64,000 bases of DNA, from contig OZ038459.1 of assembly GCA_964036195.1 (NCBI GenBank), forward strand, positions 25,169,206 to 25,233,205, read 5' to 3'. Positions 1 to 64,000 of the stretch are shown piece by piece. This DNA comes from Sphaerolaimus hirsutus (taxonomy: Eukaryota; Nematoda; Chromadorea; Monhysterida; Sphaerolaimidae). A model generated the notes under the pieces. It did not search any database, was not told where the DNA came from, and saw only the letters and a list, made by a program, of their open reading frames with translations. The position numbers and the translations under genes are program-made. Numbering within the stretch: the first letter of the stretch is position 1; the number at the start of each line of letters is the position of its first letter.

Positions 1-401
1 AACACAAACATTGCCAGAACACATGGGACACGCATTAATGCAATTTGATATCAATTCATATTGGATATATTCAGCAACCTATAGAAAAAGGGTCTACCGT
101 ATAAATATGCTTGCACATTTGAAAACAATTTTTCGCATTCACAAACGCAGACACTTTGCATTTTACAGGGTCTGGGACCAAAGTCCACACTTCGTCAAGT
201 GACAAACCACCTTTCTTCCGGCACTTTACCATCACTAGTCAATAATTTTATCCACTTGTCACAATTTTGCTCAGGTTGAGCAGGTGAAATGGAAACATTG
301 TTTCAATGAGTTTATTAAACTCTATTAAACTCATTGCTGTGCCATTCTTTGAAATGAAACAGTTTAATAAAGCTCACACGACATACAGAATGAGTGTCTA
401 C

Positions 402-1589
402 TAACGATGGCAAAAAAAGATTCGAAAATTCGAAAACATTTTCGAATTTTCGAATTTTTTCAGAATTTTCGAATTTTTATTTCGCCCCTAGAAAAAACAC
501 TTAAAAATCGATTTATTTTTCAAAAAATTCGAAAATTCGAAAATAGTTTTCGAATTTTTCAGTCAATTCAAGGCAACAAAACGCACTCTTAAGTTCAACG
601 TGCTATATAAATCGACAATTGATACGCGGCGCGTATAAAAAGCGAAACGTAAGAAAAAAACGTTGAAATGTAATCTGCGGTGGAAGATGCAGACTTCAAC
701 ACATCCGTTTTTTATACCGTATTTCCTCAAAATATCACCCCCTCGAAATACCCCCTCAAAATTTACACTATGAATTTATAAACCCCCCTCGAAATACCCC
801 CCTCCCCAATTTGGTGTATAGAGAATGGAATGTGGTTTGTGATCTTGGAAACACAGAACACATGCCAAAACCACTCACTGTGTTGTGTTACAACAGATGT
901 GTCTATAGAGTCTTATAAATGGCAGTTTTTGTTGCATTTTTTCACATCTGTGTTACTTACAAACAACAATTTAGTACTGGGATTTTTAAAAATTTCAGGC
1001 AAAATAATAACCCCCCTCAAAATACACACCCTCGTTTAACCCCACCCTCCAAGTTTCCACTTTGAAAAAATAAACCTGTGGGGGGGGCAGCCAGCAGGGG
1101 GGTTAATTCAAGGAGATACGGTATTTGATACCAATTTTTTTATGCCGATATTTTATTTGATGTCAATTTTTCAATTGTTCTTGTTATTGCCTTCGCTGTG
1201 TTGGTGAATCAAATGTGCCAATGTGTGAATTAAATGAAGAAGCAGCACACTGGTTTGAATAACTCCTTCCACTTCCACCATTTTTAATGATAAATTATGG
1301 TAAAAATAAGGTTGTTAAAACTGAGCAGAACATGAAGACAGTGCAAATTCTATGTTTTAAGCTTAAGATTCAATATTTTACCAAAAAGATTCGAAAATTA
1401 TTTGAAAAAATTTGAAAACTAGCCAAAAAAATTCGAAAATTGCCAAAAAAGATTCGAAAATTCGAAATTCGAAAATTAAATTCGAAATTCGAAAATTATT
1501 TTGAAGAAAAATTCGAAAATTCGAAAATTCATTTCAGAAAAAACACTTAAAAATTTAAATACTTTTTTTTCGACTGTTTGCCATCGTTA
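402..1589. mobile_element. hAT-like non-autonomous element with TTCGAAAA body, interrupted by a second element
   Basis: The ends are inverted (TAACGATGGCAAA at 402, TTTGCCATCGTTA ending at 1589). A perfect 8-bp duplication GTGTCTAC lies at 394-401 and 1590-1597. The body just inside both ends is a self-complementary array of TTCGAAAAT units (about 415-570 and 1385-1560). A TACCGTATT element sits inside it (715-1123). Confidence 0.85.
715..1123. mobile_element. TACCGTATTTCCTCGAA-family element, nested
   Basis: Inverted ends TACCGTATTTCCTC and GGAGATACGGTA. C-rich arms (AATACCCCCC) flank a short core that includes the family's GAACACA segment. It lies within the TTCGAAAA element. TA dinucleotides are at both edges. 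Confidence 0.7.
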
Positions 1590-1617
1590 GTGTCTACAGG
1601 GTTTGGTGTGTGATGAT

Positions 1618-2493
1618 CAGGGTTGGCAAAATCTCAGAAAAAAATAAAATAAAATAAAAATAAAATGGAATATTCAAGAATAAAATAAAATAAAATGGAA
1701 AATTTAAGAAAGAAAAAAATTGTATAAAAATTAGAATTTTTGTAAATGTTTTGTAAAATTGTATAAAAATTCGTATATTTGTAAAATTGTATAAAAATTC
1801 ATATTTTTTGTAAAATTTTATCTCGTTGCTTGAGTTTCTACCTGTTTATTCATGGATCTGGGAGCAGTCCCAAGTCTAAAGTATCAAATGTCATGCAAAG
1901 TGTCAATTGTCATGACAAATGTAAGGTAAAGTGTAAATTGTCATGACATGTAAAAAATAAAGTATCAATTGTCAAGCAAATTGTGTCCAAATCAATGTCA
2001 TGACAATTGCCACTTTGCTTGAAATTTGACATGACACTTGACATTTTGCATGACAATTGACACTTTACTTTACATTTGTCATGACCATTGACAAATTGCA
2101 TTGCATTTTACAAATGTGCCCAGCACACTCCACTAGTCCTTCTACTGAAAATGCAAACCATTCTTATCAATAATTGTAACTTTACACTTGCAGCTAGCTA
2201 ACAATACATACTGCATGCAACTTTTGAAAAGTAAGGGAAAAATTTGTCACAGGTTTTTCATGTATAGGTCTAATTATAACATTTTTCTGGCCTTGCATGC
2301 ATGACTCTGATTTTTTGTAAAATTTTGTAAAAATTTTGTAAAAATTTTGTATAATTTTTGTAAAATGTGTTATTTAATTTTATTAATGACTTTTGGGAAT
2401 AAAATAAAATAAAACAAGAATAAAATAAAAATAAAATTTTTATACAATTTTTATACAATTTTACTAAAATGAATTTTTATGAAACCAACCCTG
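1618..2493. mobile_element. hAT-like element with AATAAAAT body and an inner GTCAAATG palindrome
   Basis: Starts CAGGGTTGGCAAAATC, ends CCAACCCTG, with a perfect 8-bp duplication GTGATGAT at 1610-1617 and 2494-2501. Both subterminal regions are AATAAAAT and TTTTGTAAAATT tracts in inverse order. The middle (about 1865-2115) is a separate palindrome of GTCATGACAAATG-type units. Confidence 0.88.
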
Positions 2494-2587
2494 GTGATGA
2501 TAATGTACAAGTTTAAAAAATAGATGAAAATTACAGTATAAAATACCAATTAGGGATAAAAATGTTATTTCCAATCGGTGTTATTAC

Positions 2588-2688
2588 TAGTGATGTAAAA
2601 AGCGCCAGAACTTTTCCGACCCCTAGCGCCAAAAGCGCCATGGCGCTTTTTGCTTTGGTGCTAGCGCCAAGGTGCTTTTACATCACTA
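2588..2688. mobile_element. Short hAT-like element with GGCGCC body
   Basis: Only 101 bp. Inverted ends TAGTGATGTAAAAAGCGCC and GGTGCTTTTACATCACTA. Perfect 8-bp duplication GTTATTAC at 2580-2587 and 2689-2696. The body is built of AGCGCCA, CCATGG and TGGCGCT units. Confidence 0.88.
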
Positions 2689-3405
2689 GTTATTACAAAC
2701 CATGTATTTACATTGAAAAATGACAATTTTTTCACATGTCATTTTGTCATGCATGACGCAAAGTTTGTCATTGGTCCCATTAACATTACCGAAAGTTGGC
2801 ACAGATCCATAAAAACAACGTTTATTATTTTGATAAAAAATATTGCAAGTAAATTTTTTTCGATTGAACGAATGGAATCAGTCAATGCAATCAGAATTTT
2901 TTACAAGTAAAATTTGTAAATATCGCAAGCTAAACTGCTCAAGTGTATAGCAATAATTTAGTTCAGTTTGCTATAATAGAAAATGAAATGCTAAACATAT
3001 TTCATTAATGTAAATCTCACAGCTTCAATAATGTATTTTCATATCATTAAAGCACTCGGGTTTAGGTTTATTGTATTAAATGAAACCAATTATAATATGA
3101 ATAATCTTTGAATATAAACAAATACCGTATGTCCTCGAATAAGTCCCCGGTTGTTTTCATCACTTTTTGACTGGGGAGTTATTGAAGGGGGGGGGGGCTG
3201 TAACTGAAACCAAATCTAATCAAACTAAGAACCATCACACGGAGTTACTCGCGCGGAGTATTCTTCCTCACTCCAGTAATAGGTAAGTTATTCAAAGGGT
3301 CTATTTTCGAGGGGGATTTATTCAAGGATTCTAACCAGCTGATTTACCACTTCGTAGGACTTGGTGTTTCTGCACTGCAGCAAAATGCTGAAAGGTACAC
3401 AAAAC

Positions 3406-3803
3406 TACCGTATTTCCTCGAAATACCCCCCCCCCCTCGCGAGACCACTAGAATAACTAGAACAATCACCCCCCCCCTCGAAATACCCCCCAGATTGAGT
3501 GTACAGAGAACGTACATGACAAATACTGCAGTTTGTGTTGTGCGTAGTGCAGAACACACGTTAAAACAATGTCGGAATCACGTTAGAACAGTGTTTATAC
3601 CGTCTACGTACTAATATTCTACAGCAGTCTATACATGTCAGTTATTGATGCATTTTTCTACCCCAGCGCACATCACAAACAACGATTCTGTACTACCATT
3701 TCAAAAAATTTCTGGAGAAATAATAACCCCCCCTCGTTTAACCCCCCTCTCGGGAGCAATATGAAACAATCACCCCCGGGGGGTATTTCGAGGAAATACG
3801 GTG
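3406..3803. mobile_element. TACCGTATTTCCTCGAA-family element
   Basis: Inverted ends TACCGTATTTCCTCGAAAT and GAGGAAATACGGT, C-rich inverted arms, and a core with a GAACGTACATGACAAATACT-type segment also found in the copies at 4048 and 49599. The copy at 49599-49984 is nearly the same element in the opposite orientation. Confidence 0.8.
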
Positions 3804-4047
3804 GTCGAAGCAAATTCCACAGCAAAGCCAAAAGACACCACCCGACTACACGAAAAAGTAAAAATCTGGGCTTGTTATCCAAAAATCTAAAATAAAAAAA
3901 TTGTCGGGCATTCGGGCACCTGGCAAATTCGTGACACTTAAAAATACACTCACACGGAATTTGGCGGGTCGCTGGACTACCACTGACATTTGATTAGGGG
4001 GGACCCTGCTTAGTGATAAAAAGCGCCAAGAAAAATTCAAAATCGAA

Positions 4048-4502
4048 TACCGTATTTCCTCGAAATACCCCCCCTCGAAATACTCCCCCCTCGTTTGACC
4101 CCCCCCCCCCCCTCGGGACCACGATGAAACAATCACCCCCCCCTCGAAATACCCCCCCCAAATTGAGTGCAAAGGGAACGTACATGACAATAACTGTAGT
4201 TTGTGTTCTGTGTACTGCAGAACACACGTTAAAACAATGTCGGTGTCACGTTAGAACAGTGTATTTACATACCATCTACATACTAATATTAGTCTACAGA
4301 ACCTTATAAATGGCGGTTTTTGTTGCATTTTTCGATGTCTGCGTACGTTTCAGACGACAATTTCGTACTTGCCTTTCAAAAATTTTCTTGTGAAATAATG
4401 ACCCCCCCTTCGAAATACCCCCCCCCCCTCGTTTAACCCCCCCCCCTCTCGGGACCACTATGAAACAATCACCCCCGGGGGGTATTTCGAGGAAATACGG
4501 TA
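4048..4502. mobile_element. TACCGTATTTCCTCGAA-family element
   Basis: Complete copy with both inverted ends and the same core as 3406-3803 (GAACGTACATGACA, then GCAGAACACACGTTAAAACA). The long open frames here are Pro- or Gly-rich translations of the C/G arms and are not genes. Confidence 0.82.
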
Positions 4503-6418
4503 CTTTTGAAAAATGTCGCCTAAGATTTCGAGAAATGTCGCTCAAAATGACTCATTTTCATAACTTATTGCCTATTTTACGCAATTTTTGACTATATATT
4601 TGGTTCTATACCCATTTTTATTTGATCATTTTTAACACATTTTCTCCATTTATCCCTCCTACGCCTTTAAAAACCTATATAAAAGATAATGAAAAATACG
4701 TTTTCTGTACTCGAGTACTTTCAAAAAGTATACGTAAAAGCGAGTACCAGAACTTTTTTCGGAGGAAACGTAAACGTATTTACTCTGTACTCGAGTATAC
4801 GTATTTATCGAGTAAAAGTAAATACGTTTTAACAACTACGCATTTTTCACGCAAGAGATTCACAGTTTGGATATTTATCAGTCATGTTTCATTCAGAAAT
4901 TCAACTAGAAGAAGCAATAATTTATATTCATTATGTTTGACACTGGCAAATAAGCATTCACACAAACTGCGAAAGTATAAATCCACGCAGATATTTTTAT
5001 TTGAAAACCAATCAACCAGAATATTACAAAACATAAGCACTTGATTTCATTTAAAAATAATTTTTCGTAAGATATTTCATGCAAATGTGGTAGCATTTAA
5101 TGCGTATAAATGTACCTAAATAAATATAAATAGAAGCGTGTAGATAAAATTTGCAATACTCACAGGAAGCTTAGCGGAGTGCTACTATTTTCAATATTTT
5201 ATGCACAAATATAACACCTCTAACTAAACACTTTAGAACTAATTGAATAGGCATTTTTTGTAATGGAGCCTGGGCCAGCCCAAACACATGTAAAATGTCA
5301 CACAAATAAAAAATGCGCAGTAAAATACAGAAATACAGTTTTCAGGGCATTTTACAGGTTACTTGACACTTGGCAAAATTTTGTGACATGTTACATTGTA
5401 CAGAATTAAAAACTGGACCCGATTACATGTTGTCAAAAAGGCGCAATTAGTACTTAAGTGTCACGGAACTAAAAATGTAAGTAGATATTCGGGGGCATTT
5501 TGCACCAGCTGGCGCCAAATTCAATTAGCCCGGCAGACTTTTTGGGCGGCCCAGAAAAATATTTATATTGTTATTAACGTATCATTTCGGATTAGATAGA
5601 TCTGAGGCCACTCAAAGACCCTGCAAAATGTCACGAAAAATGTAAAATGACCAGTAGATTTTTTTAGACATTTTCCAGGGAATTTTACATGGCTTTGACA
5701 CTTTGCATGAAATTTGACATTTTACACGGTCTGGAAGTAGTATTTGCCTGTCTGCAAATAATCGCGGAGCTCATAAAAGCATTACATACATTTTACTTTA
5801 CAAAATGTCTAAATTGGGCAAGCTCCCAAGCAACCCAAAACACTGCAAATGGATCAATTAAAAACAAATAGGTCAACAATTTAACATGTCATATACTATA
5901 ATATACAGTATGAAAATGGGGGTGACCTCCTAAAAAATGTCTACCATAACAGAACGAATAAACCTTCGCAAACCGGGAATGCACATCCATATATTGGACG
6001 GACGATTTTCACATTATTATCGCTATCAAATTTTAATTTGACAGATAGAAATTTTGACGATAAATAATTGACGAACAGAAAAAGATAACACACGAAAAAA
6101 ATGAGAATGAAAATTTCGAATGACACAATGAAGAAAAGATAAATGGAAACATAGAAATGTTTCAGGCAATAGTTCAGACATGTCGGATTCGAAAAAAATG
6201 TCGTACGATAGATAGAGCATAATAAATATGCATCTTGGAAAATACTATCAGTCATAAACCGCTGTCGAAGTTGGCAAATCTTTATTTTTAATAAATACAC
6301 CGCCAGTCCTTCTATAAATTCTACTTTCAAATTTATTCCAATATAAGATGCCGCAATGTACACAAAACAGAAAAGTTTTAAATGAAGCACTACAGAATGC
6401 ATTGAAATAGAACATAAT
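4503..6418. other. Gene-free stretch with a GTACTCGAGTAC tract and a small foldback repeat
   Basis: About 4690-4840 holds repeated TACTCGAGTA/TATACGTA units, a self-complementary tract like those in the hAT-like elements but without ends I can pair. About 5607-5738 is a CCCTGTAAAATGTCA-type foldback. I see nothing else, and the open frame at 4622-5044 has no coding character. Confidence 0.5.
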
Positions 6419-6834
6419 TACCGTATATCCTCGAAACCCCCCCTCTCTCGAATAATTCACCCGCCCTGTGAGTGTGAGGAAAAAATAACTCCCCCTCGAA
6501 AAACCCACCACTTAGATGGGTAGAAAACATTTCACAACATTTTGATGTAGCTATTTAATATGTTAATATATTAATATGTATTTTCTTGTAGCTAGAGTTC
6601 ACTAACATTGATTTCGTTGCTTGACATGTGAATTTTGTATTCCTACAAATCAATTATGTTACCAAATAAACTTTAAATCAATCAATACCAAATTTTGCAT
6701 TTGTGCAGTTAACTTATCATACATTTTACAGAAAATTCTGACGAAAAATACCCCTCCCCCCTTCGAATAACCCCCCTAAAAAGCTTCTGACGAAAAAATA
6801 ACTCCCCGGGGGACTTATTCGATGATATACGGTA
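6419..6834. mobile_element. TACCGTATNTCCTCGAA-family element, divergent core
   Basis: Ends TACCGTATATCCTCGAAA and GATGATATACGGTA, with C-rich arms using AATAACTCCCC in place of AATACCCCCC. The core differs from the 3406/4048 type. Confidence 0.7.
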
Positions 6835-7203
6835 GTAATGTCTTCTGACGGCACATTTACAAGTGAAAATGCAATTTGAAAAAGAAGCAAGAGCATTTTT
6901 GCATTCACATTACATATCTATCCATCTCGTTGAATTTGCTTAACAATTAATCACACGCTTTTACTCATCAAAATATGGTAACATTTTCTGTAAAACATGC
7001 GGTCAGACCGGTTTGATCGAAGAAAAAACAGTCAAAGCGAATGAAATAAATTCAAGGGCAGCCGACGTGAACGGGTAAATTTTTTTTGACCCGAAATAAC
7101 AAAATAATTACAAATTTAAAAACCAATTAAACCCAACGCAGTTGACACGCCCAGCTGCCCCAAACAAACTAGTCTACGTCTGTCACAACCCCCCCCCCTG
7201 CCC
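6835..7203. other. Region downstream of gene 1
   Basis: It should contain the 3' UTR of gene 1. No AATAAA on the minus strand was seen in the nearest few hundred bases. A CAAAATATGGTAACATT piece near 6967 matches the ends of another repeat family seen at 21055 and 23043. Confidence 0.4.
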
Positions 7204-7379
7204 CTAGCCAGTGGGGTACCACTTGCAGTCCAGGTAGGCGGTGGGCGCGAAGCCCTCCTCGCCGGGGGTGGCCGCATTGGGGGGTCTGCGCACGCGAGTC
7301 CACCCGTCGCCCACGTCGTCCCGCTCCACCAACAGAAGCTCCTGCCCCTCGCAAACGGCTAGGGTGCCCTCCGAGTTGC
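7204..7379 (-). CDS. Gene 1 exon 15, rest of SH3 and stop
   Basis: Frame [20 protein letters not shown] then [11 protein letters not shown], a short Pro/Ala insert, [11 protein letters not shown] and stop TAG at 7204-7206. The SH3 signature DxGDGWTR[VI]RR and G[YF]xPTxYL is intact, including the Trp and the P-x-x-Y groove residues. Acceptor ctgtacccccag. The codon split at the exon 14 junction rebuilds a glycine. I saw no AATAAA on this strand in the few hundred bases downstream. Confidence 0.93.
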
Positions 7380-10300
7380 CTGGGGGTACAGGGGTACAGG
7401 GGGGTTGTGTAGGCATGCGAGAGTCTTCATGTGGGCAGTCTCGAGCCCTGGAAACTGGCAAATGTCACGCAATGTGTCAAAAGTTATGTAAAATGGAAAA
7501 TGTCAAACGACCTGTACAAAAAAATATTTTTGGGACATTTTACGGACTATTTTACATGACTTTTGGCATATTTATGCATGACATTTGACATTTTACAGAG
7601 CCTGGAAGTGGGGTTGGTAGGGGGGGGGGGTTGCTCCCCCCTAAACGCTCCAGCTATACCAAATCCCAGAGTGAAGACATAAACACAACTAAAAATGGCA
7701 AAGTGCCAAAAATAAACCGCACCCACCATCAAAATCATACATAACGACGCAGGTGCCCAAAACGGGCAGCAAATCGGGTTCATTATACAGTCGTTCCCCT
7801 TCGGGGGTGTGCGCCTCACTGGTCGCCGGCGTCTGGGCACTAGCGTTTGGCACGGCACCGGCACTAGCGTTGGCAATGGCATTGTTGCTAGTGTCGTGCA
7901 TGGTGCAAATGCCCGACTCGGGGCTGGCTGAAGCGACATTCTGCGCCGCCGGGGTCGATGCCAGGTTCGGAGCCGGTGGCCGCGCTGGCGGCGTGTCGCC
8001 CCCTGCGCTTGGTGGCGGGAGTTAAGTGGCCAGATATCATTTTGGATTTTGAAACTTGAATGGAATTAGACAAGTTGCAGCGGGGATTATTTTGATTATT
8101 TTTGAATTTCGAATTTGTGAAGTATAATAAATATAAATATACTGTATAATATATACCTATTGTATCATATTTGGTTTGTTCGTTGGTTCGTATGAAGATA
8201 CATCGATTCAATATAAAAAGATTTCTCCCCCATCACACATTGTTCATAAATACAATCAATGGACTGCAATGTGATTCAAATAACCCCCCCCCCTACAAAA
8301 AAGTAGCGAGCCCAAAAGTGAGTCAAGTGGAAGCGACCAGCTGCGAGACTGGCCAGTGGGCCGCGGGCCTTGGCTCCGCCGAAAATCTGCTTGGCGGTGG
8401 CGTGGGGCGGCAGCGGCTGGCTGCCCTCCGACGACACCGACTCCCGGTCGTCTGCGCACATTACAGTGGATACTTGGAAAAGTCCATAGTCCGGACAATT
8501 GAGCCCAGCACGCAACGCACCTTTCCATCTAGAATAGGTCACATATTTTTCACCTTTTTCCGAATTTTGTTCAACGTCACTCGCCCATTTCTTTGACATT
8601 TTTTGACAAAGACATTTTTTTGTTATATTTTGACACTTTTGTGACAAACGATAACTACACTCTTCTAGTCGGGATAAACAGCATGATCTAAACAAAAAAA
8701 TAAAAGTTCGGTAGCGTATTCGGATGTTGGGACGCTTTTTGTGCCTCGCCGCCACTCTACAGCGGTGCAATTGCGCCCGGCGCTCACAACCAGAAAAGCG
8801 CCACAGCTGTATTGGCCCCACAAACGTTAGTGGACATCGACACCAAATGTCAACTGGTTCCATTTCTAATCCAATGATTGCGTCTGAACGTCGTTCGTCC
8901 ACTCGTCAGCAAGCTTTGAATCGGGATCGGCACCAGTTGACATTTGGTGTCGATGTCAACTAGCGTGTGGGGGCCCATTGGCGATTGGCGTCACAATCCC
9001 TGCGCTTTGTGTATTCTGGCAGCACAGACACAGCAAACACACCGGAAATACTGGTGCCCTCGACACTGGCCGTGGTCGCATTGGAGGTCCTGTTGGCGCC
9101 GCTCTGCCCGCACTGGCTCTTGGGTCGCGGGCTCGAGTGGGCGGAGCCTGCAGACGGGGCGCCCGCAGCTGGCCCCGCCCCCTGGCTCACTGGTTGGTTC
9201 AGGTGCTTCTCCGCCTCCAGCAGATAGTTCTGGCAATTGGGGAGTTGTAATTGGCACTTTTCCAAGCGTCGCTGGGAGAATATTCAAAATAGTGGTCTAC
9301 TGGACGCATGATATTTACTGAAAATTTCTTTGAAAATCCAAACAAGGATTGTCAACTTTTTCGAAGTTAAAGTTAAGAAGTTGAAAAGTTAAAAAGACAA
9401 AAGAAAACTCAACATTTTACACCCGGATCGTAAATATAAGCGAATCCCGCATTCGGAAACGCGACAGGGGCGAAAATAAATGGTAGAATATGCGCCGTGT
9501 GTGAATCGAGTGACTAGTATTTTTCATTTACTTTTACTTGTCATTTAATAAATATTGATCACGTAACAGATATTTTATCTAACCACTTAACACTTTTCTT
9601 GTCACTTAAGAAACTTAAGCACCTTATAAGGCTCAACATAGCGCCTTAAAAGGCTCAAACTTATCACTGGGAAACAATGAAAGCTACCTTGTAGGTGTCC
9701 AATCTCTCCTGTAATTTGCCAATCTCATTGACAAGTTCTTTTAATTGCATCTGCACACCAGCTTTATCCCCGGCCATTTTGTCGTCGCTTGTGAACACTG
9801 AGTGCATTTTCTCAAGGCCCTCTCTGAAAAAAAGACTGGATTTGAAAAGTGTATTTTGATTGGTTTTAATTTGATTGAAGTTATCTGTTGTTTTTTGGGT
9901 TACATTTTTATATTGATATGGATTTAATTAATATGAACGAGAGCGAAGTTGAGGCCATGTAAATTGAAAGATTTCCTGTAATGTTACTGCGTTTTGTCAA
10001 CTATTTTGTATTTAGTTTCATGATGTTTACAAACTTCTTGACTGGCAGCACCTGGAAGCAATCCCGCTAAAGTGTAAATAAATTCTAATGTCAAATGTCA
10101 ACTAAAAGTAAAAAGAGAAGATATGATTACTGAACTTTTGACACTTTGAACGACAATAGACAAATTTGTATGACATTTTATATGGCATTTGACACTTTAA
10201 GGGGTACGTGACTGGCACCTAGCCCCAATCAAATTCCACAACGATTAAAAAACCCAGACACCCAAAATGAACCAAAGTAAAACCCAAAACCCAAAACGAA

Positions 10301-13300
10301 ACCTACTTGCTGTGCTGCTTCACTGCCAATTCCTGTTCAATGGTATCAATCTTTTTACGCAATTTCATACACTGCTGCGACGGCGGCAAGTGGCTATAGT
10401 CTTCCTGCGGTTCCACAGTGTGCTGCAAAATGGGTATATTGGGTATTTGGGTAGCTAATGGGTTTCCTGTGGGTTGATTCAGATTGAACGAATGGTGGTT
10501 GATTATTTGAGTGTGATTTTTTTTTTCATTTTAGAAACTTGTTTTGCTTTGAAGCGAGAATCTTTGTAATATTATTGTTAACGTGAAAATCAATCAAGTG
10601 GGATTGTTTGTTAGTGAAGTGCATGGAATGCACACTTTGCATGAAAATGTGCCATATCAGAATCATGAAAATCCCAGAATATTTATGGAAAATGAACCAA
10701 AAGTTGGAAAAAATTTTCACCATAATTAATAAATTGATACGGTACGGAAAATTCAGTGGCTATTGCTCAAGTTATGGTAACATCCTTTGCAAAGCATGCA
10801 GTCCACAGAGTAAATATACAATTAGTAGAATGGAAAGAAATTAAACAACTCGATAAAGATTTTCAGTGGTTTTCTTTAAATCAGTGCAAGTGCAAAAAAA
10901 AGGGAAGTGCAAAAAGCAAGCAAAAACGCCACTCACCAATTATTATTTATCACAGCGAGAATAGATTTCGAGTGATCGCTAGCGGCCGCAGTTGTGCGTG
11001 GAAAAATTTACCGTGTTATTTAGAAGTGGCAAAGAAGCTTTTCCTAATTGTTTTGACACCCGGCGACTTGATATTGTGCCCGCGCATTTCACGTTGGCAG
11101 TGTGCCAATGACACATGCGAATTTGTCCATGTTTAAGAGTTTTCGCATGCAGTGCTTCTATACCAACTAATTTACCCATTTTTCTATCAAAGTCATTTAT
11201 TACTATTGGCACCATGCCAAATTGAGACATAAATCGTTGCATGTGCATAGTATCAAGTCGCTGGGGTTAGATATGATTTTATAACACATTAGATGTTAGT
11301 CATTTTTATCTATTGTGTAAAGGAATAGAAGGAAAAATTTCAATCACCCTTCACCTTTGGAGAAAAAATGAGGGAAAGTCATCAGGATATAAAATCCATT
11401 CAGGAAGAATCGACTTTTATGATCGCTTTGAAACATGAAAACTGTAGAGCGATTTGTAAACTACAACTTCAATTAAACATGAGAATAAATGCACATGGAA
11501 TCATAGTTTACAAAATTCTCATTTACAGTTGCCACTCTCACACCACATTAAACAGAGAGTCACGTATCGAGAGAATTTATTCATTTCAAGTTGGTGACAA
11601 CTGCGCCAGTGGAGAAGTGACAAGAAGAATGGTAGATGATAAGCATAGTTTGAAGTGGTAAGTAAAGTCACAAGAAAACTGATAAGTGACAAATATTTCC
11701 ACGTAAAATGCTACTTGTCACTTGACTGACCACTTATCTTATCAGTTGTCCACTCGCTGAATTTGACAAGTATTAAGGCAACTGGTTAACCGATAAGTGA
11801 AGTTATACGTGCTAAGTCAAGCGACAGATAACTTTGATAGGACAGGTCAATAGGATCAGTGACAAGTAAATTTTGAAACGAAAATACCTGTCACTAATAA
11901 GTGTACTTGTGACTTGACTTACCACTTTACCTACCTAACTTTACCTACGACTTTTCTTCCCACTGCAGAACCCATAGCGCACCCCTCGCAACCCCTCACC
12001 CACGACGCACCTTGTGCCCACCCAGCAACTTCTGCAGGGGTCTGGCGGGGTTCCTGCCGCTGTGCACCCTGCCGAGGGTGGCCGACTTCCTGGACTTGGA
12101 GCGGCCGAACTCGCTGCCCTGCTCGCCGTTGGGCGTGGCCGTGCCGTTGTTCAGCTGCGGCGACATGTTGTTGTCTCCGTGCGTGTAGCTGCCCGGTTCG
12201 TTCGACGTCGATGGGTTCCCTGTGGGTGCGGCGTGGGTTTGGGGGGTTGTTGTTGGGGGATTGGTTGTTTGAGGGTTGGTGCCTGGTCGCGCACCCTTAA
12301 GAATCATTTAAAAATACATACAATTATTTAATAGTGTAAAATGTGAAATGTAAAATGGCACACAATTTGACAAATGTAATAAAAATACTCGGCATTTTTT
12401 TTATACTTTTACCGAATTATTTTGCATTTGACAAGTTTCCGTGACATTTTACACCCGATTTTTCAGGCTGCGCTTGCAGACTAAAGCTTTTCGATAAGCT
12501 GATTTTCGCATACGTATCCCTGAATTATAGAAGGATGACGAGAATATCGTTGATTTAAGCGCTAAATATGATAAAAAGTCCCCCAAAAGTACATCAAAAG
12601 GCACATCATCTAACCATAATCTTCAAAAGGAACATCTTCTGGTGGCTGGTATCCAGTTCTGTAAACTTCCACAACGAGTCTGAAAAATTATGGAACATGT
12701 TGATTAACAAATTCATCATTTTAAAGGTTAAAAGGTTTAGGCCGCGTTTACACGGATTTTTTGTGACGACTCAACATCACTAAAAAGTTCAATAAATTGA
12801 GTAAAAAGGTTCCAAATTCATGATAAAAAAGGGTCAATTGTACATTCAACCTAGGCGAATATACATATCAAATTGTAGAATCTTGTTAGTAGCTTAGACT
12901 TATAGACGTTTGAAAAAAAATTGCCGTTGTCGGACAGTCTCCCGACAGCCAGCGACAACAGCAAAATTGTTTCTAACGTATATAGGTGTAAGCTACAAGC
13001 ACGATTCTGCAATTTGACATGCATATTCACCTAGGTAGAATATACAGTTAACCATTTTTCCCATGAATATCTAACATTCTTACTCAACTTATCAAACTTT
13101 TTAGTGATGTTGAGTCGTCACAAGAAATCCGTGTAAACGCGGCCATAAGGTTCAAAATTAAGGTTGAAAAACCTTGAATCGGCATCGGGGTTGACTTTGG
13201 CCGCCTGTTTCTCCATGCCCTCCAGACATCTCTCAATAATCGGCAAGGTTGACTTTTCAGCTGTCACGCACAGCCGAACCAGTCTGAAATTAGAATTGCG

Positions 13301-16300
13301 ATATATCGATATCGAAAAGTATCGATATTGTGTCAATCCTAGAAAATGGGCCTGCAATGTGGGGGGCTTAGGCCTAATGTGGGATTAGGGGAGCCCCCAA
13401 ATTTGCCAAGTTAGGTCTGTGAAATTTTTTATCGATTTCGTTCACATTTCTACTTAAAATCTGTGATTTTCAGACCATGTTGTCGATTTTGAACTATTTT
13501 CAGCTAAACAGTTTCAACGACTTTCCCCCTTATTTTCGCCTTCTACGCCTTGACAAAAGATGTGTAAATTGAATTTCTTTCCAAAACTTATTCCCAGCTA
13601 CCCAGAACAGTTATAAATATAACCCCCTAAAATAGGTCAAAATGTTGGAGACCCCCTGCAACCACCTGCTCAAATTCTCCGTCCTCTGCTGATCCAACTG
13701 CCTGAGTCTTTCCAGCACATCGGGCAGCGCCCTGCCGTGGTATTCCCTCTGGAACTCGTTGAATCTGGTCAGGCACAGCGCATAAGTATTCTTCATGTCC
13801 TCCGCTTGTTGGCATTTAAATTGTGCTGTTTTCTTGGCTTTCTCCAGTTCCGCGCGACTTATGTCCATGTTTGCGTCTGCTTTCCGATATTTTGCGTCGG
13901 CCGCCTGGGCGTCTTTGAAGGCTTTCGCGTAGTCTTTGAGCGCCTGCGAACGAGGGCCCACGCATTGGCTCGCTTCAGGGCCGTATCCAGGGGGGCGGGG
14001 GGGGGGCAGCCCCCCCCCCGGGGCGAGACCAGAAACTGACCGGAAAATTCGACTTTTTCAACGTTAGCGTAAAAAATTTTGCGCGCAAGCGCGCATTCTT
14101 GACCAGAAATACAGTATTATCATTCGATTTGCTTGTGATGTGGCCGCAAATCGTTGTAAGTACACTCAATGTTGTGTTTTTGCTGTTTGTATGTATATTT
14201 ACACACATACACAGCGTTCCATGGCGCTGACGCCAACGCCAATGGCGCCAGGGCGTGGCGCCTACTAATGGCGCCAGCGTCATGGCGTCATTCAGCCAGT
14301 ATGTAGCTAAAATTTTAGGGGGGGGGGGGCTCAGCCGGCCTCCGTAAACAAGCAGCCCCCCCCCCCGCTCAAAAATCCGCTCAAAAACCCTGGCTGGCTT
14401 CACTTTATAGCGTGGCTGGATTGAACAAGAAATCATATCCAGAAATATGTACCTTCTGCACAGTGTCGTGGTGGTGCTGCAGTTGGGAGCGGATCGCCGT
14501 CGCCTCCACCAGATACTGCACATTTGGAATGGCTCATTAGGCGAAACAGGCGAAATAGAGGGGCAGACCTGATACGCACATCTGCCCGTTACGCACATTT
14601 GCCTATTTTTTCACTTGACACTTTTTAAAGTGATTTTCAGATATAGGTAAGTGAAGTGAAAAAAACTTCACTAATGTCATTGCGCAGCGTTTTTCACTTC
14701 ACTCATATCTGAAAATCACTTAAAAAAGTGTCAAGTGAAAAAAACAGGCAAATGTGCGTAACGGGCAGATGTGCGTATCAGAGCACCCCCGAAATAGAGG
14801 CGATACAGGTTTATTAATTGACACATGTTGTCTGTGTCAACTCAAGATTTCGTCTTAACGTGTTGCAGAGCTATCTTCAAATGCACTTGCCGCAATATTC
14901 ATTTTTGCATGTGCGATTACAAATCACTCTGAAGTCTGAGTTGATATAGACCAGTTGACACACATTCGTCAACTATAGTGACTTCGTCAAGTAAAAAATT
15001 CCTCGAATTGCAACCGGAAAATTCAATTTCATGAGCGAAAAAAATTCGTGTCAGAATCCCACCCCCAAAAAAATCCATTAGTCAAAAAAGCCCCCCATCA
15101 ACAATTCCATTAGCCAAAATCAGCACCCCCCCAAAAAAAAACAACAACCCCCGCACCTGTTTCCTGCGATCCTTCAAATCCCTACAAGTAGCGTGCACAT
15201 CGGAGAAAATCTCGCCCCTCAATCGCTCAGCCAGGAGTTCGTGCTGCCCTGCGTAGTCGTTCAGCTCGCACAGCACGCCGTGGAGGGACTGCACGAACGA
15301 GGACTCGTCGTTGTCGCGCAGCTTTTTCGTTTGATACTTTTTGGACAGCGATCTGGGTGGGGGGGGTGTTTGAGGGAGAGGGTCGGATTTGGGGTGGGTT
15401 TTTTTTGCTGAGTTGATTTTTGGGACTGTGTTTTGTGACCGTTGTTTGTTTGATGAACATTTAGGTTTGATTTTATCGGGGTTTTTAAAATGCGTTATTT
15501 TTAATCGGGTTCATTGCATTTGAGTCACTGGTTTGTACAATAAATTGATGAATTTATACATACTTACTTGCGAAGTCGCCATTTTAATTAATATTTTAAA
15601 CACTCGGCAAATTGTGCAATTTCACCAAACAGCTTACAAAATTGCATTTTTCATCTCTCTTTCAGTTTGATTTTAATACTATTGTTCTAAATTTTCCAAA
15701 TTTCCCAACCTCGCAAATGTTTAGCCATATAAATATAATCAATAAAAGACGCCCAATAATATACACCGACGCTCGAAATTCACGTTGCAATCAAAAAAAT
15801 TCCCTTGTCATTTTCGCCAAGTAGACAAAACAAAAACATAATAAAACATTCGAAATAAAATGAAACCGCCCCGCCCCCTATCAAAGTGGCAAGGCGCAAA
15901 ACAGAAATAGCTAAAATTGAGAATACACTTGACTCATGGCTTGTCCGGGACTTTATTAAAGATGGCAAATTAAATTTATTTGAATAATTTTTTTATTATT
16001 TTAGAGTGTGATTCTTCAAATGAGTTTTCGAATTTTCGGATTTTCATATTATATATGCATTTTTTTGGAACAACATGAAAATGTTTTTTTTCCCTACCAT
16101 TTTCTAATGATGTTGCTGCAGGTACATTTTCAGTTGTTTTTTTTGTCAGATATAAATATAAAATTGTACATTTCTATTGTGAGTTGGCATTATATTTTAC
16201 ATGCACTTTGTATCTACTAAAACTATTTTGGAATATCAAATTTCAAAATTCATTGCTGGCAAAAATATAATGAATTTTTTCCAGCAATTAAATAAGACAA

Positions 16301-19300
16301 AAACATTAAATTATATTATATATGTAATCTTCAATTGTATTAAAATTATTCCCAAATTGCACTTGCCAGCGCACACAAACACAGAAAAAGGTACTCTTAG
16401 CGCACCGCATGGCACCGAAATAACGCATGGCTGCCCGCTGCACTGCGCTGTAGGGTTGGGGCACCGAACCGACCCGAGAACCGAGCACTATTTTGGAACC
16501 GAGAACCGGAACCGAAAATTTTCAGGAACCGAGAACCGATACCCGAACCGAAATCTTTTGGAACCGAGAACCGGAACCGAAAATTTTGAAATTCCCAACC
16601 CTACTGCGCTGCGCATTGTTAGATTGAGAACAGTTTCAGTTACGCCATATAAATACATGCTTATTTACATGCGTATTTATGTACGCATGACTATGAAACG
16701 AGAAACGACTGTGGCATATAACTGATATGTTCGGTCCCAGGGCGCCCATCTGTTTGAGTTGTGGCCACGCATAGTTTAGTGCAGAAACAAAGTTTGGCAA
16801 CTATTAAATCTGTTTTGAACACATTTGAGTTGACCAGAATGAATGATTTTTGATCAGTGTCAACTGAAGTTGACAGGCTCCTCATGGTGGTGAACTCAAA
16901 TGTGTTCAAAACAAATTTACGAGTTTCCCAAAATTTGTGGTGCACTGGTGTGCGCAGCGCCATTGTATGACTTGTAAATATCCACAAACTTGCATCAGTC
17001 AAGAGGAATAGTACTGTGTGTGTGTGTTTAGTTGTTGGGAATATTTTCTACTTGCATGTTCTGTTCTGTTGATTCCAAATTGACAAATTTAAATATAAGT
17101 TAAGCGTCCCTCCCTCCATCCCACCGGAAAAACATGTTCGACAACTTATAGTGCACTGTCAGAAATAGCGCCAGTGTGGCGCCACACTGAAATGGCGCCA
17201 AGCGCCAAAAGTGCCATGGCGTTTCCTGCTGTTCGCTGGCGCCGTGTGCTACTCACAGAACCTGTAAAATGTCAAATGTATCGCAAAATGTCGAAAGTGA
17301 TGTCATGAAAACTGGAAAAAGTCCGGTAAAAAAAATTCGCCACTTTCCGGGCATTTTATACGACTTCTCATTACATTTGAAATTTTTCAGCATCTGGAAG
17401 TTGTCCCAGGCCCTAAGCCGGGGAGCTTTCACATCACTTGATACCACGCACAAATACCAAGATGGTTGAGTCATAATAAATACTGTAGAGAAAAAGATAT
17501 ACCGTATTTCCTCGAAATACCCCCAGGGGGTTTATTTTTTCAGAGTGAGAATTTTAGGAGAAAAACGTGAAAAATGCAACAATAACCACCATTTATAAGT
17601 TTTTACAGCCTTATATAAGGATGTAGATGGTATAAACGATGTTCTAACGTAACACAGTAAGTGTTTTGAACGTCTGTTATGCATTTCCCGGACCACAAAC
17701 TCATAGTGCCCATTTTGAGGGGGGGTATTTCAAGGAAATACGGTAAACTAAATCTGACCAAATCCCCACAAGCTAACCAAGCCCGAGATTTACGGTCAAA
17801 ATAAATTCATCAGACCAGTGCTAATAAATTTAGCACACAGATAACCCATGAATACAGACACACACGTCAACGCAGATACTATCATTACACAATAGATAGA
17901 GTGGTTAATTGAACAAGGGGTGGCACGGGCTAGCACAGCTTCACGTGCTGCATTTAATGAAAGAAATCTTGCTACAGGTAGGCATTTTGGTATGTATCTA
18001 TTTATTAAGGGTCGAACGATATCGGTCTCGGTACCGGCCATTTTCAAGTTACGGTAAACTTTTATAAGTGAATAATGGCTTCGGATACGTAAGCATTCAA
18101 CAATAAAAAATTGAGATATGATTCTAATTTGCATTTTTCAGCAGTCTCCTGGTTACAAGGAGCTTAGTTTGAATCCACCAAAATCGAACATTAGCACCCC
18201 GTTCTTGTTCCGGTCCCGGTGCAGTCAGTCTCGGTCCCGGTGCCGAGAACCCGGTAGCATTTAAACCCTATTAATATGTATTGCAATAAGTTTCTCTCGT
18301 GACAATAATAATGTGAAACTTGCTTCAGTATTTGAAGCATGTAAATAAATGTTCTCACGCACACGATTTACGCGACAATTCAAGTGAAAATGCCACACAT
18401 TTCACCGACAATTTTTTTCAATTTTCAATAAGAAATGTCAAAATTAAAAATGACGGTCCCTTTCATTCGAATAAAAATCAAATCTAGTAAACGATATCAA
18501 TGAATTATGAAATTATCGAATTAGACTCAGCTGGTATTATTTTCATAACTCACAGTAAATTCCACATTCACTGCATGGAATGCATAAATAGTAAATAAAT
18601 GAATCATTGCCGGAAAATCGTCGAATTTTGAAGAACTACAAAAATATGTTCACCATGACATTTTTTGAATTTTGATTTCAAACAATTTTTCGACAAAAAT
18701 TGCCACAATTTCCCAGCGAATTTTAAGTGTCCTGAAATTTACCTGTCAACAGAATTTATCACTTGAGTATCAACTTCATTCACAAACAATATTCATGATT
18801 CGAATATGTTGTAATTGATTTGATTCCATGTGGAATGTACAGTCATTTCACCGAGAAAATGATTATAAATTATATCAAAACACGCACAACTGAATGAATC
18901 ACATTCAATCCTACGATTAAATCATTTTAACATTTTTTCACATGCAGCTTTTTTATTTTTCCTTCGTTTTTATGATTAGTGAATGCATAGGTACATTATC
19001 AATGTGTGTGCGTATTTTACATTTGGGTGAAATTTTGAAATCCGTGGTGCTAATTCCGCAGGTGGACACAGGGGTTTCTTAGGGGGGGGCTGGGGGGGGG
19101 GGCTGCCCCCCCCCCCAAATCGGCCAGCTATCTATCTATCCCGAGGCAATATTTTTGGCTACTACCCCCAAAGACCCCCCCCCCCCCAAATCGCTCAGCT
19201 ATCTATCTATCTGGAGTGGTTTTTGAGAAATTTTGCCCCAATTTTTGCTAAAAATCACTAATTTTCGCAACTTTTTATAGTTTTTCACCTTCAGAATCGT

Positions 19301-22300
19301 GCTTTCCGGCTATATACCTATTTTTAGCCATTTTAAAGCTACGTTTGGCTACTTTGAACTGATTATTAGCGATTTTTCCCCTTTCTGCTTTCTTAACCTT
19401 GAAAAAGCCTATATATTGTGCCCCCGCCAGCCCCCCCCCCCCAGAAAAATTTCAGCTATCATCCCTCCGGAGGAGCGATTTGCTATCCATCCAGCCCCCG
19501 CAAGGGCCAAAATCTTGGAGACCCCTGGGTGGACAAGTGATAAGACAAGCAAAATATAAGTGGTAAGTGAAAAAAAACAAGTAATTTTTTAAAAAATTGG
19601 CTTGTCACTGAAAAGTTTCAAACTCGTCACTTGATTTACTACTTTTCTTGTCACTTGTTCACTTGTGGAAAAGGCACCTGGTCCCAATCAAACCAAAATA
19701 ATCAAGATCACACATTTTCTTGCTTGTGTGCATACAACGCTGAGTGATCGCATTTCTACCCTGTTTATGTGAATACATAAATGTGTGTGTACGATAGGGT
19801 TGGACATTCAAAATTTTCGGTTCCGGTTCTCGGTTCTAAAAAGTTTCGGTTCGGTTCTCTGTTCCAAAAAATGTTCGGTTCCGGTTCTCGGTTCGGTTCT
19901 TAAGTTCGGTTCCGGTTCGGTTCTTTCAGTTCCAAATTTTAAAAAATTTCGGTTCTTTTGTTCGGTTCCGGGTCTAAGTGTCGGTTCTCGGTTCCGGTTC
20001 GGGTATTTTTTTCGGTTCCGGTTCTCGGTTCCAAAATCGTGCTCGGTTCTCGGTTCGGTTCGGTTCGGTTCCCCAACCCTAGTGTACGATATCACAGCAG
20101 ACCAATTTATTTAGGTCTGTTTTGGGCACATGAGACCTGAATTTATGCAAATAACACGTGAAACATGTATCATATAAATACTCTATTCCGCATGGCACAA
20201 GTATTTCAGATAGATAGTTACAATATTTGTTCACAGGTATCTATTCAATATAAATCAATGCCCATATGTTCATATAAGTACGTATTTCATGTCATAAATA
20301 TGATACAATTTCGATATTTTTGAAACTTAGTGCTCACACAGCGGAAAATAATGACATAAATAAAATGTGACGCTTTTGTATTTTTCTGGCCCCAACAGCA
20401 CACCTGAGATCTGACACAGTTGGTTAAGTACACAAAATATTCACCAATCTGATTCATGACTAAGATATAAAAGAATAATGTTACGAAAAAGGAAACGTTA
20501 AAAAATTCAACAGCCGGAAAACGAAGAGGTAACATTTATATCTACAGAAAACGTAAAACGTTGACAAATTCCTGGCTCACAACAAAATCGAGCATGCATG
20601 CACTGCTCAAGCGATATATACTTTTCGATATTAAAATTTTCGCTTTTCAAAAATTTCGCTCAAAAATAGTCGATATCCGATACAGTAAACAATTGGTTAA
20701 AAATTATGAATTTTACCAATCGCAAAAGATCCACATAAATAAAATACACAGATCCCCATCACAAGCAAATAGCCAGTGGTCACTCAAATTTATGTATTTC
20801 TGTTTGCTTTGGCGGTAGTCAAGTGGTGGATTTAAAGTATACACTTTCACAGGCATGAAGATTTGAACCTAACTTTGAGATTTAAGTGCCATGACCCCTA
20901 ATGGTCTGTTTATTTTTACTTTAAGTTGTTCGATATATAATGCACACCGCGCTTCCACCCCACTGAGTTTGGGGGGGGGGGAATGATAGATACATAAAAA
21001 CACGGTTTTTTCTATCACAAAACATTCAATTTATCACATCACTTTATTTGCCAAAATACGGTAACATTCTGTTCAAAACATGCGGTCCACTAGGCATTAC
21101 TTTTTTATCGTACTTGACACCCGACTACCTTCGTGCATTCTTTATCCCGGATGTTTAATATCCCCGTTGGGGGCAGGCCTGATACGCACATCTGCCCGTT
21201 ACGCACATTTGCCCGTTTTTTCACTTGACACATTTTCAAGTGATTTTCAGATATGAGTGAAGTGAAAAAAAGTTCACTAATCTCATTGCGCAGCGTTTTT
21301 CACTTCACTCATATCTGAAAATCACTTGAAAATGTGTCAAGTGAAAAAACGGGCAAATGTGCGTAACGGGCAGATGTGCGTATCAGGCCTGCCCCGTTTA
21401 AATGGCCCCACACACAAAAGCACCAGTTTACTGCGAAAATCTTGGAAACTGGAAAATTATCTTCGAATGCACTTCAGTTCACGGAAATGAGGAGTGGTCA
21501 ACTAATCTTGACCGATTGAGATAAAAAATGATTAAACCTGATTCTTGTAAAGCCAAATGCGTTTCAGATGTATTTTTTTATACGCGGCGGACATCACACT
21601 TAGTATTTATGAAAACCTACCATAACCCATCTGAATAATGAACCAAAAATTTCAGTTTTTTCATCATAATATTTCGTTTTTACCATGGATTAATTAAGTA
21701 CGAAATTCATCACAAGATTTTATTCATAAAATCATGGTAGGTTTTCATACTAGGTGTGCTGTCCGCCGAGTATATACTCCAGGGTTAACACCCATTTCGG
21801 CCGCGCCATCGCGGCCGAAATGTCCACGGCCGAGATGGCGCGGCCGAAATGGGTCCCTACCGTACCATACTCCAGTTACTTTACACCCTGCACGCATGGT
21901 TCCCGCTGGAAGCGTGCCAACGATTGTTATACGCATGAAATTTTAATAAAAAGTTAAAAAAAGTTATCGTTGTTATAACGCTAAACGTTAACTTGTTCAC
22001 AACTATAAATTTTATCATCTTATATACAAAAATCGCATACTTTATCATCATTGGCATGCTTCCAACGTGAGACATAAATGAGTGCGAGGGCAGAGTATCA
22101 TGTCCGCCGAGTATAAATACCACCCGCGGAAATTGCGCTACACTACGCGCCAAATTTTTATCCAACCGATTTTATTTTCAAATTTTGGTAGTCCCCATCA
22201 GACAAATTTCAAATCACAAAAAGCGAAAATATGAAAATGATTCATTAAAATTGTACAGTATCTGTTTGAGAAGTGACGTTTTTACTTTTTTATCGCACGA

Positions 22301-25300
22301 TCAGTAAAGTGAGTACGAAAAATAGCACGGGAAATTTTTAGTTACCTATTTATAGTGCATGTTTTTGCATTCGTAATTTTCATGTCAGAAAGGTTTTAGG
22401 GCGAAAATTTAAGGGTTTTTGAAATGAAAATATCTTACTTAGATAGGCTTTAATGCCACGTAGAATATACGTGAAATTATGATATTATTTATGAGTTTTG
22501 AATGAAAATAAAAATTTCAATAAATAATAATGTCAACAATGTTCCATTCCCCTTTCAGTTAAAAACTACAATGTATCTATGGCAAATATCCCGAAATCAT
22601 ACACGTTTACACGTAAAAACAGTTGTTCAAAAGTGCACTTAAATTTAGTATTCAGAGGTGCCAAAATGACAACTATTTTACCTATGCCAAAACCGATTTT
22701 ACGAGTGTTCAGTTCACAGCTGTTATTACGTAATTCCAACTGCTTCAAGTGTTACTCCATTGTTACTTTATCTATACTTTTCGAACAACTGTGCCATAAA
22801 AAAGTACTATCTTCTACGAGAAAGTAATATTTTGTGAACTTTAAAAAGTTCTAAATTCACTGCTTCTATAGAACAAGCTTTATAATATTGTGGATTCCTT
22901 CCCAATGCGATGACTTGACAATAAGCTCTGCATTGAAAGATACCATATTACAATCTGAATAAAAAATTTATCCTTTCTTATCACATCCCATCACTCCCTA
23001 CATAATTGATTTGATGCACCACATTTCACGACTTTATTCACCAGAATACGGTAACATTATTTGTATAGAGGTCGATCCAAATATCAGTAACTTAAGCTTG
23101 GAACAATACCTTGGAAAAAATAAATTTCTTCCAAATGGACAAAAATCATGAAATAAATTTCATGTTTTTCTTATGATATACCCCCTAGTTTCATTGAACC
23201 AGATTACATATTTCGTTCTAGCGACATAAATATAACTCCCCCGTCATAAAAGAATATTCCCTAAAGACCATATACACGCTATTCACGTAAACAAAATAAA
23301 AGAATAATACCCCATATTTGAAAGCAAATAAAATACATATGCAATGTTTTTTTACTGAAAAATCACACCAGCTGCACACCATACTGGAACAAATGTTATA
23401 TACTACATTCTTTTTTCTGTTTTCTGAACATGTTCATATTTAAATATTCTGATACGACTGAGCTCTTTACAAAGGATGATACCGTATTTTGATGAATAAA
23501 GTCACGTGAAAAATAAAAGCAACGGATTTATGGACATTGAGGGCATGTAATGTGATAAGATAAATTTTTTAAATTTTTTTTATATTCAGATTAAATACGG
23601 TAGACTTCATTGAAAAGCCTGTAGTCAGTGGTCTATGGAAACAAACACAATAGGAAGGCGGCAGCATTGTAAAAAAGTATCTTCCAGTCGAACAATCAAC
23701 TACCGTATTCCCTGTGAATACAAGGACACAACCCGATTTCGTACTTAACGGGTACCCGAACCAAAATTCAGTAAATTACGGTGCTTTGGACATTGAAAAT
23801 ATCTACATCCGCCCGATTTACATTCAATCATGAGATGATTTAATTTAGGTCAAAACAGGGAACAAGCAAAATAACGATGTTTTAATCCCAACATGAGCAT
23901 ATACCTATTCATATTCAATCAGCATGTAAAATATGTTTTTGTATTCCGCAAACGCGAAACCCATATGGCATGGGTACTTTTTTTCCATGCAGTCGGAATA
24001 CATAAATACAAGTAAAATGGGTTCTTTTATGACAGCTTTGCATGTTAAATTGTGGAAGAAAAGTTTTGTGTCTGTGTCTATGGAATGTTTCGGGTCAGCT
24101 AAAATATGTATTTTTGAATAATATCTTATTGATATTGTGTCTACACACAATAGGTGTCTACAGAAATTTCAGAAACTTTGGAAAACTCAGTTTTGAAACA
24201 GAAATCAGTTTTAAACGCATTTGAGTTAACCGGAATGAGTTTACCCGCACACTGTAAAATGCCATGCAAAATGTGAAATGCGCTCTGTCTATGTCTTGGT
24301 GCTTTGAAGTGTTCATTTCATCCGTCACTTGCAATTACACGACAGTTAACAAATCCTCCATTTAAAAACGACATTTCACAGTGCGTGGAACCAGCACATG
24401 CAAACCAATACTCAAAATTCAAATCCATAAACTCACTCCAAAATACTCAATTCCCAAATACCCAGTCCCCATCATTCACCATCAACACATCCGGACATCA
24501 ACAAATCCAGAAACGAGCTAATGAATTTCTACCCCCCCCCCTTTGTAAATGCAAATGCAAAATGGGGGGGGGGGCTGGCGCAATAATTACAATCTTGGGG
24601 GAGATATTGCGTCGCACTACATCACCGTGCAGTGCAGTGCACACGATAGAGGGCAGATATAAGCGCCATGACTAATGCAGTTCTCGCAGATGTAATACGG
24701 GGTGGTTCATAATTGTCTATTGTAGAAATTGGAGCGATTTTGCTGTGAATTAAACAGTTTTCTATTTTTTTTGAAACCGAATGGACTCTTTGTACAGCAC
24801 CTACCAACAAGTGTGGCTTATTTGGGGAGTGGACAAGTGACAACAAATTGTTAAAAATTATGCATTAAGTGTTAAGTGACAATTTCTCAATGAAAATAAT
24901 CGTTACCTTAAGTACACTTGTCAGTCATCCTTCACTCACAATTGATCGTATAGACCACTTACCACTTTTCATGTCACCTGCCCGACAACAAAAGTGGCCC
25001 CAAATTCATCCTTCATGAACATAAATTCACTTCAAATGAACCACCCCGTAACCACAAGCACATCTCGATTATGCATGAGCTTTCTAAGCGACGCACATGG
25101 GCCGGACCAGATTCGCACAGTGCACAGCGAAATGCTCAACCTATATTAACATTGCGTGGTATTTGGGAGCTTCTGCAGTGCAGGGCCCAGATTCAATTGG
25201 CTCTGCATACGCTAGTTGACAAGGACACCAAATGGCAACTGGTCCCCATCCCAATTCAGAGCTTGCTGACGAGCCGACGAACGACGTTCACATGCAAAAG

Positions 25301-28300
25301 TGTTGAACCGTGTTGCAAATGAAGCTGTAGTGTCGAAATCAATATTGGGGAATGTGCAATGTAAATACAAGGCGGGCATGAATGTGTGTCTTTATAATGA
25401 TGCGTAGTCAAAATGTCAATGTCATGCAAATGTCAAAAGCGACAATCAACGTGTGTCAAAAGCCACTTGACATTTTTACATTTTACATCACTTTTGACGC
25501 TTTGTATAACATTTGATATTTTACAGGTTCTGGGAGTGGCCCCTGATTGTCAAGCAAATACCATTTACGAGATGAATAATTATTTGACACTTTACGTACA
25601 ACCGGCCAACATTCTCAATCATCTTGACATTTGACAGAGTAAGAAACTGCGTCCAGAACACAACAAACAGATGGTCGTTCCCCAAATTAGCCGCACGTCA
25701 AAACGAACACACGCAATAAAATGTCAACTGGATAATGTATGAGGGAAAAATGTGGATTGGAAATTTGATTGAAAAAATCAGGCCAAAAATATAAAACCAA
25801 AAATCAGTCCAAAAATCTCAAAGCAAAAATCGGTCCCCATCGAAGCAATTTTACTGGGCTAAAATGCGGTTGGCATTTTTAGCTTAAAGTGAAAATGAAA
25901 TGTGACGGTGATTCACTAAAATCTAGTGATGAATAAGTAACAAATGCAACCTTTCTGGCGGCAAAAGTATTTAAAATAGACAAGGCTTTTTGATTGATAT
26001 GTCAAGTTTATGTTCATGAACGTTTTTGAACGTAGAAACTGGGGAAATGTTATCTGGCTTAGGAGGTTGGGAGATTTTTTTTTCAAAATTCGTACACCGC
26101 ACATTATTTTCACCAATTCTCGATCTTAGTAAGCGCCCTTATTAACACAGCCTATAAAAAATAAAACTGCACTGCATTATACTTTTTTTAGTTTAGGCAA
26201 AAAGCGCACACGTTGAAAAATCGGCATCAAAATAGCGCAAACCACATATCGCAAAAATGAAAAGTCTACCTAGGGTCGGAACGTTTTGAAAACCTTTTAT
26301 AAATATAAAATAGTCCAGGTTAAAATGTACCCAATATTTTTAAGTGACATTATTTTTTCGAATTTTTTTAAAAATTTCTGATATCAATATTCAACACGAA
26401 AAATACTGGATGAATATTCAAAATACGGTTGCAAACATCAAGGTGCTACGCAAACTAGTTGACAGTGGGTGTCAACTAGTTTCCATATCAATTCAGATTC
26501 TAGTCGACTCGTCGCAGAACCACGTTCACAATCACATTCCGCAATATTTGAACTTTGCATTTGAAATGAATTTAAAATGCATCTGAGCATGGTAACTCGC
26601 CCAGTCAACCAACATCTGAATTTACATGGACACCAGGGGGCAGTCCCAAGCCCTGTAAAGTGTCAGGTCAAATGTCAAATGTAGAGTAAAGTGTCAAGTC
26701 AAATGTCAAAAGTAAAGTAAACTGTCAAATGTAAAGTAAAGTGTCAATCGTGTATCCAAATCTTTTTTTTGTATCCAAATCTTATGTTTTTGTATCCAAA
26801 TCTTATTTTGAAATAAGATTTGGATACGAAAACATAACATTTGGTATCCAAAAAAAAAAATAATAAAAATAAGATATGGATACACAATTGACACTTTCCT
26901 TTACATTTGACACTTTACTTTACATTTGACATTTGACTTGACACTTGACTTAACATTTGACATTTGACTTGACACTTTACTTTACACTTTACAGGGCTTG
27001 GGATTGGCACCAGTTGACACCTGCGTAACGTGTCAACTAGTTTGCGTAGCGCCAGTTGACAACCCACAACTCACCTCAATTCCTTAGCATACTTATCTTC
27101 CACATCAGCTCTATCCCGCATAAAATTGCCAAACTGCTCCAATTGTTGTATACCGCGTTCGGTGTGAGCGTGCACAGCTGGGGCCGCATCCTGAAAATAG
27201 ATTTGATCTAATGACCGGTTGGCAAGTGAGACTGTTGCGTTATTGACACTTGACATTTATTTGGAGCCATTTTGGGAGTCTGATGACAAGTATAATGATC
27301 GGTTTAGAATGTCCTCGGCAAGCTTGTAAATATAAAATTACATGTGCAAAAGCTACAATCAGCAGGAGACAAAAAAAAACAGGAAGAAATTTTGAAACTG
27401 TTCAACTTGTTCACATTGATTTCATGAATTCTTAATTGAATTCAAACTTCAAATCTATTTACTAGCTAAGCTACCAATGTAAAGAATAAAGGTACAAGAA
27501 AAATGGATGAAAAAAAGATCGCAATACACTAACAACAACTAAAAATACAAAGCGAACATCCAAAAAAAACAACAATTGAGGCGTCTAATTCTAAAAGTCG
27601 ACAAGTCCACAAAATGTGATTTTGAGTAAATCGCATTTTAAGTTTCAAACCCAATTCCAGGCCCGTGGTGCGTGTCCAATTTGGCTCTCTCATGCTTTCC
27701 ATTAAGTTCCATATGTTGACAATAAAGTGTCAAATTTTCAGCCCCTAATCCCAATGTATATGTGAAAAATGGGGTGTCCATAAAATTCCATTCGGTCAGA
27801 GCAAAACTGTTTTTGGGAGGGAAATGGACTTGTCGCCTTCTTGCAGGCAAGAACATTTTTGTTCCCGCCCGCGTTGCGCCTCCCTTATGGGAAATTTATG
27901 TACTTGTCGGCTTTTAGAAATCGGTGCCCATAGTGGACTTATCACATTTCTTGCGTTTTTTTCACATAAAAAAAGGAAGCGGAGGATGGACTTGTCGCCT
28001 TTTAGCCCAAAACTAAGTGGACTTGTCGACTTCTTGCCCAAATTTTTTGCATTTTTCCCCAAAAATGTCAAATTGGCACTATGCCATATGGGCATGTGAG
28101 GTCAAGAAATTTATGGAAAATGATGAAAAATGTGCGGAAGTAGCCCCAGATGACGTTTCCGGGCCTAACTCGAAATTTTCATATTTTGGACTTGTCGACT
28201 TTTAGAATTGGACGCCTCAATTAAATAAAGCCTAATGATCTCACATCCCAAAAATGATTGGCGTTTCTCTTCCTGCCCGCCGCAAAATGATGATTTTCAT

Positions 28301-29782
28301 CAAATCCATCAATAATATCAACTGTGCTCGTAGAAGCCACGCCCCCATTAGCCAACGAAAGCCGATCGTAAGTGCTCAAACTTTCGTAAATTCTCTGGCT
28401 GCCGCCGTAAATGGGTGAATTGTCCACGCTTACGCATCTGCCACCGTAAGCGACGTATTGGTTGCCTGATGACACCGAATGGGACGCGCGCTGACCGGGG
28501 ACGCGTTTGGACAATCCAGAGAGTTTTTTGAATTGTGTTGGAATCAGGGGTCTCCTAGGGGGGGGGGGGGGGGGGGCTGGGGGGGGCTGCCCCCCCAAAT
28601 CCGCCAGCTATCTATCTATCCCGGAGGCCGCTCAGCTATCTATCTATCCCGAGGCAAATTTTTTGGCTACTACCCCCAAAGACCCCCCCCCAAATCGCTC
28701 AGCTATCTATCTATCTATCTATCTATCTGGAGTGGATTTTGCGAAATTCTCCCCCAATTTACGCTCAAAATCACTAAATTTCGCACCTTTTTATAATTTT
28801 TCACCTTCAAAATCGTGCTCTCCAGCTATATGCATATATGCCTGTTTTTAGCCATTTTAAACCTACTTTTAGCCACTTTTAACCAATTACTAGCGATTTT
28901 TTCCCCTTTCGGCCTTCTATGCACTGAAAAAGCTTATATATTTTGCCCCCGCGAGCCCCCCCCCCCCCAAACCCCCCCCCCCTCAGAAAAAAATTGGAAT
29001 GTTTTTGAGGGACCTAAACAGTGCTGATGAAAAACGAGTGGTCAGTTTTGTCACCCTGTAAAATGCCATGTGAATTCATGCACACAATGCATGCCATGCA
29101 CACAATCTTCTCAAATGTCCGGTAAAATGAGGATAAAAATGTTTGGCATGCACTTTACTTGTTGCATTGCATTTCATAAATGTGTGTTTGACTTTTATAT
29201 TAAAGATTGAGATTTCAAAGGTTGCCTCAAGACATTGTATGATGTGGATTCTTTCTTGGTGTGTTTAGTTGGTGGCTTGTTTTAAGATTATGTGCCACAC
29301 TGAAAAATTTGGTGAAAAATTTGCTAGATTTAGGCAAATTTTGTAAAAAAGTAGGTAAATAATAAGCAAACAGGTCAAAAATATTTGAAAGTTAAACAAA
29401 TCCCTGAAAAGCAATGAATTCTAGTGAAAATCACTCGACATAGCTAAGCACCATGATTGCGGCAAGGTGACGAGAAAATTTACTGTGGCATAGTTTGATA
29501 ACTAAGAGGCGGTCCACAAACCACAGATGGGAGTTCTCTCTCATGTTACCACATTTGGAGGCCCACAGCACGGAACACTGAACACTATGTCAAAAATACC
29601 CCAGCACAGTCAAAAATGCGCTGGATTGTCCAAACGCTACCGGAAATCGACCCGGCTTGGTACTGGCCGCCATGGCCGGGTCTAAAATTATCGATTAATC
29701 CATTGAGCTTCATAGAAGTGACAGCTTTCACTCTGGCCGCTGCCAATTCCAAATCGCTTCGCTGTTCAGACGAACGGCGCAT
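7204..29782 (-). CDS. TRIP10/FNBP1-like: TOCA/CIP4/FNBP1-family F-BAR, HR1 and SH3 protein, 15-exon gene model
   Basis: Exons in transcript order (high to low): 29782-29641, 28465-28245, 27190-27075, 15352-15157, 14515-14453, 13943-13666, 13283-13173, 12679-12615, 12219-12011, 10422-10307, 9823-9688, 9229-9043, 8451-8338, 8002-7727, 7379-7204. Every junction is GT-AG and in phase, giving about 801 residues. Domains in order: a novel N-terminal extension (1-121), F-BAR (about 118-397), a basic/Ser linker, HR1 (about 467-565), a Pro/Ala/Ser-rich linker, and SH3 (about 727-798). In this family the F-BAR dimer senses or bends membrane, HR1 binds GTP-Cdc42 and SH3 recruits N-WASP and dynamin, so the protein links endocytosis to actin assembly at the plasma membrane. 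These roles are family knowledge; the domain assignment comes from alignment of the translated exons with remembered family patterns. The family identity is secure. Exons 1-2 and the precise orthologue (CIP4, FBP17 or TOCA-1) are not. Confidence 0.88.
7435..7613. repeat. CCCTGTAAAATGTCA-type foldback in gene 1 intron 14
   Basis: Left arm around GCCCTGGAAACTGGCAAATG, right arm ending CATTTGACATTTTACAGAGC. The arms are inverted copies with ATGTCA/TGACAT units. It fills about half of a 347-bp intron. Confidence 0.6.
7727..8002 (-). CDS. Gene 1 exon 14, Pro/Ala linker and first SH3 strand
   Basis: After acceptor caccaagcgcag it gives [20 protein letters not shown] and a long Ala/Ser/Asn-rich linker. 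It then reads [20 protein letters not shown] and DG before donor GATG|gtgggt. LPxxGTCxxxYxF is the start of the SH3 domain in this family (the ALYDY position is VVMYDF). Confidence 0.9.
8338..8451 (-). CDS. Gene 1 exon 13, acidic and Pro/Ser linker
   Basis: Frame [20 protein letters not shown] then [18 protein letters not shown], after acceptor aatgtgcgcag. GC at third positions is very high. Two donors share the needed phase: GCTG|gtcgct (end 8338) and GCCA|gtctcg (end 8350). Neither is a strong consensus, so the end is uncertain by 12 nt. It lies in the variable region before the SH3 domain. Confidence 0.72.
8825..8964. repeat. Hairpin repeat in gene 1 intron 12
   Basis: Near-perfect arms of about 33 bp (GACATCGACACCAAATGTCA on the left, its complement on the right ending in TAGCG) around a spacer with CGTCTGAACGTCGTTCGTCC. 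Related pieces occur near 25200-25330 and 26450-26540. Confidence 0.6.
9043..9229 (-). CDS. Gene 1 exon 12, end of HR1 and linker
   Basis: It starts [12 protein letters not shown], matching the family's xYExWLAExE HR1 end, then runs into an Ala/Gly/Ser/Pro-rich linker ending ...[10 protein letters not shown]. Acceptor ccaattgccag, donor TTTCCG|gtgtgt at 9042-9041. An earlier in-frame donor (CAACCA|gtgagc, exon end 9191) looks strong but leaves phase 0, which does not fit the next exon. It might be used in an isoform that skips that exon. Confidence 0.8.
9688..9823 (-). CDS. Gene 1 exon 11, HR1 coiled coil
   Basis: Frame [20 protein letters not shown] then [20 protein letters not shown] and LDTYK. 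The heptad-like Leu/Ile spacing and the KMxxVxxxxxxMGD-like segment fit the second half of HR1. Acceptor cagtctttttttcag, donor AAG|gtagct, 136 nt (one base plus 45 codons). Confidence 0.9.
10307..10422 (-). CDS. Gene 1 exon 10, start of HR1
   Basis: Frame [20 protein letters not shown] then [19 protein letters not shown]. The [10 protein letters not shown] motif corresponds to the family's EDFSxLPPEQ, which opens the HR1 (Cdc42-binding) coiled coil. Acceptor cattttgcag, donor AGCAA|gtaggt, 116 nt. Confidence 0.9.
12011..12219 (-). CDS. Gene 1 exon 9, linker between F-BAR and HR1
   Basis: It opens [20 protein letters not shown] and ends with a basic stretch ([20 protein letters not shown] then [13 protein letters not shown]). 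Acceptor cacccacag, donor AAG|gtgcgt, 209 nt, strongly GC-rich against AT-rich flanks. The family has a poorly conserved Ser/Pro linker with a Lys/Arg patch at this point, so only the position and the basic patch are comparable. Confidence 0.85.
12615..12679 (-). CDS. Gene 1 exon 8, F-BAR C-terminal extension
   Basis: A 65-nt exon reading [20 protein letters not shown] then Y, after acceptor aatttttcag and before donor TATG|gttaga. It matches the family pattern L-V-I-E-x-x-[KR]-[ST]-G-[FY]-x-P-P-x-D-x-x-F-E-D-[YF], which closes the extended F-BAR domain. It is too short to be found by a plain ORF scan, and phase with both neighbours is exact. Confidence 0.9.
12740..13144. mobile_element. Foldback MITE filling gene 1 intron 7
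   Basis: Inverted ends of about 50 bp starting GGCCGCGTTTACACGGATTT on each strand, enclosing an AT-rich core. It makes up about 405 of the 493 bp of the intron. No clear target duplication can be read. Confidence 0.78.
13173..13283 (-). CDS. Gene 1 exon 7, end of F-BAR helix bundle
   Basis: Frame [20 protein letters not shown] then [16 protein letters not shown], matching the family's VIPIIxKCLDGM segment followed by the xxDPKNDS stretch. Acceptor ctaatttcag, donor TCAAG|gttttt, 111 nt. The downstream intron is mostly one foldback element that starts 28 bp from this donor. Confidence 0.92.
13666..13943 (-). CDS. Gene 1 exon 6, F-BAR long helices
   Basis: It begins [20 protein letters not shown] and continues with the [16 protein letters not shown] pattern (family DADINxTKADVEKAxxQ), the [10 protein letters not shown] pattern and [20 protein letters not shown], ending ...QQRTENLSR. 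Donor AG|gtggtt was chosen because it gives exactly the family's spacing between the QQR pair and the LPII motif of the next exon. The acceptor (ctcgttcgcag) lies 32 bp from the edge of a hAT-like element that fills most of the upstream intron. Confidence 0.92.
13976..14392. mobile_element. hAT-like element (CAGGGMCGTA type) filling gene 1 intron 5
   Basis: Starts CAGGGCCGTATCCAGG, ends AAACCCTG, with 8-bp duplications GCTCGCTT at 13968-13975 and GCTGGCTT at 14393-14400 (one mismatch). The body has G/C runs at both ends, a TTTGCGCGCAAGCGCGC palindrome and GGCGCC tracts. Same family as 34735-35174 and 63588 onward. Confidence 0.82.
14453..14515 (-). CDS. Gene 1 exon 5, F-BAR
   Basis: A 63-nt, phase 0-0 exon (21 codons, [20 protein letters not shown] plus K) between acceptor aaatgtgcag and donor AAG|gtacat. 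It fits where the family has the helix after the ExKxERK segment. It was placed by phase and position, because conservation is moderate. Confidence 0.82.
14561..14790. mobile_element. Long hairpin element with 9-bp duplication
   Basis: Nearly the whole 230 bp is one inverted repeat, with arms containing GATACGCACATCTGCCCGTT and TCACTTGACACTTTTT and a spacer of about 30 bp. Perfect 9-bp duplication GAAATAGAG at 14552-14560 and 14791-14799. Duplication size and long inverted ends suggest a Mutator-like MITE. It lies in gene 1 intron 4. Confidence 0.85.
15157..15352 (-). CDS. Gene 1 exon 4, F-BAR
   Basis: After acceptor ccccacccag the frame gives [20 protein letters not shown], then [20 protein letters not shown] and ...DLKDRRKQ. 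SLxKKY followed by E[LV]ND[YF]AGQ is the most conserved stretch of the family's F-BAR domain and makes the identification close to certain. Donor CAG|gtgcgg, 196 nt (one base plus 65 codons). The preceding intron is the longest in the gene (11.7 kb). Confidence 0.93.
16451..16603. mobile_element. hAT-like element with GGAACCGAGAACC body
   Basis: Starts TAGGGTTGGGG, ends CCCAACCCTA, with a perfect 8-bp duplication CTGCGCTG at 16443-16450 and 16604-16611. The 153-bp body is an array of GAACCGAGAACCGGAACCG units with AAAATTTT spacers. It is the complement of the body at 19795-20081. Confidence 0.9.
16775..16967. repeat. GCTGCACACACTAG-type foldback MITE
   Basis: Inverted AACACATTTGAGTTGACCAG/TGAACTCAAATGTGTT arms with a GTGTCAACTGAAGTTGACAG centre, ending at GTGTGCGCAGCGCC. 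The same plan occurs at 30330-30490, 32450-32652, 46825-47005, 54140-54354 and 61984-62203. Confidence 0.65.
17248..17408. repeat. CCCTGTAAAATGTCA-type foldback
   Basis: Left end AACCTGTAAAATGTCAAATG, right end ATTTGAAATTTTTCAGCATC, inverted with respect to each other around a core with no coding content. Confidence 0.55.
17500..17744. mobile_element. TACCGTATTTCCTCGAA-family element, subtype B
   Basis: Ends TACCGTATTTCCTCGAAAT and CAAGGAAATACGGTA. The core (GAAAAACGTGAAAAATGCAA ... GTCTGTTATGCAT) is almost identical to the copy at 35333-35596, which points to recent activity of this subtype. Confidence 0.85.
19069..19527. mobile_element. hAT-like element with CTAT-rich body (CAGGGG type)
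   Basis: Starts CAGGGGTTTCTTAGG, ends GGAGACCCCTG, with a perfect 8-bp duplication GGTGGACA at 19061-19068 and 19528-19535. Runs of G and C, AGCTATCTATCTATC tracts and a CCCTCCGGAGGAGCGATTTG segment mark the family. Parts recur at 28545-28995, 31015-31280, 37715-38092, 38346-38705, 57640-57765 and 59750-59940. Confidence 0.87.
19795..20081. mobile_element. hAT-like element with CGGTTCCGGTTCTCGG body
   Basis: Starts TAGGGTTGGACATTC, ends CCCCAACCCTA, with a perfect 8-bp duplication GTGTACGA at 19787-19794 and 20082-20089. The body is an irregular array of GGTTC/CGGTTCT units. Open frames on both strands here (Arg/Glu/Asn- and Phe/Gly/Ser-rich) only reflect the array. Confidence 0.9.
21169..21395. 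mobile_element. Long hairpin element, near-perfect arms
   Basis: The arms of about 100 bp appear perfectly complementary, running from GGGCAGGCCTGATACGCACA to its complement ending TGCCC around a 26-bp loop. Same family as 14561-14790 and 32052-32441. No duplication could be read. Confidence 0.82.
21579..21774. mobile_element. Foldback MITE with CGGCGGACAT ends
   Basis: Inverted ends TACGCGGCGGACATCACACT and GTCCGCCGAGTATA, with inner arms AAAACCTACCAT/ATGGTAGGTTTT around an AT-rich core. A related copy is at 50114-50307 and a degraded one at about 58915-59100. Confidence 0.75.
21776..22122. mobile_element. CGGCGGACATGATACTCTGC-type MITE carrying a CGGCCG hairpin
   Basis: About 21790-21852 is a tight GC hairpin (CATTTCGGCCGCGCCATC against its complement). 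The outer part (TTACTTTACACCCTGCACGC ... GCAGAGTATCATGTCCGCC) matches 51868-52117 and 54630-54880. Confidence 0.65.
24696..25050. mobile_element. TACGGGGTGGTTCAT-ended MITE
   Basis: Inverted 15-bp ends TACGGGGTGGTTCAT and ATGAACCACCCCGTA. The core contains a CAAGTGACAA/GTCACTTG-type foldback (about 24829-24985). A partial relative lies near 37550-37610. Confidence 0.7.
26641..27013. repeat. Long GTCAAATG/CCCTGTAAAGTG palindrome
   Basis: Left end CAGTCCCAAGCCCTGTAAAG, right end CTTTACAGGGCTTGGGATTG. The arms are arrays of GTCAAATGTAAAGTAAAGT units, and the centre repeats TGTATCCAAATCTTATTT in inverse order. It lies about 60 bp downstream of gene 1 exon 3. Confidence 0.75.
27075..27190 (-). 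CDS. Gene 1 exon 3, F-BAR first helix
   Basis: It starts after a strong acceptor (atctattttcag) with [20 protein letters not shown] and ends ...[10 protein letters not shown], donor AG|gtgagt. The pattern G-x-x-x-L-E-x-[FY]-x-x-F and ...VE-x-x-YAK-x-LR is the hallmark start of the FCH/F-BAR region in CIP4/FNBP1 proteins. Length is 116 nt, with two bases carried to the next exon. Confidence 0.9.
27578..28218. mobile_element. GAGGCGTCTAATTCTAAAAG-ended element in gene 1 intron 2
   Basis: Inverted ends of about 33 bp containing CTAAAAGTCGACAAGTCCA, each next to an AATT. Internal CGACTT(TT)AG and GGACTTGTCG repeats. It occupies 641 of 1054 bp of the intron and stops 26 bp from the exon 2 donor. 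A diverged relative is at 50723-51751. Confidence 0.75.
28245..28465 (-). CDS. Gene 1 exon 2, N-terminal extension and first residues of F-BAR
   Basis: The frame reads [20 protein letters not shown] and continues Ser/Tyr/Gly-rich to ...NANHFWD, then a clean donor (GAT|gtgaga). The last FWD matches the LWDQF that opens F-BAR domains of this family, and phase 0 joins exactly to the next exon. The acceptor at 28466-28468 (gtcatcag) fits the phase of exon 1. The same frame stays open further, to 28544, where a hAT-like element begins with a poly-C tract and tag that could act as an alternative acceptor. Family members normally start a few residues before the Trp, so the roughly 70 residues here before FWD are unusual. 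Confidence 0.62.
28545..28995. mobile_element. hAT-like element, CAGGGG type, abutting gene 1 exon 2
   Basis: Starts CAGGGGTCTCCTAGGG and carries the same CTATCTATC and CCCCCAAAGACCCC parts as 19069-19527, but lacks that copy's right end. Flanks GTTGGAAT (left) and ATTGGAAT (right) could be a duplication with one mismatch, though this is weak. Read on the minus strand it provides a C-run followed by TAG directly before open reading frame. Confidence 0.7.
29641..29782 (-). CDS. Gene 1 exon 1 (candidate start exon)
   Basis: The ATG at 29782 opens a frame beginning [20 protein letters not shown] and ending ...QAGSISG before a GT donor at 29640-29639 (TTTCCG|gtagcg). An in-frame TAA lies 18 codons upstream (29834-29836), and no other in-frame ATG comes between, which supports the start. 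One base (G) is left over. It completes a glycine codon with the two bases opening exon 2 at 28465, so the phase agrees. The composition is richer in GC than its surroundings. I do not recognise the peptide. It could instead be an exon of another transcript, and only the phase match ties it to gene 1. Confidence 0.42.
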
Positions 29783-32051
29783 GGCAAACTTTTCGACAAT
29801 TATTAAATCGGATATATTCGAATAGAATTTTCGTTAAACATTGATTTTAGCTGAAAATATTTACAAAGCGTTGAATGCGGCGTTTTCAATCATAATTTTC
29901 CGCGTGAAATGAATTTTGTATCTAGTGCGTGAGAAAATAAGAAATGCGGCGCGTAAAATAAAATTTCCAGTAGTTATGATTGCCTCAGGGGTGGTTTGAC
30001 CGCGCGATTCCCACGTGAATTTGCAGAAAATCCGTAAATAAGACGTGTCAAACGATATCACACCGTAAAATGTATTTGCATTTGGATAAAAATTCCCGGG
30101 GCGAGAAACCACCTGACCACATAAAAAATGCGGAAAAATTTCGATACGCACGATATCGATGTTTTAAAAATATTTTTAACGCATTTTGATTGGTAACTCC
30201 GTATCAAAATATACGAAAATCGATGCGGGGAAAGAACAAGATATGAATGCAATGTTGCATACTAAATATAGACATATCAACCAAATTTTGAATCTTTTAG
30301 CTTAACGGTAGTTTTCAATTTTTTGGCTACAAACAGTAGTTGACCGCTGGTCAACTGAATCTAACGGTCATCTCAAATTGTCTTGCTTAAACACATTTTC
30401 AGCTTACTGGAGGTAAAATTATGCTCTATGTTCTTCACTGAGGCAAAAAATGAGCATTAATGAGTTGACCGACTGTCAACTAATAATGTGCGCAGCATCT
30501 ATGCTTCTAAATTTTCGAAGTCGATATTCTATTCAAGGAAAGGTACTCAATACTCTACATCTGGTACAACTTCGACACACTTCCTCCCATCCAAGTGTGA
30601 ACGGCACTTATTTTGTGGGTGGATTACGCACTTTCTGCACTTAACAATAAAGTGCAAACACTGTATACCCATGTATTTACATTTAAACTGGAAGGCGGTG
30701 TAGATGTGGTGCGACATTGTATTTATGTACTCTGTGTGTGCCATAAATACTGGGACAGTGGGTATGTGTAAGAGAGCATGTATGTACAGGGGCCAGTCAC
30801 GCACCCTGGAAAATGTCATGTTAAATGTCCGACAAATCTTATGGACAAATACCATGGAAAATATGAATTCTGTGATAAAAACAAAATGGCATGATATAAC
30901 TTTACTGGGGAATTGACATTTTACATGACATTTTAAAATTAGTCATGATATTTTGATGAGTATTGTAGGATTGGACCCTAGCAAGGGTTCAAATATATAC
31001 CAGAAAAAGTTTCTTGGGTTTGGGGGGGGGTCCAGGGGTTTGAAGAAAACAGACATAACAGAACATTCACATTCAATATATAGAGCTTACATACAATTTT
31101 AAGCTATTTTCAGAGATTTTTCTAATTTTCCAAATCCCACACCTTGGAAAAAAGCCTACAACTGTATTGAACCCCCATAAACCAAAACCCAAAAAATTTC
31201 AGCCATCTATCCCTCCAGAGGAGTGATTTGCTGTCTATAAAAACCCGGGTCAAAATCCTGGATACCCTGAGAAACCCTCGTATGCGCCACTGTCCCACTA
31301 TTTCCGGTACACCCAAACTACTTTTTATAAACTTACTCTCGCGGGCTGTTGAACTTCAGGAAAGGAACACAATAGCACAGACAGTGACACCTCAATGACA
31401 ATAGAAAAATGTGTGTAGAAGGGATGAAAAATGAGCGGATATTCACTAGAGCGGTATGCTACAGTGGACTGGTTTTTCACTGAAGAAAAAAATAGTTTTT
31501 TCAACGACCCGTTTTAAGAAAAAATTATGTTCGCTTTTGAGGAAGTGCTGAAAAAAGCTTTTTCAGAATCTTCTGGTGGGAGTAATGACTAGGATATATA
31601 ATTTATGAAAGAACATTGTCATTAATATTTGCAACATTTTCACTACATTTTTGCAGTGTTTTCAATACTTTCAAGAAATAAAAAAAATTCATAGGCAATG
31701 CCAAAAATTTCTGCAGCTATTTTGACGGTAGTTTCAAAATTATTGACAAAACATCTTCCAACCATTGTATGTTAACTTGACAAAAATAGGCACCGCTAAA
31801 TACAGTTACCTGCAAAGTTACAGGAACAATAGTGAAAAATACACACTGAACGTGTCAAAATCAAACAATATTCTAATCAAATGTAAATTCTGAACATCAT
31901 ACCTGCAATCAGTCAACTAGAAAACTGCACATCAGTGAATTTTGCATTTTTTATCCATTCCGATACATAACAGTGACTGGCACGAAGAGTGTCAAAAAGA
32001 GTATTTATGTATTAGGCTTGGAACGATATGTCGATAAACGTTGTCGCACAC

Positions 32052-32441
32052 GGGGCAGGCCTGATACGCACATCTGCCCGTTACGCACATCTGCCAGTTA
32101 CGCACATTTGCCCGTTTTTTTCACTTGACACTTTTTCAAGTGATTTTCAGATATGAGTGAAGTGAAAAACGCTGCGCAATGACATTAGTGAACTTTTTTC
32201 ACTTCACTCATATCTGAAAATCACTTGAAAATGTGTCAAGTGAAAATAGCCATTTTCACTGTTTTTCACTTGACACATTTTCAAGTGATTTTCAGATATG
32301 AGTGAACTGAAAAAAGTTCACTAATGTCATTGCGCAAGTTTTTTTCACTTTACTCATATCTGAAAATCACTTGAAAAAGTGTCAAGTGAAAAAAACGGGC
32401 AAATGTGCGTAACGGGCAGATGTGCGTATTAGTGCACCCCC
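32052..32441. mobile_element. Double hairpin element of the GATACGCACATCTGCCCG family
   Basis: Ends as in 14561-14790, but the body holds two successive palindromes of TCACTTGACACTTTTT/GATTTTCAGATATGAG units. 9-bp flanks GTCGCACAC (32043-32051) and GTCGAACAC (32442-32450) differ at one base. Confidence 0.78.
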
Positions 32442-32449
32442 GTCGAACA

Positions 32450-32652
32450 CACTAGTTTAGTAACAACGAAAACTCAAATTCTGTACTCATCAATCAGCTT
32501 TAAACGTATTTGAGTTTACCACAATGAGTTTTTAGCATCCTCGGCAACTGTAGTTGACAAACATCTCATTTTGGTAAACTCAAATGCTTTCAAAGCAGAT
32601 TTTTGAGTTTACCTAAATCCGGGTTTACTGGCAGTAAACTAGTGTACGCAGC
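32450..32652. mobile_element. GCTGCACACACTAG-type foldback MITE
   Basis: Ends ACACACTAGTTTAGTAAC and GTAAACTAGTGTACGCAGCG. Arms contain TAAACGTATTTGAGTTTACC and its near-complement around a TGTAGTTGACA centre. It directly follows the double hairpin element. Confidence 0.72.
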
Positions 32653-33171
32653 GTATTTTACGCCAACGGTAATCTTTTCACATCGAATTTCTACAATCAA
32701 CATTCTACATTCTACATAATATACTTGTATAAATTTCACATCTAAAATGTAAAAAAAATAGAAAAATGGTAGGTTATGAATATTTAGGACACATCGGTGA
32801 AAAAACCCATGAATACTTGTTACATCTTGAAATTTCACTCAGCATTGAAACATCAAACATTCAAATACTAGATTCTGTGAATGCAGTTATTAGAACGAGT
32901 AAAAATGACCATAAAAAGCACTAACACATTATTTATTATTCAAAAAGCATAAATATCAAATTAAAAACTCGTTTGTGTTTGCGCGAAACAACCGACACTA
33001 ATTTCATAGTCGGAACAGCGAACACACTCAAAAATTCCCGGAAAAATCCGTCGATAATAAATTTGGACGCTTCCACGGACACAGGGAAGTATAAAAGTCC
33101 ACTGACCGCACACCTTACAATAAAATCCCATCCGAAAAAATAGTAAAACATCATTTTTATTTTCTCATCGC

Positions 33172-33613
33172 TAGGGTTGGCCGATGTTTTCTTTTAAACG
33201 TTTCATTTTTTTAAAAAAACGTTGTTTTTTAAAAACACGAGGTTCAAAACGTTTTTTTTATTTTAAAACATCGGTCGAAATTTTTTGTACTCAGCACTAG
33301 GTATTTTGCAAAATATCACTATTAAATGCCAAACTTCACTTGAAGTCACGAACATTCGACTATAAGATGATGTACGAACATGTCGACAAAAAATGGACAT
33401 TTTTGACACAAATCACCACTTATAATGCTATCCCATGGCTCCACAGACATTATATGGTCATATATAACAACACAGAGTATTGTCACTTGTCTGATATACA
33501 TATATCTGTTGACCCAGAGCCATATCTGGGAGCTTTAAAAAAAAGTTTCTTTTAATAAAAAACGTTGTTTTTTAAAACATGGAGTTGAAAAAAACGTTTT
33601 TTTTTCAACCCTA
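33172..33613. mobile_element. hAT-like element with TTTAAAAAAACG ends
   Basis: Starts TAGGGTTGGCCGATG, ends TTCAACCCTA, with a perfect 8-bp duplication CTCATCGC at 33164-33171 and 33614-33621. Subterminal AAAACGTTGTTTTTTAAAA tracts, and a core with GCTATCCCATGGCTCCACAG shared with 39737-40914 and 41986-42688. Confidence 0.9.
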
Positions 33614-33621
33614 CTCATCGC

Positions 33622-34726
33622 ATTACATTCCTCCCACTACTGGTGAATAAAGTATTCCACAATATTCCAATATTCCAAGACAGACAATATTCCAGCTCAC
33701 TTTATTCATCAGAATACGGTAGCACAGATTGTATAGCGTACAGTGCGATCGGTGCACCGAAACACGAAATCCGCAGATACAGGAAACACACTACTTATCA
33801 TATCATGCCGATGTCACATACGTTGCACTGGAATGACCCATGACCGGAAAGTACTAAAATGACACGAAATTATTTCACACTGGAAATGTGGTCGAATAAA
33901 ATGTGCACATGGCATGCCATTGCACGCGAAAATGTCCAGTTTAAATGGTAATATAAAGTCATTTCTACAGAAATATGAATTTGCACGCAGGTAAAAATGT
34001 ATCCTGTGTACTCGAAAAGTGAGCTACAAATGTCGCCTGACTACAGCAGGTAGGCGTTGTATCATATATAAAAGCTTATCATCAAGATAGCACGCAGTGA
34101 AAAATGTAAAACGCTGTTAGCCACACCCAGGGGGTTTCCAAATCGGGGGGGGGGGGGGGGGGGGGGCAAAGAATTTACCTGTGCAGAATTTTTAAAGAAA
34201 TTTTTGTGTCCTATTTTTTTCTGTTTTGTTGTTGATATTGTTACTTATTTTCAAATATTGATTTAACATGAAACATTGCAGTGAGCTACTTATTAAGCAT
34301 TTAAGCTTTCCTTTCAAGCTTAGTGTTTTCCATCGTTTTAGCCACTTCTAAACAATAACTTTCATATAAAAAAACTTAAGGAATACCTGAAACAATGTCA
34401 GCTATCCATAATATCTCTATCTATATTTACCCCTAAAAACCAAATTTTGGGAACCCCTACAAAAACACAATGACAAACACAAACACTGTACACTTTCAAA
34501 GTTTAAATAGCAAAATGTTCCAGCTTAAATATTTACACAAGATGAAATGTGATAAGCCGGCGCTAAAATAAAAGCATCCTGTCAATTTCAATTACACAAG
34601 CGACCCAAAACAATCATTTCATCAGCACACAGTAAAATAGTAATTGACGCAGCAATGCACAAATAGTAATTAGTGCAAAGGCCTAAATTATGTGCCCTGA
34701 AACAGACACATTAGGAGCCACTATGA
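33622..34726. other. Gene-free stretch with a very long G run
   Basis: An unbroken run of more than 20 G occurs at about 34146-34166. The following 300 bp look like a degraded CAGGGG-type element. AATATTCC/CAGAATACGGTA pieces near 33650-33725 match another repeat end. No coding signal. Confidence 0.45.
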
Positions 34727-34734
34727 CAAATGCT

Positions 34735-35174
34735 CAGGGACGTACGCAGGATTTTTGAGCGGGGGGGGCGGATTGTATACGGAGCCCGGCGAACGGGGGG
34801 GGCGGCGCCCCCCCCCCCCCTAAATTTTGGCCCTATAGTAAGGAAATGGAGCCATGGCGCTGGCGCCATTTGTAGGCGCCAACGCCATGGCAGTATTGGC
34901 GCTGGCGTTGGCGCCAACGCCTACTATATAGGTGTCTATTTGTACCTATATTTCGTACTGGAATCATGTTGGGTACGTTTCTCACGCTGTTAGATCCCGG
35001 AAAAAATACATAGTAATCATTGGGCGGGAATTTGCGCGCTTGCGCGCCAAAAAATTTTTAGAAGTGCCAACCAAATCGCCTCAGAAAAGTGCCATTTCAG
35101 GCAAATTTTCATGTCCGGCCCGGGAACGGGGGGGGGCGGCCGCCCCCCCGCCCCCCCCCCTGCGTACGTCCTTG
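34735..35174. mobile_element. hAT-like element (CAGGGACGTACG type)
   Basis: Starts CAGGGACGTACGCAGG, ends CCTGCGTACGTCCTTG, with a perfect 8-bp duplication CAAATGCT at 34727-34734 and 35175-35182. G/C runs, GGCGCC tracts and a TTTGCGCGCTTGCGCGCCAAA palindrome. Confidence 0.9.
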
Positions 35175-35332
35175 CAAATGCTCAACTACATTGCATCATG
35201 ACCATGAGAAGGGGTCAACTCGGTCCCACTCACAAAAACCGGATACGAAATCCAAGAACCCGGGTCGGGACGATAGATACCGCCTAAAAACTACTGTGGT
35301 TTAGAGATTTGGCAACATGCAAAATTGTTATG

Positions 35333-35596
35333 TACCGTATTTCCTCGAATTACCCCCCGGGGTTTTTTTCAGGGTGAAAATTTTGAGAGAAAAACGTGAA
35401 AAATGCAACAATAACCACCATTTATAAGTTTTTACAGCCTTATATAAGGATGTAGATGGTATAAACGATGTTCTAACGTAACACAGTAAGTGTTTTGAAC
35501 GTCTGTTATGCATGTCCCGGACCACAAATTCATAGTGCCCATTTTGGGGGGGGGGGTATTTCGAGGGGGGGGGGGCTATTTCGAGGAAATACGGTA
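35333..35596. mobile_element. TACCGTATTTCCTCGAA-family element, subtype B
   Basis: Ends TACCGTATTTCCTCGAATT and GAGGAAATACGGTA. The core is nearly identical to 17500-17744. Confidence 0.85.
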
Positions 35597-36221
35597 AGTG
35601 TCAAGCATGAAGAAAGCTTACAATTTGCATTACATGGCACAATACTAATTGCATTGATAAATTAGAATCTTGAAACAAACTAAGACATAGAAACAGAATC
35701 GGGATTGCTTTTTGAATTGTTCATACCGGGATTGGGGTCTCAAGATCACGATCGGGATTGGCATTTTTAATTTACAGCATATCATTTTAGATCGAGTCGG
35801 GTCGGGTTTCAAACGCTAGCATTGGCCAATTTCACATGGTTAAGCCCAAGCTGCCAACAGACAATAGCTCATGGATCGCATGTCACGTTGCTATTGGCTT
35901 TTGCATGTGATCAAAATTTCATCACACCCAAATTGATGCGCGGCAATTTTATTCTGATGGAAGCAAAAATATTTTGTTTTATTGTATATAAATACTACAA
36001 ATATTTGGGTCGATAAAAATGCTAATAAATAAAATATCCGAGATATAGGACAAAAGTTATGCAGTAAAGTCAGTAAATTCATATGTGAACTGTACAAATG
36101 AATACACTTGTATGCTTATCGGATACAACGAAGGTTACTGTATTTGATGAATAAAGTCACATAAAAACTATATGCAACAGATTTACTCATAATAAGGGCA
36201 ATGCAATCTATGAAAAGCACT

Positions 36222-36593
36222 TACCGTATTACCTCGAATTATCCCCCCTTAACTACCCTCCCCCATTACCCCCCCCCTCAAAGGGGCTGGGGAAATAATA
36301 ACCCCCTCGAAATACCCCCCTCCGGAATGATGTACATAATGTATGCAATGTACATGATGCATTTATTACTGCTAATTTGCACTGCAGCTACACATAGACT
36401 AGTTGTGTAGCTGTATACGTTTTTATGTCCAAATATACCCTGTTTGAACACATGTATTACCTGTTTTGGGTACGCAAATGCCTACTATTTCCTACGATCC
36501 TTAAGAAAATTTCTGACGAAATAATAACCCCCCCCCTAAATTTTGCTGGCGAAATAATAAACCCCAGTGGGGGTATTTCGAGGTAATAAGGTA
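36222..36593. mobile_element. TACCGTATTACCTCGAA-family element, variant
   Basis: Ends TACCGTATTACCTCGAATT and GAGGTAATAAGGTA, with C-rich arms and a core containing CATGATGCATTTATTACTGC. Both ends carry the matching change (TTACC/GGTAA) relative to the commoner TTTCC/GGAAA. Confidence 0.75.
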
Positions 36594-39500
36594 TGTTTGT
36601 TTGTTTTTATTCAAAGAATATGATAGATTTCATTGCAAAGTTAAGTGTCGTAGGCCTTCACACATCTGGAAAACATCTGGTACAAAATGTATAGTGTATT
36701 GATGTGTAATGTGAATTGCTCTTTCCAATGGTGAATATTTTAAAATTTAATAGTGTCATGAACTGAAATTTTGTCTTCTATCGACCTTCAACATTTGGAA
36801 TAACCTTGAAAGTTTACAGAAATTCTTCGCACTGGTGCAATTTATCGACTGATGAAGTGTTCATTTGGCGAATTTTTTGGTAAAATAATTATTACTATTT
36901 AAGCGGTTTGAAAATTAACACAATCATCAGTCAAATGTGAACGCTAATTAAATATATAATACTATACTTGAATATTTCTTTTCAAAGTTTGATTTTCCTC
37001 CAACGGCCGAAATTTGCAAACAAATCAAATGCGGCGAAAAAACAAAAAATGGCAAAAATAAAACAACTCGATAATCACAGTTACTATCGACAAAACTGCA
37101 AAAATTGGACAGTGACAAACTGCAAAAATACAGAGCGCATAATTCAAGAGTCATTTTTGTTTGCTCATTCTAAAACCGAGTGCCAGTATTGGCGTTTCTT
37201 TACACAGGAATTTATATTATATTCATCGAAAAGTGAAATCAGGTAGTCACTACTTCAAAATCCACAGAGAAAACACAAAAATCTCCCTGTGAAATGTGGA
37301 ATTTACATTGCGGGACTTTGCTCTCGGCTGAGAAAAATGGCCAAAAATTCATTTACACAAAAAACATAGCCCAAAAATAATTACAAAAACGAACAAAAAA
37401 GGTAGTGTTCATTCTTCAATCTGAATAGTCAAAAACAGCAAAAAACAAGTCAAAAACAAGGAAATTCTACTGCAGCAAAACGGCATAACATTGAGATTCC
37501 CACGTTGGATGTTAAAATCCTTCCAAAAACACTTTTCAAATGAACTACACCCCGGGGATTACATATTTTGTGACACATGAGTCTACATATTACTACGGGG
37601 TGGACCTATAAGTCAAAAACGTTTCAAATAGAAGCCTCTAAATGCAAAACTTATATCACAAATAACATGATTAAATAAATAGTGGCAAACGGTATGGTAC
37701 AGTTGTTGTTGTTGTTTTTTTGAGGGGTGGGGGGGTTTCAGGGGGGTTCGCGGAGCTTCAATATATAGGCTTTTCCACGGTATAGAAGGAAAAACAGAAA
37801 AAAATCGCTAAAAGTAGGTGAAAAATAGGTATATAAGCATATATAGTACACAAATAGCTGAAAATAGGCAATGAAACACATGAAATAGCGATTTTGAAAG
37901 TGAGCTATAAAAAGGCACGAAAAATAGCGATTTTGAGCGAAAATTGTGGCAGAATTTCTAAAAATCGCTCCAGTTAGGTAGATAGCTGGTCGATTTTTCG
38001 ATAGATGGCCAACAAAATTGCCTCCGGGATAGATAAATATTTAGCTGGCGGATGTGGGGGGAGAACCCCCCCAACCCCCTACTAAACCCCTACGGTAAAT
38101 ATAAAAATGTCGCTGAACGGTACCAAAAATTTGTCACTCTCAAACNNNNNNNNNNNNNNNNNNNNNNNNNNNNNNNNNNNNNNNNNNNNNNNNNNNNNNN
38201 NNNNNNNNNNNNNNNNNNNNNNNNNNNNNNNNNNNNNNNNNNNNNNNNNNNNNNNNNNNNNNNNNNNNNNNNNNNNNNNNNNNNNNNNNNNNNNNNNNNN
38301 NNNNNNNNNNNNNNNNNNNNNNNNNNNNNNNNNNNNNNNNNNNNNATCGCCCAGCTATCTACTAATCTGGAGCGATTTTTCAGAAACTATACCCCAATTT
38401 TCGCTCAAAATCGCTAATTTTCATACCTATATATAGATTTTGACCTCCAAAATCACTAGTTCACGCGTCTCACTGCCTATTTTCAGTTATTTTAAGTACT
38501 ATATGCTCTTGTATACCCATTTTGAGCTATTTTACACCTACTTTTAACGATTTTTCTCCCTTTTCTTCCTTTTATGCCCCGTAAAAGCCTATATATCGAA
38601 CCACCACAACCCCCCCCCAGAAAATTTTTCAGCTATCTATCCCTCCGGAGGAGCGATTTGCTATCTATCCAACCACTCGGAGGGTCAAAATTCAAGATAC
38701 CCCTGCCAGCCCTGCACTCCGTAAAATGTCAGAAATTTTTTTTTGTTGAATCATATGTAAAAAGTTAATCATGGCGGTGAAACGCACAGGAAATTTTTTG
38801 TCACTTAAATTTCTACAGGGTGCGAGAACGACCTGAGACAAACAAAATCAAATTTCCATCTGACCCACCGTGTATCAAATCCAATATATATACTCAAGTG
38901 GGGCGGCAGATTGCATGCTAGCCTACACTGCGGCAACAAATCACGCTGAAATTTGTTCAGCCGACACACAATTATACATATTTTAGGAAAGAATTTGTAT
39001 CGGATGAAAAAATACCCACTCAAGGGGCAGCTATTATCTGCCGAATGAAATCGCTTAAAATTTCAGGTTTTTACATATTTATGTAAAATTTTGCATTTAG
39101 TATATAGTAAACAAAAACAACGAAAAATTTGTAGGAATTGTGGAAAGCAGTTTGTAATGGAACCCAGAGCACAATTTTTTATACTTATGTCAACTAGGAT
39201 ACAAAACAAACTAAACTAAATTCATGTAAATACATTGTCCATGTTCATGTATTCATACTAAAACTAAATTCATATACCAGGCATGTGCAAAACAAAAAAA
39301 AACAAGCTTCCAGCTGACTATGTTTGCTCTCATTATTACACCATAAAATAATCCCATTTCCAACTGAAAACAATGTACATTCCATAACATTTATACATAT
39401 GTATTTGGTGTTGTACTGTTTGAATAACGACAGAAATTGAAATTGAATGTGTGGGAATGTTTTTTGTTGCACTGAGTATCGGGAAACCTTTGCACCTGGT

Positions 39501-39736
39501 GGTGCACCAGAAAAACAATATCCACGTATGCATAATCTAAGCACTTATGCAGCATAATTCAAGCACGTTCATCGCATAACCTAAGCATGTTTGCAGCATA
39601 ATCTGAACATTTTTATGCAAAATTGATGCAGTTATTTCATATTATTTACAGCATAATCCAAGCAAATGTTACTATCGGTTAGGCAAAATTCAATCACCTT
39701 TGTGTATGTAGTGATAATGTTGATAACATGTGCAAC
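36594..39736. other. Gene-free stretch with two opposed CAGGGG-type fragments around an assembly gap
   Basis: 37715-38092 is a reverse-oriented and 38346-38705 a forward-oriented fragment of the 19069-19527 family. The 200 N at 38146-38345 separate them. 38712-38826 is a CCCTGTAAAATG-type foldback. The remainder has no coding or repeat signal I recognise. Confidence 0.5.
38146..38345. other. Assembly gap (200 N)
   Basis: Exactly 200 N, a conventional placeholder length. It lies between two inverted copies of a G/C-run repeat, which probably blocked assembly. Confidence 0.98.
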
Positions 39737-40914
39737 TAGGGTTGGCTGATGTTTTTTTAAACGTTATATATTTTTTAAAACGTTGTTATTAAAAAAACAC
39801 GAGGTCAAAACGTTCAAAAAAACACCAGGCAAAATTTTTAGTACTAAGCACTAGGTATTTTGCAAATTTTTTGCATGAAAGCGTTCAATTTCACACACGA
39901 ATTGACATTGGTGGTTGTTTTCATTGATGTTGTGGCATTTTTAGTATGAAAGCTAGGGTTTTTTAATGCGATGTTTTAAAAAAAACAACAACTTTTTTAA
40001 AAATTAAAAACGTTTTTTAAAAGCTCCCATATATGTTCCTGGGTCAACATATATAGGTATATTAGACAAGTGACAATACTCTGTGATGTTATAAATGACC
40101 ATATAATGGCTGTGGAACCATGGGATAGCATTATAAGTGGTGATTTGTGTCAAAAATGTCCATTTTTTGTCGACATGTACATATATCGCCTTAGTTGAAT
40201 GTTCGTGACTTCAAGTGAAGTTTGGTATGGAATAGTGATCAATCAAGGTTATAAAAGGAGGTTGTTACTTTGGGAGTGATGTTACACACTGTGGAGGTAC
40301 ATGGAAGCACATTACCTGAATATTATATACTACAGCAACATATGACGGCTTATTTACCCATGGTAGCACATAGAAATGGATACTCAAAATGCCAAAAAAC
40401 ATTGAAAACAACCACCACTGTCAATTTGTGTGTGAAATTGCGCACTTGCGTGCAAAAATTTTGCAAAATACCTAGTGCTTAGTACTCAAAACTTCAGCCG
40501 ATATTAAAAAAAATGTTTTGGACCTTTTAAACAATGTTTTTTTAATGAAAAAACGTTTAAAAAAACATCAGCCAACCCTAATCAAAGCAACCATTTCTAT
40601 GTGCTACCATGGGTAAAAAAACCATCATTTGTTGCTGTAGTATACTAGTATATAATATTCATGTAATGTGCTTCCATGTACCTCCACAGTGTATAACATC
40701 ACTGCCAAGGTAACAACCTCCTTTTATAACCTTGTTTGATCACTATTCTGTGCCAAACTTCACTTGAAGTCATGAACATTTGACTATAAGGTGAAATACA
40801 AACATGTTGACAAAAAATTGGCATTTTTGACACAAATCACCACTTATAATGCTATCCCATGGCTCCACAGCCATTATATGGTCATATATAACATCACAGA
40901 GTATTCCAACCCTA
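39737..40914. mobile_element. hAT-like TTTAAAAACG element, interrupted by a second copy
   Basis: Starts TAGGGTTGGCTGATG, ends TTCCAACCCTA, with a perfect 8-bp duplication TGTGCAAC at 39729-39736 and 40915-40922. A related element in opposite orientation is inserted at 39954-40580. Confidence 0.87.
39954..40580. mobile_element. Nested hAT-like TTTAAAAACG element
   Basis: Starts TAGGGTTTTTTAATGCG, ends GCCAACCCTA. Flanks ATGAAAGC (39946-39953) and ATCAAAGC (40581-40588) differ at one base. The uninterrupted relative at about 42205 reads TATCAAAG, so the right copy is the original target. Confidence 0.85.
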
Positions 40915-41590
40915 TGTGCAACAGTAAATTTTTCAGATGTTTAAAGTTATTATGCAGGTCAGTGACAAGTAACATGTCGTACTTTTCATGCAGATTATCC
41001 TTAAACAACATATATAAATAAAAAACAATTAGCATTGCAAAAATAAAAACAGTTTAAAACATTGAAAAATATCAAAAAATCATTCATTTATTTAATAACA
41101 TTTTATTTATGAAGGGAAAAAGATAACCTATGTATATTTTGTATAATTTATCTGCTTTTATCAGAGAGATTTTCTGATAGTATATTTTATCATATATTTT
41201 CTAAAATCACCCAATTTTTTGCATTGCTTCACCAATAGAATTTCCACAATATCTCAAGTCGCTTCAAAACTTCAACTGTTATTTTGTAACATTCTGAGCT
41301 TGGATTATGGATACTTGTATTTCGATGCACACACGCAATGCATCGCCCAGGTAATGAAGTGTAAATTGTCTCCCAAATGCAAAATTCAATGGCCGACCAA
41401 TTTTCGTAGGTCATTGCACCTGAATCCAGGGAATAATTCTCACACATAGGCAAATTTGACACGCCAGCATGAGTAAAAATGTATGAAATGCTCATGTATA
41501 TTTGGCGCCTCAAAAAATTTGTGGTGTTCAGGCACAGGGGCGCATCCACAATTTTTGAACGGGGGGGGGTACGGGACCTGGCGTCACCCA

Positions 41591-42825
41591 TAGGGTTCAA
41601 ACGGGATCCCGATCCCGGATCCCGTGAAATTCCGGGATTTAGCAGTCCCGATCCGGATCCCGAAACCCCAATCCCGATCCCGAAATCCAAAAATACCAAT
41701 CCCGATCCCGATCCCGAAAACTTTCAAATCCCGATCCCGATCCCGAGAATCTCCCAAGTCCGGGATCCCGATCCCGGAAAAAATAGTGAAAATTATAAAA
41801 AGTGAAAAAATGACATTTTTGCGTGCAAAAACGTGAACGCAAACCCCCAGCGTCCATTTTATGTCACTTTTCTGGCATCCAACAGTGTTTTGATACCTTT
41901 ATTAACAACTGTGAATGCCAGAACAGTGACGAAAATCTCTATCCCTAGACCCCAATCCCGATCCCGAAAAAATGCCAATCCCGATTAGGGTTGGCCGATG
42001 TTTTTTTTTAAACGTTTTTTATTTAAAAAAACGTTGTTTTTTTTTAAAAAACATGACGTCCGAAATGTTTTTTTTTTAAAAAAAACATCGACCGAAATTT
42101 TTAGTACTAAGCACTAGGTATTTTGCAAAATTTTTGCGCGCAAGCGCGCAATTTCACACACAAATTGACATTGGTGGTTGTTTTCATTGGTTTTGTGGCA
42201 TTTTTAGTATCAAAGTATCCATTTCTATGTGCTACCATGGGTTAATAAGCCGTCATATGTTGCTGTAGTACATAATATTGAGGTAATGTGCTTCCATGTA
42301 CCTCTACAGTGTGTAACTTCACTCCCAAAGTAACAACCTCGTTTTATAACCTTGTTTGATCACTATTCCGTGCCAAACTTTACCTGAAGTCACGAACATT
42401 CGACTATAAGGCGATATACGAACGATATGTCGACAAAAAATGGATATTTTTGACACAAATCACCACTTATAATGCTATCCCATGGCTCCACAGACATTAT
42501 ATGGTCATATATAACGTCACAGAGTATTGCCACTGTCTGATATACCTATATATCTTGACACAAGGTCATATCTGGGAGCTTTAAAAAAAAAACGTTTTTT
42601 ATTAAAAAAAACGTTTTTTTTATAAAAAAAACGTTGTTTTTTTTAAAAAAAACATCGAGTTAAAAAAAAACGTTTTTTTCCAACCCTAATCCCGATCCCG
42701 TGACCCCAATCCCGGCCAATCCCGAAATCTCAAAAAACCAATCCCGATCCCGAAACCCATATCCCGATCCCGAAATCTCAAAAAGTGAATTCCGATCCCG
42801 AAAAGTCAATCCCGTTTGAACCCTA
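41591..42825. mobile_element. hAT-like element with ATCCCGATCCCG body, interrupted
   Basis: Starts TAGGGTTCAAACGGGA, ends CCCGTTTGAACCCTA, with a perfect 8-bp duplication GTCACCCA at 41583-41590 and 42826-42833. The body is an array of AATCCCGATCCCGAAA units on both sides of a nested element. Confidence 0.9.
41986..42688. mobile_element. hAT-like TTTAAAAACG element nested in the ATCCCG element
   Basis: Starts TAGGGTTGGCCGATG, ends CCAACCCTA, with a perfect 8-bp duplication ATCCCGAT at 41978-41985 and 42689-42696, taken from the host array itself. It is uninterrupted and shows the full family core. Confidence 0.9.
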
Positions 42826-42965
42826 GTCACCCATGCATACAGATGGCGCTGGCGAGTCTTTGCTTTTGACAGGTCAGAAAAGCATCAATTAAAACAAGCT
42901 CTTGTGCAGGTGGCAAACCCCCACCTGGGTATGTCCGCTATCAGGCAAATACCGGGTGGCAATCC

Positions 42966-43117
42966 CGCACCCTGTAAAGTGTTATGTCAATTGTCAACTG
43001 TCATGCAAAGTGTCAATCCATATAAAACGAGAAACAGAGAAAAATGAAAGATTTTTACTAAATTTTTCACGTTTTGAATGACGTCTGACATTTTCACTTC
43101 ACTTTACAGGGTGCGGG
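42966..43117. repeat. CCCTGTAAAGTG-type foldback
   Basis: Left end CCCGCACCCTGTAAAGTG, right end CACTTTACAGGGTGCGGGA-like, inverted, around GTCAATTGTCA units. Confidence 0.65.
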
Positions 43118-43799
43118 AATGTGTTTTTTTAGTGTTTCAGCAACATTTCGCATGGGTGGAATCACAATGTACTCAGCATTCTTGTTCAGTACAATTAGGA
43201 TAATCCGAGGTCAACATTCTTCTGTTCATCAAAAAATGTACATTGAGCACGCTATATTTGTGCATGTTTATAAAATTCAATCCCCACCACCCACCAACAT
43301 TATATTATTCCCCTTTTTTATTGAAATTCCACATTTGACAGGAAATATGCCAAGTGCAATCTCAAACTAAGTAGAAATAAGTGTCAATTCAGTTTCAAAC
43401 CTAAAAAATGTCATTGATAGATTGGTTGGGACCAAAAATATATTTACTTCCACAAAACACAAACAAAGAGTAAACACCACACACACACAAAGTAAAATAA
43501 CATGTGGGCAGTAAATTTGTGTCAACTATGCACCTGTCATATTTTTGGAGAGAAAAAAACAACAGAAACATTATAAGTTGTTTTTTGTTGATTATTGTGT
43601 ATGAAATTTATGTTGTAAATTCATAGTATTGTAAGACCATCCAGCAAAATTCAATTCAGCAAAATATGGTAAGCGTGTGCCAATAAAATTATCAAAGTTC
43701 CACTCAAAATCACTGGTGTTATTTAGTGACTATGCACACAATTTAGCTGACAACCAAATTTTCAAAAAGTGAAAAATCTGTTCTAGAGACACACCTGAG

Positions 43800-44502
43800 T
43801 AGGGTTCAAACGATGACTTTTCGATATCGATATTCGATATTTTTTTCTGAAACTCGATATTCGATATCGATACGATATGGAACCTCGATATCGATATTCG
43901 ATATTGAAAAATGGTCGATATTCGATATTTCGATATTTTCGATATTCGATATTGCGATTTGCTTTTGGTATAGCAAGGCATATTTCAAGTGGCATATTGT
44001 ATTTTCATGTGGTTGCACACATCGTTAATCATCTCTTTACTGAAATGTGAATGGTACAAGTGATTTTGACAAGGTTTACATCACTCAAAAGTAGAAAATG
44101 GAAGAGAAACATGATGAATCAAAGTGTATCAGACAAATAACAATTGGTAGATATCACAGTTCATACTTATAACCTAATTGCTTAAGGGCATGTTGCAAAA
44201 AATAGCATATCAGCATTTTCAACCTTCAAATTTAGCACTCCAACAAAAATTACATTATAAATACTGTACTTTTACTTATCAAATACAATACTATAAGCAA
44301 ATCAGATCAATCATAAATATCTCAAAATGAAAATGATAACTTGATTCAGGGACACAATGCAGGTTCGATATATCGAAAAAATGGTCGATATTCGATATCG
44401 ATATTCGATATTTTTTCAAAATTTCCGATATCGATATTCGATATGAAAAAATGGTCGATATCCGATATTCGATATTCGATACGATATATTGTTTGAACCC
44501 TA
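43800..44502. mobile_element. hAT-like element with TCGATATTCGATATCGA body
   Basis: Starts TAGGGTTCAAACGATG, ends TTGTTTGAACCCTA, with a perfect 8-bp duplication CACCTGAG at 43792-43799 and 44503-44510. The arms (43815-43960 and 44360-44490) are arrays of TCGATAT(T) units around a non-repetitive AT-rich core. Confidence 0.92.
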
Positions 44503-44510
44503 CACCTGAG

Positions 44511-45390
44511 TTTGATAAAATCATGAATTTTTTGACGTCCAGAACCTCCATCAAAATTAGTTGACGTACTCATCATTCTGGTAAACTCAAATGTTGTCAT
44601 TAAGTGTGTGCAGTGCCTTTTGAATATTTTTAACAGCCCCATTTTGTGTGAAAAGTAGTGCCTTTTCAAGTGCAGTCGGCAGTCACATTGGAAACAAAAG
44701 TTGCCCTTTTGAAGTCAAATGGTTTGAGTGTTTGGTGTACTTAAATTTTAGATGTTTTTGAAGTGTTTATGACACAGAAATTCTGTTTCAAATACAACCA
44801 CGCGCAATGGGTGTTCTAAAAACTATATTTTGGAATTAATATGCAATAAAATTGGAGGGGAAATTGCTGACGCCAGAAAAGAGTGACAAACGTTTCTGAA
44901 AAGTAAAATGCGTAAATATAAAGTACACTTCAAAAGTACATTTCATTCAAAGAACTTTCACAAACAATGCATCTAAAAAGTGTTCGAAAAAGTACGACGC
45001 TTACTAAACCCAACAAAAAGTTAAAATGTCCCCAACGAAACGTGGAAAAATAACTAATGATGCATTCAAACGGATACTTCCAAAAGGACATAAAAGCCCA
45101 CCAATTGGTATAAGCCTCCATTTGATTGATTGCATCCAAATTCATATTATACAAACACTGAAGATACTATACGAAAGTAACGTTTGCGTGCGTATCTATA
45201 CTTTTTTACTGTGTGTGACTAAAAATGTTATGTGTTATAGGTTTGAGTTTTCGTAATAATAAATACAGTGTTAGATTGAATTAAACAATAAATGCAGTCT
45301 GAGTGATTATTGGTATACTGCTCTTAGAGCATGCTTCAGAGATCGTACTTTGGTGAAAAAATTGATGCGAAAACTTATGCACCCAAAAGG
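44511..45390. other. Gene-free AT-rich stretch
   Basis: A weak GGTAAACTCAAATG piece near 44580 resembles the GCTGCACACACTAG family. Otherwise I see no genes, repeats or signals. Confidence 0.4.
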
Positions 45391-45398
45391 GGTGGGGG

Positions 45399-45909
45399 TA
45401 GGGTGTCAAAATTTCCGTTTTCCGAAGGCAATTTTTTTCCGTTTTCCGCTCAGTTTTCCGGCCGCTGAATTTTTCCCGTTTTCCGGCCATCCATTTTTCC
45501 GGCTCGTTTTCCGGCTCAATTTTCTGTTTTTCCGCCTGTTTTGTATTTCCCGGCTCAATTTTCTGTTTTTCCACCTCATATTCTATTTTTCCGGCTCAAC
45601 TTGTTGTTTTCTGTTTCAGCCAAACTGGTAAACATGCATGCAGGTTTTCAACTATGTTAATTTTCCCCATTTTCCATCAAAATTTCAGCAATTTTTACCA
45701 GTTCCAGCAATTTTTTTCTGTTTTCCGGCAAAATTTAAACAATTTTTTCCGTTTCTGTGCAAATTTCATTTTTCCGTTTCCGGTTTTCTGGCCGCTGAAA
45801 ATTTTTTTACGTTTCTGTTTTCAGGCAAGTGCAATTTTTTTCCTGTTTTCCGGCCGCTGAATTGTTGTTCCGTTTCCGTTTTCCGTAAAAAAAATTTTTT
45901 GCCACCCTA
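45399..45909. mobile_element. hAT-like element with TTTTCCGGC body
   Basis: Starts TAGGGTGTCAAAATTTCCG, ends TTTTGCCACCCTA. Flanks GGTGGGGG (45391-45398) and GGTGGGGT (45910-45917) differ at one base. The body is a same-strand array of TTTTCCG/CCGGCTCA/GGCCGCTGA units, which gives a Phe-rich open frame that is not a gene. Confidence 0.83.
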
Positions 45910-45917
45910 GGTGGGGT

Positions 45918-46372
45918 TACCCCCAAACGCCCTTCAGCGTTTAGATATCTAAATATGTATCCCGGGGGCAACATTCGTGACTTATATCGCCTGCCCTGAA
46001 TACGCCTCCAATCGGCCAGCTAACTATCTAGATCAATTTGTGGAAATGTCAACGTCAGCGTAAAAAATTTTGCGCGCAAGCGCGCATTCTTCACCAGACA
46101 TAAGATATTATCATCGGATTTGCTCCATGTGGCCACAAATCATTATAAATACACTCAATGTTGAGTTTTCTGCTGTTTTGTATGTATTATTTCATACATA
46201 TACAGCATTCCATGGCGCTGACGCCAACGCCAATGGCGCCATGGCGTGGCGCCTACTAATGGCGCCATTCCGCCATGTAGCTAAAATTTTAGGGGGTTGG
46301 GCTGAGCCCCCCCTCGCCGGCCTCCGTAAACAAGCAGCCCCCCCCCGCTCAAAAATCCTGGATACGTCCCTG
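45918..46372. mobile_element. Partial CAGGGACGTA-type hAT-like element
   Basis: The right end CCTGGATACGTCCCTG finishes at 46372. The TTTGCGCGCAAGCGCGC palindrome and GGCGCC tract are present. The left end is replaced by unrelated sequence with a CCAGCTAACTATCTAG piece, so the copy is truncated or joined to another repeat. Confidence 0.6.
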
Positions 46373-46379
46373 CGGCCCG

Positions 46380-49300
46380 GCAAGGGGTCCCTCCTGGCTA
46401 CGCCACGATTGGAAGTAACTGATATTTTTTATCTATATATGCAGGTGATTTATGGTAAAATTCACTGTAGTCAGTGTGCAGTCAGTCGACTGTAAACGTA
46501 TTAAGTAAATATATTAACGGAATGATAAGCAGCGCAAAATAATAGAATGAAAAAAATGTGAATAGGCTTGCGTAAATATTTAGAAAGGTAGCAGATGTGT
46601 GATGTACGTGATAATTTGGGAACGGAGTGCCTCTATTGGCTTGAAATTACAGCAGTGGGCATATTTAAATCCAATAAACCCTTCAAACTTCAAACTTCAA
46701 TGTAAATACGTCCATTAACAGTGGCGCATTTCAAATTGATTCATGGATAGGGATGGGAAAATTTAGCATACCTTTTCACGAGGTTCCAATGATTCGCTGC
46801 ACCGCACCATTCAATGCAATTTTGTGGCTACGCAAACTAGTACACCATCAACTCATAAATCTATTTTGAACACATTAGAGTTGACCAGAATGAATAGTTT
46901 TCAATCGCTGTCAACAGTAGTTGACAGACTCATTTGGGTAAGATGTGTTCAGAAGAGATTTAAGAGTTTCCCAAATTTCGGTCGTGTACTTGGATATTTG
47001 CCGTACATCACCGGACAAACTGTATGGTATCTAGATCAGATGCCACTCCCAGACAATGTAAAATGCCAAGTTTAAAAGACCACGCAAAGCGTCAAAGGTA
47101 TTTCATTATCATATCCTATTGTAAAATTTCGTTTTTCTTTTTTTTAATTTTACTGATCGTTGGACTATTTCACAGGACTGTTGGCCAACTTGCGTGACAT
47201 TTGACATATTACAGGCCGTCTGGGAGTGGCGCGGCTCCAAAATTCAACTCAAGTTCGGAACTCAAGTGTTAACAAAAATACTCCTCGCCTGTCGCTTGAC
47301 AAGGTATTTTAAACTTTCATCTGTGACATTTTTAAACATGTCATTTCATCTGTGACTTTGACTTCTATCATTTTCTAGTAAAATTTGCTGCATACATGGA
47401 GTGAACAACAGATACATGACTCCAAAATGGCTCCAAAAACGAAAATAAAACCGAAAAGCCCCAAAAGAAACCATTTGGCACTTGGCCAAAAACACAAAGC
47501 CGGGAAATATTAAAAGAAACCGACCCAAAGACAGCGCCAGCTTGTATCCGCAGCCATCGTAAAAATTCCCAATCCGTAAAGCACCAATAAAATAGATTGA
47601 TAATCGACCGACCCCGAAATTATCCGCTCAAAAAGGCGAAATTTATCGACGGAATTCCCTCGCAGAAAAACTCGGCAAATAAGTTTTCACGGCATGCGCG
47701 CTTTCGAGTCTGCGACAAAAATGGAAATAAAAATGCGTCCAACAATATGATTCAGAGTGCTTTGCAAATAGATCGATGATAAACAGCGGGTCGGTAAATG
47801 CTGTGCAAACATTGAAACTATGAGTTTTCGGCGTTCGGAGTGACGCACCACGGACGCACGCGCGGCTTGAGGTTGGGTAAGGAACCATTTGTATTTGTCC
47901 GGAAATTTTCGCGATAAACTTACAATTTGATATTGAGTTTGGGTTTACGTGCGTCCGTTACGGCTCAAACGCGTATTTTTTGTTGTGGTTTTTGTGTTTT
48001 TCAGTCAGGAAAGTGATACCTTTACTCAGAACAATGTTGTTTACTGAGCGAGAGAAGCGAATTCGGGAAAACGTTTAGTGAACATAACTTCTGGTACGAG
48101 TGAGAATCAAGTGATTTTCTTTTTCACAAAAATAGTTTTGGATACATTGCTTATTTCAACAAGCAATAAATGAATATTTGGGTAGATACATCGTCGTCAA
48201 CAAGCAGAAGGAATACATAATTACCGCAATAATCTTCAATATACACTACATAAAAATCATCAAATAAGTCACCCTTTAATAACTCCCCCTTTGTGATAGG
48301 TGGGAAAGATATTTGATCCATTCAAAAAGTCCATGAAGCCAGACAGATGAAAAAAGCTGTGTCTGGTGTGCAAATGTAATGCAGCATGTGCAATGATGGA
48401 AAAAATAGAATTTATGTGTATGCAAAGCGTATTTAACTGTTGTTAACTGCTGCTGCTGTTTACCTTTACCCCATGTTTTCACTGTTCACATGAATTTTTT
48501 ACATGTTTCATTCTATTCTATTTGTTTTTCAGTAATTATGATTCAATTTAAACTTGATGAATGGAATTCCTATTTTGCTGCATGGAATTCCATGAAACCC
48601 CATTCATACAATTGATTTTTGATGAATTCTCCTGAAAGTTATGATGACTCAACAGTCAGAAAAATTGACAAAAACAACTCATCAGGGTTATACAGTATGC
48701 AAAACCATCCAAACATCCATTCTGCACAAATTTATTAGAACCAGAGAAGTGGCATGAAAGTGTGTTTTTGTTCCACAACACTTACAAAGCTTCAGGTGGC
48801 AGTGACCATTGCTATTAAAGCAATAACAATACATTGCCTAAAGTCAGACATCAGTGGCTACATAGAATGGAAATTAGAAATGAGACTGTGAAATCTGGGT
48901 TTATGATGCATCGTGAAGCACAGTGAACACTGGCACACCGGTCTGGTATAACAGTGAAATGAAGACACTTCACAAATTTTGGAATAATCAGAATAGCATG
49001 TATTCAATCATATTTATGTGAAGCATCTAGTCTAAACTTCACTTCACTTTCTTATCTTTCACGTGACACACGTTCTTCAGTCTGAAACTGTGAAGGACAA
49101 TATGGATGTGAGATTAAGCATCTTTCTTGAGGTCAGTTCAGTTTGTGGAGACTTCACACTTATGAACTTCTCTGTGCACACTCCTTCCACAAGCTTCACA
49201 AACCCATTTTTGCTGAGACAGAATTATAACTTTACCACAGATAAATGAATGGCATATTCTAAGAACTAACAAATATTGGAATGTTAATGCAGAGATCTAA

Positions 49301-49598
49301 AATTGGCAATTAATTTGAAGCTCAAAAGTTGACTTTATAAAAACAAACAACAATGAAAAGTGATTTCCAAAAGACTGAAAAATGAGATGTTTCCTCCACA
49401 ATATTCTACATGTTACATAAATAGTGTATTACCTCAGATTGTAGGTATAGCCACAATTTATATGGTCACTTTTTTCTGCAAATACAGTGAGTGGGTACCC
49501 TTATGCACCCTATTCCTTTCGCCAGATTGTGCAAACATTTGACCAACAGTGAACAACAGCTGCCACCCGCAGCTATTCTTGGAGGTAAATCAGCCTAT
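46380..49598. other. Gene-free stretch with one CpG-richer segment
   Basis: 46825-47005 is a GCTGCACACACTAG-type MITE and 47040-47226 a CCCTGTAAAATG-type foldback. 47520-47960 is unusually rich in CG and single-copy in look (ACGGACGCACGCGCGGC near 47850). It could be a promoter or non-coding first exon, but no reading frame supports a gene. 48100-49598 shows nothing. Confidence 0.4.
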
Positions 49599-49984
49599 TA
49601 CCATATTTCCTCGAAATACCCCCCGGGGGGTGATTGTTTCATAGTGCTCCCAAGAGGGGGGGCGGGGTTAAACGAGGGGGGGGGGTGCTTCCAGGGGAGG
49701 GTCATTGTTTCGCCAGAAATTTTTTGAAACCCTAGTACAAAATCGTTGTTTGTGATGTGCGCTGGGGTGGAAAAATGCATCAATAACTGACATGTATAGA
49801 CTCCTGTAGACTAATATTAGTACGTAGATGGTATAAACACTGTTCTAACGTGATTCCGACATTGTTTTAACGTGTGTTCTGCACTACGCAGAACACAAAC
49901 TGCTGTATTTGTCATGTACGTTCTCTTTACACTCAATCTGGGGGGTATTTCGAGGGGGAGCGGGTATTTCGAGGAAATACGGTA
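49599..49984. mobile_element. TACCGTATTTCCTCGAA-family element
   Basis: Left end TACCATATTTCCTCGAAAT, right end GAGGAAATACGGTA. The core is the complement of that at 3406-3803. Very similar over its length. Confidence 0.82.
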
Positions 49985-50113
49985 TTTATATCATCAATAC
50001 AAAAAGGTAAAATCGCACCTCTTTTTAGAGGGTACCTCTCATCCGAGGGATTCCCACAATTGGAGGTAAAATATTACAGTATCAGCTCCAAGAATCAGGA
50101 GACGAAAAGTGTT

Positions 50114-50307
50114 TATACTCAGCGGACAGCACACCTAGTATGGAAACATACAATAATTTTATGAATAAAATTTTGTCAAAAATTTCGTAATTAATTATTC
50201 CATAATAAAAACGAAATATTATGATGAAAAACTGTATCATTTTTGGGTCATTATTCAGATGGGTTATGGTAGGTTTTCATACTAAGTGTGATGTCCGCCG
50301 GGTATAC
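50114..50307. mobile_element. Foldback MITE with CGGCGGACAT ends
   Basis: Ends TATACTCAGCGGACAGCAC and GTGATGTCCGCCGGGTATA. The core is the reverse of 21579-21774, including the AATAATGACCCAAA-like piece and ATGGTAGGTTTTCATACTA. Confidence 0.78.
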
Positions 50308-50374
50308 CTAGTGTGTATATCAAGATGTTTACATATTCAAAAGTTAAAATTTCTCTAAACGCAAGGCTCACTAC

Positions 50375-50558
50375 TAGTAATGTAAAAAGCGCCAGAACTT
50401 TGGCGACAGGCGCCATAAGCGCCATGGCGCTTTTCCGACCCTTAGCGCCAAGCGCCAATGGCGCCAGAGCAAAATGGCGCCAAGCGCCAGAAGCGCCATG
50501 GCGCTTTTTGCTTTAGCGCTAGCGCCAGGCGCCATTGCATGGCGCTTTCACATCACTA
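50375..50558. mobile_element. hAT-like element with GGCGCC body
   Basis: Ends TAGTAATGTAAAAAGCGCC and GGCGCTTTCACATCACTA, with a perfect 8-bp duplication CTCACTAC at 50367-50374 and 50559-50566. The body is about twice that of 2588-2688. Confidence 0.9.
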
Positions 50559-50722
50559 CTCACTACACAATACACATCAAAATGATCTTGCTGTGTGATG
50601 AAGGTAAATAAAAAAACAATGCAAAAATCAATAGGTAAAGCATAAAAATAAACAGTACAGTCACTTTTAAATGCGAAAATAGTATGACATTTTAACAGTT
50701 TTTTATTCAAGCATGATAACCA

Positions 50723-51751
50723 TATGAAGTCTACTTCTAAAAGTTGATAAATCCAAAAATCGATTTTGAGAAATGGTATTTATGTGAATGTTGAAACCAT
50801 CTGCCAGTGATGCATGTCCAATGTTAATTACAAAGTATAAAATTGACTTCCTCTACTCCCCACACATATTGGAGCAGTGGCCTTTCAACAAAATGAATTT
50901 GGACGGGAACCAAACAAGCAGGAAGAAGTCCAATAAACAAGTATGGAAAATTATCTCCCCAGCCCCAGTAAATTTGCCCTATGTCCAATTTATGTACTTA
51001 TCGACTTTTAGAAGTCAGCATCCCACATGGACTTAACAAATTTCACACGAGATTTCTCGCAAAACAATGGACATATCGACTTTATGATGGATAAATCAAG
51101 GATTTATCAACTTCTTGATATTTCTTTTCTCTACCTGTTCCCAATTATTTCAAGTGTCAAAGCGTGACACGTAAAAAGAAGCTACCGTATTTACTCGATA
51201 TACCCCCCTCGAAATAGCCCCCGTCTCGAAATACCCCTCCTCAAAATGGCAACTATGAATTTATTATCCCCCCTCTTGAAATACCCCCCCCCCAAATTGA
51301 GTGTCAAGGGAACGTATACGACAAAAGCTATGGTTTGTGTTCTGGGCAATGCAGAACACACGTTCAAACAATGACTGTGTTCCATCAGACCAGGGTTATA
51401 CCGTCTACACACTTATATTGTCTATAGAATCTTGTACAAGGTGGTTTTTGTTTCATTTTTTAACGTCTGCGTTTACAAGCAAATATTTACCTAGTACTGG
51501 TTTTTCAAAAAATTTCTGGCGAAATAATGAGCCCCCGCTCGAATAACCCCCCTCTTTAACCCCCCCCCCCCCTCAAAATTCTCACTATGAAACAATCAAC
51601 CCCGGGGGGTATTTCGAGGAAATACGGTAGTAACATTCAAATTTTCTTGGAAAATAGCAAAAAATGTACGAATTTGTAATGCTTGTTTTCATGCCTGAGC
51701 CGATTTTTTGACATTTTGGAGTTATCGACTTTTAGAAGGGGACGCTTCATA
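50723..51751. mobile_element. Diverged AAGTCTACTTCTAAAAGTYG-ended element with nested TACCGTATT copy
   Basis: Inverted ends around CTTCTAAAAGTTGATAA and TTATCGACTTTTAGAAG. The inner part resembles 27578-28218. It is interrupted by the element at 51183-51629. Confidence 0.65.
51183..51629. mobile_element. TACCGTATTTACTCGA-family element, nested
   Basis: Ends TACCGTATTTACTCGATAT and GAGGAAATACGGTA, C-rich arms, and a core with GGAACGTATACGACAAAAGC close to the 4048-4502 copy. Confidence 0.78.
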
Positions 51752-51867
51752 AGTCGACATATTTTTCACAGGTTTCACATCCGTACTTAAACGGATTGAT
51801 ACCGTTCGGTTCACGGTTTATTTCAATCAGTTAGACTCTTCTATGAGAGTTCATTGAACAATTCACG

Positions 51868-52117
51868 TATACTCGGCAGACATGATACTCTGCCCTCGCA
51901 CTGATTTATGTCTCTTGTTGGAAGCGTGCCAATGATTGTTAAATCATGCGATTTACATAAAAAGATGTAAACATTTATCGATGTGTGTATGTTAATGAAT
52001 AAAATTATAACAACAATCAATTGTGTGATATTTTTATGAAACTCGCACGCGTTAACCATCGTTGGCACACTTCCAACGGGAACCACGCGTGCATGGTGTA
52101 AAGTAACCGGAGTATAA
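51868..52117. mobile_element. CGGCAGACATGATACTCTGC-type MITE
   Basis: Left end TATACTCGGCAGACATGATA, right end TGTAAAGTAACCGGAGTATA. The inner arms TTGGAAGCGTGCCAATGATT/ATCGTTGGCACACTTCCAA are inverted. The same plan occurs at 54630-54880. Confidence 0.75.
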
Positions 52118-52589
52118 CCGTTTTTGGGTCAGTGCCAACATTTCATAATGTGTTTGAAGCAGCACTCGTTTCATTACATAGAATTGCAAGTGAAAAGTGT
52201 GTCAACTTTTATGTATCTCAATCTCAAAAACTCTGACAAGAACATCGACAGAAATCCACCGGTAAAATACAAATTTTTAAAAAAACACAATCAAAACCGA
52301 GAGCAAAAATTTACACCATAGCAAAGAAAAGTTCAGAAAACAAATTTTAGCCTCACATAACCTTAAAGTCACGTATTGCTACACAATTTTGCAACAGTTG
52401 TACGCAAATGAATACTTGTCTCAAATAATGACGTCATCGAACTGATACCACTTTTTAAATAATCAATATTATTTATCCAGATCTTCTGCTAGCGATGGCG
52501 TGTGCACATTTTCGGACAGTTTCATCAAAATAATTGTGTAGCAATAAGTACCACAACCTAAAATCCTCCAAATAACCCCCCCCCCAGCT

Positions 52590-52826
52590 TTACACGCTGA
52601 CAGAAGAGTCGCCATCGCCCTCCCCCCTACCCTCGGGACCAATCAGCGCAGACTCGGCCCCCCGATGTTGACGCTGCTGGCGCCTATCCACCAAAGCGGC
52701 AGTTTGCACCTGGTAGCCGGGAGTAGGGCGGCCAATGGCCATCGCCCCTGCAGGGGGGTCGCCCTCCCCCGGGCTCGCGCCCGTGTATGAGGGTGATTGG
52801 GTTAGGGGGGTCGAGAATTGCACCGC
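52590..52826 (-). CDS. Gene 2 terminal exon
   Basis: After acceptor ccccccccacag the frame reads AVQFSTPLTQSPSYTGASPG, continues Gly/Pro/Ala-rich, and ends ...EGDGDSSVSV and stop TAA at 52590-52592. Length is 237 nt (79 codons with stop). The final S-V-S-V has the shape of a hydrophobic C-terminal PDZ ligand (x-S/T-x-V), which is inference. No recognised domain. Confidence 0.8.
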   Translation of the reverse strand, partial: AVQFSTPLTQSPSYTGASPGEGDPPAGAMAIGRPTPGYQVQTAALVDRRQQRQHRGAESALIGPEGRGEGDGDSSVSV

Positions 52827-55800
52827 CTGTGGGGGGGGGGGGTTAAAGCATTGTGGACTGGGATACGTGTTCGTGTGTTTGGTTGAGAAACATTTGCTGG
52901 CTGAATCTAAAACCATATTTGCTTGACTGATTATTCCCCTTGAATATTTCCCAGTGTTGAATAATTCCCCAGTGGCCAGTACGTACTGTTCCCAGAACTG
53001 CACACCCACTAGTATTGTAAAAAGCGCCAGGACTTTGGCGCCAAAAGCGCCATGACGCTCTTTCACCTCTAGCGCCAAGCGCCAACAGCACCAGTAACGC
53101 CACGGCTTTTCTCGCATTGGTGCTACTGTAAGGCTCTAGCACCATGGCGCTTTCACATCAATTTACCCCCCCCCCCCAACCTGATGTCTAGTCTGCCTTG
53201 TGCCCACCAAGGGTGGCAAGGGGGGTGGCGGGGGGGTCTCCACGATGGGCTGCTCGTCCAGCTCGCTGTGACTGCCCCCGGGCGAGTGCTGCTGCGGCGG
53301 CTGGTCTGACAGAGAGCTGCCGTGCCGTGCCTGGCGCTGTCTGGGGGGGGGGGGGTGGGGTTGGGGGTTTGATCATGATAACAATACTTTTGATAATTCA
53401 AGAACTTTTTCGAATTTTTAATTATTTTGACTTTTTATCTGGAAGAGCACTTAAGAATTTTGCACGAATTTTTGTCCAATGATTAGGAAAAAGACTTTCA
53501 AATCGTTTCCCCCCCTACAAAATACGAAAATATCTACCTATGTGTTTTCATACTTTCGAAATTTTTGTTGAAAATGCATGAAAATTGAACAGTAAGATGC
53601 AGAAGCACAATTCAGGCACCAGGATTATAACATTATTGAAAATTTACCAGAAGAATTTGAAAATACGATCCAGTGGAAACAATTGAAAATTTTTAAGAGT
53701 TTTAAACATTTCAAAAATAATTTGTTTGGAGAAAAAAATTGAAATTTGAAAAGTCAGTTTAGAAACAAAAATTCATTAACCACTCGTGAACTCCTCGAGT
53801 ACTTCTTTGAAATTTCGGGCAAAAAGGCAGTGGGTAGGGTACCCGACGCGCCCTACATCAAGCGCCCTATACCCAGTATCCACCCCACATTCATTTGCCC
53901 ACCTTCTCAGCGACATCTGCCTAGTCTTCCTCTGCAGCACGGCGTGCAGCGCCCTGGCCAATCTTTCGGCGCCGGCGGGCACGTGCACCTTGAACGGTTT
54001 CAGCGACCTCTTCGCCGCCGGCGGGCTGGGCGACACTGTAGCTGGTTCAGAGTGAGTAGGGTGGGAGGGGTCGGCCACCCCCTGGGGGCAGTCCCGCACA
54101 CTCGAATGGGTGGAGCAAAGTGGTTAGTGTCGTGTAAAGTCGCTGCACACACTAGCTTGCTAACAAAAGTAAAATAAAACTTAAATACCTACTCTTAAAT
54201 TAGCTTTGAACGTATTTGAGTTTAATTTGAGCTTACCTTGAAATCACTGTCAACTGAATACAAATTCAAAGTTTCACTCAAATATGTTCAAAGCTGATTT
54301 ATGAGCACTCAATTTTGAGTTTACTGGTGTTAGTGAACTAGCATGCGTAGCACCAAAATGTCCATTAAAAAGGCAAAAAGATTTTATTACTGAACTTTTG
54401 ATCTGTTGCGTGACATTTGACACATTTGTATGACATTTGACATGACATTTGCCACTTTCTTTCTACTTTGCAGGGTGCGGGACTGGCACCTGGTCGCCCC
54501 CGGTGGGCAAGGCTTCGCTGCTGCCCCCTGGGGAATCTTCAGCGTCCGACTGTGAGGGGTATTTGGGTTTACTCTAGATTTTTGAATGTGTGCTGGTTTT
54601 CAAATGATGGTACTGTGAAAACGGATGCTTTATACTCGACGAACTTGATACTCTGCACTCGCACTGATTTATGTCTCTTGTTGGAAGTGTGCCAATAATA
54701 ATAAAGGCATGCGATCCTTGTTAACAAGTTAAAAAAATAATTGTTGTGGATAGGTTACATATAGCGTTATTACATGAATGAATTCCGTCAACTTTTTATG
54801 ACAATCGCATGCGTTACACATTGTTGGCATGTTTCCAGCGGGAACCACTCGTGCAAGGTGTAAAGTAACTGGGGTATACTGACTAACTGATTTGGATCAA
54901 ACTTTCGATAGCGTCGCGGCAAAATGCTTCGGTGCTAAATATCTATAAATAATTATTAATAATAGATTTTTATTTTTGTGTGTTTAAAAACTTCTTAGAA
55001 AATCTCTCAAAAAGATGTGTGATTAGATGAATCTCTCTAGAAAATCTGTAGAAAAAAAATAAATAAAAATCTTATATTTTCACTATTTTCTGACATAAAT
55101 TCTTAAATATAAATCTGCAAGAGATTTCTGTCAATAGTATCGATCGAGCTAGACATTCAAAATCACCAACCTCAGTAGTAATTTTGGCAATGAGCGTAGT
55201 GTCATGCTGAAGTGCGTGATGTCCATGTCTATGTCTTAACTGGAACTGTTCGTGTTGAATTTGTTGATAAGCGTGCCGCCTGTGGACAAATTTAATGTCG
55301 ACATCAAGCCCACCTGAAAAACACTCGGGACAAATAAATGTCGCACCAGGGATGCAGTCGGTCCAGGACACACTCTAACACGCCGGGCAGTTTGTAGTAA
55401 TTCGCTTCCAATTCCAGTTTGCGGACGAGTTGACGGTCGGCAGCCGTCAACTGACCAGTTGACAATCCTGCCAATTCGCCCGTGCGAAGGTAGTCGAGAA
55501 TGTAGGCGAAGAGGCTGCCATCGCGATCGATGAAAGGTCTGTTGGTTAGGGGGGTATTTTGGGGTTGATATGGAAAAATTTATCGAAGTTGTGAGTTTGC
55601 ATTTAAAACAGTGGCGGGTAAGGTATTGTAAACAGCAAATGTGGTCTCAACTCTCATTAACGATGGCAAACTCTCTGAAAAAAGTGTTTAAATTTTTGTG
55701 TTTTTTCTTAGATGACTTTTCTTATTTCTATTTTTTTTCCAAAATTGTTTCGATTTTCGTTTTCAAATTCTATGTTTAGCGGCCTTCCAAGCTGTTACTG

Positions 55801-56799
55801 CTATTGTTTTTTTCTTCTGCCGCTACAAAAAAGTTTTTGGATTATTGTTTGCCATATCGTCACTTACCACTTAAGCCGGAATTACAGCTCAGCGGCGTTT
55901 GCCGTGAAATGATGACGTCGTAAAATTGATTACATCAAAATAGACAAAGTTACAGCATTGAAATTTCAGAATTAGATAGTTCTAGTAATTGTGTGTAATG
56001 TCCCAAAAAATTTTTTACCAAATAATCATTATTTAAATAGTTATTAATTTAACGTCAAAATTTTTTGGTGACGTAAAATGTTTGATGTGAAATGTTGACG
56101 TAGAATGTGTAAATTTTGACATAAAATTAATAACTTAGTAATTAATGAATTTTTTTAGGACATTACACACAATTACTAGAACTAATCTAATTCTGAAATT
56201 TCAATGCTGTACCTTTGTCTGATTTGATGTAATCAATTTTACGACGTCATCATTTCACGTCAAATGCCGCTGAGCTGTAATTCCGGTTTTACGGTCACTT
56301 CTCCTCGCAGTAAACTACCCCCCACCCCCTCACAACCCCCCTCAAACTTGGAACCCACCTGCCAGCGGCGTCGAGTGGCAAGGAATGGTCAGCGGTGTCG
56401 GCGAGTTGCCTGAGCACACTGCCCTGGGGCGCGCGCCTGAGGGTGGCCGCAGTGACCGAGTACTCGAGCCCGCCCACAGACACAGTGAGCACCCGGTCTT
56501 CCGAGGCCCGCTGCAACTCGATCAGTTCCATCAGCCCCACCTGGGGGCACTAGCAGACGATAGAAAGTGCCCTGGCAAATTGCCAAATGTCTAGTGAAGG
56601 GGGATGCTATGTTGACTATCAGAACAACGTGAACGAGTGTATTTGTTTCTAGATGTTTGACATTTTTTATGACATTTTACGTATCTTTTGACACTTTTCA
56701 TGACAGTTGACATTTTACAGGGCGATTTCCAGTGTTTGAGAGTGGCACCAGGCCGTAAAAGTCAGCCTCCCGTTTTAGGTCGCGCAGGGTGCGGCCGTT
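52590..56799 (-). CDS. Tandem KCTD-type BTB/T1 domain protein, 3' eight exons (5' incomplete)
   Basis: Exons in transcript order: 56799-56749, 56540-56359, 55538-55314, 55279-55171, 54549-54490, 54081-53903, 53340-53181, 52826-52590. All junctions are GT-AG and in phase, and together they give 400 residues plus stop. The order of parts is the C-terminal helix of a first T1 domain, a full second T1 domain (about residues 30-125), a His/Gln-rich segment, an acidic Ser/Gly piece, a basic segment (about KPFKVHVPAGAERLARALH), and a Pro-rich tail. KCTD proteins oligomerise through T1 and often act as cullin-3 adaptors or channel/receptor partners. Two T1 domains in one chain recalls KCTD19, but I see no residue-level match to it. 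Function is not predicted. The first T1 domain's N-terminal exons were not found in the window. Confidence 0.83.
52990..53157. mobile_element. Degraded hAT-like GGCGCC element in gene 2 intron
   Basis: TAGTATTGTAAAAAGCGCC at the left, GGCGCTTTCACATCA at the right, and a body of AGCGCCA units. The duplication is not readable. It lies only about 24 bp below the donor of the 53181-53340 exon. Confidence 0.7.
53181..53340 (-). CDS. Gene 2 exon, Gln/Ser/Pro-rich tail
   Basis: Of the three frames, only the one reading QRQARHGSSLSDQPPQQHSP then GGSHSELDEQPIVETPPPPP joins in phase on both sides. Acceptor cccccccccag, donor CATCAG|gttggg. The Pro run (PPPPPLPPL) could bind SH3 or WW domains, which is inference. 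Both splice sites are embedded in long C or G runs. Confidence 0.78.
53903..54081 (-). CDS. Gene 2 exon, basic segment
   Basis: Frame GVADPSHPTHSEPATVSPSP then PAAKRSLKPFKVHVPAGAER and LARALHAVLQRKTRQMSLR. Acceptor gactgcccccag, donor AGAAG|gtgggc. The KPFKVHVPAGAERLARALH piece looks like an ordered helix and may be conserved in close relatives, but I cannot assign it. Other AG acceptors inside the exon fail on phase. Confidence 0.78.
54140..54354. mobile_element. GCTGCACACACTAG-type foldback MITE in gene 2 intron
   Basis: Ends TCGCTGCACACACTAGCTTG and GTGAACTAGCATGCGTAGCA, with inverted GAACGTATTTGAGTTTA arms. It fills half of the 408-bp intron between 54081 and 54490. Confidence 0.75.
54490..54549 (-). 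CDS. Gene 2 exon, acidic Ser/Gly linker
   Basis: A 60-nt, phase 0-0 exon: SDAEDSPGGSSEALPTGGDQ. Acceptor acccctcacag, donor CAG|gtgcca. It is strongly GC-rich and flanked on both sides by MITE sequence. The SD-x-EDS-P run looks like a possible acidic kinase site, but that is inference. Confidence 0.75.
54630..54880. mobile_element. CGACGAACTTGATACTCTGC-type MITE in gene 2 intron
   Basis: Same plan as 51868-52117 (GATACTCTGCACTCGCACTG ... GTAACTGGGGTATACT), with inverted TTGGAAGTGTGCCAATAATA-like arms. Confidence 0.75.
55171..55279 (-). CDS. Gene 2 exon, His/Gln-rich segment
   Basis: Frame RHAYQQIQHEQFQLRHRHGH then HALQHDTTLIAKITTE, after acceptor tttgtccacag and before donor GAG|gttggt. Nine of 36 residues are His and six are Gln. 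No family match is recognised. It is joined by phase to both neighbours. Confidence 0.75.
55314..55538 (-). CDS. Gene 2 exon, second half of second T1 domain
   Basis: After acceptor ctaaccaacag the frame gives PFIDRDGSLFAYILDYLRTG then ELAGLSTGQLTAADRQLVRK and LELEANYYKLPGVLECVLDR. FIDRDGxLFxYILDYLRTG and ExxYYxLPxL are the diagnostic KCTD T1 motifs. The rebuilt codon at the junction gives the Gly-Arg-x-Phe-Ile-Asp-Arg-Asp order expected. Donor TTCAG|gtgggc, 225 nt. Confidence 0.94.
55868..56294. mobile_element. Foldback MITE (CCGGAATTACAGCTCAGCGGC) in gene 2 intron
   Basis: Inverted arms of about 120 bp starting CCGGAATTACAGCTCAGCGG, with an AT-rich centre. It fills about half of the 820-bp intron within the second T1 domain. 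The end shares the GATTACAGCTC motif with the 60272-60535 palindrome. Confidence 0.78.
56359..56540 (-). CDS. Gene 2 exon, first half of second T1 domain
   Basis: Frame VGLMELIELQRASEDRVLTV then SVGGLEYSVTAATLRRAPQG and ...LRQLADTADHSLPLDAAG. V-x-L-x-V-G-G-x-x-[YF]-x-x-T-x-x-T-L is the T1/BTB start of KCTD proteins, here with Ser where Asn is usual (SVGG for NVGG). Acceptor tagtgcccccag, donor AG|gtgggt. Confidence 0.88.
56749..56799 (-). CDS. Gene 2 exon, end of first T1 domain
   Basis: A 51-nt exon, NGRTLRDLKREADFYGL, after acceptor aaaaacctcag and before donor CTG|gtgcca. LRxLxREA[DE][FY][YF]xL is the last helix of a KCTD-type T1 domain. It is followed directly, in the next exon, by a new T1 domain, and this is what shows the tandem arrangement. 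Confidence 0.8.
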
Positions 56800-57423
56800 C
56801 TGAGGTTTTTAGGGGGTTATTTGAGGGAATAGCGAAAGTTTAGGCAATGTAAACATGCAGCTATAATATTTATTTTGTGGGTTCTTTAAATTTTTTACCA
56901 CTATGGTGAAATGTTCGAATGGTCTATTGAGTAATGATAAATAATTTCAACTGGATAAATAATTTTAACCTTTATATATTGTCAAATTAAAACAGACAAT
57001 ATTTTTTGGTCAAATCATAAATGCAATACTAAACAAGGTTGGTTATATACCTACACAGGTCACATTTAGTATTTATTTACCTGTGACTTGTGAGCAAAAG
57101 AAGTTACAGCTTAGTTTTTGCCAGAGAGCTTGACATAAGCCTGCTCAATAAATAGCAGAAATTTTTTTACAAATGGCTTGCTGAAAATTAAGGAGAAAGA
57201 TTAAGGGAGTATAATTACTCATATGTAGCTTTTGATTTACTCGCAAATACCTTATTCTTAGATATACTCTGTGGACTTAATACTGCGCACTCGGACCGAT
57301 TTGTCGTCGGCTGGCACACTGCCAACTGAAACTTATGGACGGATTATGATTACAATATTTTGTATATTTCAGGCCGGACTGAGTAAGAAATCAGTAAAAA
57401 TTAATTACAGTAATGACGTGATG
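56800..57423. other. Upstream of the last recognised gene 2 exon
   Basis: Probably intron. 57262-57340 is a fragment of the GATACTCTGC-type MITE. No exon for the start of the first T1 domain (no F-I-D-R-D-type coding motif on the minus strand) is visible here or further up to 64000. Confidence 0.45.
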
Positions 57424-57431
57424 CACCACAC

Positions 57432-58263
57432 TAGTGATGCGAAAAGCGCCAGACATTTGGCGCCAAGCGCCAAAAGCGCCATGGCGCTTTCCCGAACCTT
57501 AGCGCCAAGCGCCAAAGGCGCCAGGAGCCCATGGCGCCAGCGCCAAAGTGGTTTTGCTTTTAATGGTACAGGTGAGACACAGGTCCATTTTCTTCAGTTT
57601 CGATAACTTGTGTTGCCGTGTGTCGATAACTTGTGCACCAGGTGACAGTAGCCGAAAAAAATTCGCCTCAAGGTAGATGGATAGCTTAGCTGGTCTGGGT
57701 GAGATAGCTGGCCGATTGGGGTGGTAATTACAGCCCAGCCCCCCCACCATTGGAGACCCTGCATGCCTGCAGTTCCATGAGGAAAGTAGCACACCCTACT
57801 CTGATATCCAATATACTGCATCAATAACAAAACAGGACAATTTTAAATCTCATCACTATCTGTGATATGATGCATAATTTATCACATCACATTGTTGTAA
57901 CATTCTTTATACAAAAAAGCAGTGAAAATACCAATCACTATAAACAATTAGAAGTGGGAATGCAGAATGTAGATTTTATAATGTAAATGTTTAGCAAAAT
58001 TGCATTTTACACACATCTTTCTGCATCAATTAATGCAGAAAATTGTCAACTATGTGGCGCTTTTAAAAACACTAGCGCCAGGCGCCAATGGCGCCAGGGC
58101 ACTATAGCACCAAGCGCCAAAAGCGCCATGGCGCTTTTCAAAAGTGCAGCGCCAAGCGCCAATGGCGCCACAGCAAAATGGCGCCAAGCGCCAAAAGAGC
58201 CATGGCGCTTTTTGCTTTGGCGCTAGCGCCAGGCGCCAGCGCCATGGCGCTTTCGCATCACTA
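57432..58263. mobile_element. hAT-like GGCGCC element, large compound copy
   Basis: Ends TAGTGATGCGAAAAGCGCC and GGCGCTTTCGCATCACTA, with a perfect 8-bp duplication CACCACAC at 57424-57431 and 58264-58271. Both ends carry GGCGCCAAGCGCC arrays. The middle (57550-58050) is unrelated sequence including a CAGGGG-type fragment, so it is nested or has captured sequence. Confidence 0.87.
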
Positions 58264-58487
58264 CACCACACCCATGGACTGATTCTTAAAGTAATGAGAA
58301 AACGCATTGTCATTAAAACATATAGGTAAATGAAAAACGCTGCCTTGTCTATAAAAAATAAATAAGGAATGATTGTTTACGAACACTGTTTGAAGATTGC
58401 TTTTTATGTACCCAGATGTAGTCACGACCTATTCTTTCTGTTCTCCAAAACAACTCATATTAAGTTGTAATTGATAGACAAAGTATC

Positions 58488-58918
58488 TACCGTATTTACT
58501 CGAATAATTCCCCCGGGGAATTATTTTTTCGTCAGACATTTTTGAGGGGGAACTATTCGAGGGGGGGAATTATTCAAGTGGGGGGATTATTATTTCATCA
58601 CAATTTTCAAGCACGTTTCTATCACACTACATACACATGTATGTCCTGTTTCCATTGATGGTGCACATTCCATTGCATCTTTTCACCCGAATGTGCTGTA
58701 TTTCCATTCGATGAATCAAACCGGACACAGCTCTTTTGTATGGTTTGGCTTCATCGATTGTTTTTTTTGTTAAAAGCATGTGCATTATCTACCGTCCGTC
58801 ATTGCGGGGGGGATTATTCAAGTGGGGAAATTATTTTTTCCTCACCTGTCTAACAGGGGGGAATTATTCGAGGGGGGGAATTATTCAAGTGGGGGGAATT
58901 ATTCGAGTAAATACGGTA
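58488..58918. mobile_element. TACCGTATTTACTCGAATAATTCCCC-type element
   Basis: Ends TACCGTATTTACTCGAATAA and ATTCGAGTAAATACGGTA, with arms made of GAATTATTCGAGGGGGG units. It is a distinct subtype (AATTATT instead of AATACCC), with matching changes at both ends. Confidence 0.82.
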
Positions 58919-60271
58919 GATATGCTAGGCGGACATTACATTTAGTATGGAAACCTACCATAACCCATGTGAATAATGAACCAAAAATTATACAATTTTT
59001 TCATCATAATATTTAGTTTTTTTACTATGGGATAATTAGGTAATAACAAAACTATCACAAGATTTTATAAGGTAAATTGTGGTGGGATTCTGCACATACC
59101 TATTTTTTTACATATTTCGGCATTCCATCATATTCAAATCGCACAAGCACACATTTTCTTTCTAATACATGAAACCTTAACAATTTCTTGTAAGTAAATA
59201 TGAAACAAAGTAAAGATAAAGTGCACTAGTCCGACACTAGTTTGCCTCATGTTTGCATAAGTATTTATTTTAATCTTAGCTTTAAAAATATTTACATAAA
59301 TATGAATACATACACAAAGTATTTACTTTTTCAGTATTTACTGAGCGCAGGGGATTTAAAATGATATCACATTTAAGTAAAATATTTAATCCCATTATTA
59401 AAAATGCTCGTTGTCAAATATTTCGATGTGATCATATTCGATGTCGAAACAACTGGTCGATAGTCGATCGTCGATATCGATGTCGATCGTGTCAACCCTA
59501 TCAAAGGTATCTCAGGTGTGGAATGTGAGCGCTTGCAAGTCGGTGCAAGTCACTGATAGCTAATTGATGTCCATAAAGATGTATTTGCACATAAATAATA
59601 AGGATGTATTTAGGTAGGCCCTGTGCAATTATGCATGTAAACGCATTATGCATCTAGAACAGGCATGCATTTAACTATACCTGGCATGCTGAAAATATGC
59701 TATAAAGCACATAACCTAGTGATTTTATGGGTGAAAATCTATAAAATGTACGAAAATTAGTGACTTAGGTGAAAATTAGGGTAAAATTGCTCAAAAGCGT
59801 ACCAGACAGCTAAAAAGCTAGGCAATTTGCGGGTGGGGGGGCTGTTCAGGGGGAAGTAAGCAAAAAAATTTGCCTCTGATATAGATAGAAAACTGGGCAA
59901 TTTGGGGTGGGGTTACCTACCCCCCCCCTTTTTTACCCTGCGGGTATAATGTGTCTAAAACGGGTCTAGATGCATAATGGGTTTACATGCATAATAAATA
60001 GGTCTGACCCTTTAGGTATTTGTACTGTCTAGTATGTGTGAAAGTGTAGAATACAGCTAATGCGGGCTGGAGGTCCGGAGAGAATTCTGCTACTTTTACG
60101 TTTACCTAGGTAATTATAATACTACCTAATCATATTTCGCAATCTAAATATTCACCTACTTGTAAATAAAAGCTGAAAGCTATTATACACCCTGAGACAC
60201 AACACTGAGAAGCAATTATCAAATATTCAGATTCCGACAAACAAAATTCACATAAATAAATTATCAGTATT
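58919..60271. other. Gene-free stretch, degraded repeats
   Basis: 58919-59100 is a decayed CGGCGGACAT MITE. 59405-59503 is a TCGATATCGATGTCGATCG tract ending GTCAACCCTA, the right half of a hAT-like element whose left end I cannot find. 59750-59940 is a CAGGGG-type fragment. Confidence 0.45.
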
Positions 60272-60535
60272 GCTGCGATTACAGCTCGACGTAATATTCC
60301 AGCGTAAAATTCCATCGCAAAATTGATTGCATGAAAGTGGACGATGATACAGGTCTGCAATTTTTATGGACAATATGTTTATCAATACCTTCTTGATGAC
60401 TCTTGGACACAATGAAGGTATTGATAAACATATTGTCCATAAAAATTGCAGACCTGTATCATCGTCCACTTTCATGCAATCAATTTTGCGATGGAATTTT
60501 ACGCTGGAATTTTACGTCGAGCTGTAATCGTAGCA
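60272..60535. repeat. Near-perfect 120-bp-arm palindrome
   Basis: The arms at 60272-60394 and 60414-60535 are almost exactly complementary around a 19-bp loop. As a result, frames on opposite strands begin with the same 20 residues and more (MQTCIIVHFHAINFAMEFYA). The outer end GCGATTACAGCTCGACGTAA resembles the 55868-56294 MITE. Confidence 0.85.
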
Positions 60536-61206
60536 TATCTACAAATTTTACGTGAACTTTCAACCTTCAAGCAAAAATTATCCTACAAACATCAACATGT
60601 CACCACAACGCGGATAAATACACGTCTGAAAACCGGGGACTTCCGTGCGCGTGAAATTATGGTGGCAAAATGTCTAAAAAGTATTTTATTCTTTTTTATG
60701 AGTTTTAATATTTTTTATCCGTATTTTCTCAAGTAGGTCTAAAATTTGTTGCAAAGTTTTCAGTTTTTCGAATAAAAACTGCAAATTTTGAATTTATTAA
60801 CGTTCTTAACCTCTTTTAAATCATTCGATCAGATTTTAGATATTGTTTAAAAATTTTTTTTGAATAGTATTGTCGATTTTTTTTCCTAAAAAATCAATTA
60901 CTCAATGTTTCCTTTTCACTTCTTTGAAAATCCTAAACTCCCAAAAATGTTTTTTTCTTCAATTTTTTTGCCATCATTAGCCGGCGCCATGACCTTTGCA
61001 TGGACATTGATGAACAAACTACTAAAGCACGTGCACAGACGCAGTGAAACTCTACTCGGAATGGCCTATGGGAAAATGTCAGCGTGAAAAAACGTATTGG
61101 CAACATTCCAAGTCATACATAAGGTTTGTGATGTGGTTCCATTTGACTAAAAGGTGTCTAAAAAATTAAATATTGATCATATTTACAGCTGTATTGTCGC
61201 AAACCT
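60536..61206. other. Gene-free stretch
   Basis: AT-rich, with no repeat pair or coding signal that I can support. A short GC-richer piece at 60975-61080 has open frame but no recognisable protein. Confidence 0.4.
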
Positions 61207-61210
61207 TGAC

Positions 61211-61344
61211 TACCGTATAACCTCGAAATACCTCCAAAGGGTTTATTTTCCCAGAGTGCAAATTTTGAAAGGGTGAATCGAGGGAGAGTGTATTGCGAGG
61301 GGAGGGCTATTTCGAGGGGGGGGGTAATTCGAGGAAATGCGGTA
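61211..61344. mobile_element. Short TACCGTATAACCTCGAA-family element
   Basis: Only 134 bp. Ends TACCGTATAACCTCGAAAT and GAGGAAATGCGGTA, with G-rich arms and almost no core. Confidence 0.72.
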
Positions 61345-61406
61345 TACACAAAATTGAACTTAGGGCACCAGAACACAACCCCCCATTTTACTTCGATGTT
61401 TATTTA

Positions 61407-61939
61407 GGTAAACTCGGCGGACTTTTTGGAAGTCATTGTTCTACGGGATTTTTGTACGAGTGTCACTAATTCAACTTGGCATATGTCCAAGTTTTCGCGT
61501 TTCGTGCAAACAAGTTTAAAGATGCACGATTTTTGTTCACGTCGCCAATAATGGCCGCGGAATGAAATGAAACTAGTTGAAACTTGTGTTTACTTAATCA
61601 CATTCCGCGGCCATTATCGTGACGCGAACAGAAATCGGGCGTCTTAAATCTTTTTGGTATGAAACGCACAGAATTTGGACGTGTGCCAAATTTCATACGT
61701 ACTTTTTCGGAGGAATCTTTCTGGGCCGCGACGATACGATCGGGCCTAATGGCTTACAAGCCGACTTTCTGTAACGATATGTCTATCAAATTCATATCGT
61801 TCTCTTATAAAAGGTCGGATTGGATAAAATGTATCGTGAACCGAATGGAATCCGTCCATTCAAGTTCGAATTAACAAACATACGTCATTGGGAACCAAGG
61901 GCCGAATACCTGATTCGTTTCATGTCCGCCGAGTTTACC
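61407..61939. mobile_element. GGTAAACTCGGCGGACT-ended element with inner CCGCGG hairpin
   Basis: Inverted ends GGTAAACTCGGCGGAC and GTCCGCCGAGTTTACC. The inner hairpin at about 61530-61645 is built on TAATGGCCGCGGAATG and its complement. The 71-codon frame at 61659-61874 lies inside and is not a recognised protein. Confidence 0.72.
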
Positions 61940-61983
61940 TATTGATTACTATACGAAGAATGTTACCGTATTTTTTATGAATA

Positions 61984-62203
61984 GCCGCTGCACACACTAG
62001 TTTACTAACGGAAAAGTAAGAATTTGGTAAACTCATTTTTTAGCTTCTGCGTGCATCTGAGTTTACCGGAATGCGTTTTTTTTATCTCCGTCTACTGTAA
62101 TTGACAAACAGCTCATTTCTGTAAACTCAGATGCGCTCAGAAGCTGAAAAATGAGTTTACCAAATTCCTAGTTTACCGTTAGTAATCTAGTGTGTGCAGC
62201 GCC
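61984..62203. mobile_element. GCTGCACACACTAG-type foldback MITE, best-preserved copy
   Basis: Ends CCGCTGCACACACTAGTTTA and AATCTAGTGTGTGCAGCG. Arms of about 80 bp (TAAACTCATTTTTAGCTTCT against its complement) flank a TACTGTAATTGACA centre. Confidence 0.82.
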
Positions 62204-63587
62204 ATAACGTCATGATTTCTGGAACGGTTAATGTAATCTGATGAGAACAATAAAACCGTTGGGTTTTAATTCAGATGAGGTATGGTAGATTTTATTGTGA
62301 ATAAAGTTGACAGTGCACTCTATACCACATTACATTAAGTATTGACTACCTCTCTACATATTTACATAAAACATACCAACCAAAGTATTAAGAGAGCAGA
62401 AAAGGTCGGCAAATACCAGGTACATAGGTATACTACATGCAAAAAGGATGCCCCAGCGCTGCCCACAGCTAACGATGACAAAAAAATTTGAAAATTCAAA
62501 ATCGTTTTCTTGTTGTCGAATGTTTTTGGAGTTTGCGAATTTCCGTTAAACCACTAGAAAAATATTTAACATCGATTTTTTTTGGTGGAAAGTGGATGTA
62601 AAATAGAGAAGCATAATTCAAAACATTTCAGAATATGTTTTGGCAGCAGAATAGAAAAAATGTGCAGATGTGTCTGCTGTAACAGCTTGTCCGGCAGCAA
62701 AACAGAAAAATGTGCTCAAATTGCAGAAGGAAATTTCGAAAATGCAATAATTAAGTGGTACAAATCAGAAACTTCTTTTAAGCAGCGTTTACACGCTTTC
62801 GTGTGCCGACAAAAAAGTTTGGTGGAAAAGTTCCATAATTCTTGAATCAAGTTTCATATATGCAAGAAAAAACGGTGAATTGTGCTCACTAGTTATGTGT
62901 ACACACATGCCAATTTGCAGATAATTTGAGCATGTCGTTCAAGAATTATAGGCAATTGAAAATGAATTTTAGTTGTCGGTTCGGTTTTCGTTTTGAAACC
63001 GAACCGACAACTGAAATTCATCTTCAAATGCAAATAAGTTTTGAACGACAGGCTCAAATTATATGCAAATTGGCATGTGTGTAAACTTAACTAGTGAGTA
63101 TACTTCACTGGCTTTTCCCGCAGATACGGAACTTTATTCCGGAATTATGGAACTTTCTCGCTTAACTTTTTTAAACGACCCTTAAAAAAAATTAAAAAAC
63201 TAAATTCGAAAATTCTAATACCATTATTGTAAAAAAATTCGAAATACTAAAAAAACACCAAAAATTCAAACACTTATTGCACAAAGTTAGCCATCGCAAG
63301 CCAGGGCACACACATTGGCCACACGCAGTGCACTGCGCAGGGGAATGGGCTAAGCGCACTGAGCCGGGCCGGGGCACTGCGCCAACTGAACAGCCGCGGC
63401 GGTGTTGCTTTGATGCTGCTGTAACGCACTGCGTGTCTACACGAGGTGCACTGCAAAGTGTGCGCCAGAAATTACTTATGTCTTGTGTTCATGGCGCGCG
63501 TGTAGGATACTTATGCACCCACTTTTGCCATTTGCTGTGTATCCGATCCCCCGGAGGGTGCAAATCGTGGAGACCCCCCGATTGAAG
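62204..63587. other. Gene-free stretch with a partial TTCGAAAA element and a GC-rich island
   Basis: 62472-62560 starts TAACGATGACAAAAAAATTT, the left end of the 402-1589 family, without a readable partner. 62880-63110 is a palindrome around GGTTCGGTTTTCGTTTTGAA. 63295-63480 is a GC-rich island with GTGCACTGCGCAG and related units. No frame in it is recognisable. Confidence 0.45.
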
Positions 63588-64000
63588 CAAGGACGTATCC
63601 AGGGAGGGGGCGGGGGGGGGCTGCAGGGCAGCCCCCCCCCCGTTCCCGGGGTGAGGCCTAAAAAATGCCCGAAAAAGCAAGTTTTCCTCTACATTTTTCA
63701 TGGTATGTGTAAAAATTTTTGCGCGCAAGCGCGCATTCCTTACCACGTACACATAATTATCAGCGAATCTGTTCCTGCTGACACAATTCCTTGAAATTGC
63801 TCTTAATCGTGTGAACATCCCTGTATATGTATGTGTATTTACATCATATACAGTCGTTTCTGGCGCTACCGCCAGCGCCAATGGCGCCATGGCGTGGCGC
63901 CTACGAATGGCGCCAGCGCCATGGCGTCATTTCGTCACTCTGTAGGCAAAATTTTAGGGGGGGGGGCTGAGCCCCCCCCCATTCGCCGGGCTCCGTAAAT
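63588..64000. mobile_element. hAT-like element (CAAGGACGTATCC type), running off the window
   Basis: Left end CAAGGACGTATCCAGG, then a G/C run, a TTTGCGCGCAAGCGCGC palindrome, GGCGCC tract and second G/C run in the same order as 13976-14392 and 34735-35174. The right end lies beyond 64000. Confidence 0.82.

Follow-up and report, generated by a model that had tools for sequence, protein, structure and literature searches.

Small hAT-like elements with family-specific, putative docking arrays in a 64-kb window of the nematode Sphaerolaimus hirsutus

The closest described counterparts of the elements reported here are the Ac-type hAT transposons. In Ac, Tol2, Tag1 and Hermes, about 100-220 bp of the ends are needed, and in Herves a subterminal motif is both critical and sufficient for transposase binding while the left terminal inverted repeat (TIR) stays unbound (PMC3143072). 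The motif bound at the right end of Herves lies at 15-22 bp, and the crystallised BED-binding stretch of Hermes covers bp 11-27. Hermes has STR2-7 in antisense orientation at its left end and STR1-5 in sense orientation at its right end, which we read as one strand along the whole element; an LE/LE transposon was still not rescued when the asymmetry of sites within its first 50 bp was restored, and a section heading on Hermes rates it unlikely that auxiliary transposases bound farther inside lend support. Maize has Ds1 elements that transpose without the subterminal hexamer, and Ds-l3 and Ds-l4 elements that possess it showed no excision when tested, so a motif array is neither strictly required nor sufficient (PMC3260210).

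The window, by which we mean the whole 64-kb stretch of DNA that was analysed, holds 15 small hAT-like non-autonomous elements in ten terminus/array classes, and in most of them copies of a single short word crowd the ends. They are given below with their target-site duplications (TSDs).

E1, 402..1589, strand., hAT-like non-autonomous element: tip TAACGATGGCAAA; TTCGAA arrayed at each end (17 copies, none farther than 194 bp from a tip), other repeats in the core; TSD GTGTCTAC twice; TIR 13 bp.
E2, 1618..2493, strand.: tip CAGGGTTGG; an ATAAAAT array at each end, no copy lying more than 197 bp from a tip; TSD GTGATGAT twice; TIR 9 bp.
E3, 2588..2688, strand.: tip TAGTGATG; GGCGCC array from end to end; TSD GTTATTAC twice; TIR 13 bp.
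E4, 16451..16603, strand.: tip TAGGGTTGG; GAACCG array throughout, in a single direction (0:11); TSD CTGCGCTG twice.
E5, 19069..19527, strand.: tip CAGGGGTYTC; G/C runs; TSD GGTGGACA twice.
E6, 19795..20081, strand.: tip TAGGGTTGG; CGGTTC array throughout, in a single direction (25:0); TSD GTGTACGA twice.
E7, 33172..33613, strand.: tips TAGGGTTGGCCGATG and TAGGGTTGAAAAA; an AACGTT/TTTAAA array at each end, no motif copy more than 76 bp from a tip; TSD CTCATCGC twice.
E8, 34735..35174, strand.: tip CARGGACGTACGCA; G/C runs close to each end, at element positions 27-86 and 394-426; TSD CAAATGCT twice.
E9, 39737..40914, strand., rearranged relative of E7 and E11 (blastn to both): array at the left end and none at the right tip, from which the nearest motif is 358 bp away; TSD TGTGCAAC twice.
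E10, 41591..42825, strand.: tip TAGGGTTCAAACGGGAT; each end with an ATCCCG array, units mostly in the same direction (26:3); the element is interrupted by E11; TSD GTCACCCA twice; TIR 17 bp.
E11, 41986..42688, strand., AACGTT element nested inside the right array of E10: TSD ATCCCGAT twice, this being E10 array sequence.
E12, 43800..44502, strand.: tip TAGGGTTCAAACR; a TCGATAT array at each end, no copy lying more than 146 bp from a tip; TSD CACCTGAG twice; TIR 12 bp.
E13, 45399..45909, strand.: tip TAGGGTGKCAAAA; array TTTTCCGG, with TTTCCG units along the whole element in a single direction (17:0); TSD GGTGGGGG/GGTGGGGT, a 7/8 match.
E14, 50375..50558, strand.: tip TAGTAATG/TAGTGATG; GGCGCC array throughout; TSD CTCACTAC twice.
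E15, 57432..58263, strand.: tip TAGTGATG; GGCGCC arrays at both ends around a 515-bp motif-free core; TSD CACCACAC twice.

Bodies of different array types have no long similarity, only matches of 33-39 bp tying E5 or E11 to E8; E7, E9 and E11 are alike over long stretches including the core, at 82-92% identity. No hAT match was found among the 75 window ORFs scanned with Pfam (176 ORFs listed), and neither an Rfam scan (gathering scores) nor a tRNA scan of the window gave a hit. One family flanked by TA likewise carries a repeated motif at its ends within this window. The preliminary description is largely borne out; E5 (CAGGGGTYTC) and E8 (CARGGACGTACGCA) had been absent from its list, and its interval of 402..45909 takes in the GGCGCC member at 2588 and leaves those at 50375 and 57432 outside.

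Like the Ac-type hATs (Hermes, Herves, Ac/Ds, Tag1 and Tol2), the window elements combine an 8-bp TSD, an nTnnnnAn target preference and short tips. A scan for exact 8-bp duplications flanking 9-bp inverted ends (at most one mismatch, separation 60-4000 bp, ends of low complexity removed) found 32 pairs in the window, against 0-2 in 10 first-order Markov controls, all of them for length 8; at other duplication lengths the same scan of the window gave 27 pairs (7), 5 (9), 74 (6), 102 (5) and 293 (4). Fourteen of the 32 pairs were kept and 18 dropped. Six of the latter were palindrome interiors, in which the outer flank goes on as a perfect inverted repeat, two had such a continuation at 6/8, a weak criterion in that the kept E3, E4 and E11 also show 6/8, and the other ten were rejected on visual inspection as unsupported or array-internal pairs. 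The duplications are, as had been claimed, 8 bp long, perfect in 14 of the 15 elements and 7/8 in E13, and in the 14 kept elements a duplication was found at length 8 alone among lengths 4 to 12. These 14 duplications match the Ac-type rule nTnnnnAn at 17/28 positions (p 0.001). The Buster group of hATs prefers nnnTAnnn, which was matched at only 4/28 positions.

The TIRs of hAT elements are short and start about YARNG, and the tips in the window are of this kind, starting with TAGGG, CAGGG, TAGTG/TAGTA, CARGG or TAACG. A perfect TIR of 7-17 bp is present in 12 of the 15 elements, with an early mismatch in E8 and E14 and a 12/13 match in E13. The three termini singled out initially are indeed enriched: YAGGGTTGG occurs 12 times against 0.80 expected, a count reached in 0/100 shuffles, TAGGGTTCAAACG 3 times against 0.00, and TAACGATGG 3 times against 0.35, its copy at 55658 coinciding with no element tip found.

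Array motifs were mapped in 13 elements of eight classes, E5 and E8 being inspected for G/C runs only. The subterminal motif is repeated at both ends of the mapped elements, with the exception of the right end of E9, and its first copy lies 11-28 bp from the tip at 23 of 26 tips. In seven of the eight elements tested, every copy lies 76-203 bp or less from a tip, around a motif-free core (184-841 bp in E1, E2, E7, E10, E11, E12 and E15); under uniform placement, such confinement has a p of 5e-5 to 0.007 in seven elements and of 0.18 in E9. The idea that each body is built of its own unit holds for E3, E4, E6, E13 and E14, where the array runs throughout, and gives way to confinement at the ends in the seven elements with measured cores. 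Position is the independent test here and motif density (25 copies in 287 bp in E6) is not, because the motifs were picked for their frequency in the elements. The units had been called mostly self-complementary, which is true of TTCGAA, AACGTT, GGCGCC and much of TCGATATCGA, but about half are directional (CGGTTC, ATCCCG, AATAAAAT and the TTTCCG unit). Across both ends of an element, the copies of a directional motif mostly point the same way: CGGTTC is counted 0:11 in E4 and 25:0 in E6, TTTCCG 17:0, ATCCCG 26:3, ATAAAAT 10:2 and TCGATAT 22:6. Motif letters are kept better than other letters for GCGCCA (617/730 letter pairs vs 296/407), AACGTT (99/108 vs 575/675) and CGGTTC (72/80 vs 49/64), in alignments of five rows from four elements, four rows from three elements and two rows, which favour motif-on-motif pairing and whose letter pairs are non-independent.

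This anatomy is shared with Ac-type hATs in that a short motif is repeated in the outer 100-200 bp, starting near the tip, with sites in one direction as in Hermes on our reading; unlike in those transposons, the motifs form dense, near-tandem arrays. In Ac and Tol2 the motifs differ from end to end, whereas the window elements have the same motif at both ends. The elements are non-autonomous like maize Ds1 and Ds-l4, which share with the autonomous element little beyond the tip and the subterminal hexamer, with variable filler in Ds-l4; however, the maize group has one hexamer, AAACGG (at least three copies in 17/331 Ds1 and 438/486 Ds-l4), where the window has a motif per family (PMC3260210).

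The length and base preference of the TSDs, the sequence of the tips and the place of the motifs all support the proposal of hAT-type ends, and they also favour the option that the arrays are putative transposase-binding arrays. We consider it probable, at about 0.7, that the elements are non-autonomous, MITE-like hAT families with subterminal docking arrays and a separate transposase for each array. There are at least eight such families, and probably ten, and the array anatomy is probably that of hAT subterminal repeats, that is, of putative transposase docking sites. Each element would move by cut and paste, its transposase being provided by another part of the genome. Catalysis by that enzyme would take place at the 8-13 bp tip, which is slow to change, and we propose that tips are alike between families for this reason; the BED zinc finger would dock on the short motif that recurs over the outer 100-200 bp, and this motif would vary from family to family with the specificity of the transposase lineage, as Ac, Tag1, Tol2, Herves and Hermes suggest. 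Docking-motif arrays may lengthen or shorten through unequal exchange or slippage, and inner DNA may be swapped for filler in faulty gap repair after excision, which together would account for the range from an all-array element (E6) to end arrays round another core (E12). E9 counts against this explanation, as it has a perfect duplication although its nearest AACGTT starts 358 bp from the right tip. The maize and Hermes results given at the outset, the lack of a hAT match among the 75 ORFs scanned and the end-repeated motif of the TA-flanked family also weigh against it.

A further reading, to which we give rather low odds, is that tip and array are two separable codes, with docking perhaps also gated by cytosine methylation, since a CpG is present in seven of the eight array motifs. 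Lineages of hAT transposases with nearly the same tip recognition would then swap or re-evolve the BED finger, and elements would re-array to match it, so that within one genome array types would have radiated while sharing tips. A reading in terms of CpG depletion was set aside: the observed/expected CpG of the window is 0.94, and the elements, which make up 13.7% of bases, contain 15.3% of CpG.

It is unlikely that, as first supposed, one or a few hAT transposases recognise YAGGGTT(GG/CAAACG) and move bodies with interchangeable, freely turning-over arrays. What survives of this idea is that the same tip occurs with different arrays, YAGGGTTGG carrying three and TAGGGTTCAAACR two. The latter tip, with 12/12 bases in common, accompanies an ATCCCG array in E10 and a TCGATAT array in E12, a likeness equalled by 0/2000 random pairs, although the null fixes the first two letters only, so that general hAT-tip likeness stays in, and the 45 pairs are uncorrected; TAGGGTTGG (9/9) accompanies CGGTTC in two elements and AACGTT in three, and CAGGGTTGG, at 8/9 with TAGGGTTGG, the ATAAAAT array of E2. 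A precedent is offered by pandoravirus hAT-NA1 to NA5, five MITE families with similar hAT tips, identical in two families and alike at 5-8/10 nucleotides in three, for which one autonomous partner, hAT-5, is proposed as mover; the main text of that study contains neither "tandem" nor "subterminal" (PMC6004678). However, only six of the ten classes form a related tip group (TTTTCCGG is borderline), and the three termini listed at first do not cover all types. The GGCGCC elements end in TAGTGATG/TAGTAATG and the TTTTCCGG element in TAGGGTGKCAAAA, and four tip classes (TAACGATGG, TAGTGATG, CAGGGGTYTC and CARGGACGTACGCA) reach 7/9 with no other class. Moreover, because the array motif of Herves is critical and sufficient for binding, different arrays should need different proteins, which makes different transposases more likely than one system with interchangeable arrays.

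We regard it as equally improbable that the families began as a continuous tandem array between hAT tips, the core being later filler and motif position and direction reflecting history and not function. Units run end to end in E4, E6 and E13, and the mainly one-way orientation across both ends agrees with such an origin, but the core common to E7, E9 and E11 indicates that this family spread with its core already in place. This history is compatible with the docking-array explanation and partly contained in it, and the odds of the two overlap.

Least probable is that slippage created the arrays by chance inside MITEs, on which they hitch-hike without a binding role, for although array length differs between copies with similar ends (153 bp in E4, 287 bp in E6) and MITEs bearing (GTCY)n and other tandem repeats are recorded (PMC9659126), slippage predicts neither the same motif at both ends within about 200 bp nor a motif-free core, gives no reason for first copies so regularly close to the tips, sits badly with the uneven spacers between copies, and would in our expectation place arrays independently of the tips. 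Mobile microsatellites on MITEs are an existing idea (Coates 2011; Hikosaka and Kawahara 2004, both cited in PMC9659126). The lepidopteran examples, Xenopus Xstir and miDNA4 resemble the window elements in that a non-autonomous element spreads tandem repeats; there the repeats are described as made from or riding on the element (PMC9659126), whereas here the motifs lie at both ends near the tips. Coral CMITE (PMC2872659) and pineapple Ac-mMITE (PMC8449440) were set aside as counterparts, being piggyBac-like and Mutator-like in (TA)n, respectively.

In the open-access literature, we found no title or abstract opening describing hAT MITEs with family-specific arrays, which is not a claim of absence from print, and the tip strings gave one irrelevant match in a search that papers with a single string would escape. 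The gapped pattern TAGGGTTSG/CGGTTCGGTTC matched one viral contig of 62% GC, a chance match without such an array in the 560 bp inspected. A TCGATAT array and CCGTATTTCCTCGAAATA each had 0 matches in viral contigs, and TAGGGTTGGGGAACCGAACCGAACC and TACCGTATTTCCTCGAAATA each had 0 in genome contigs, among which the source genome's own records are perhaps not included.

The arrangement had been called unusual; the elements are ordinary in kind, their arrangement being a known one, and are unusual only in the density and variety of their motifs. Should the arrays be footprints of different BED fingers, the genome would amount to a natural library of finger specificities in hATs, with ten tip/array classes in 64 kb, each readable directly from the DNA. 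Pairing arrays with transposases would reveal how quickly the specificity of the finger evolves compared with recognition of the tip, and could yield hAT vectors without cross-talk.

An exact 8-bp direct duplication flanking 9-bp inverted ends (at most one mismatch), searched for without using the termini of the preliminary description, occurred in 32 pairs in the window, whereas ten first-order Markov controls yielded 0-2 pairs. Other duplication lengths in the same scan returned 27 pairs (length 7), 5 (length 9), 74 (length 6), 102 (length 5), and 293 (length 4), the Markov controls applying to length 8 only. Fourteen of the 32 pairs are clean elements, whose duplication is present at length 8 and absent at every other length from 4 to 12. 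The other 18 were left out (6 within perfect palindromes, 2 extending outward 6/8, and 10 array-internal or unsupported by eye), and the 6/8 outward criterion is weak because the retained E3, E4, and E11 also show 6/8. With a fifteenth element, E13 (45399-45909; duplication 7/8 bases), the elements E1-E15 fall into ten terminus/array classes. Their tips are short inverted repeats starting with TAGGG, CAGGG, TAGTG (TAGTA at one E14 end), CARGG, or TAACG. The Buster target rule, nnnTAnnn, does not describe the 14 exact duplications (4/28 positions), whereas the Ac-type hAT rule nTnnnnAn fits them at 17 of the 28 informative positions (p 0.001), which supports the earlier proposal of hAT-like ends. 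For Hermes, nTnnnnAn is given as the target rule (PMC10368747).

The arrays of the mapped classes are subterminal. One frequent motif was mapped in each of eight classes; the two G-run classes were inspected only, and G runs were seen near both ends of E8 and less clearly in E5. Every motif copy in E1 (TTCGAA), E2 (ATAAAAT), E7 and E11 (AACGTT), E10 (ATCCCG), E12 (TCGATAT), and E15 (GGCGCC) lies no farther than 76-203 bp from the closer tip, the motif-free cores measure 184-841 bp, and this confinement to the ends differs from uniform placement with p from 5e-5 to 0.007. Array units run along the whole element in E3 and E14 (GGCGCC), E4 and E6 (CGGTTC), and E13 (TTTCCG). At 23 of 26 tips, the first motif begins 11-28 bp in; the others are the right ends of E1 (65 bp), E2 (57 bp), and E9 (358 bp). 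E9 is the clearest exception to subterminal placement: its motifs do not depart significantly from uniformity (p 0.18), and its right tip carries no array, but its duplication is nonetheless perfect. Because the left part of E11 is present in it twice (blastn), once forward and once inverted, E9 is, judged by its sequence, related to E11 and E7 but rearranged, and faulty gap repair after excision may be the way to read the rearrangement. E11 itself is nested in the right-hand array of E10, and the E11 duplication, ATCCCGAT, consists of E10 array sequence; therefore, the E10 array was already in place when E11 moved. CpG is present in 7/8 array motifs, judged by their letters, versus 16.6% of window hexamers (402-58263), and the window CpG observed/expected ratio is 0.94.

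The preliminary description had also proposed that shared tips with different arrays form a possible mobile system, driven by one or a few hAT transposases. Two tip groups agree with shared tips: E10 and E12 have 12/12 tip bases in common (equalled by 0/2000 random pairs), the CGGTTC and AACGTT classes have 9/9 (null 0.0015), and the ATAAAAT tip matches both of the latter at 8/9 (null 0.0055 and 0.0125). TTTTCCGG is borderline, with 7/9 (null 0.07-0.09) and 10/12 with AACGTT (null 0.003). The proposal did not extend to the GGCGCC, TTCGAA, and both G-run classes, in which no 7/9 tip match to any other class was found among 45 class pairs. These null values are uncorrected for the 45 pairs, and they come from a null that fixes the first two letters only and so retains general hAT-tip likeness. 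Among the window elements, blastn found no long similarity between bodies of different array types; the cross-class matches were 33-39 bp pieces of E5 or E11 with E8. One enzyme serving interchangeable arrays is an unlikely explanation of this pattern. We consider it probable, at roughly 70%, that each array would mainly serve its own transposase as a set of docking sites, and that the shared tips would reflect a slower change of tip recognition. No hAT match was found by Pfam in the 75 scanned of 176 listed window ORFs, the longest of which is 211 aa.

Short repeated binding sites are known from other hAT systems. In Herves, the short motif CG/AATTCAT, repeated at both ends, is both critical for binding and sufficient for it, whereas the left TIR is unbound, and the Ac, Tol2, and Tag1 transposases likewise bind short repeats (PMC3143072); the Hermes BED finger binds AAG(T/C) sites clustered towards the tips (PMC10368747). 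Results from Hermes and maize nevertheless count against docking arrays. For Hermes, a section heading calls it unlikely that auxiliary transposases bound at inner sites give support, so not every copy in a dense inner array need be in use; in maize, some Ds1 elements without the hexamer still transpose, and the tested Ds-l3 and Ds-l4 elements, with the hexamer present, showed no excision (PMC3260210).

Directional motifs run mainly one way across both ends (CGGTTC 0:11 and 25:0, TTTCCG 17:0, ATCCCG 26:3, ATAAAAT 10:2, TCGATAT 22:6), and orientation counts in these classes showed no mirror-image layout of the kind found in long inverted repeats; GCGCCA is mixed (4:1, 11:5, 22:11). In Hermes, left-end (LE) sites STR2-7 are antisense and right-end (RE) sites STR1-5 sense (PMC10368747), which, if both ends are read from the tip inward, we take as one element strand, like the one-way arrays here. 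With a one-direction array, the two ends of an element would differ. Hermes retains little activity with LE/LE ends and none with RE/RE ends, but LE/LE is not rescued when the asymmetry of the sites is restored within the first 50 bp (PMC10368747); therefore, a one-direction array alone need not confer mobility.

Between copies, motif letters seem better kept than other letters. With exact motifs, the counts were 617/730 versus 296/407 for GCGCCA (five rows, four elements, one degraded; 651/782 versus 262/355 with one mismatch allowed), 99/108 versus 575/675 for AACGTT (four rows, three elements), and 72/80 versus 49/64 for CGGTTC (two rows). A biased alternative count, for motifs of the first-named element, gave 56/57 versus 44/57 and 81/82 versus 67/87 for E14 against the two ends of E15, 66/66 versus 76/85 for E4 against E6, and 17/18 versus 111/122 and 11/11 versus 93/102 for E7/E11. 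This comparison is suggestive only, because there are few copies and their pairs are not independent, and because homogenisation of the arrays would yield the same sign.

Other features share the window with these elements. Among them are exons of an FNBP1/CIP4/TOCA-type gene, which, given how this family is distributed, suggest an animal host.

Host gene and other repeats in the window
9667-15510, minus strand: FNBP1/CIP4/TOCA-type gene exons
15085-15510, minus strand: F-BAR piece (PDB 2efl, E 6.9e-8; Pfam FCH 18.9 bits, under the cut-off of 27.8)
9667-9927, minus strand: HR1 piece (E 2.8e-7; 31.2 bits, over the cut-off of 27)
717-1121, 3125-4500, 6421-6438, 17502-17743, 35335-36591, 49601-49982, 51185-51627, 58490-58916, 61213-61342: abundant TA-flanked repeat family, end CCGTATTTCCTCGAAATACCCCC, with the end motif repeated inside several ends
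14573-14777, 21183-21382, 32065-32428: foldback family, 17-bp unit TACGCACATNTGCCNGT in tandem at each tip
1876-2112, 26655-26993, 42964-43117: inverted arrays of TGTCAAATG/ACATTTGACA type
14186-14300, 46177-46267, 63825-63939: related GGCGCC-rich block, outside TAGTGATG elements
34861-34905: shorter similar GGCGCC-rich block, inside E8
53013-53162: GGCGCC element, probably degraded and lacking a clean duplication, then a poly-C run

A facing pair of CCCGCACCCTGTAAA ends encloses the inverted array at 42964-43117, and five single ends lie elsewhere (at most 2 mismatches). TA, whether a duplication or part of the end, precedes the end CCGTATTTCCTCGAAATA in 21 of 22 matches (at most 3 mismatches, by eye); the end of this family contains CTCGAAATACCCCC, which several copies repeat a little farther in. 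In the foldback family, the arms are 98-100% complementary in the two of three copies with arms listed. Since both the TA-flanked and the foldback families repeat motifs at their tips, a motif repeated beside the tip is a common feature of small elements in this window, hAT or otherwise.
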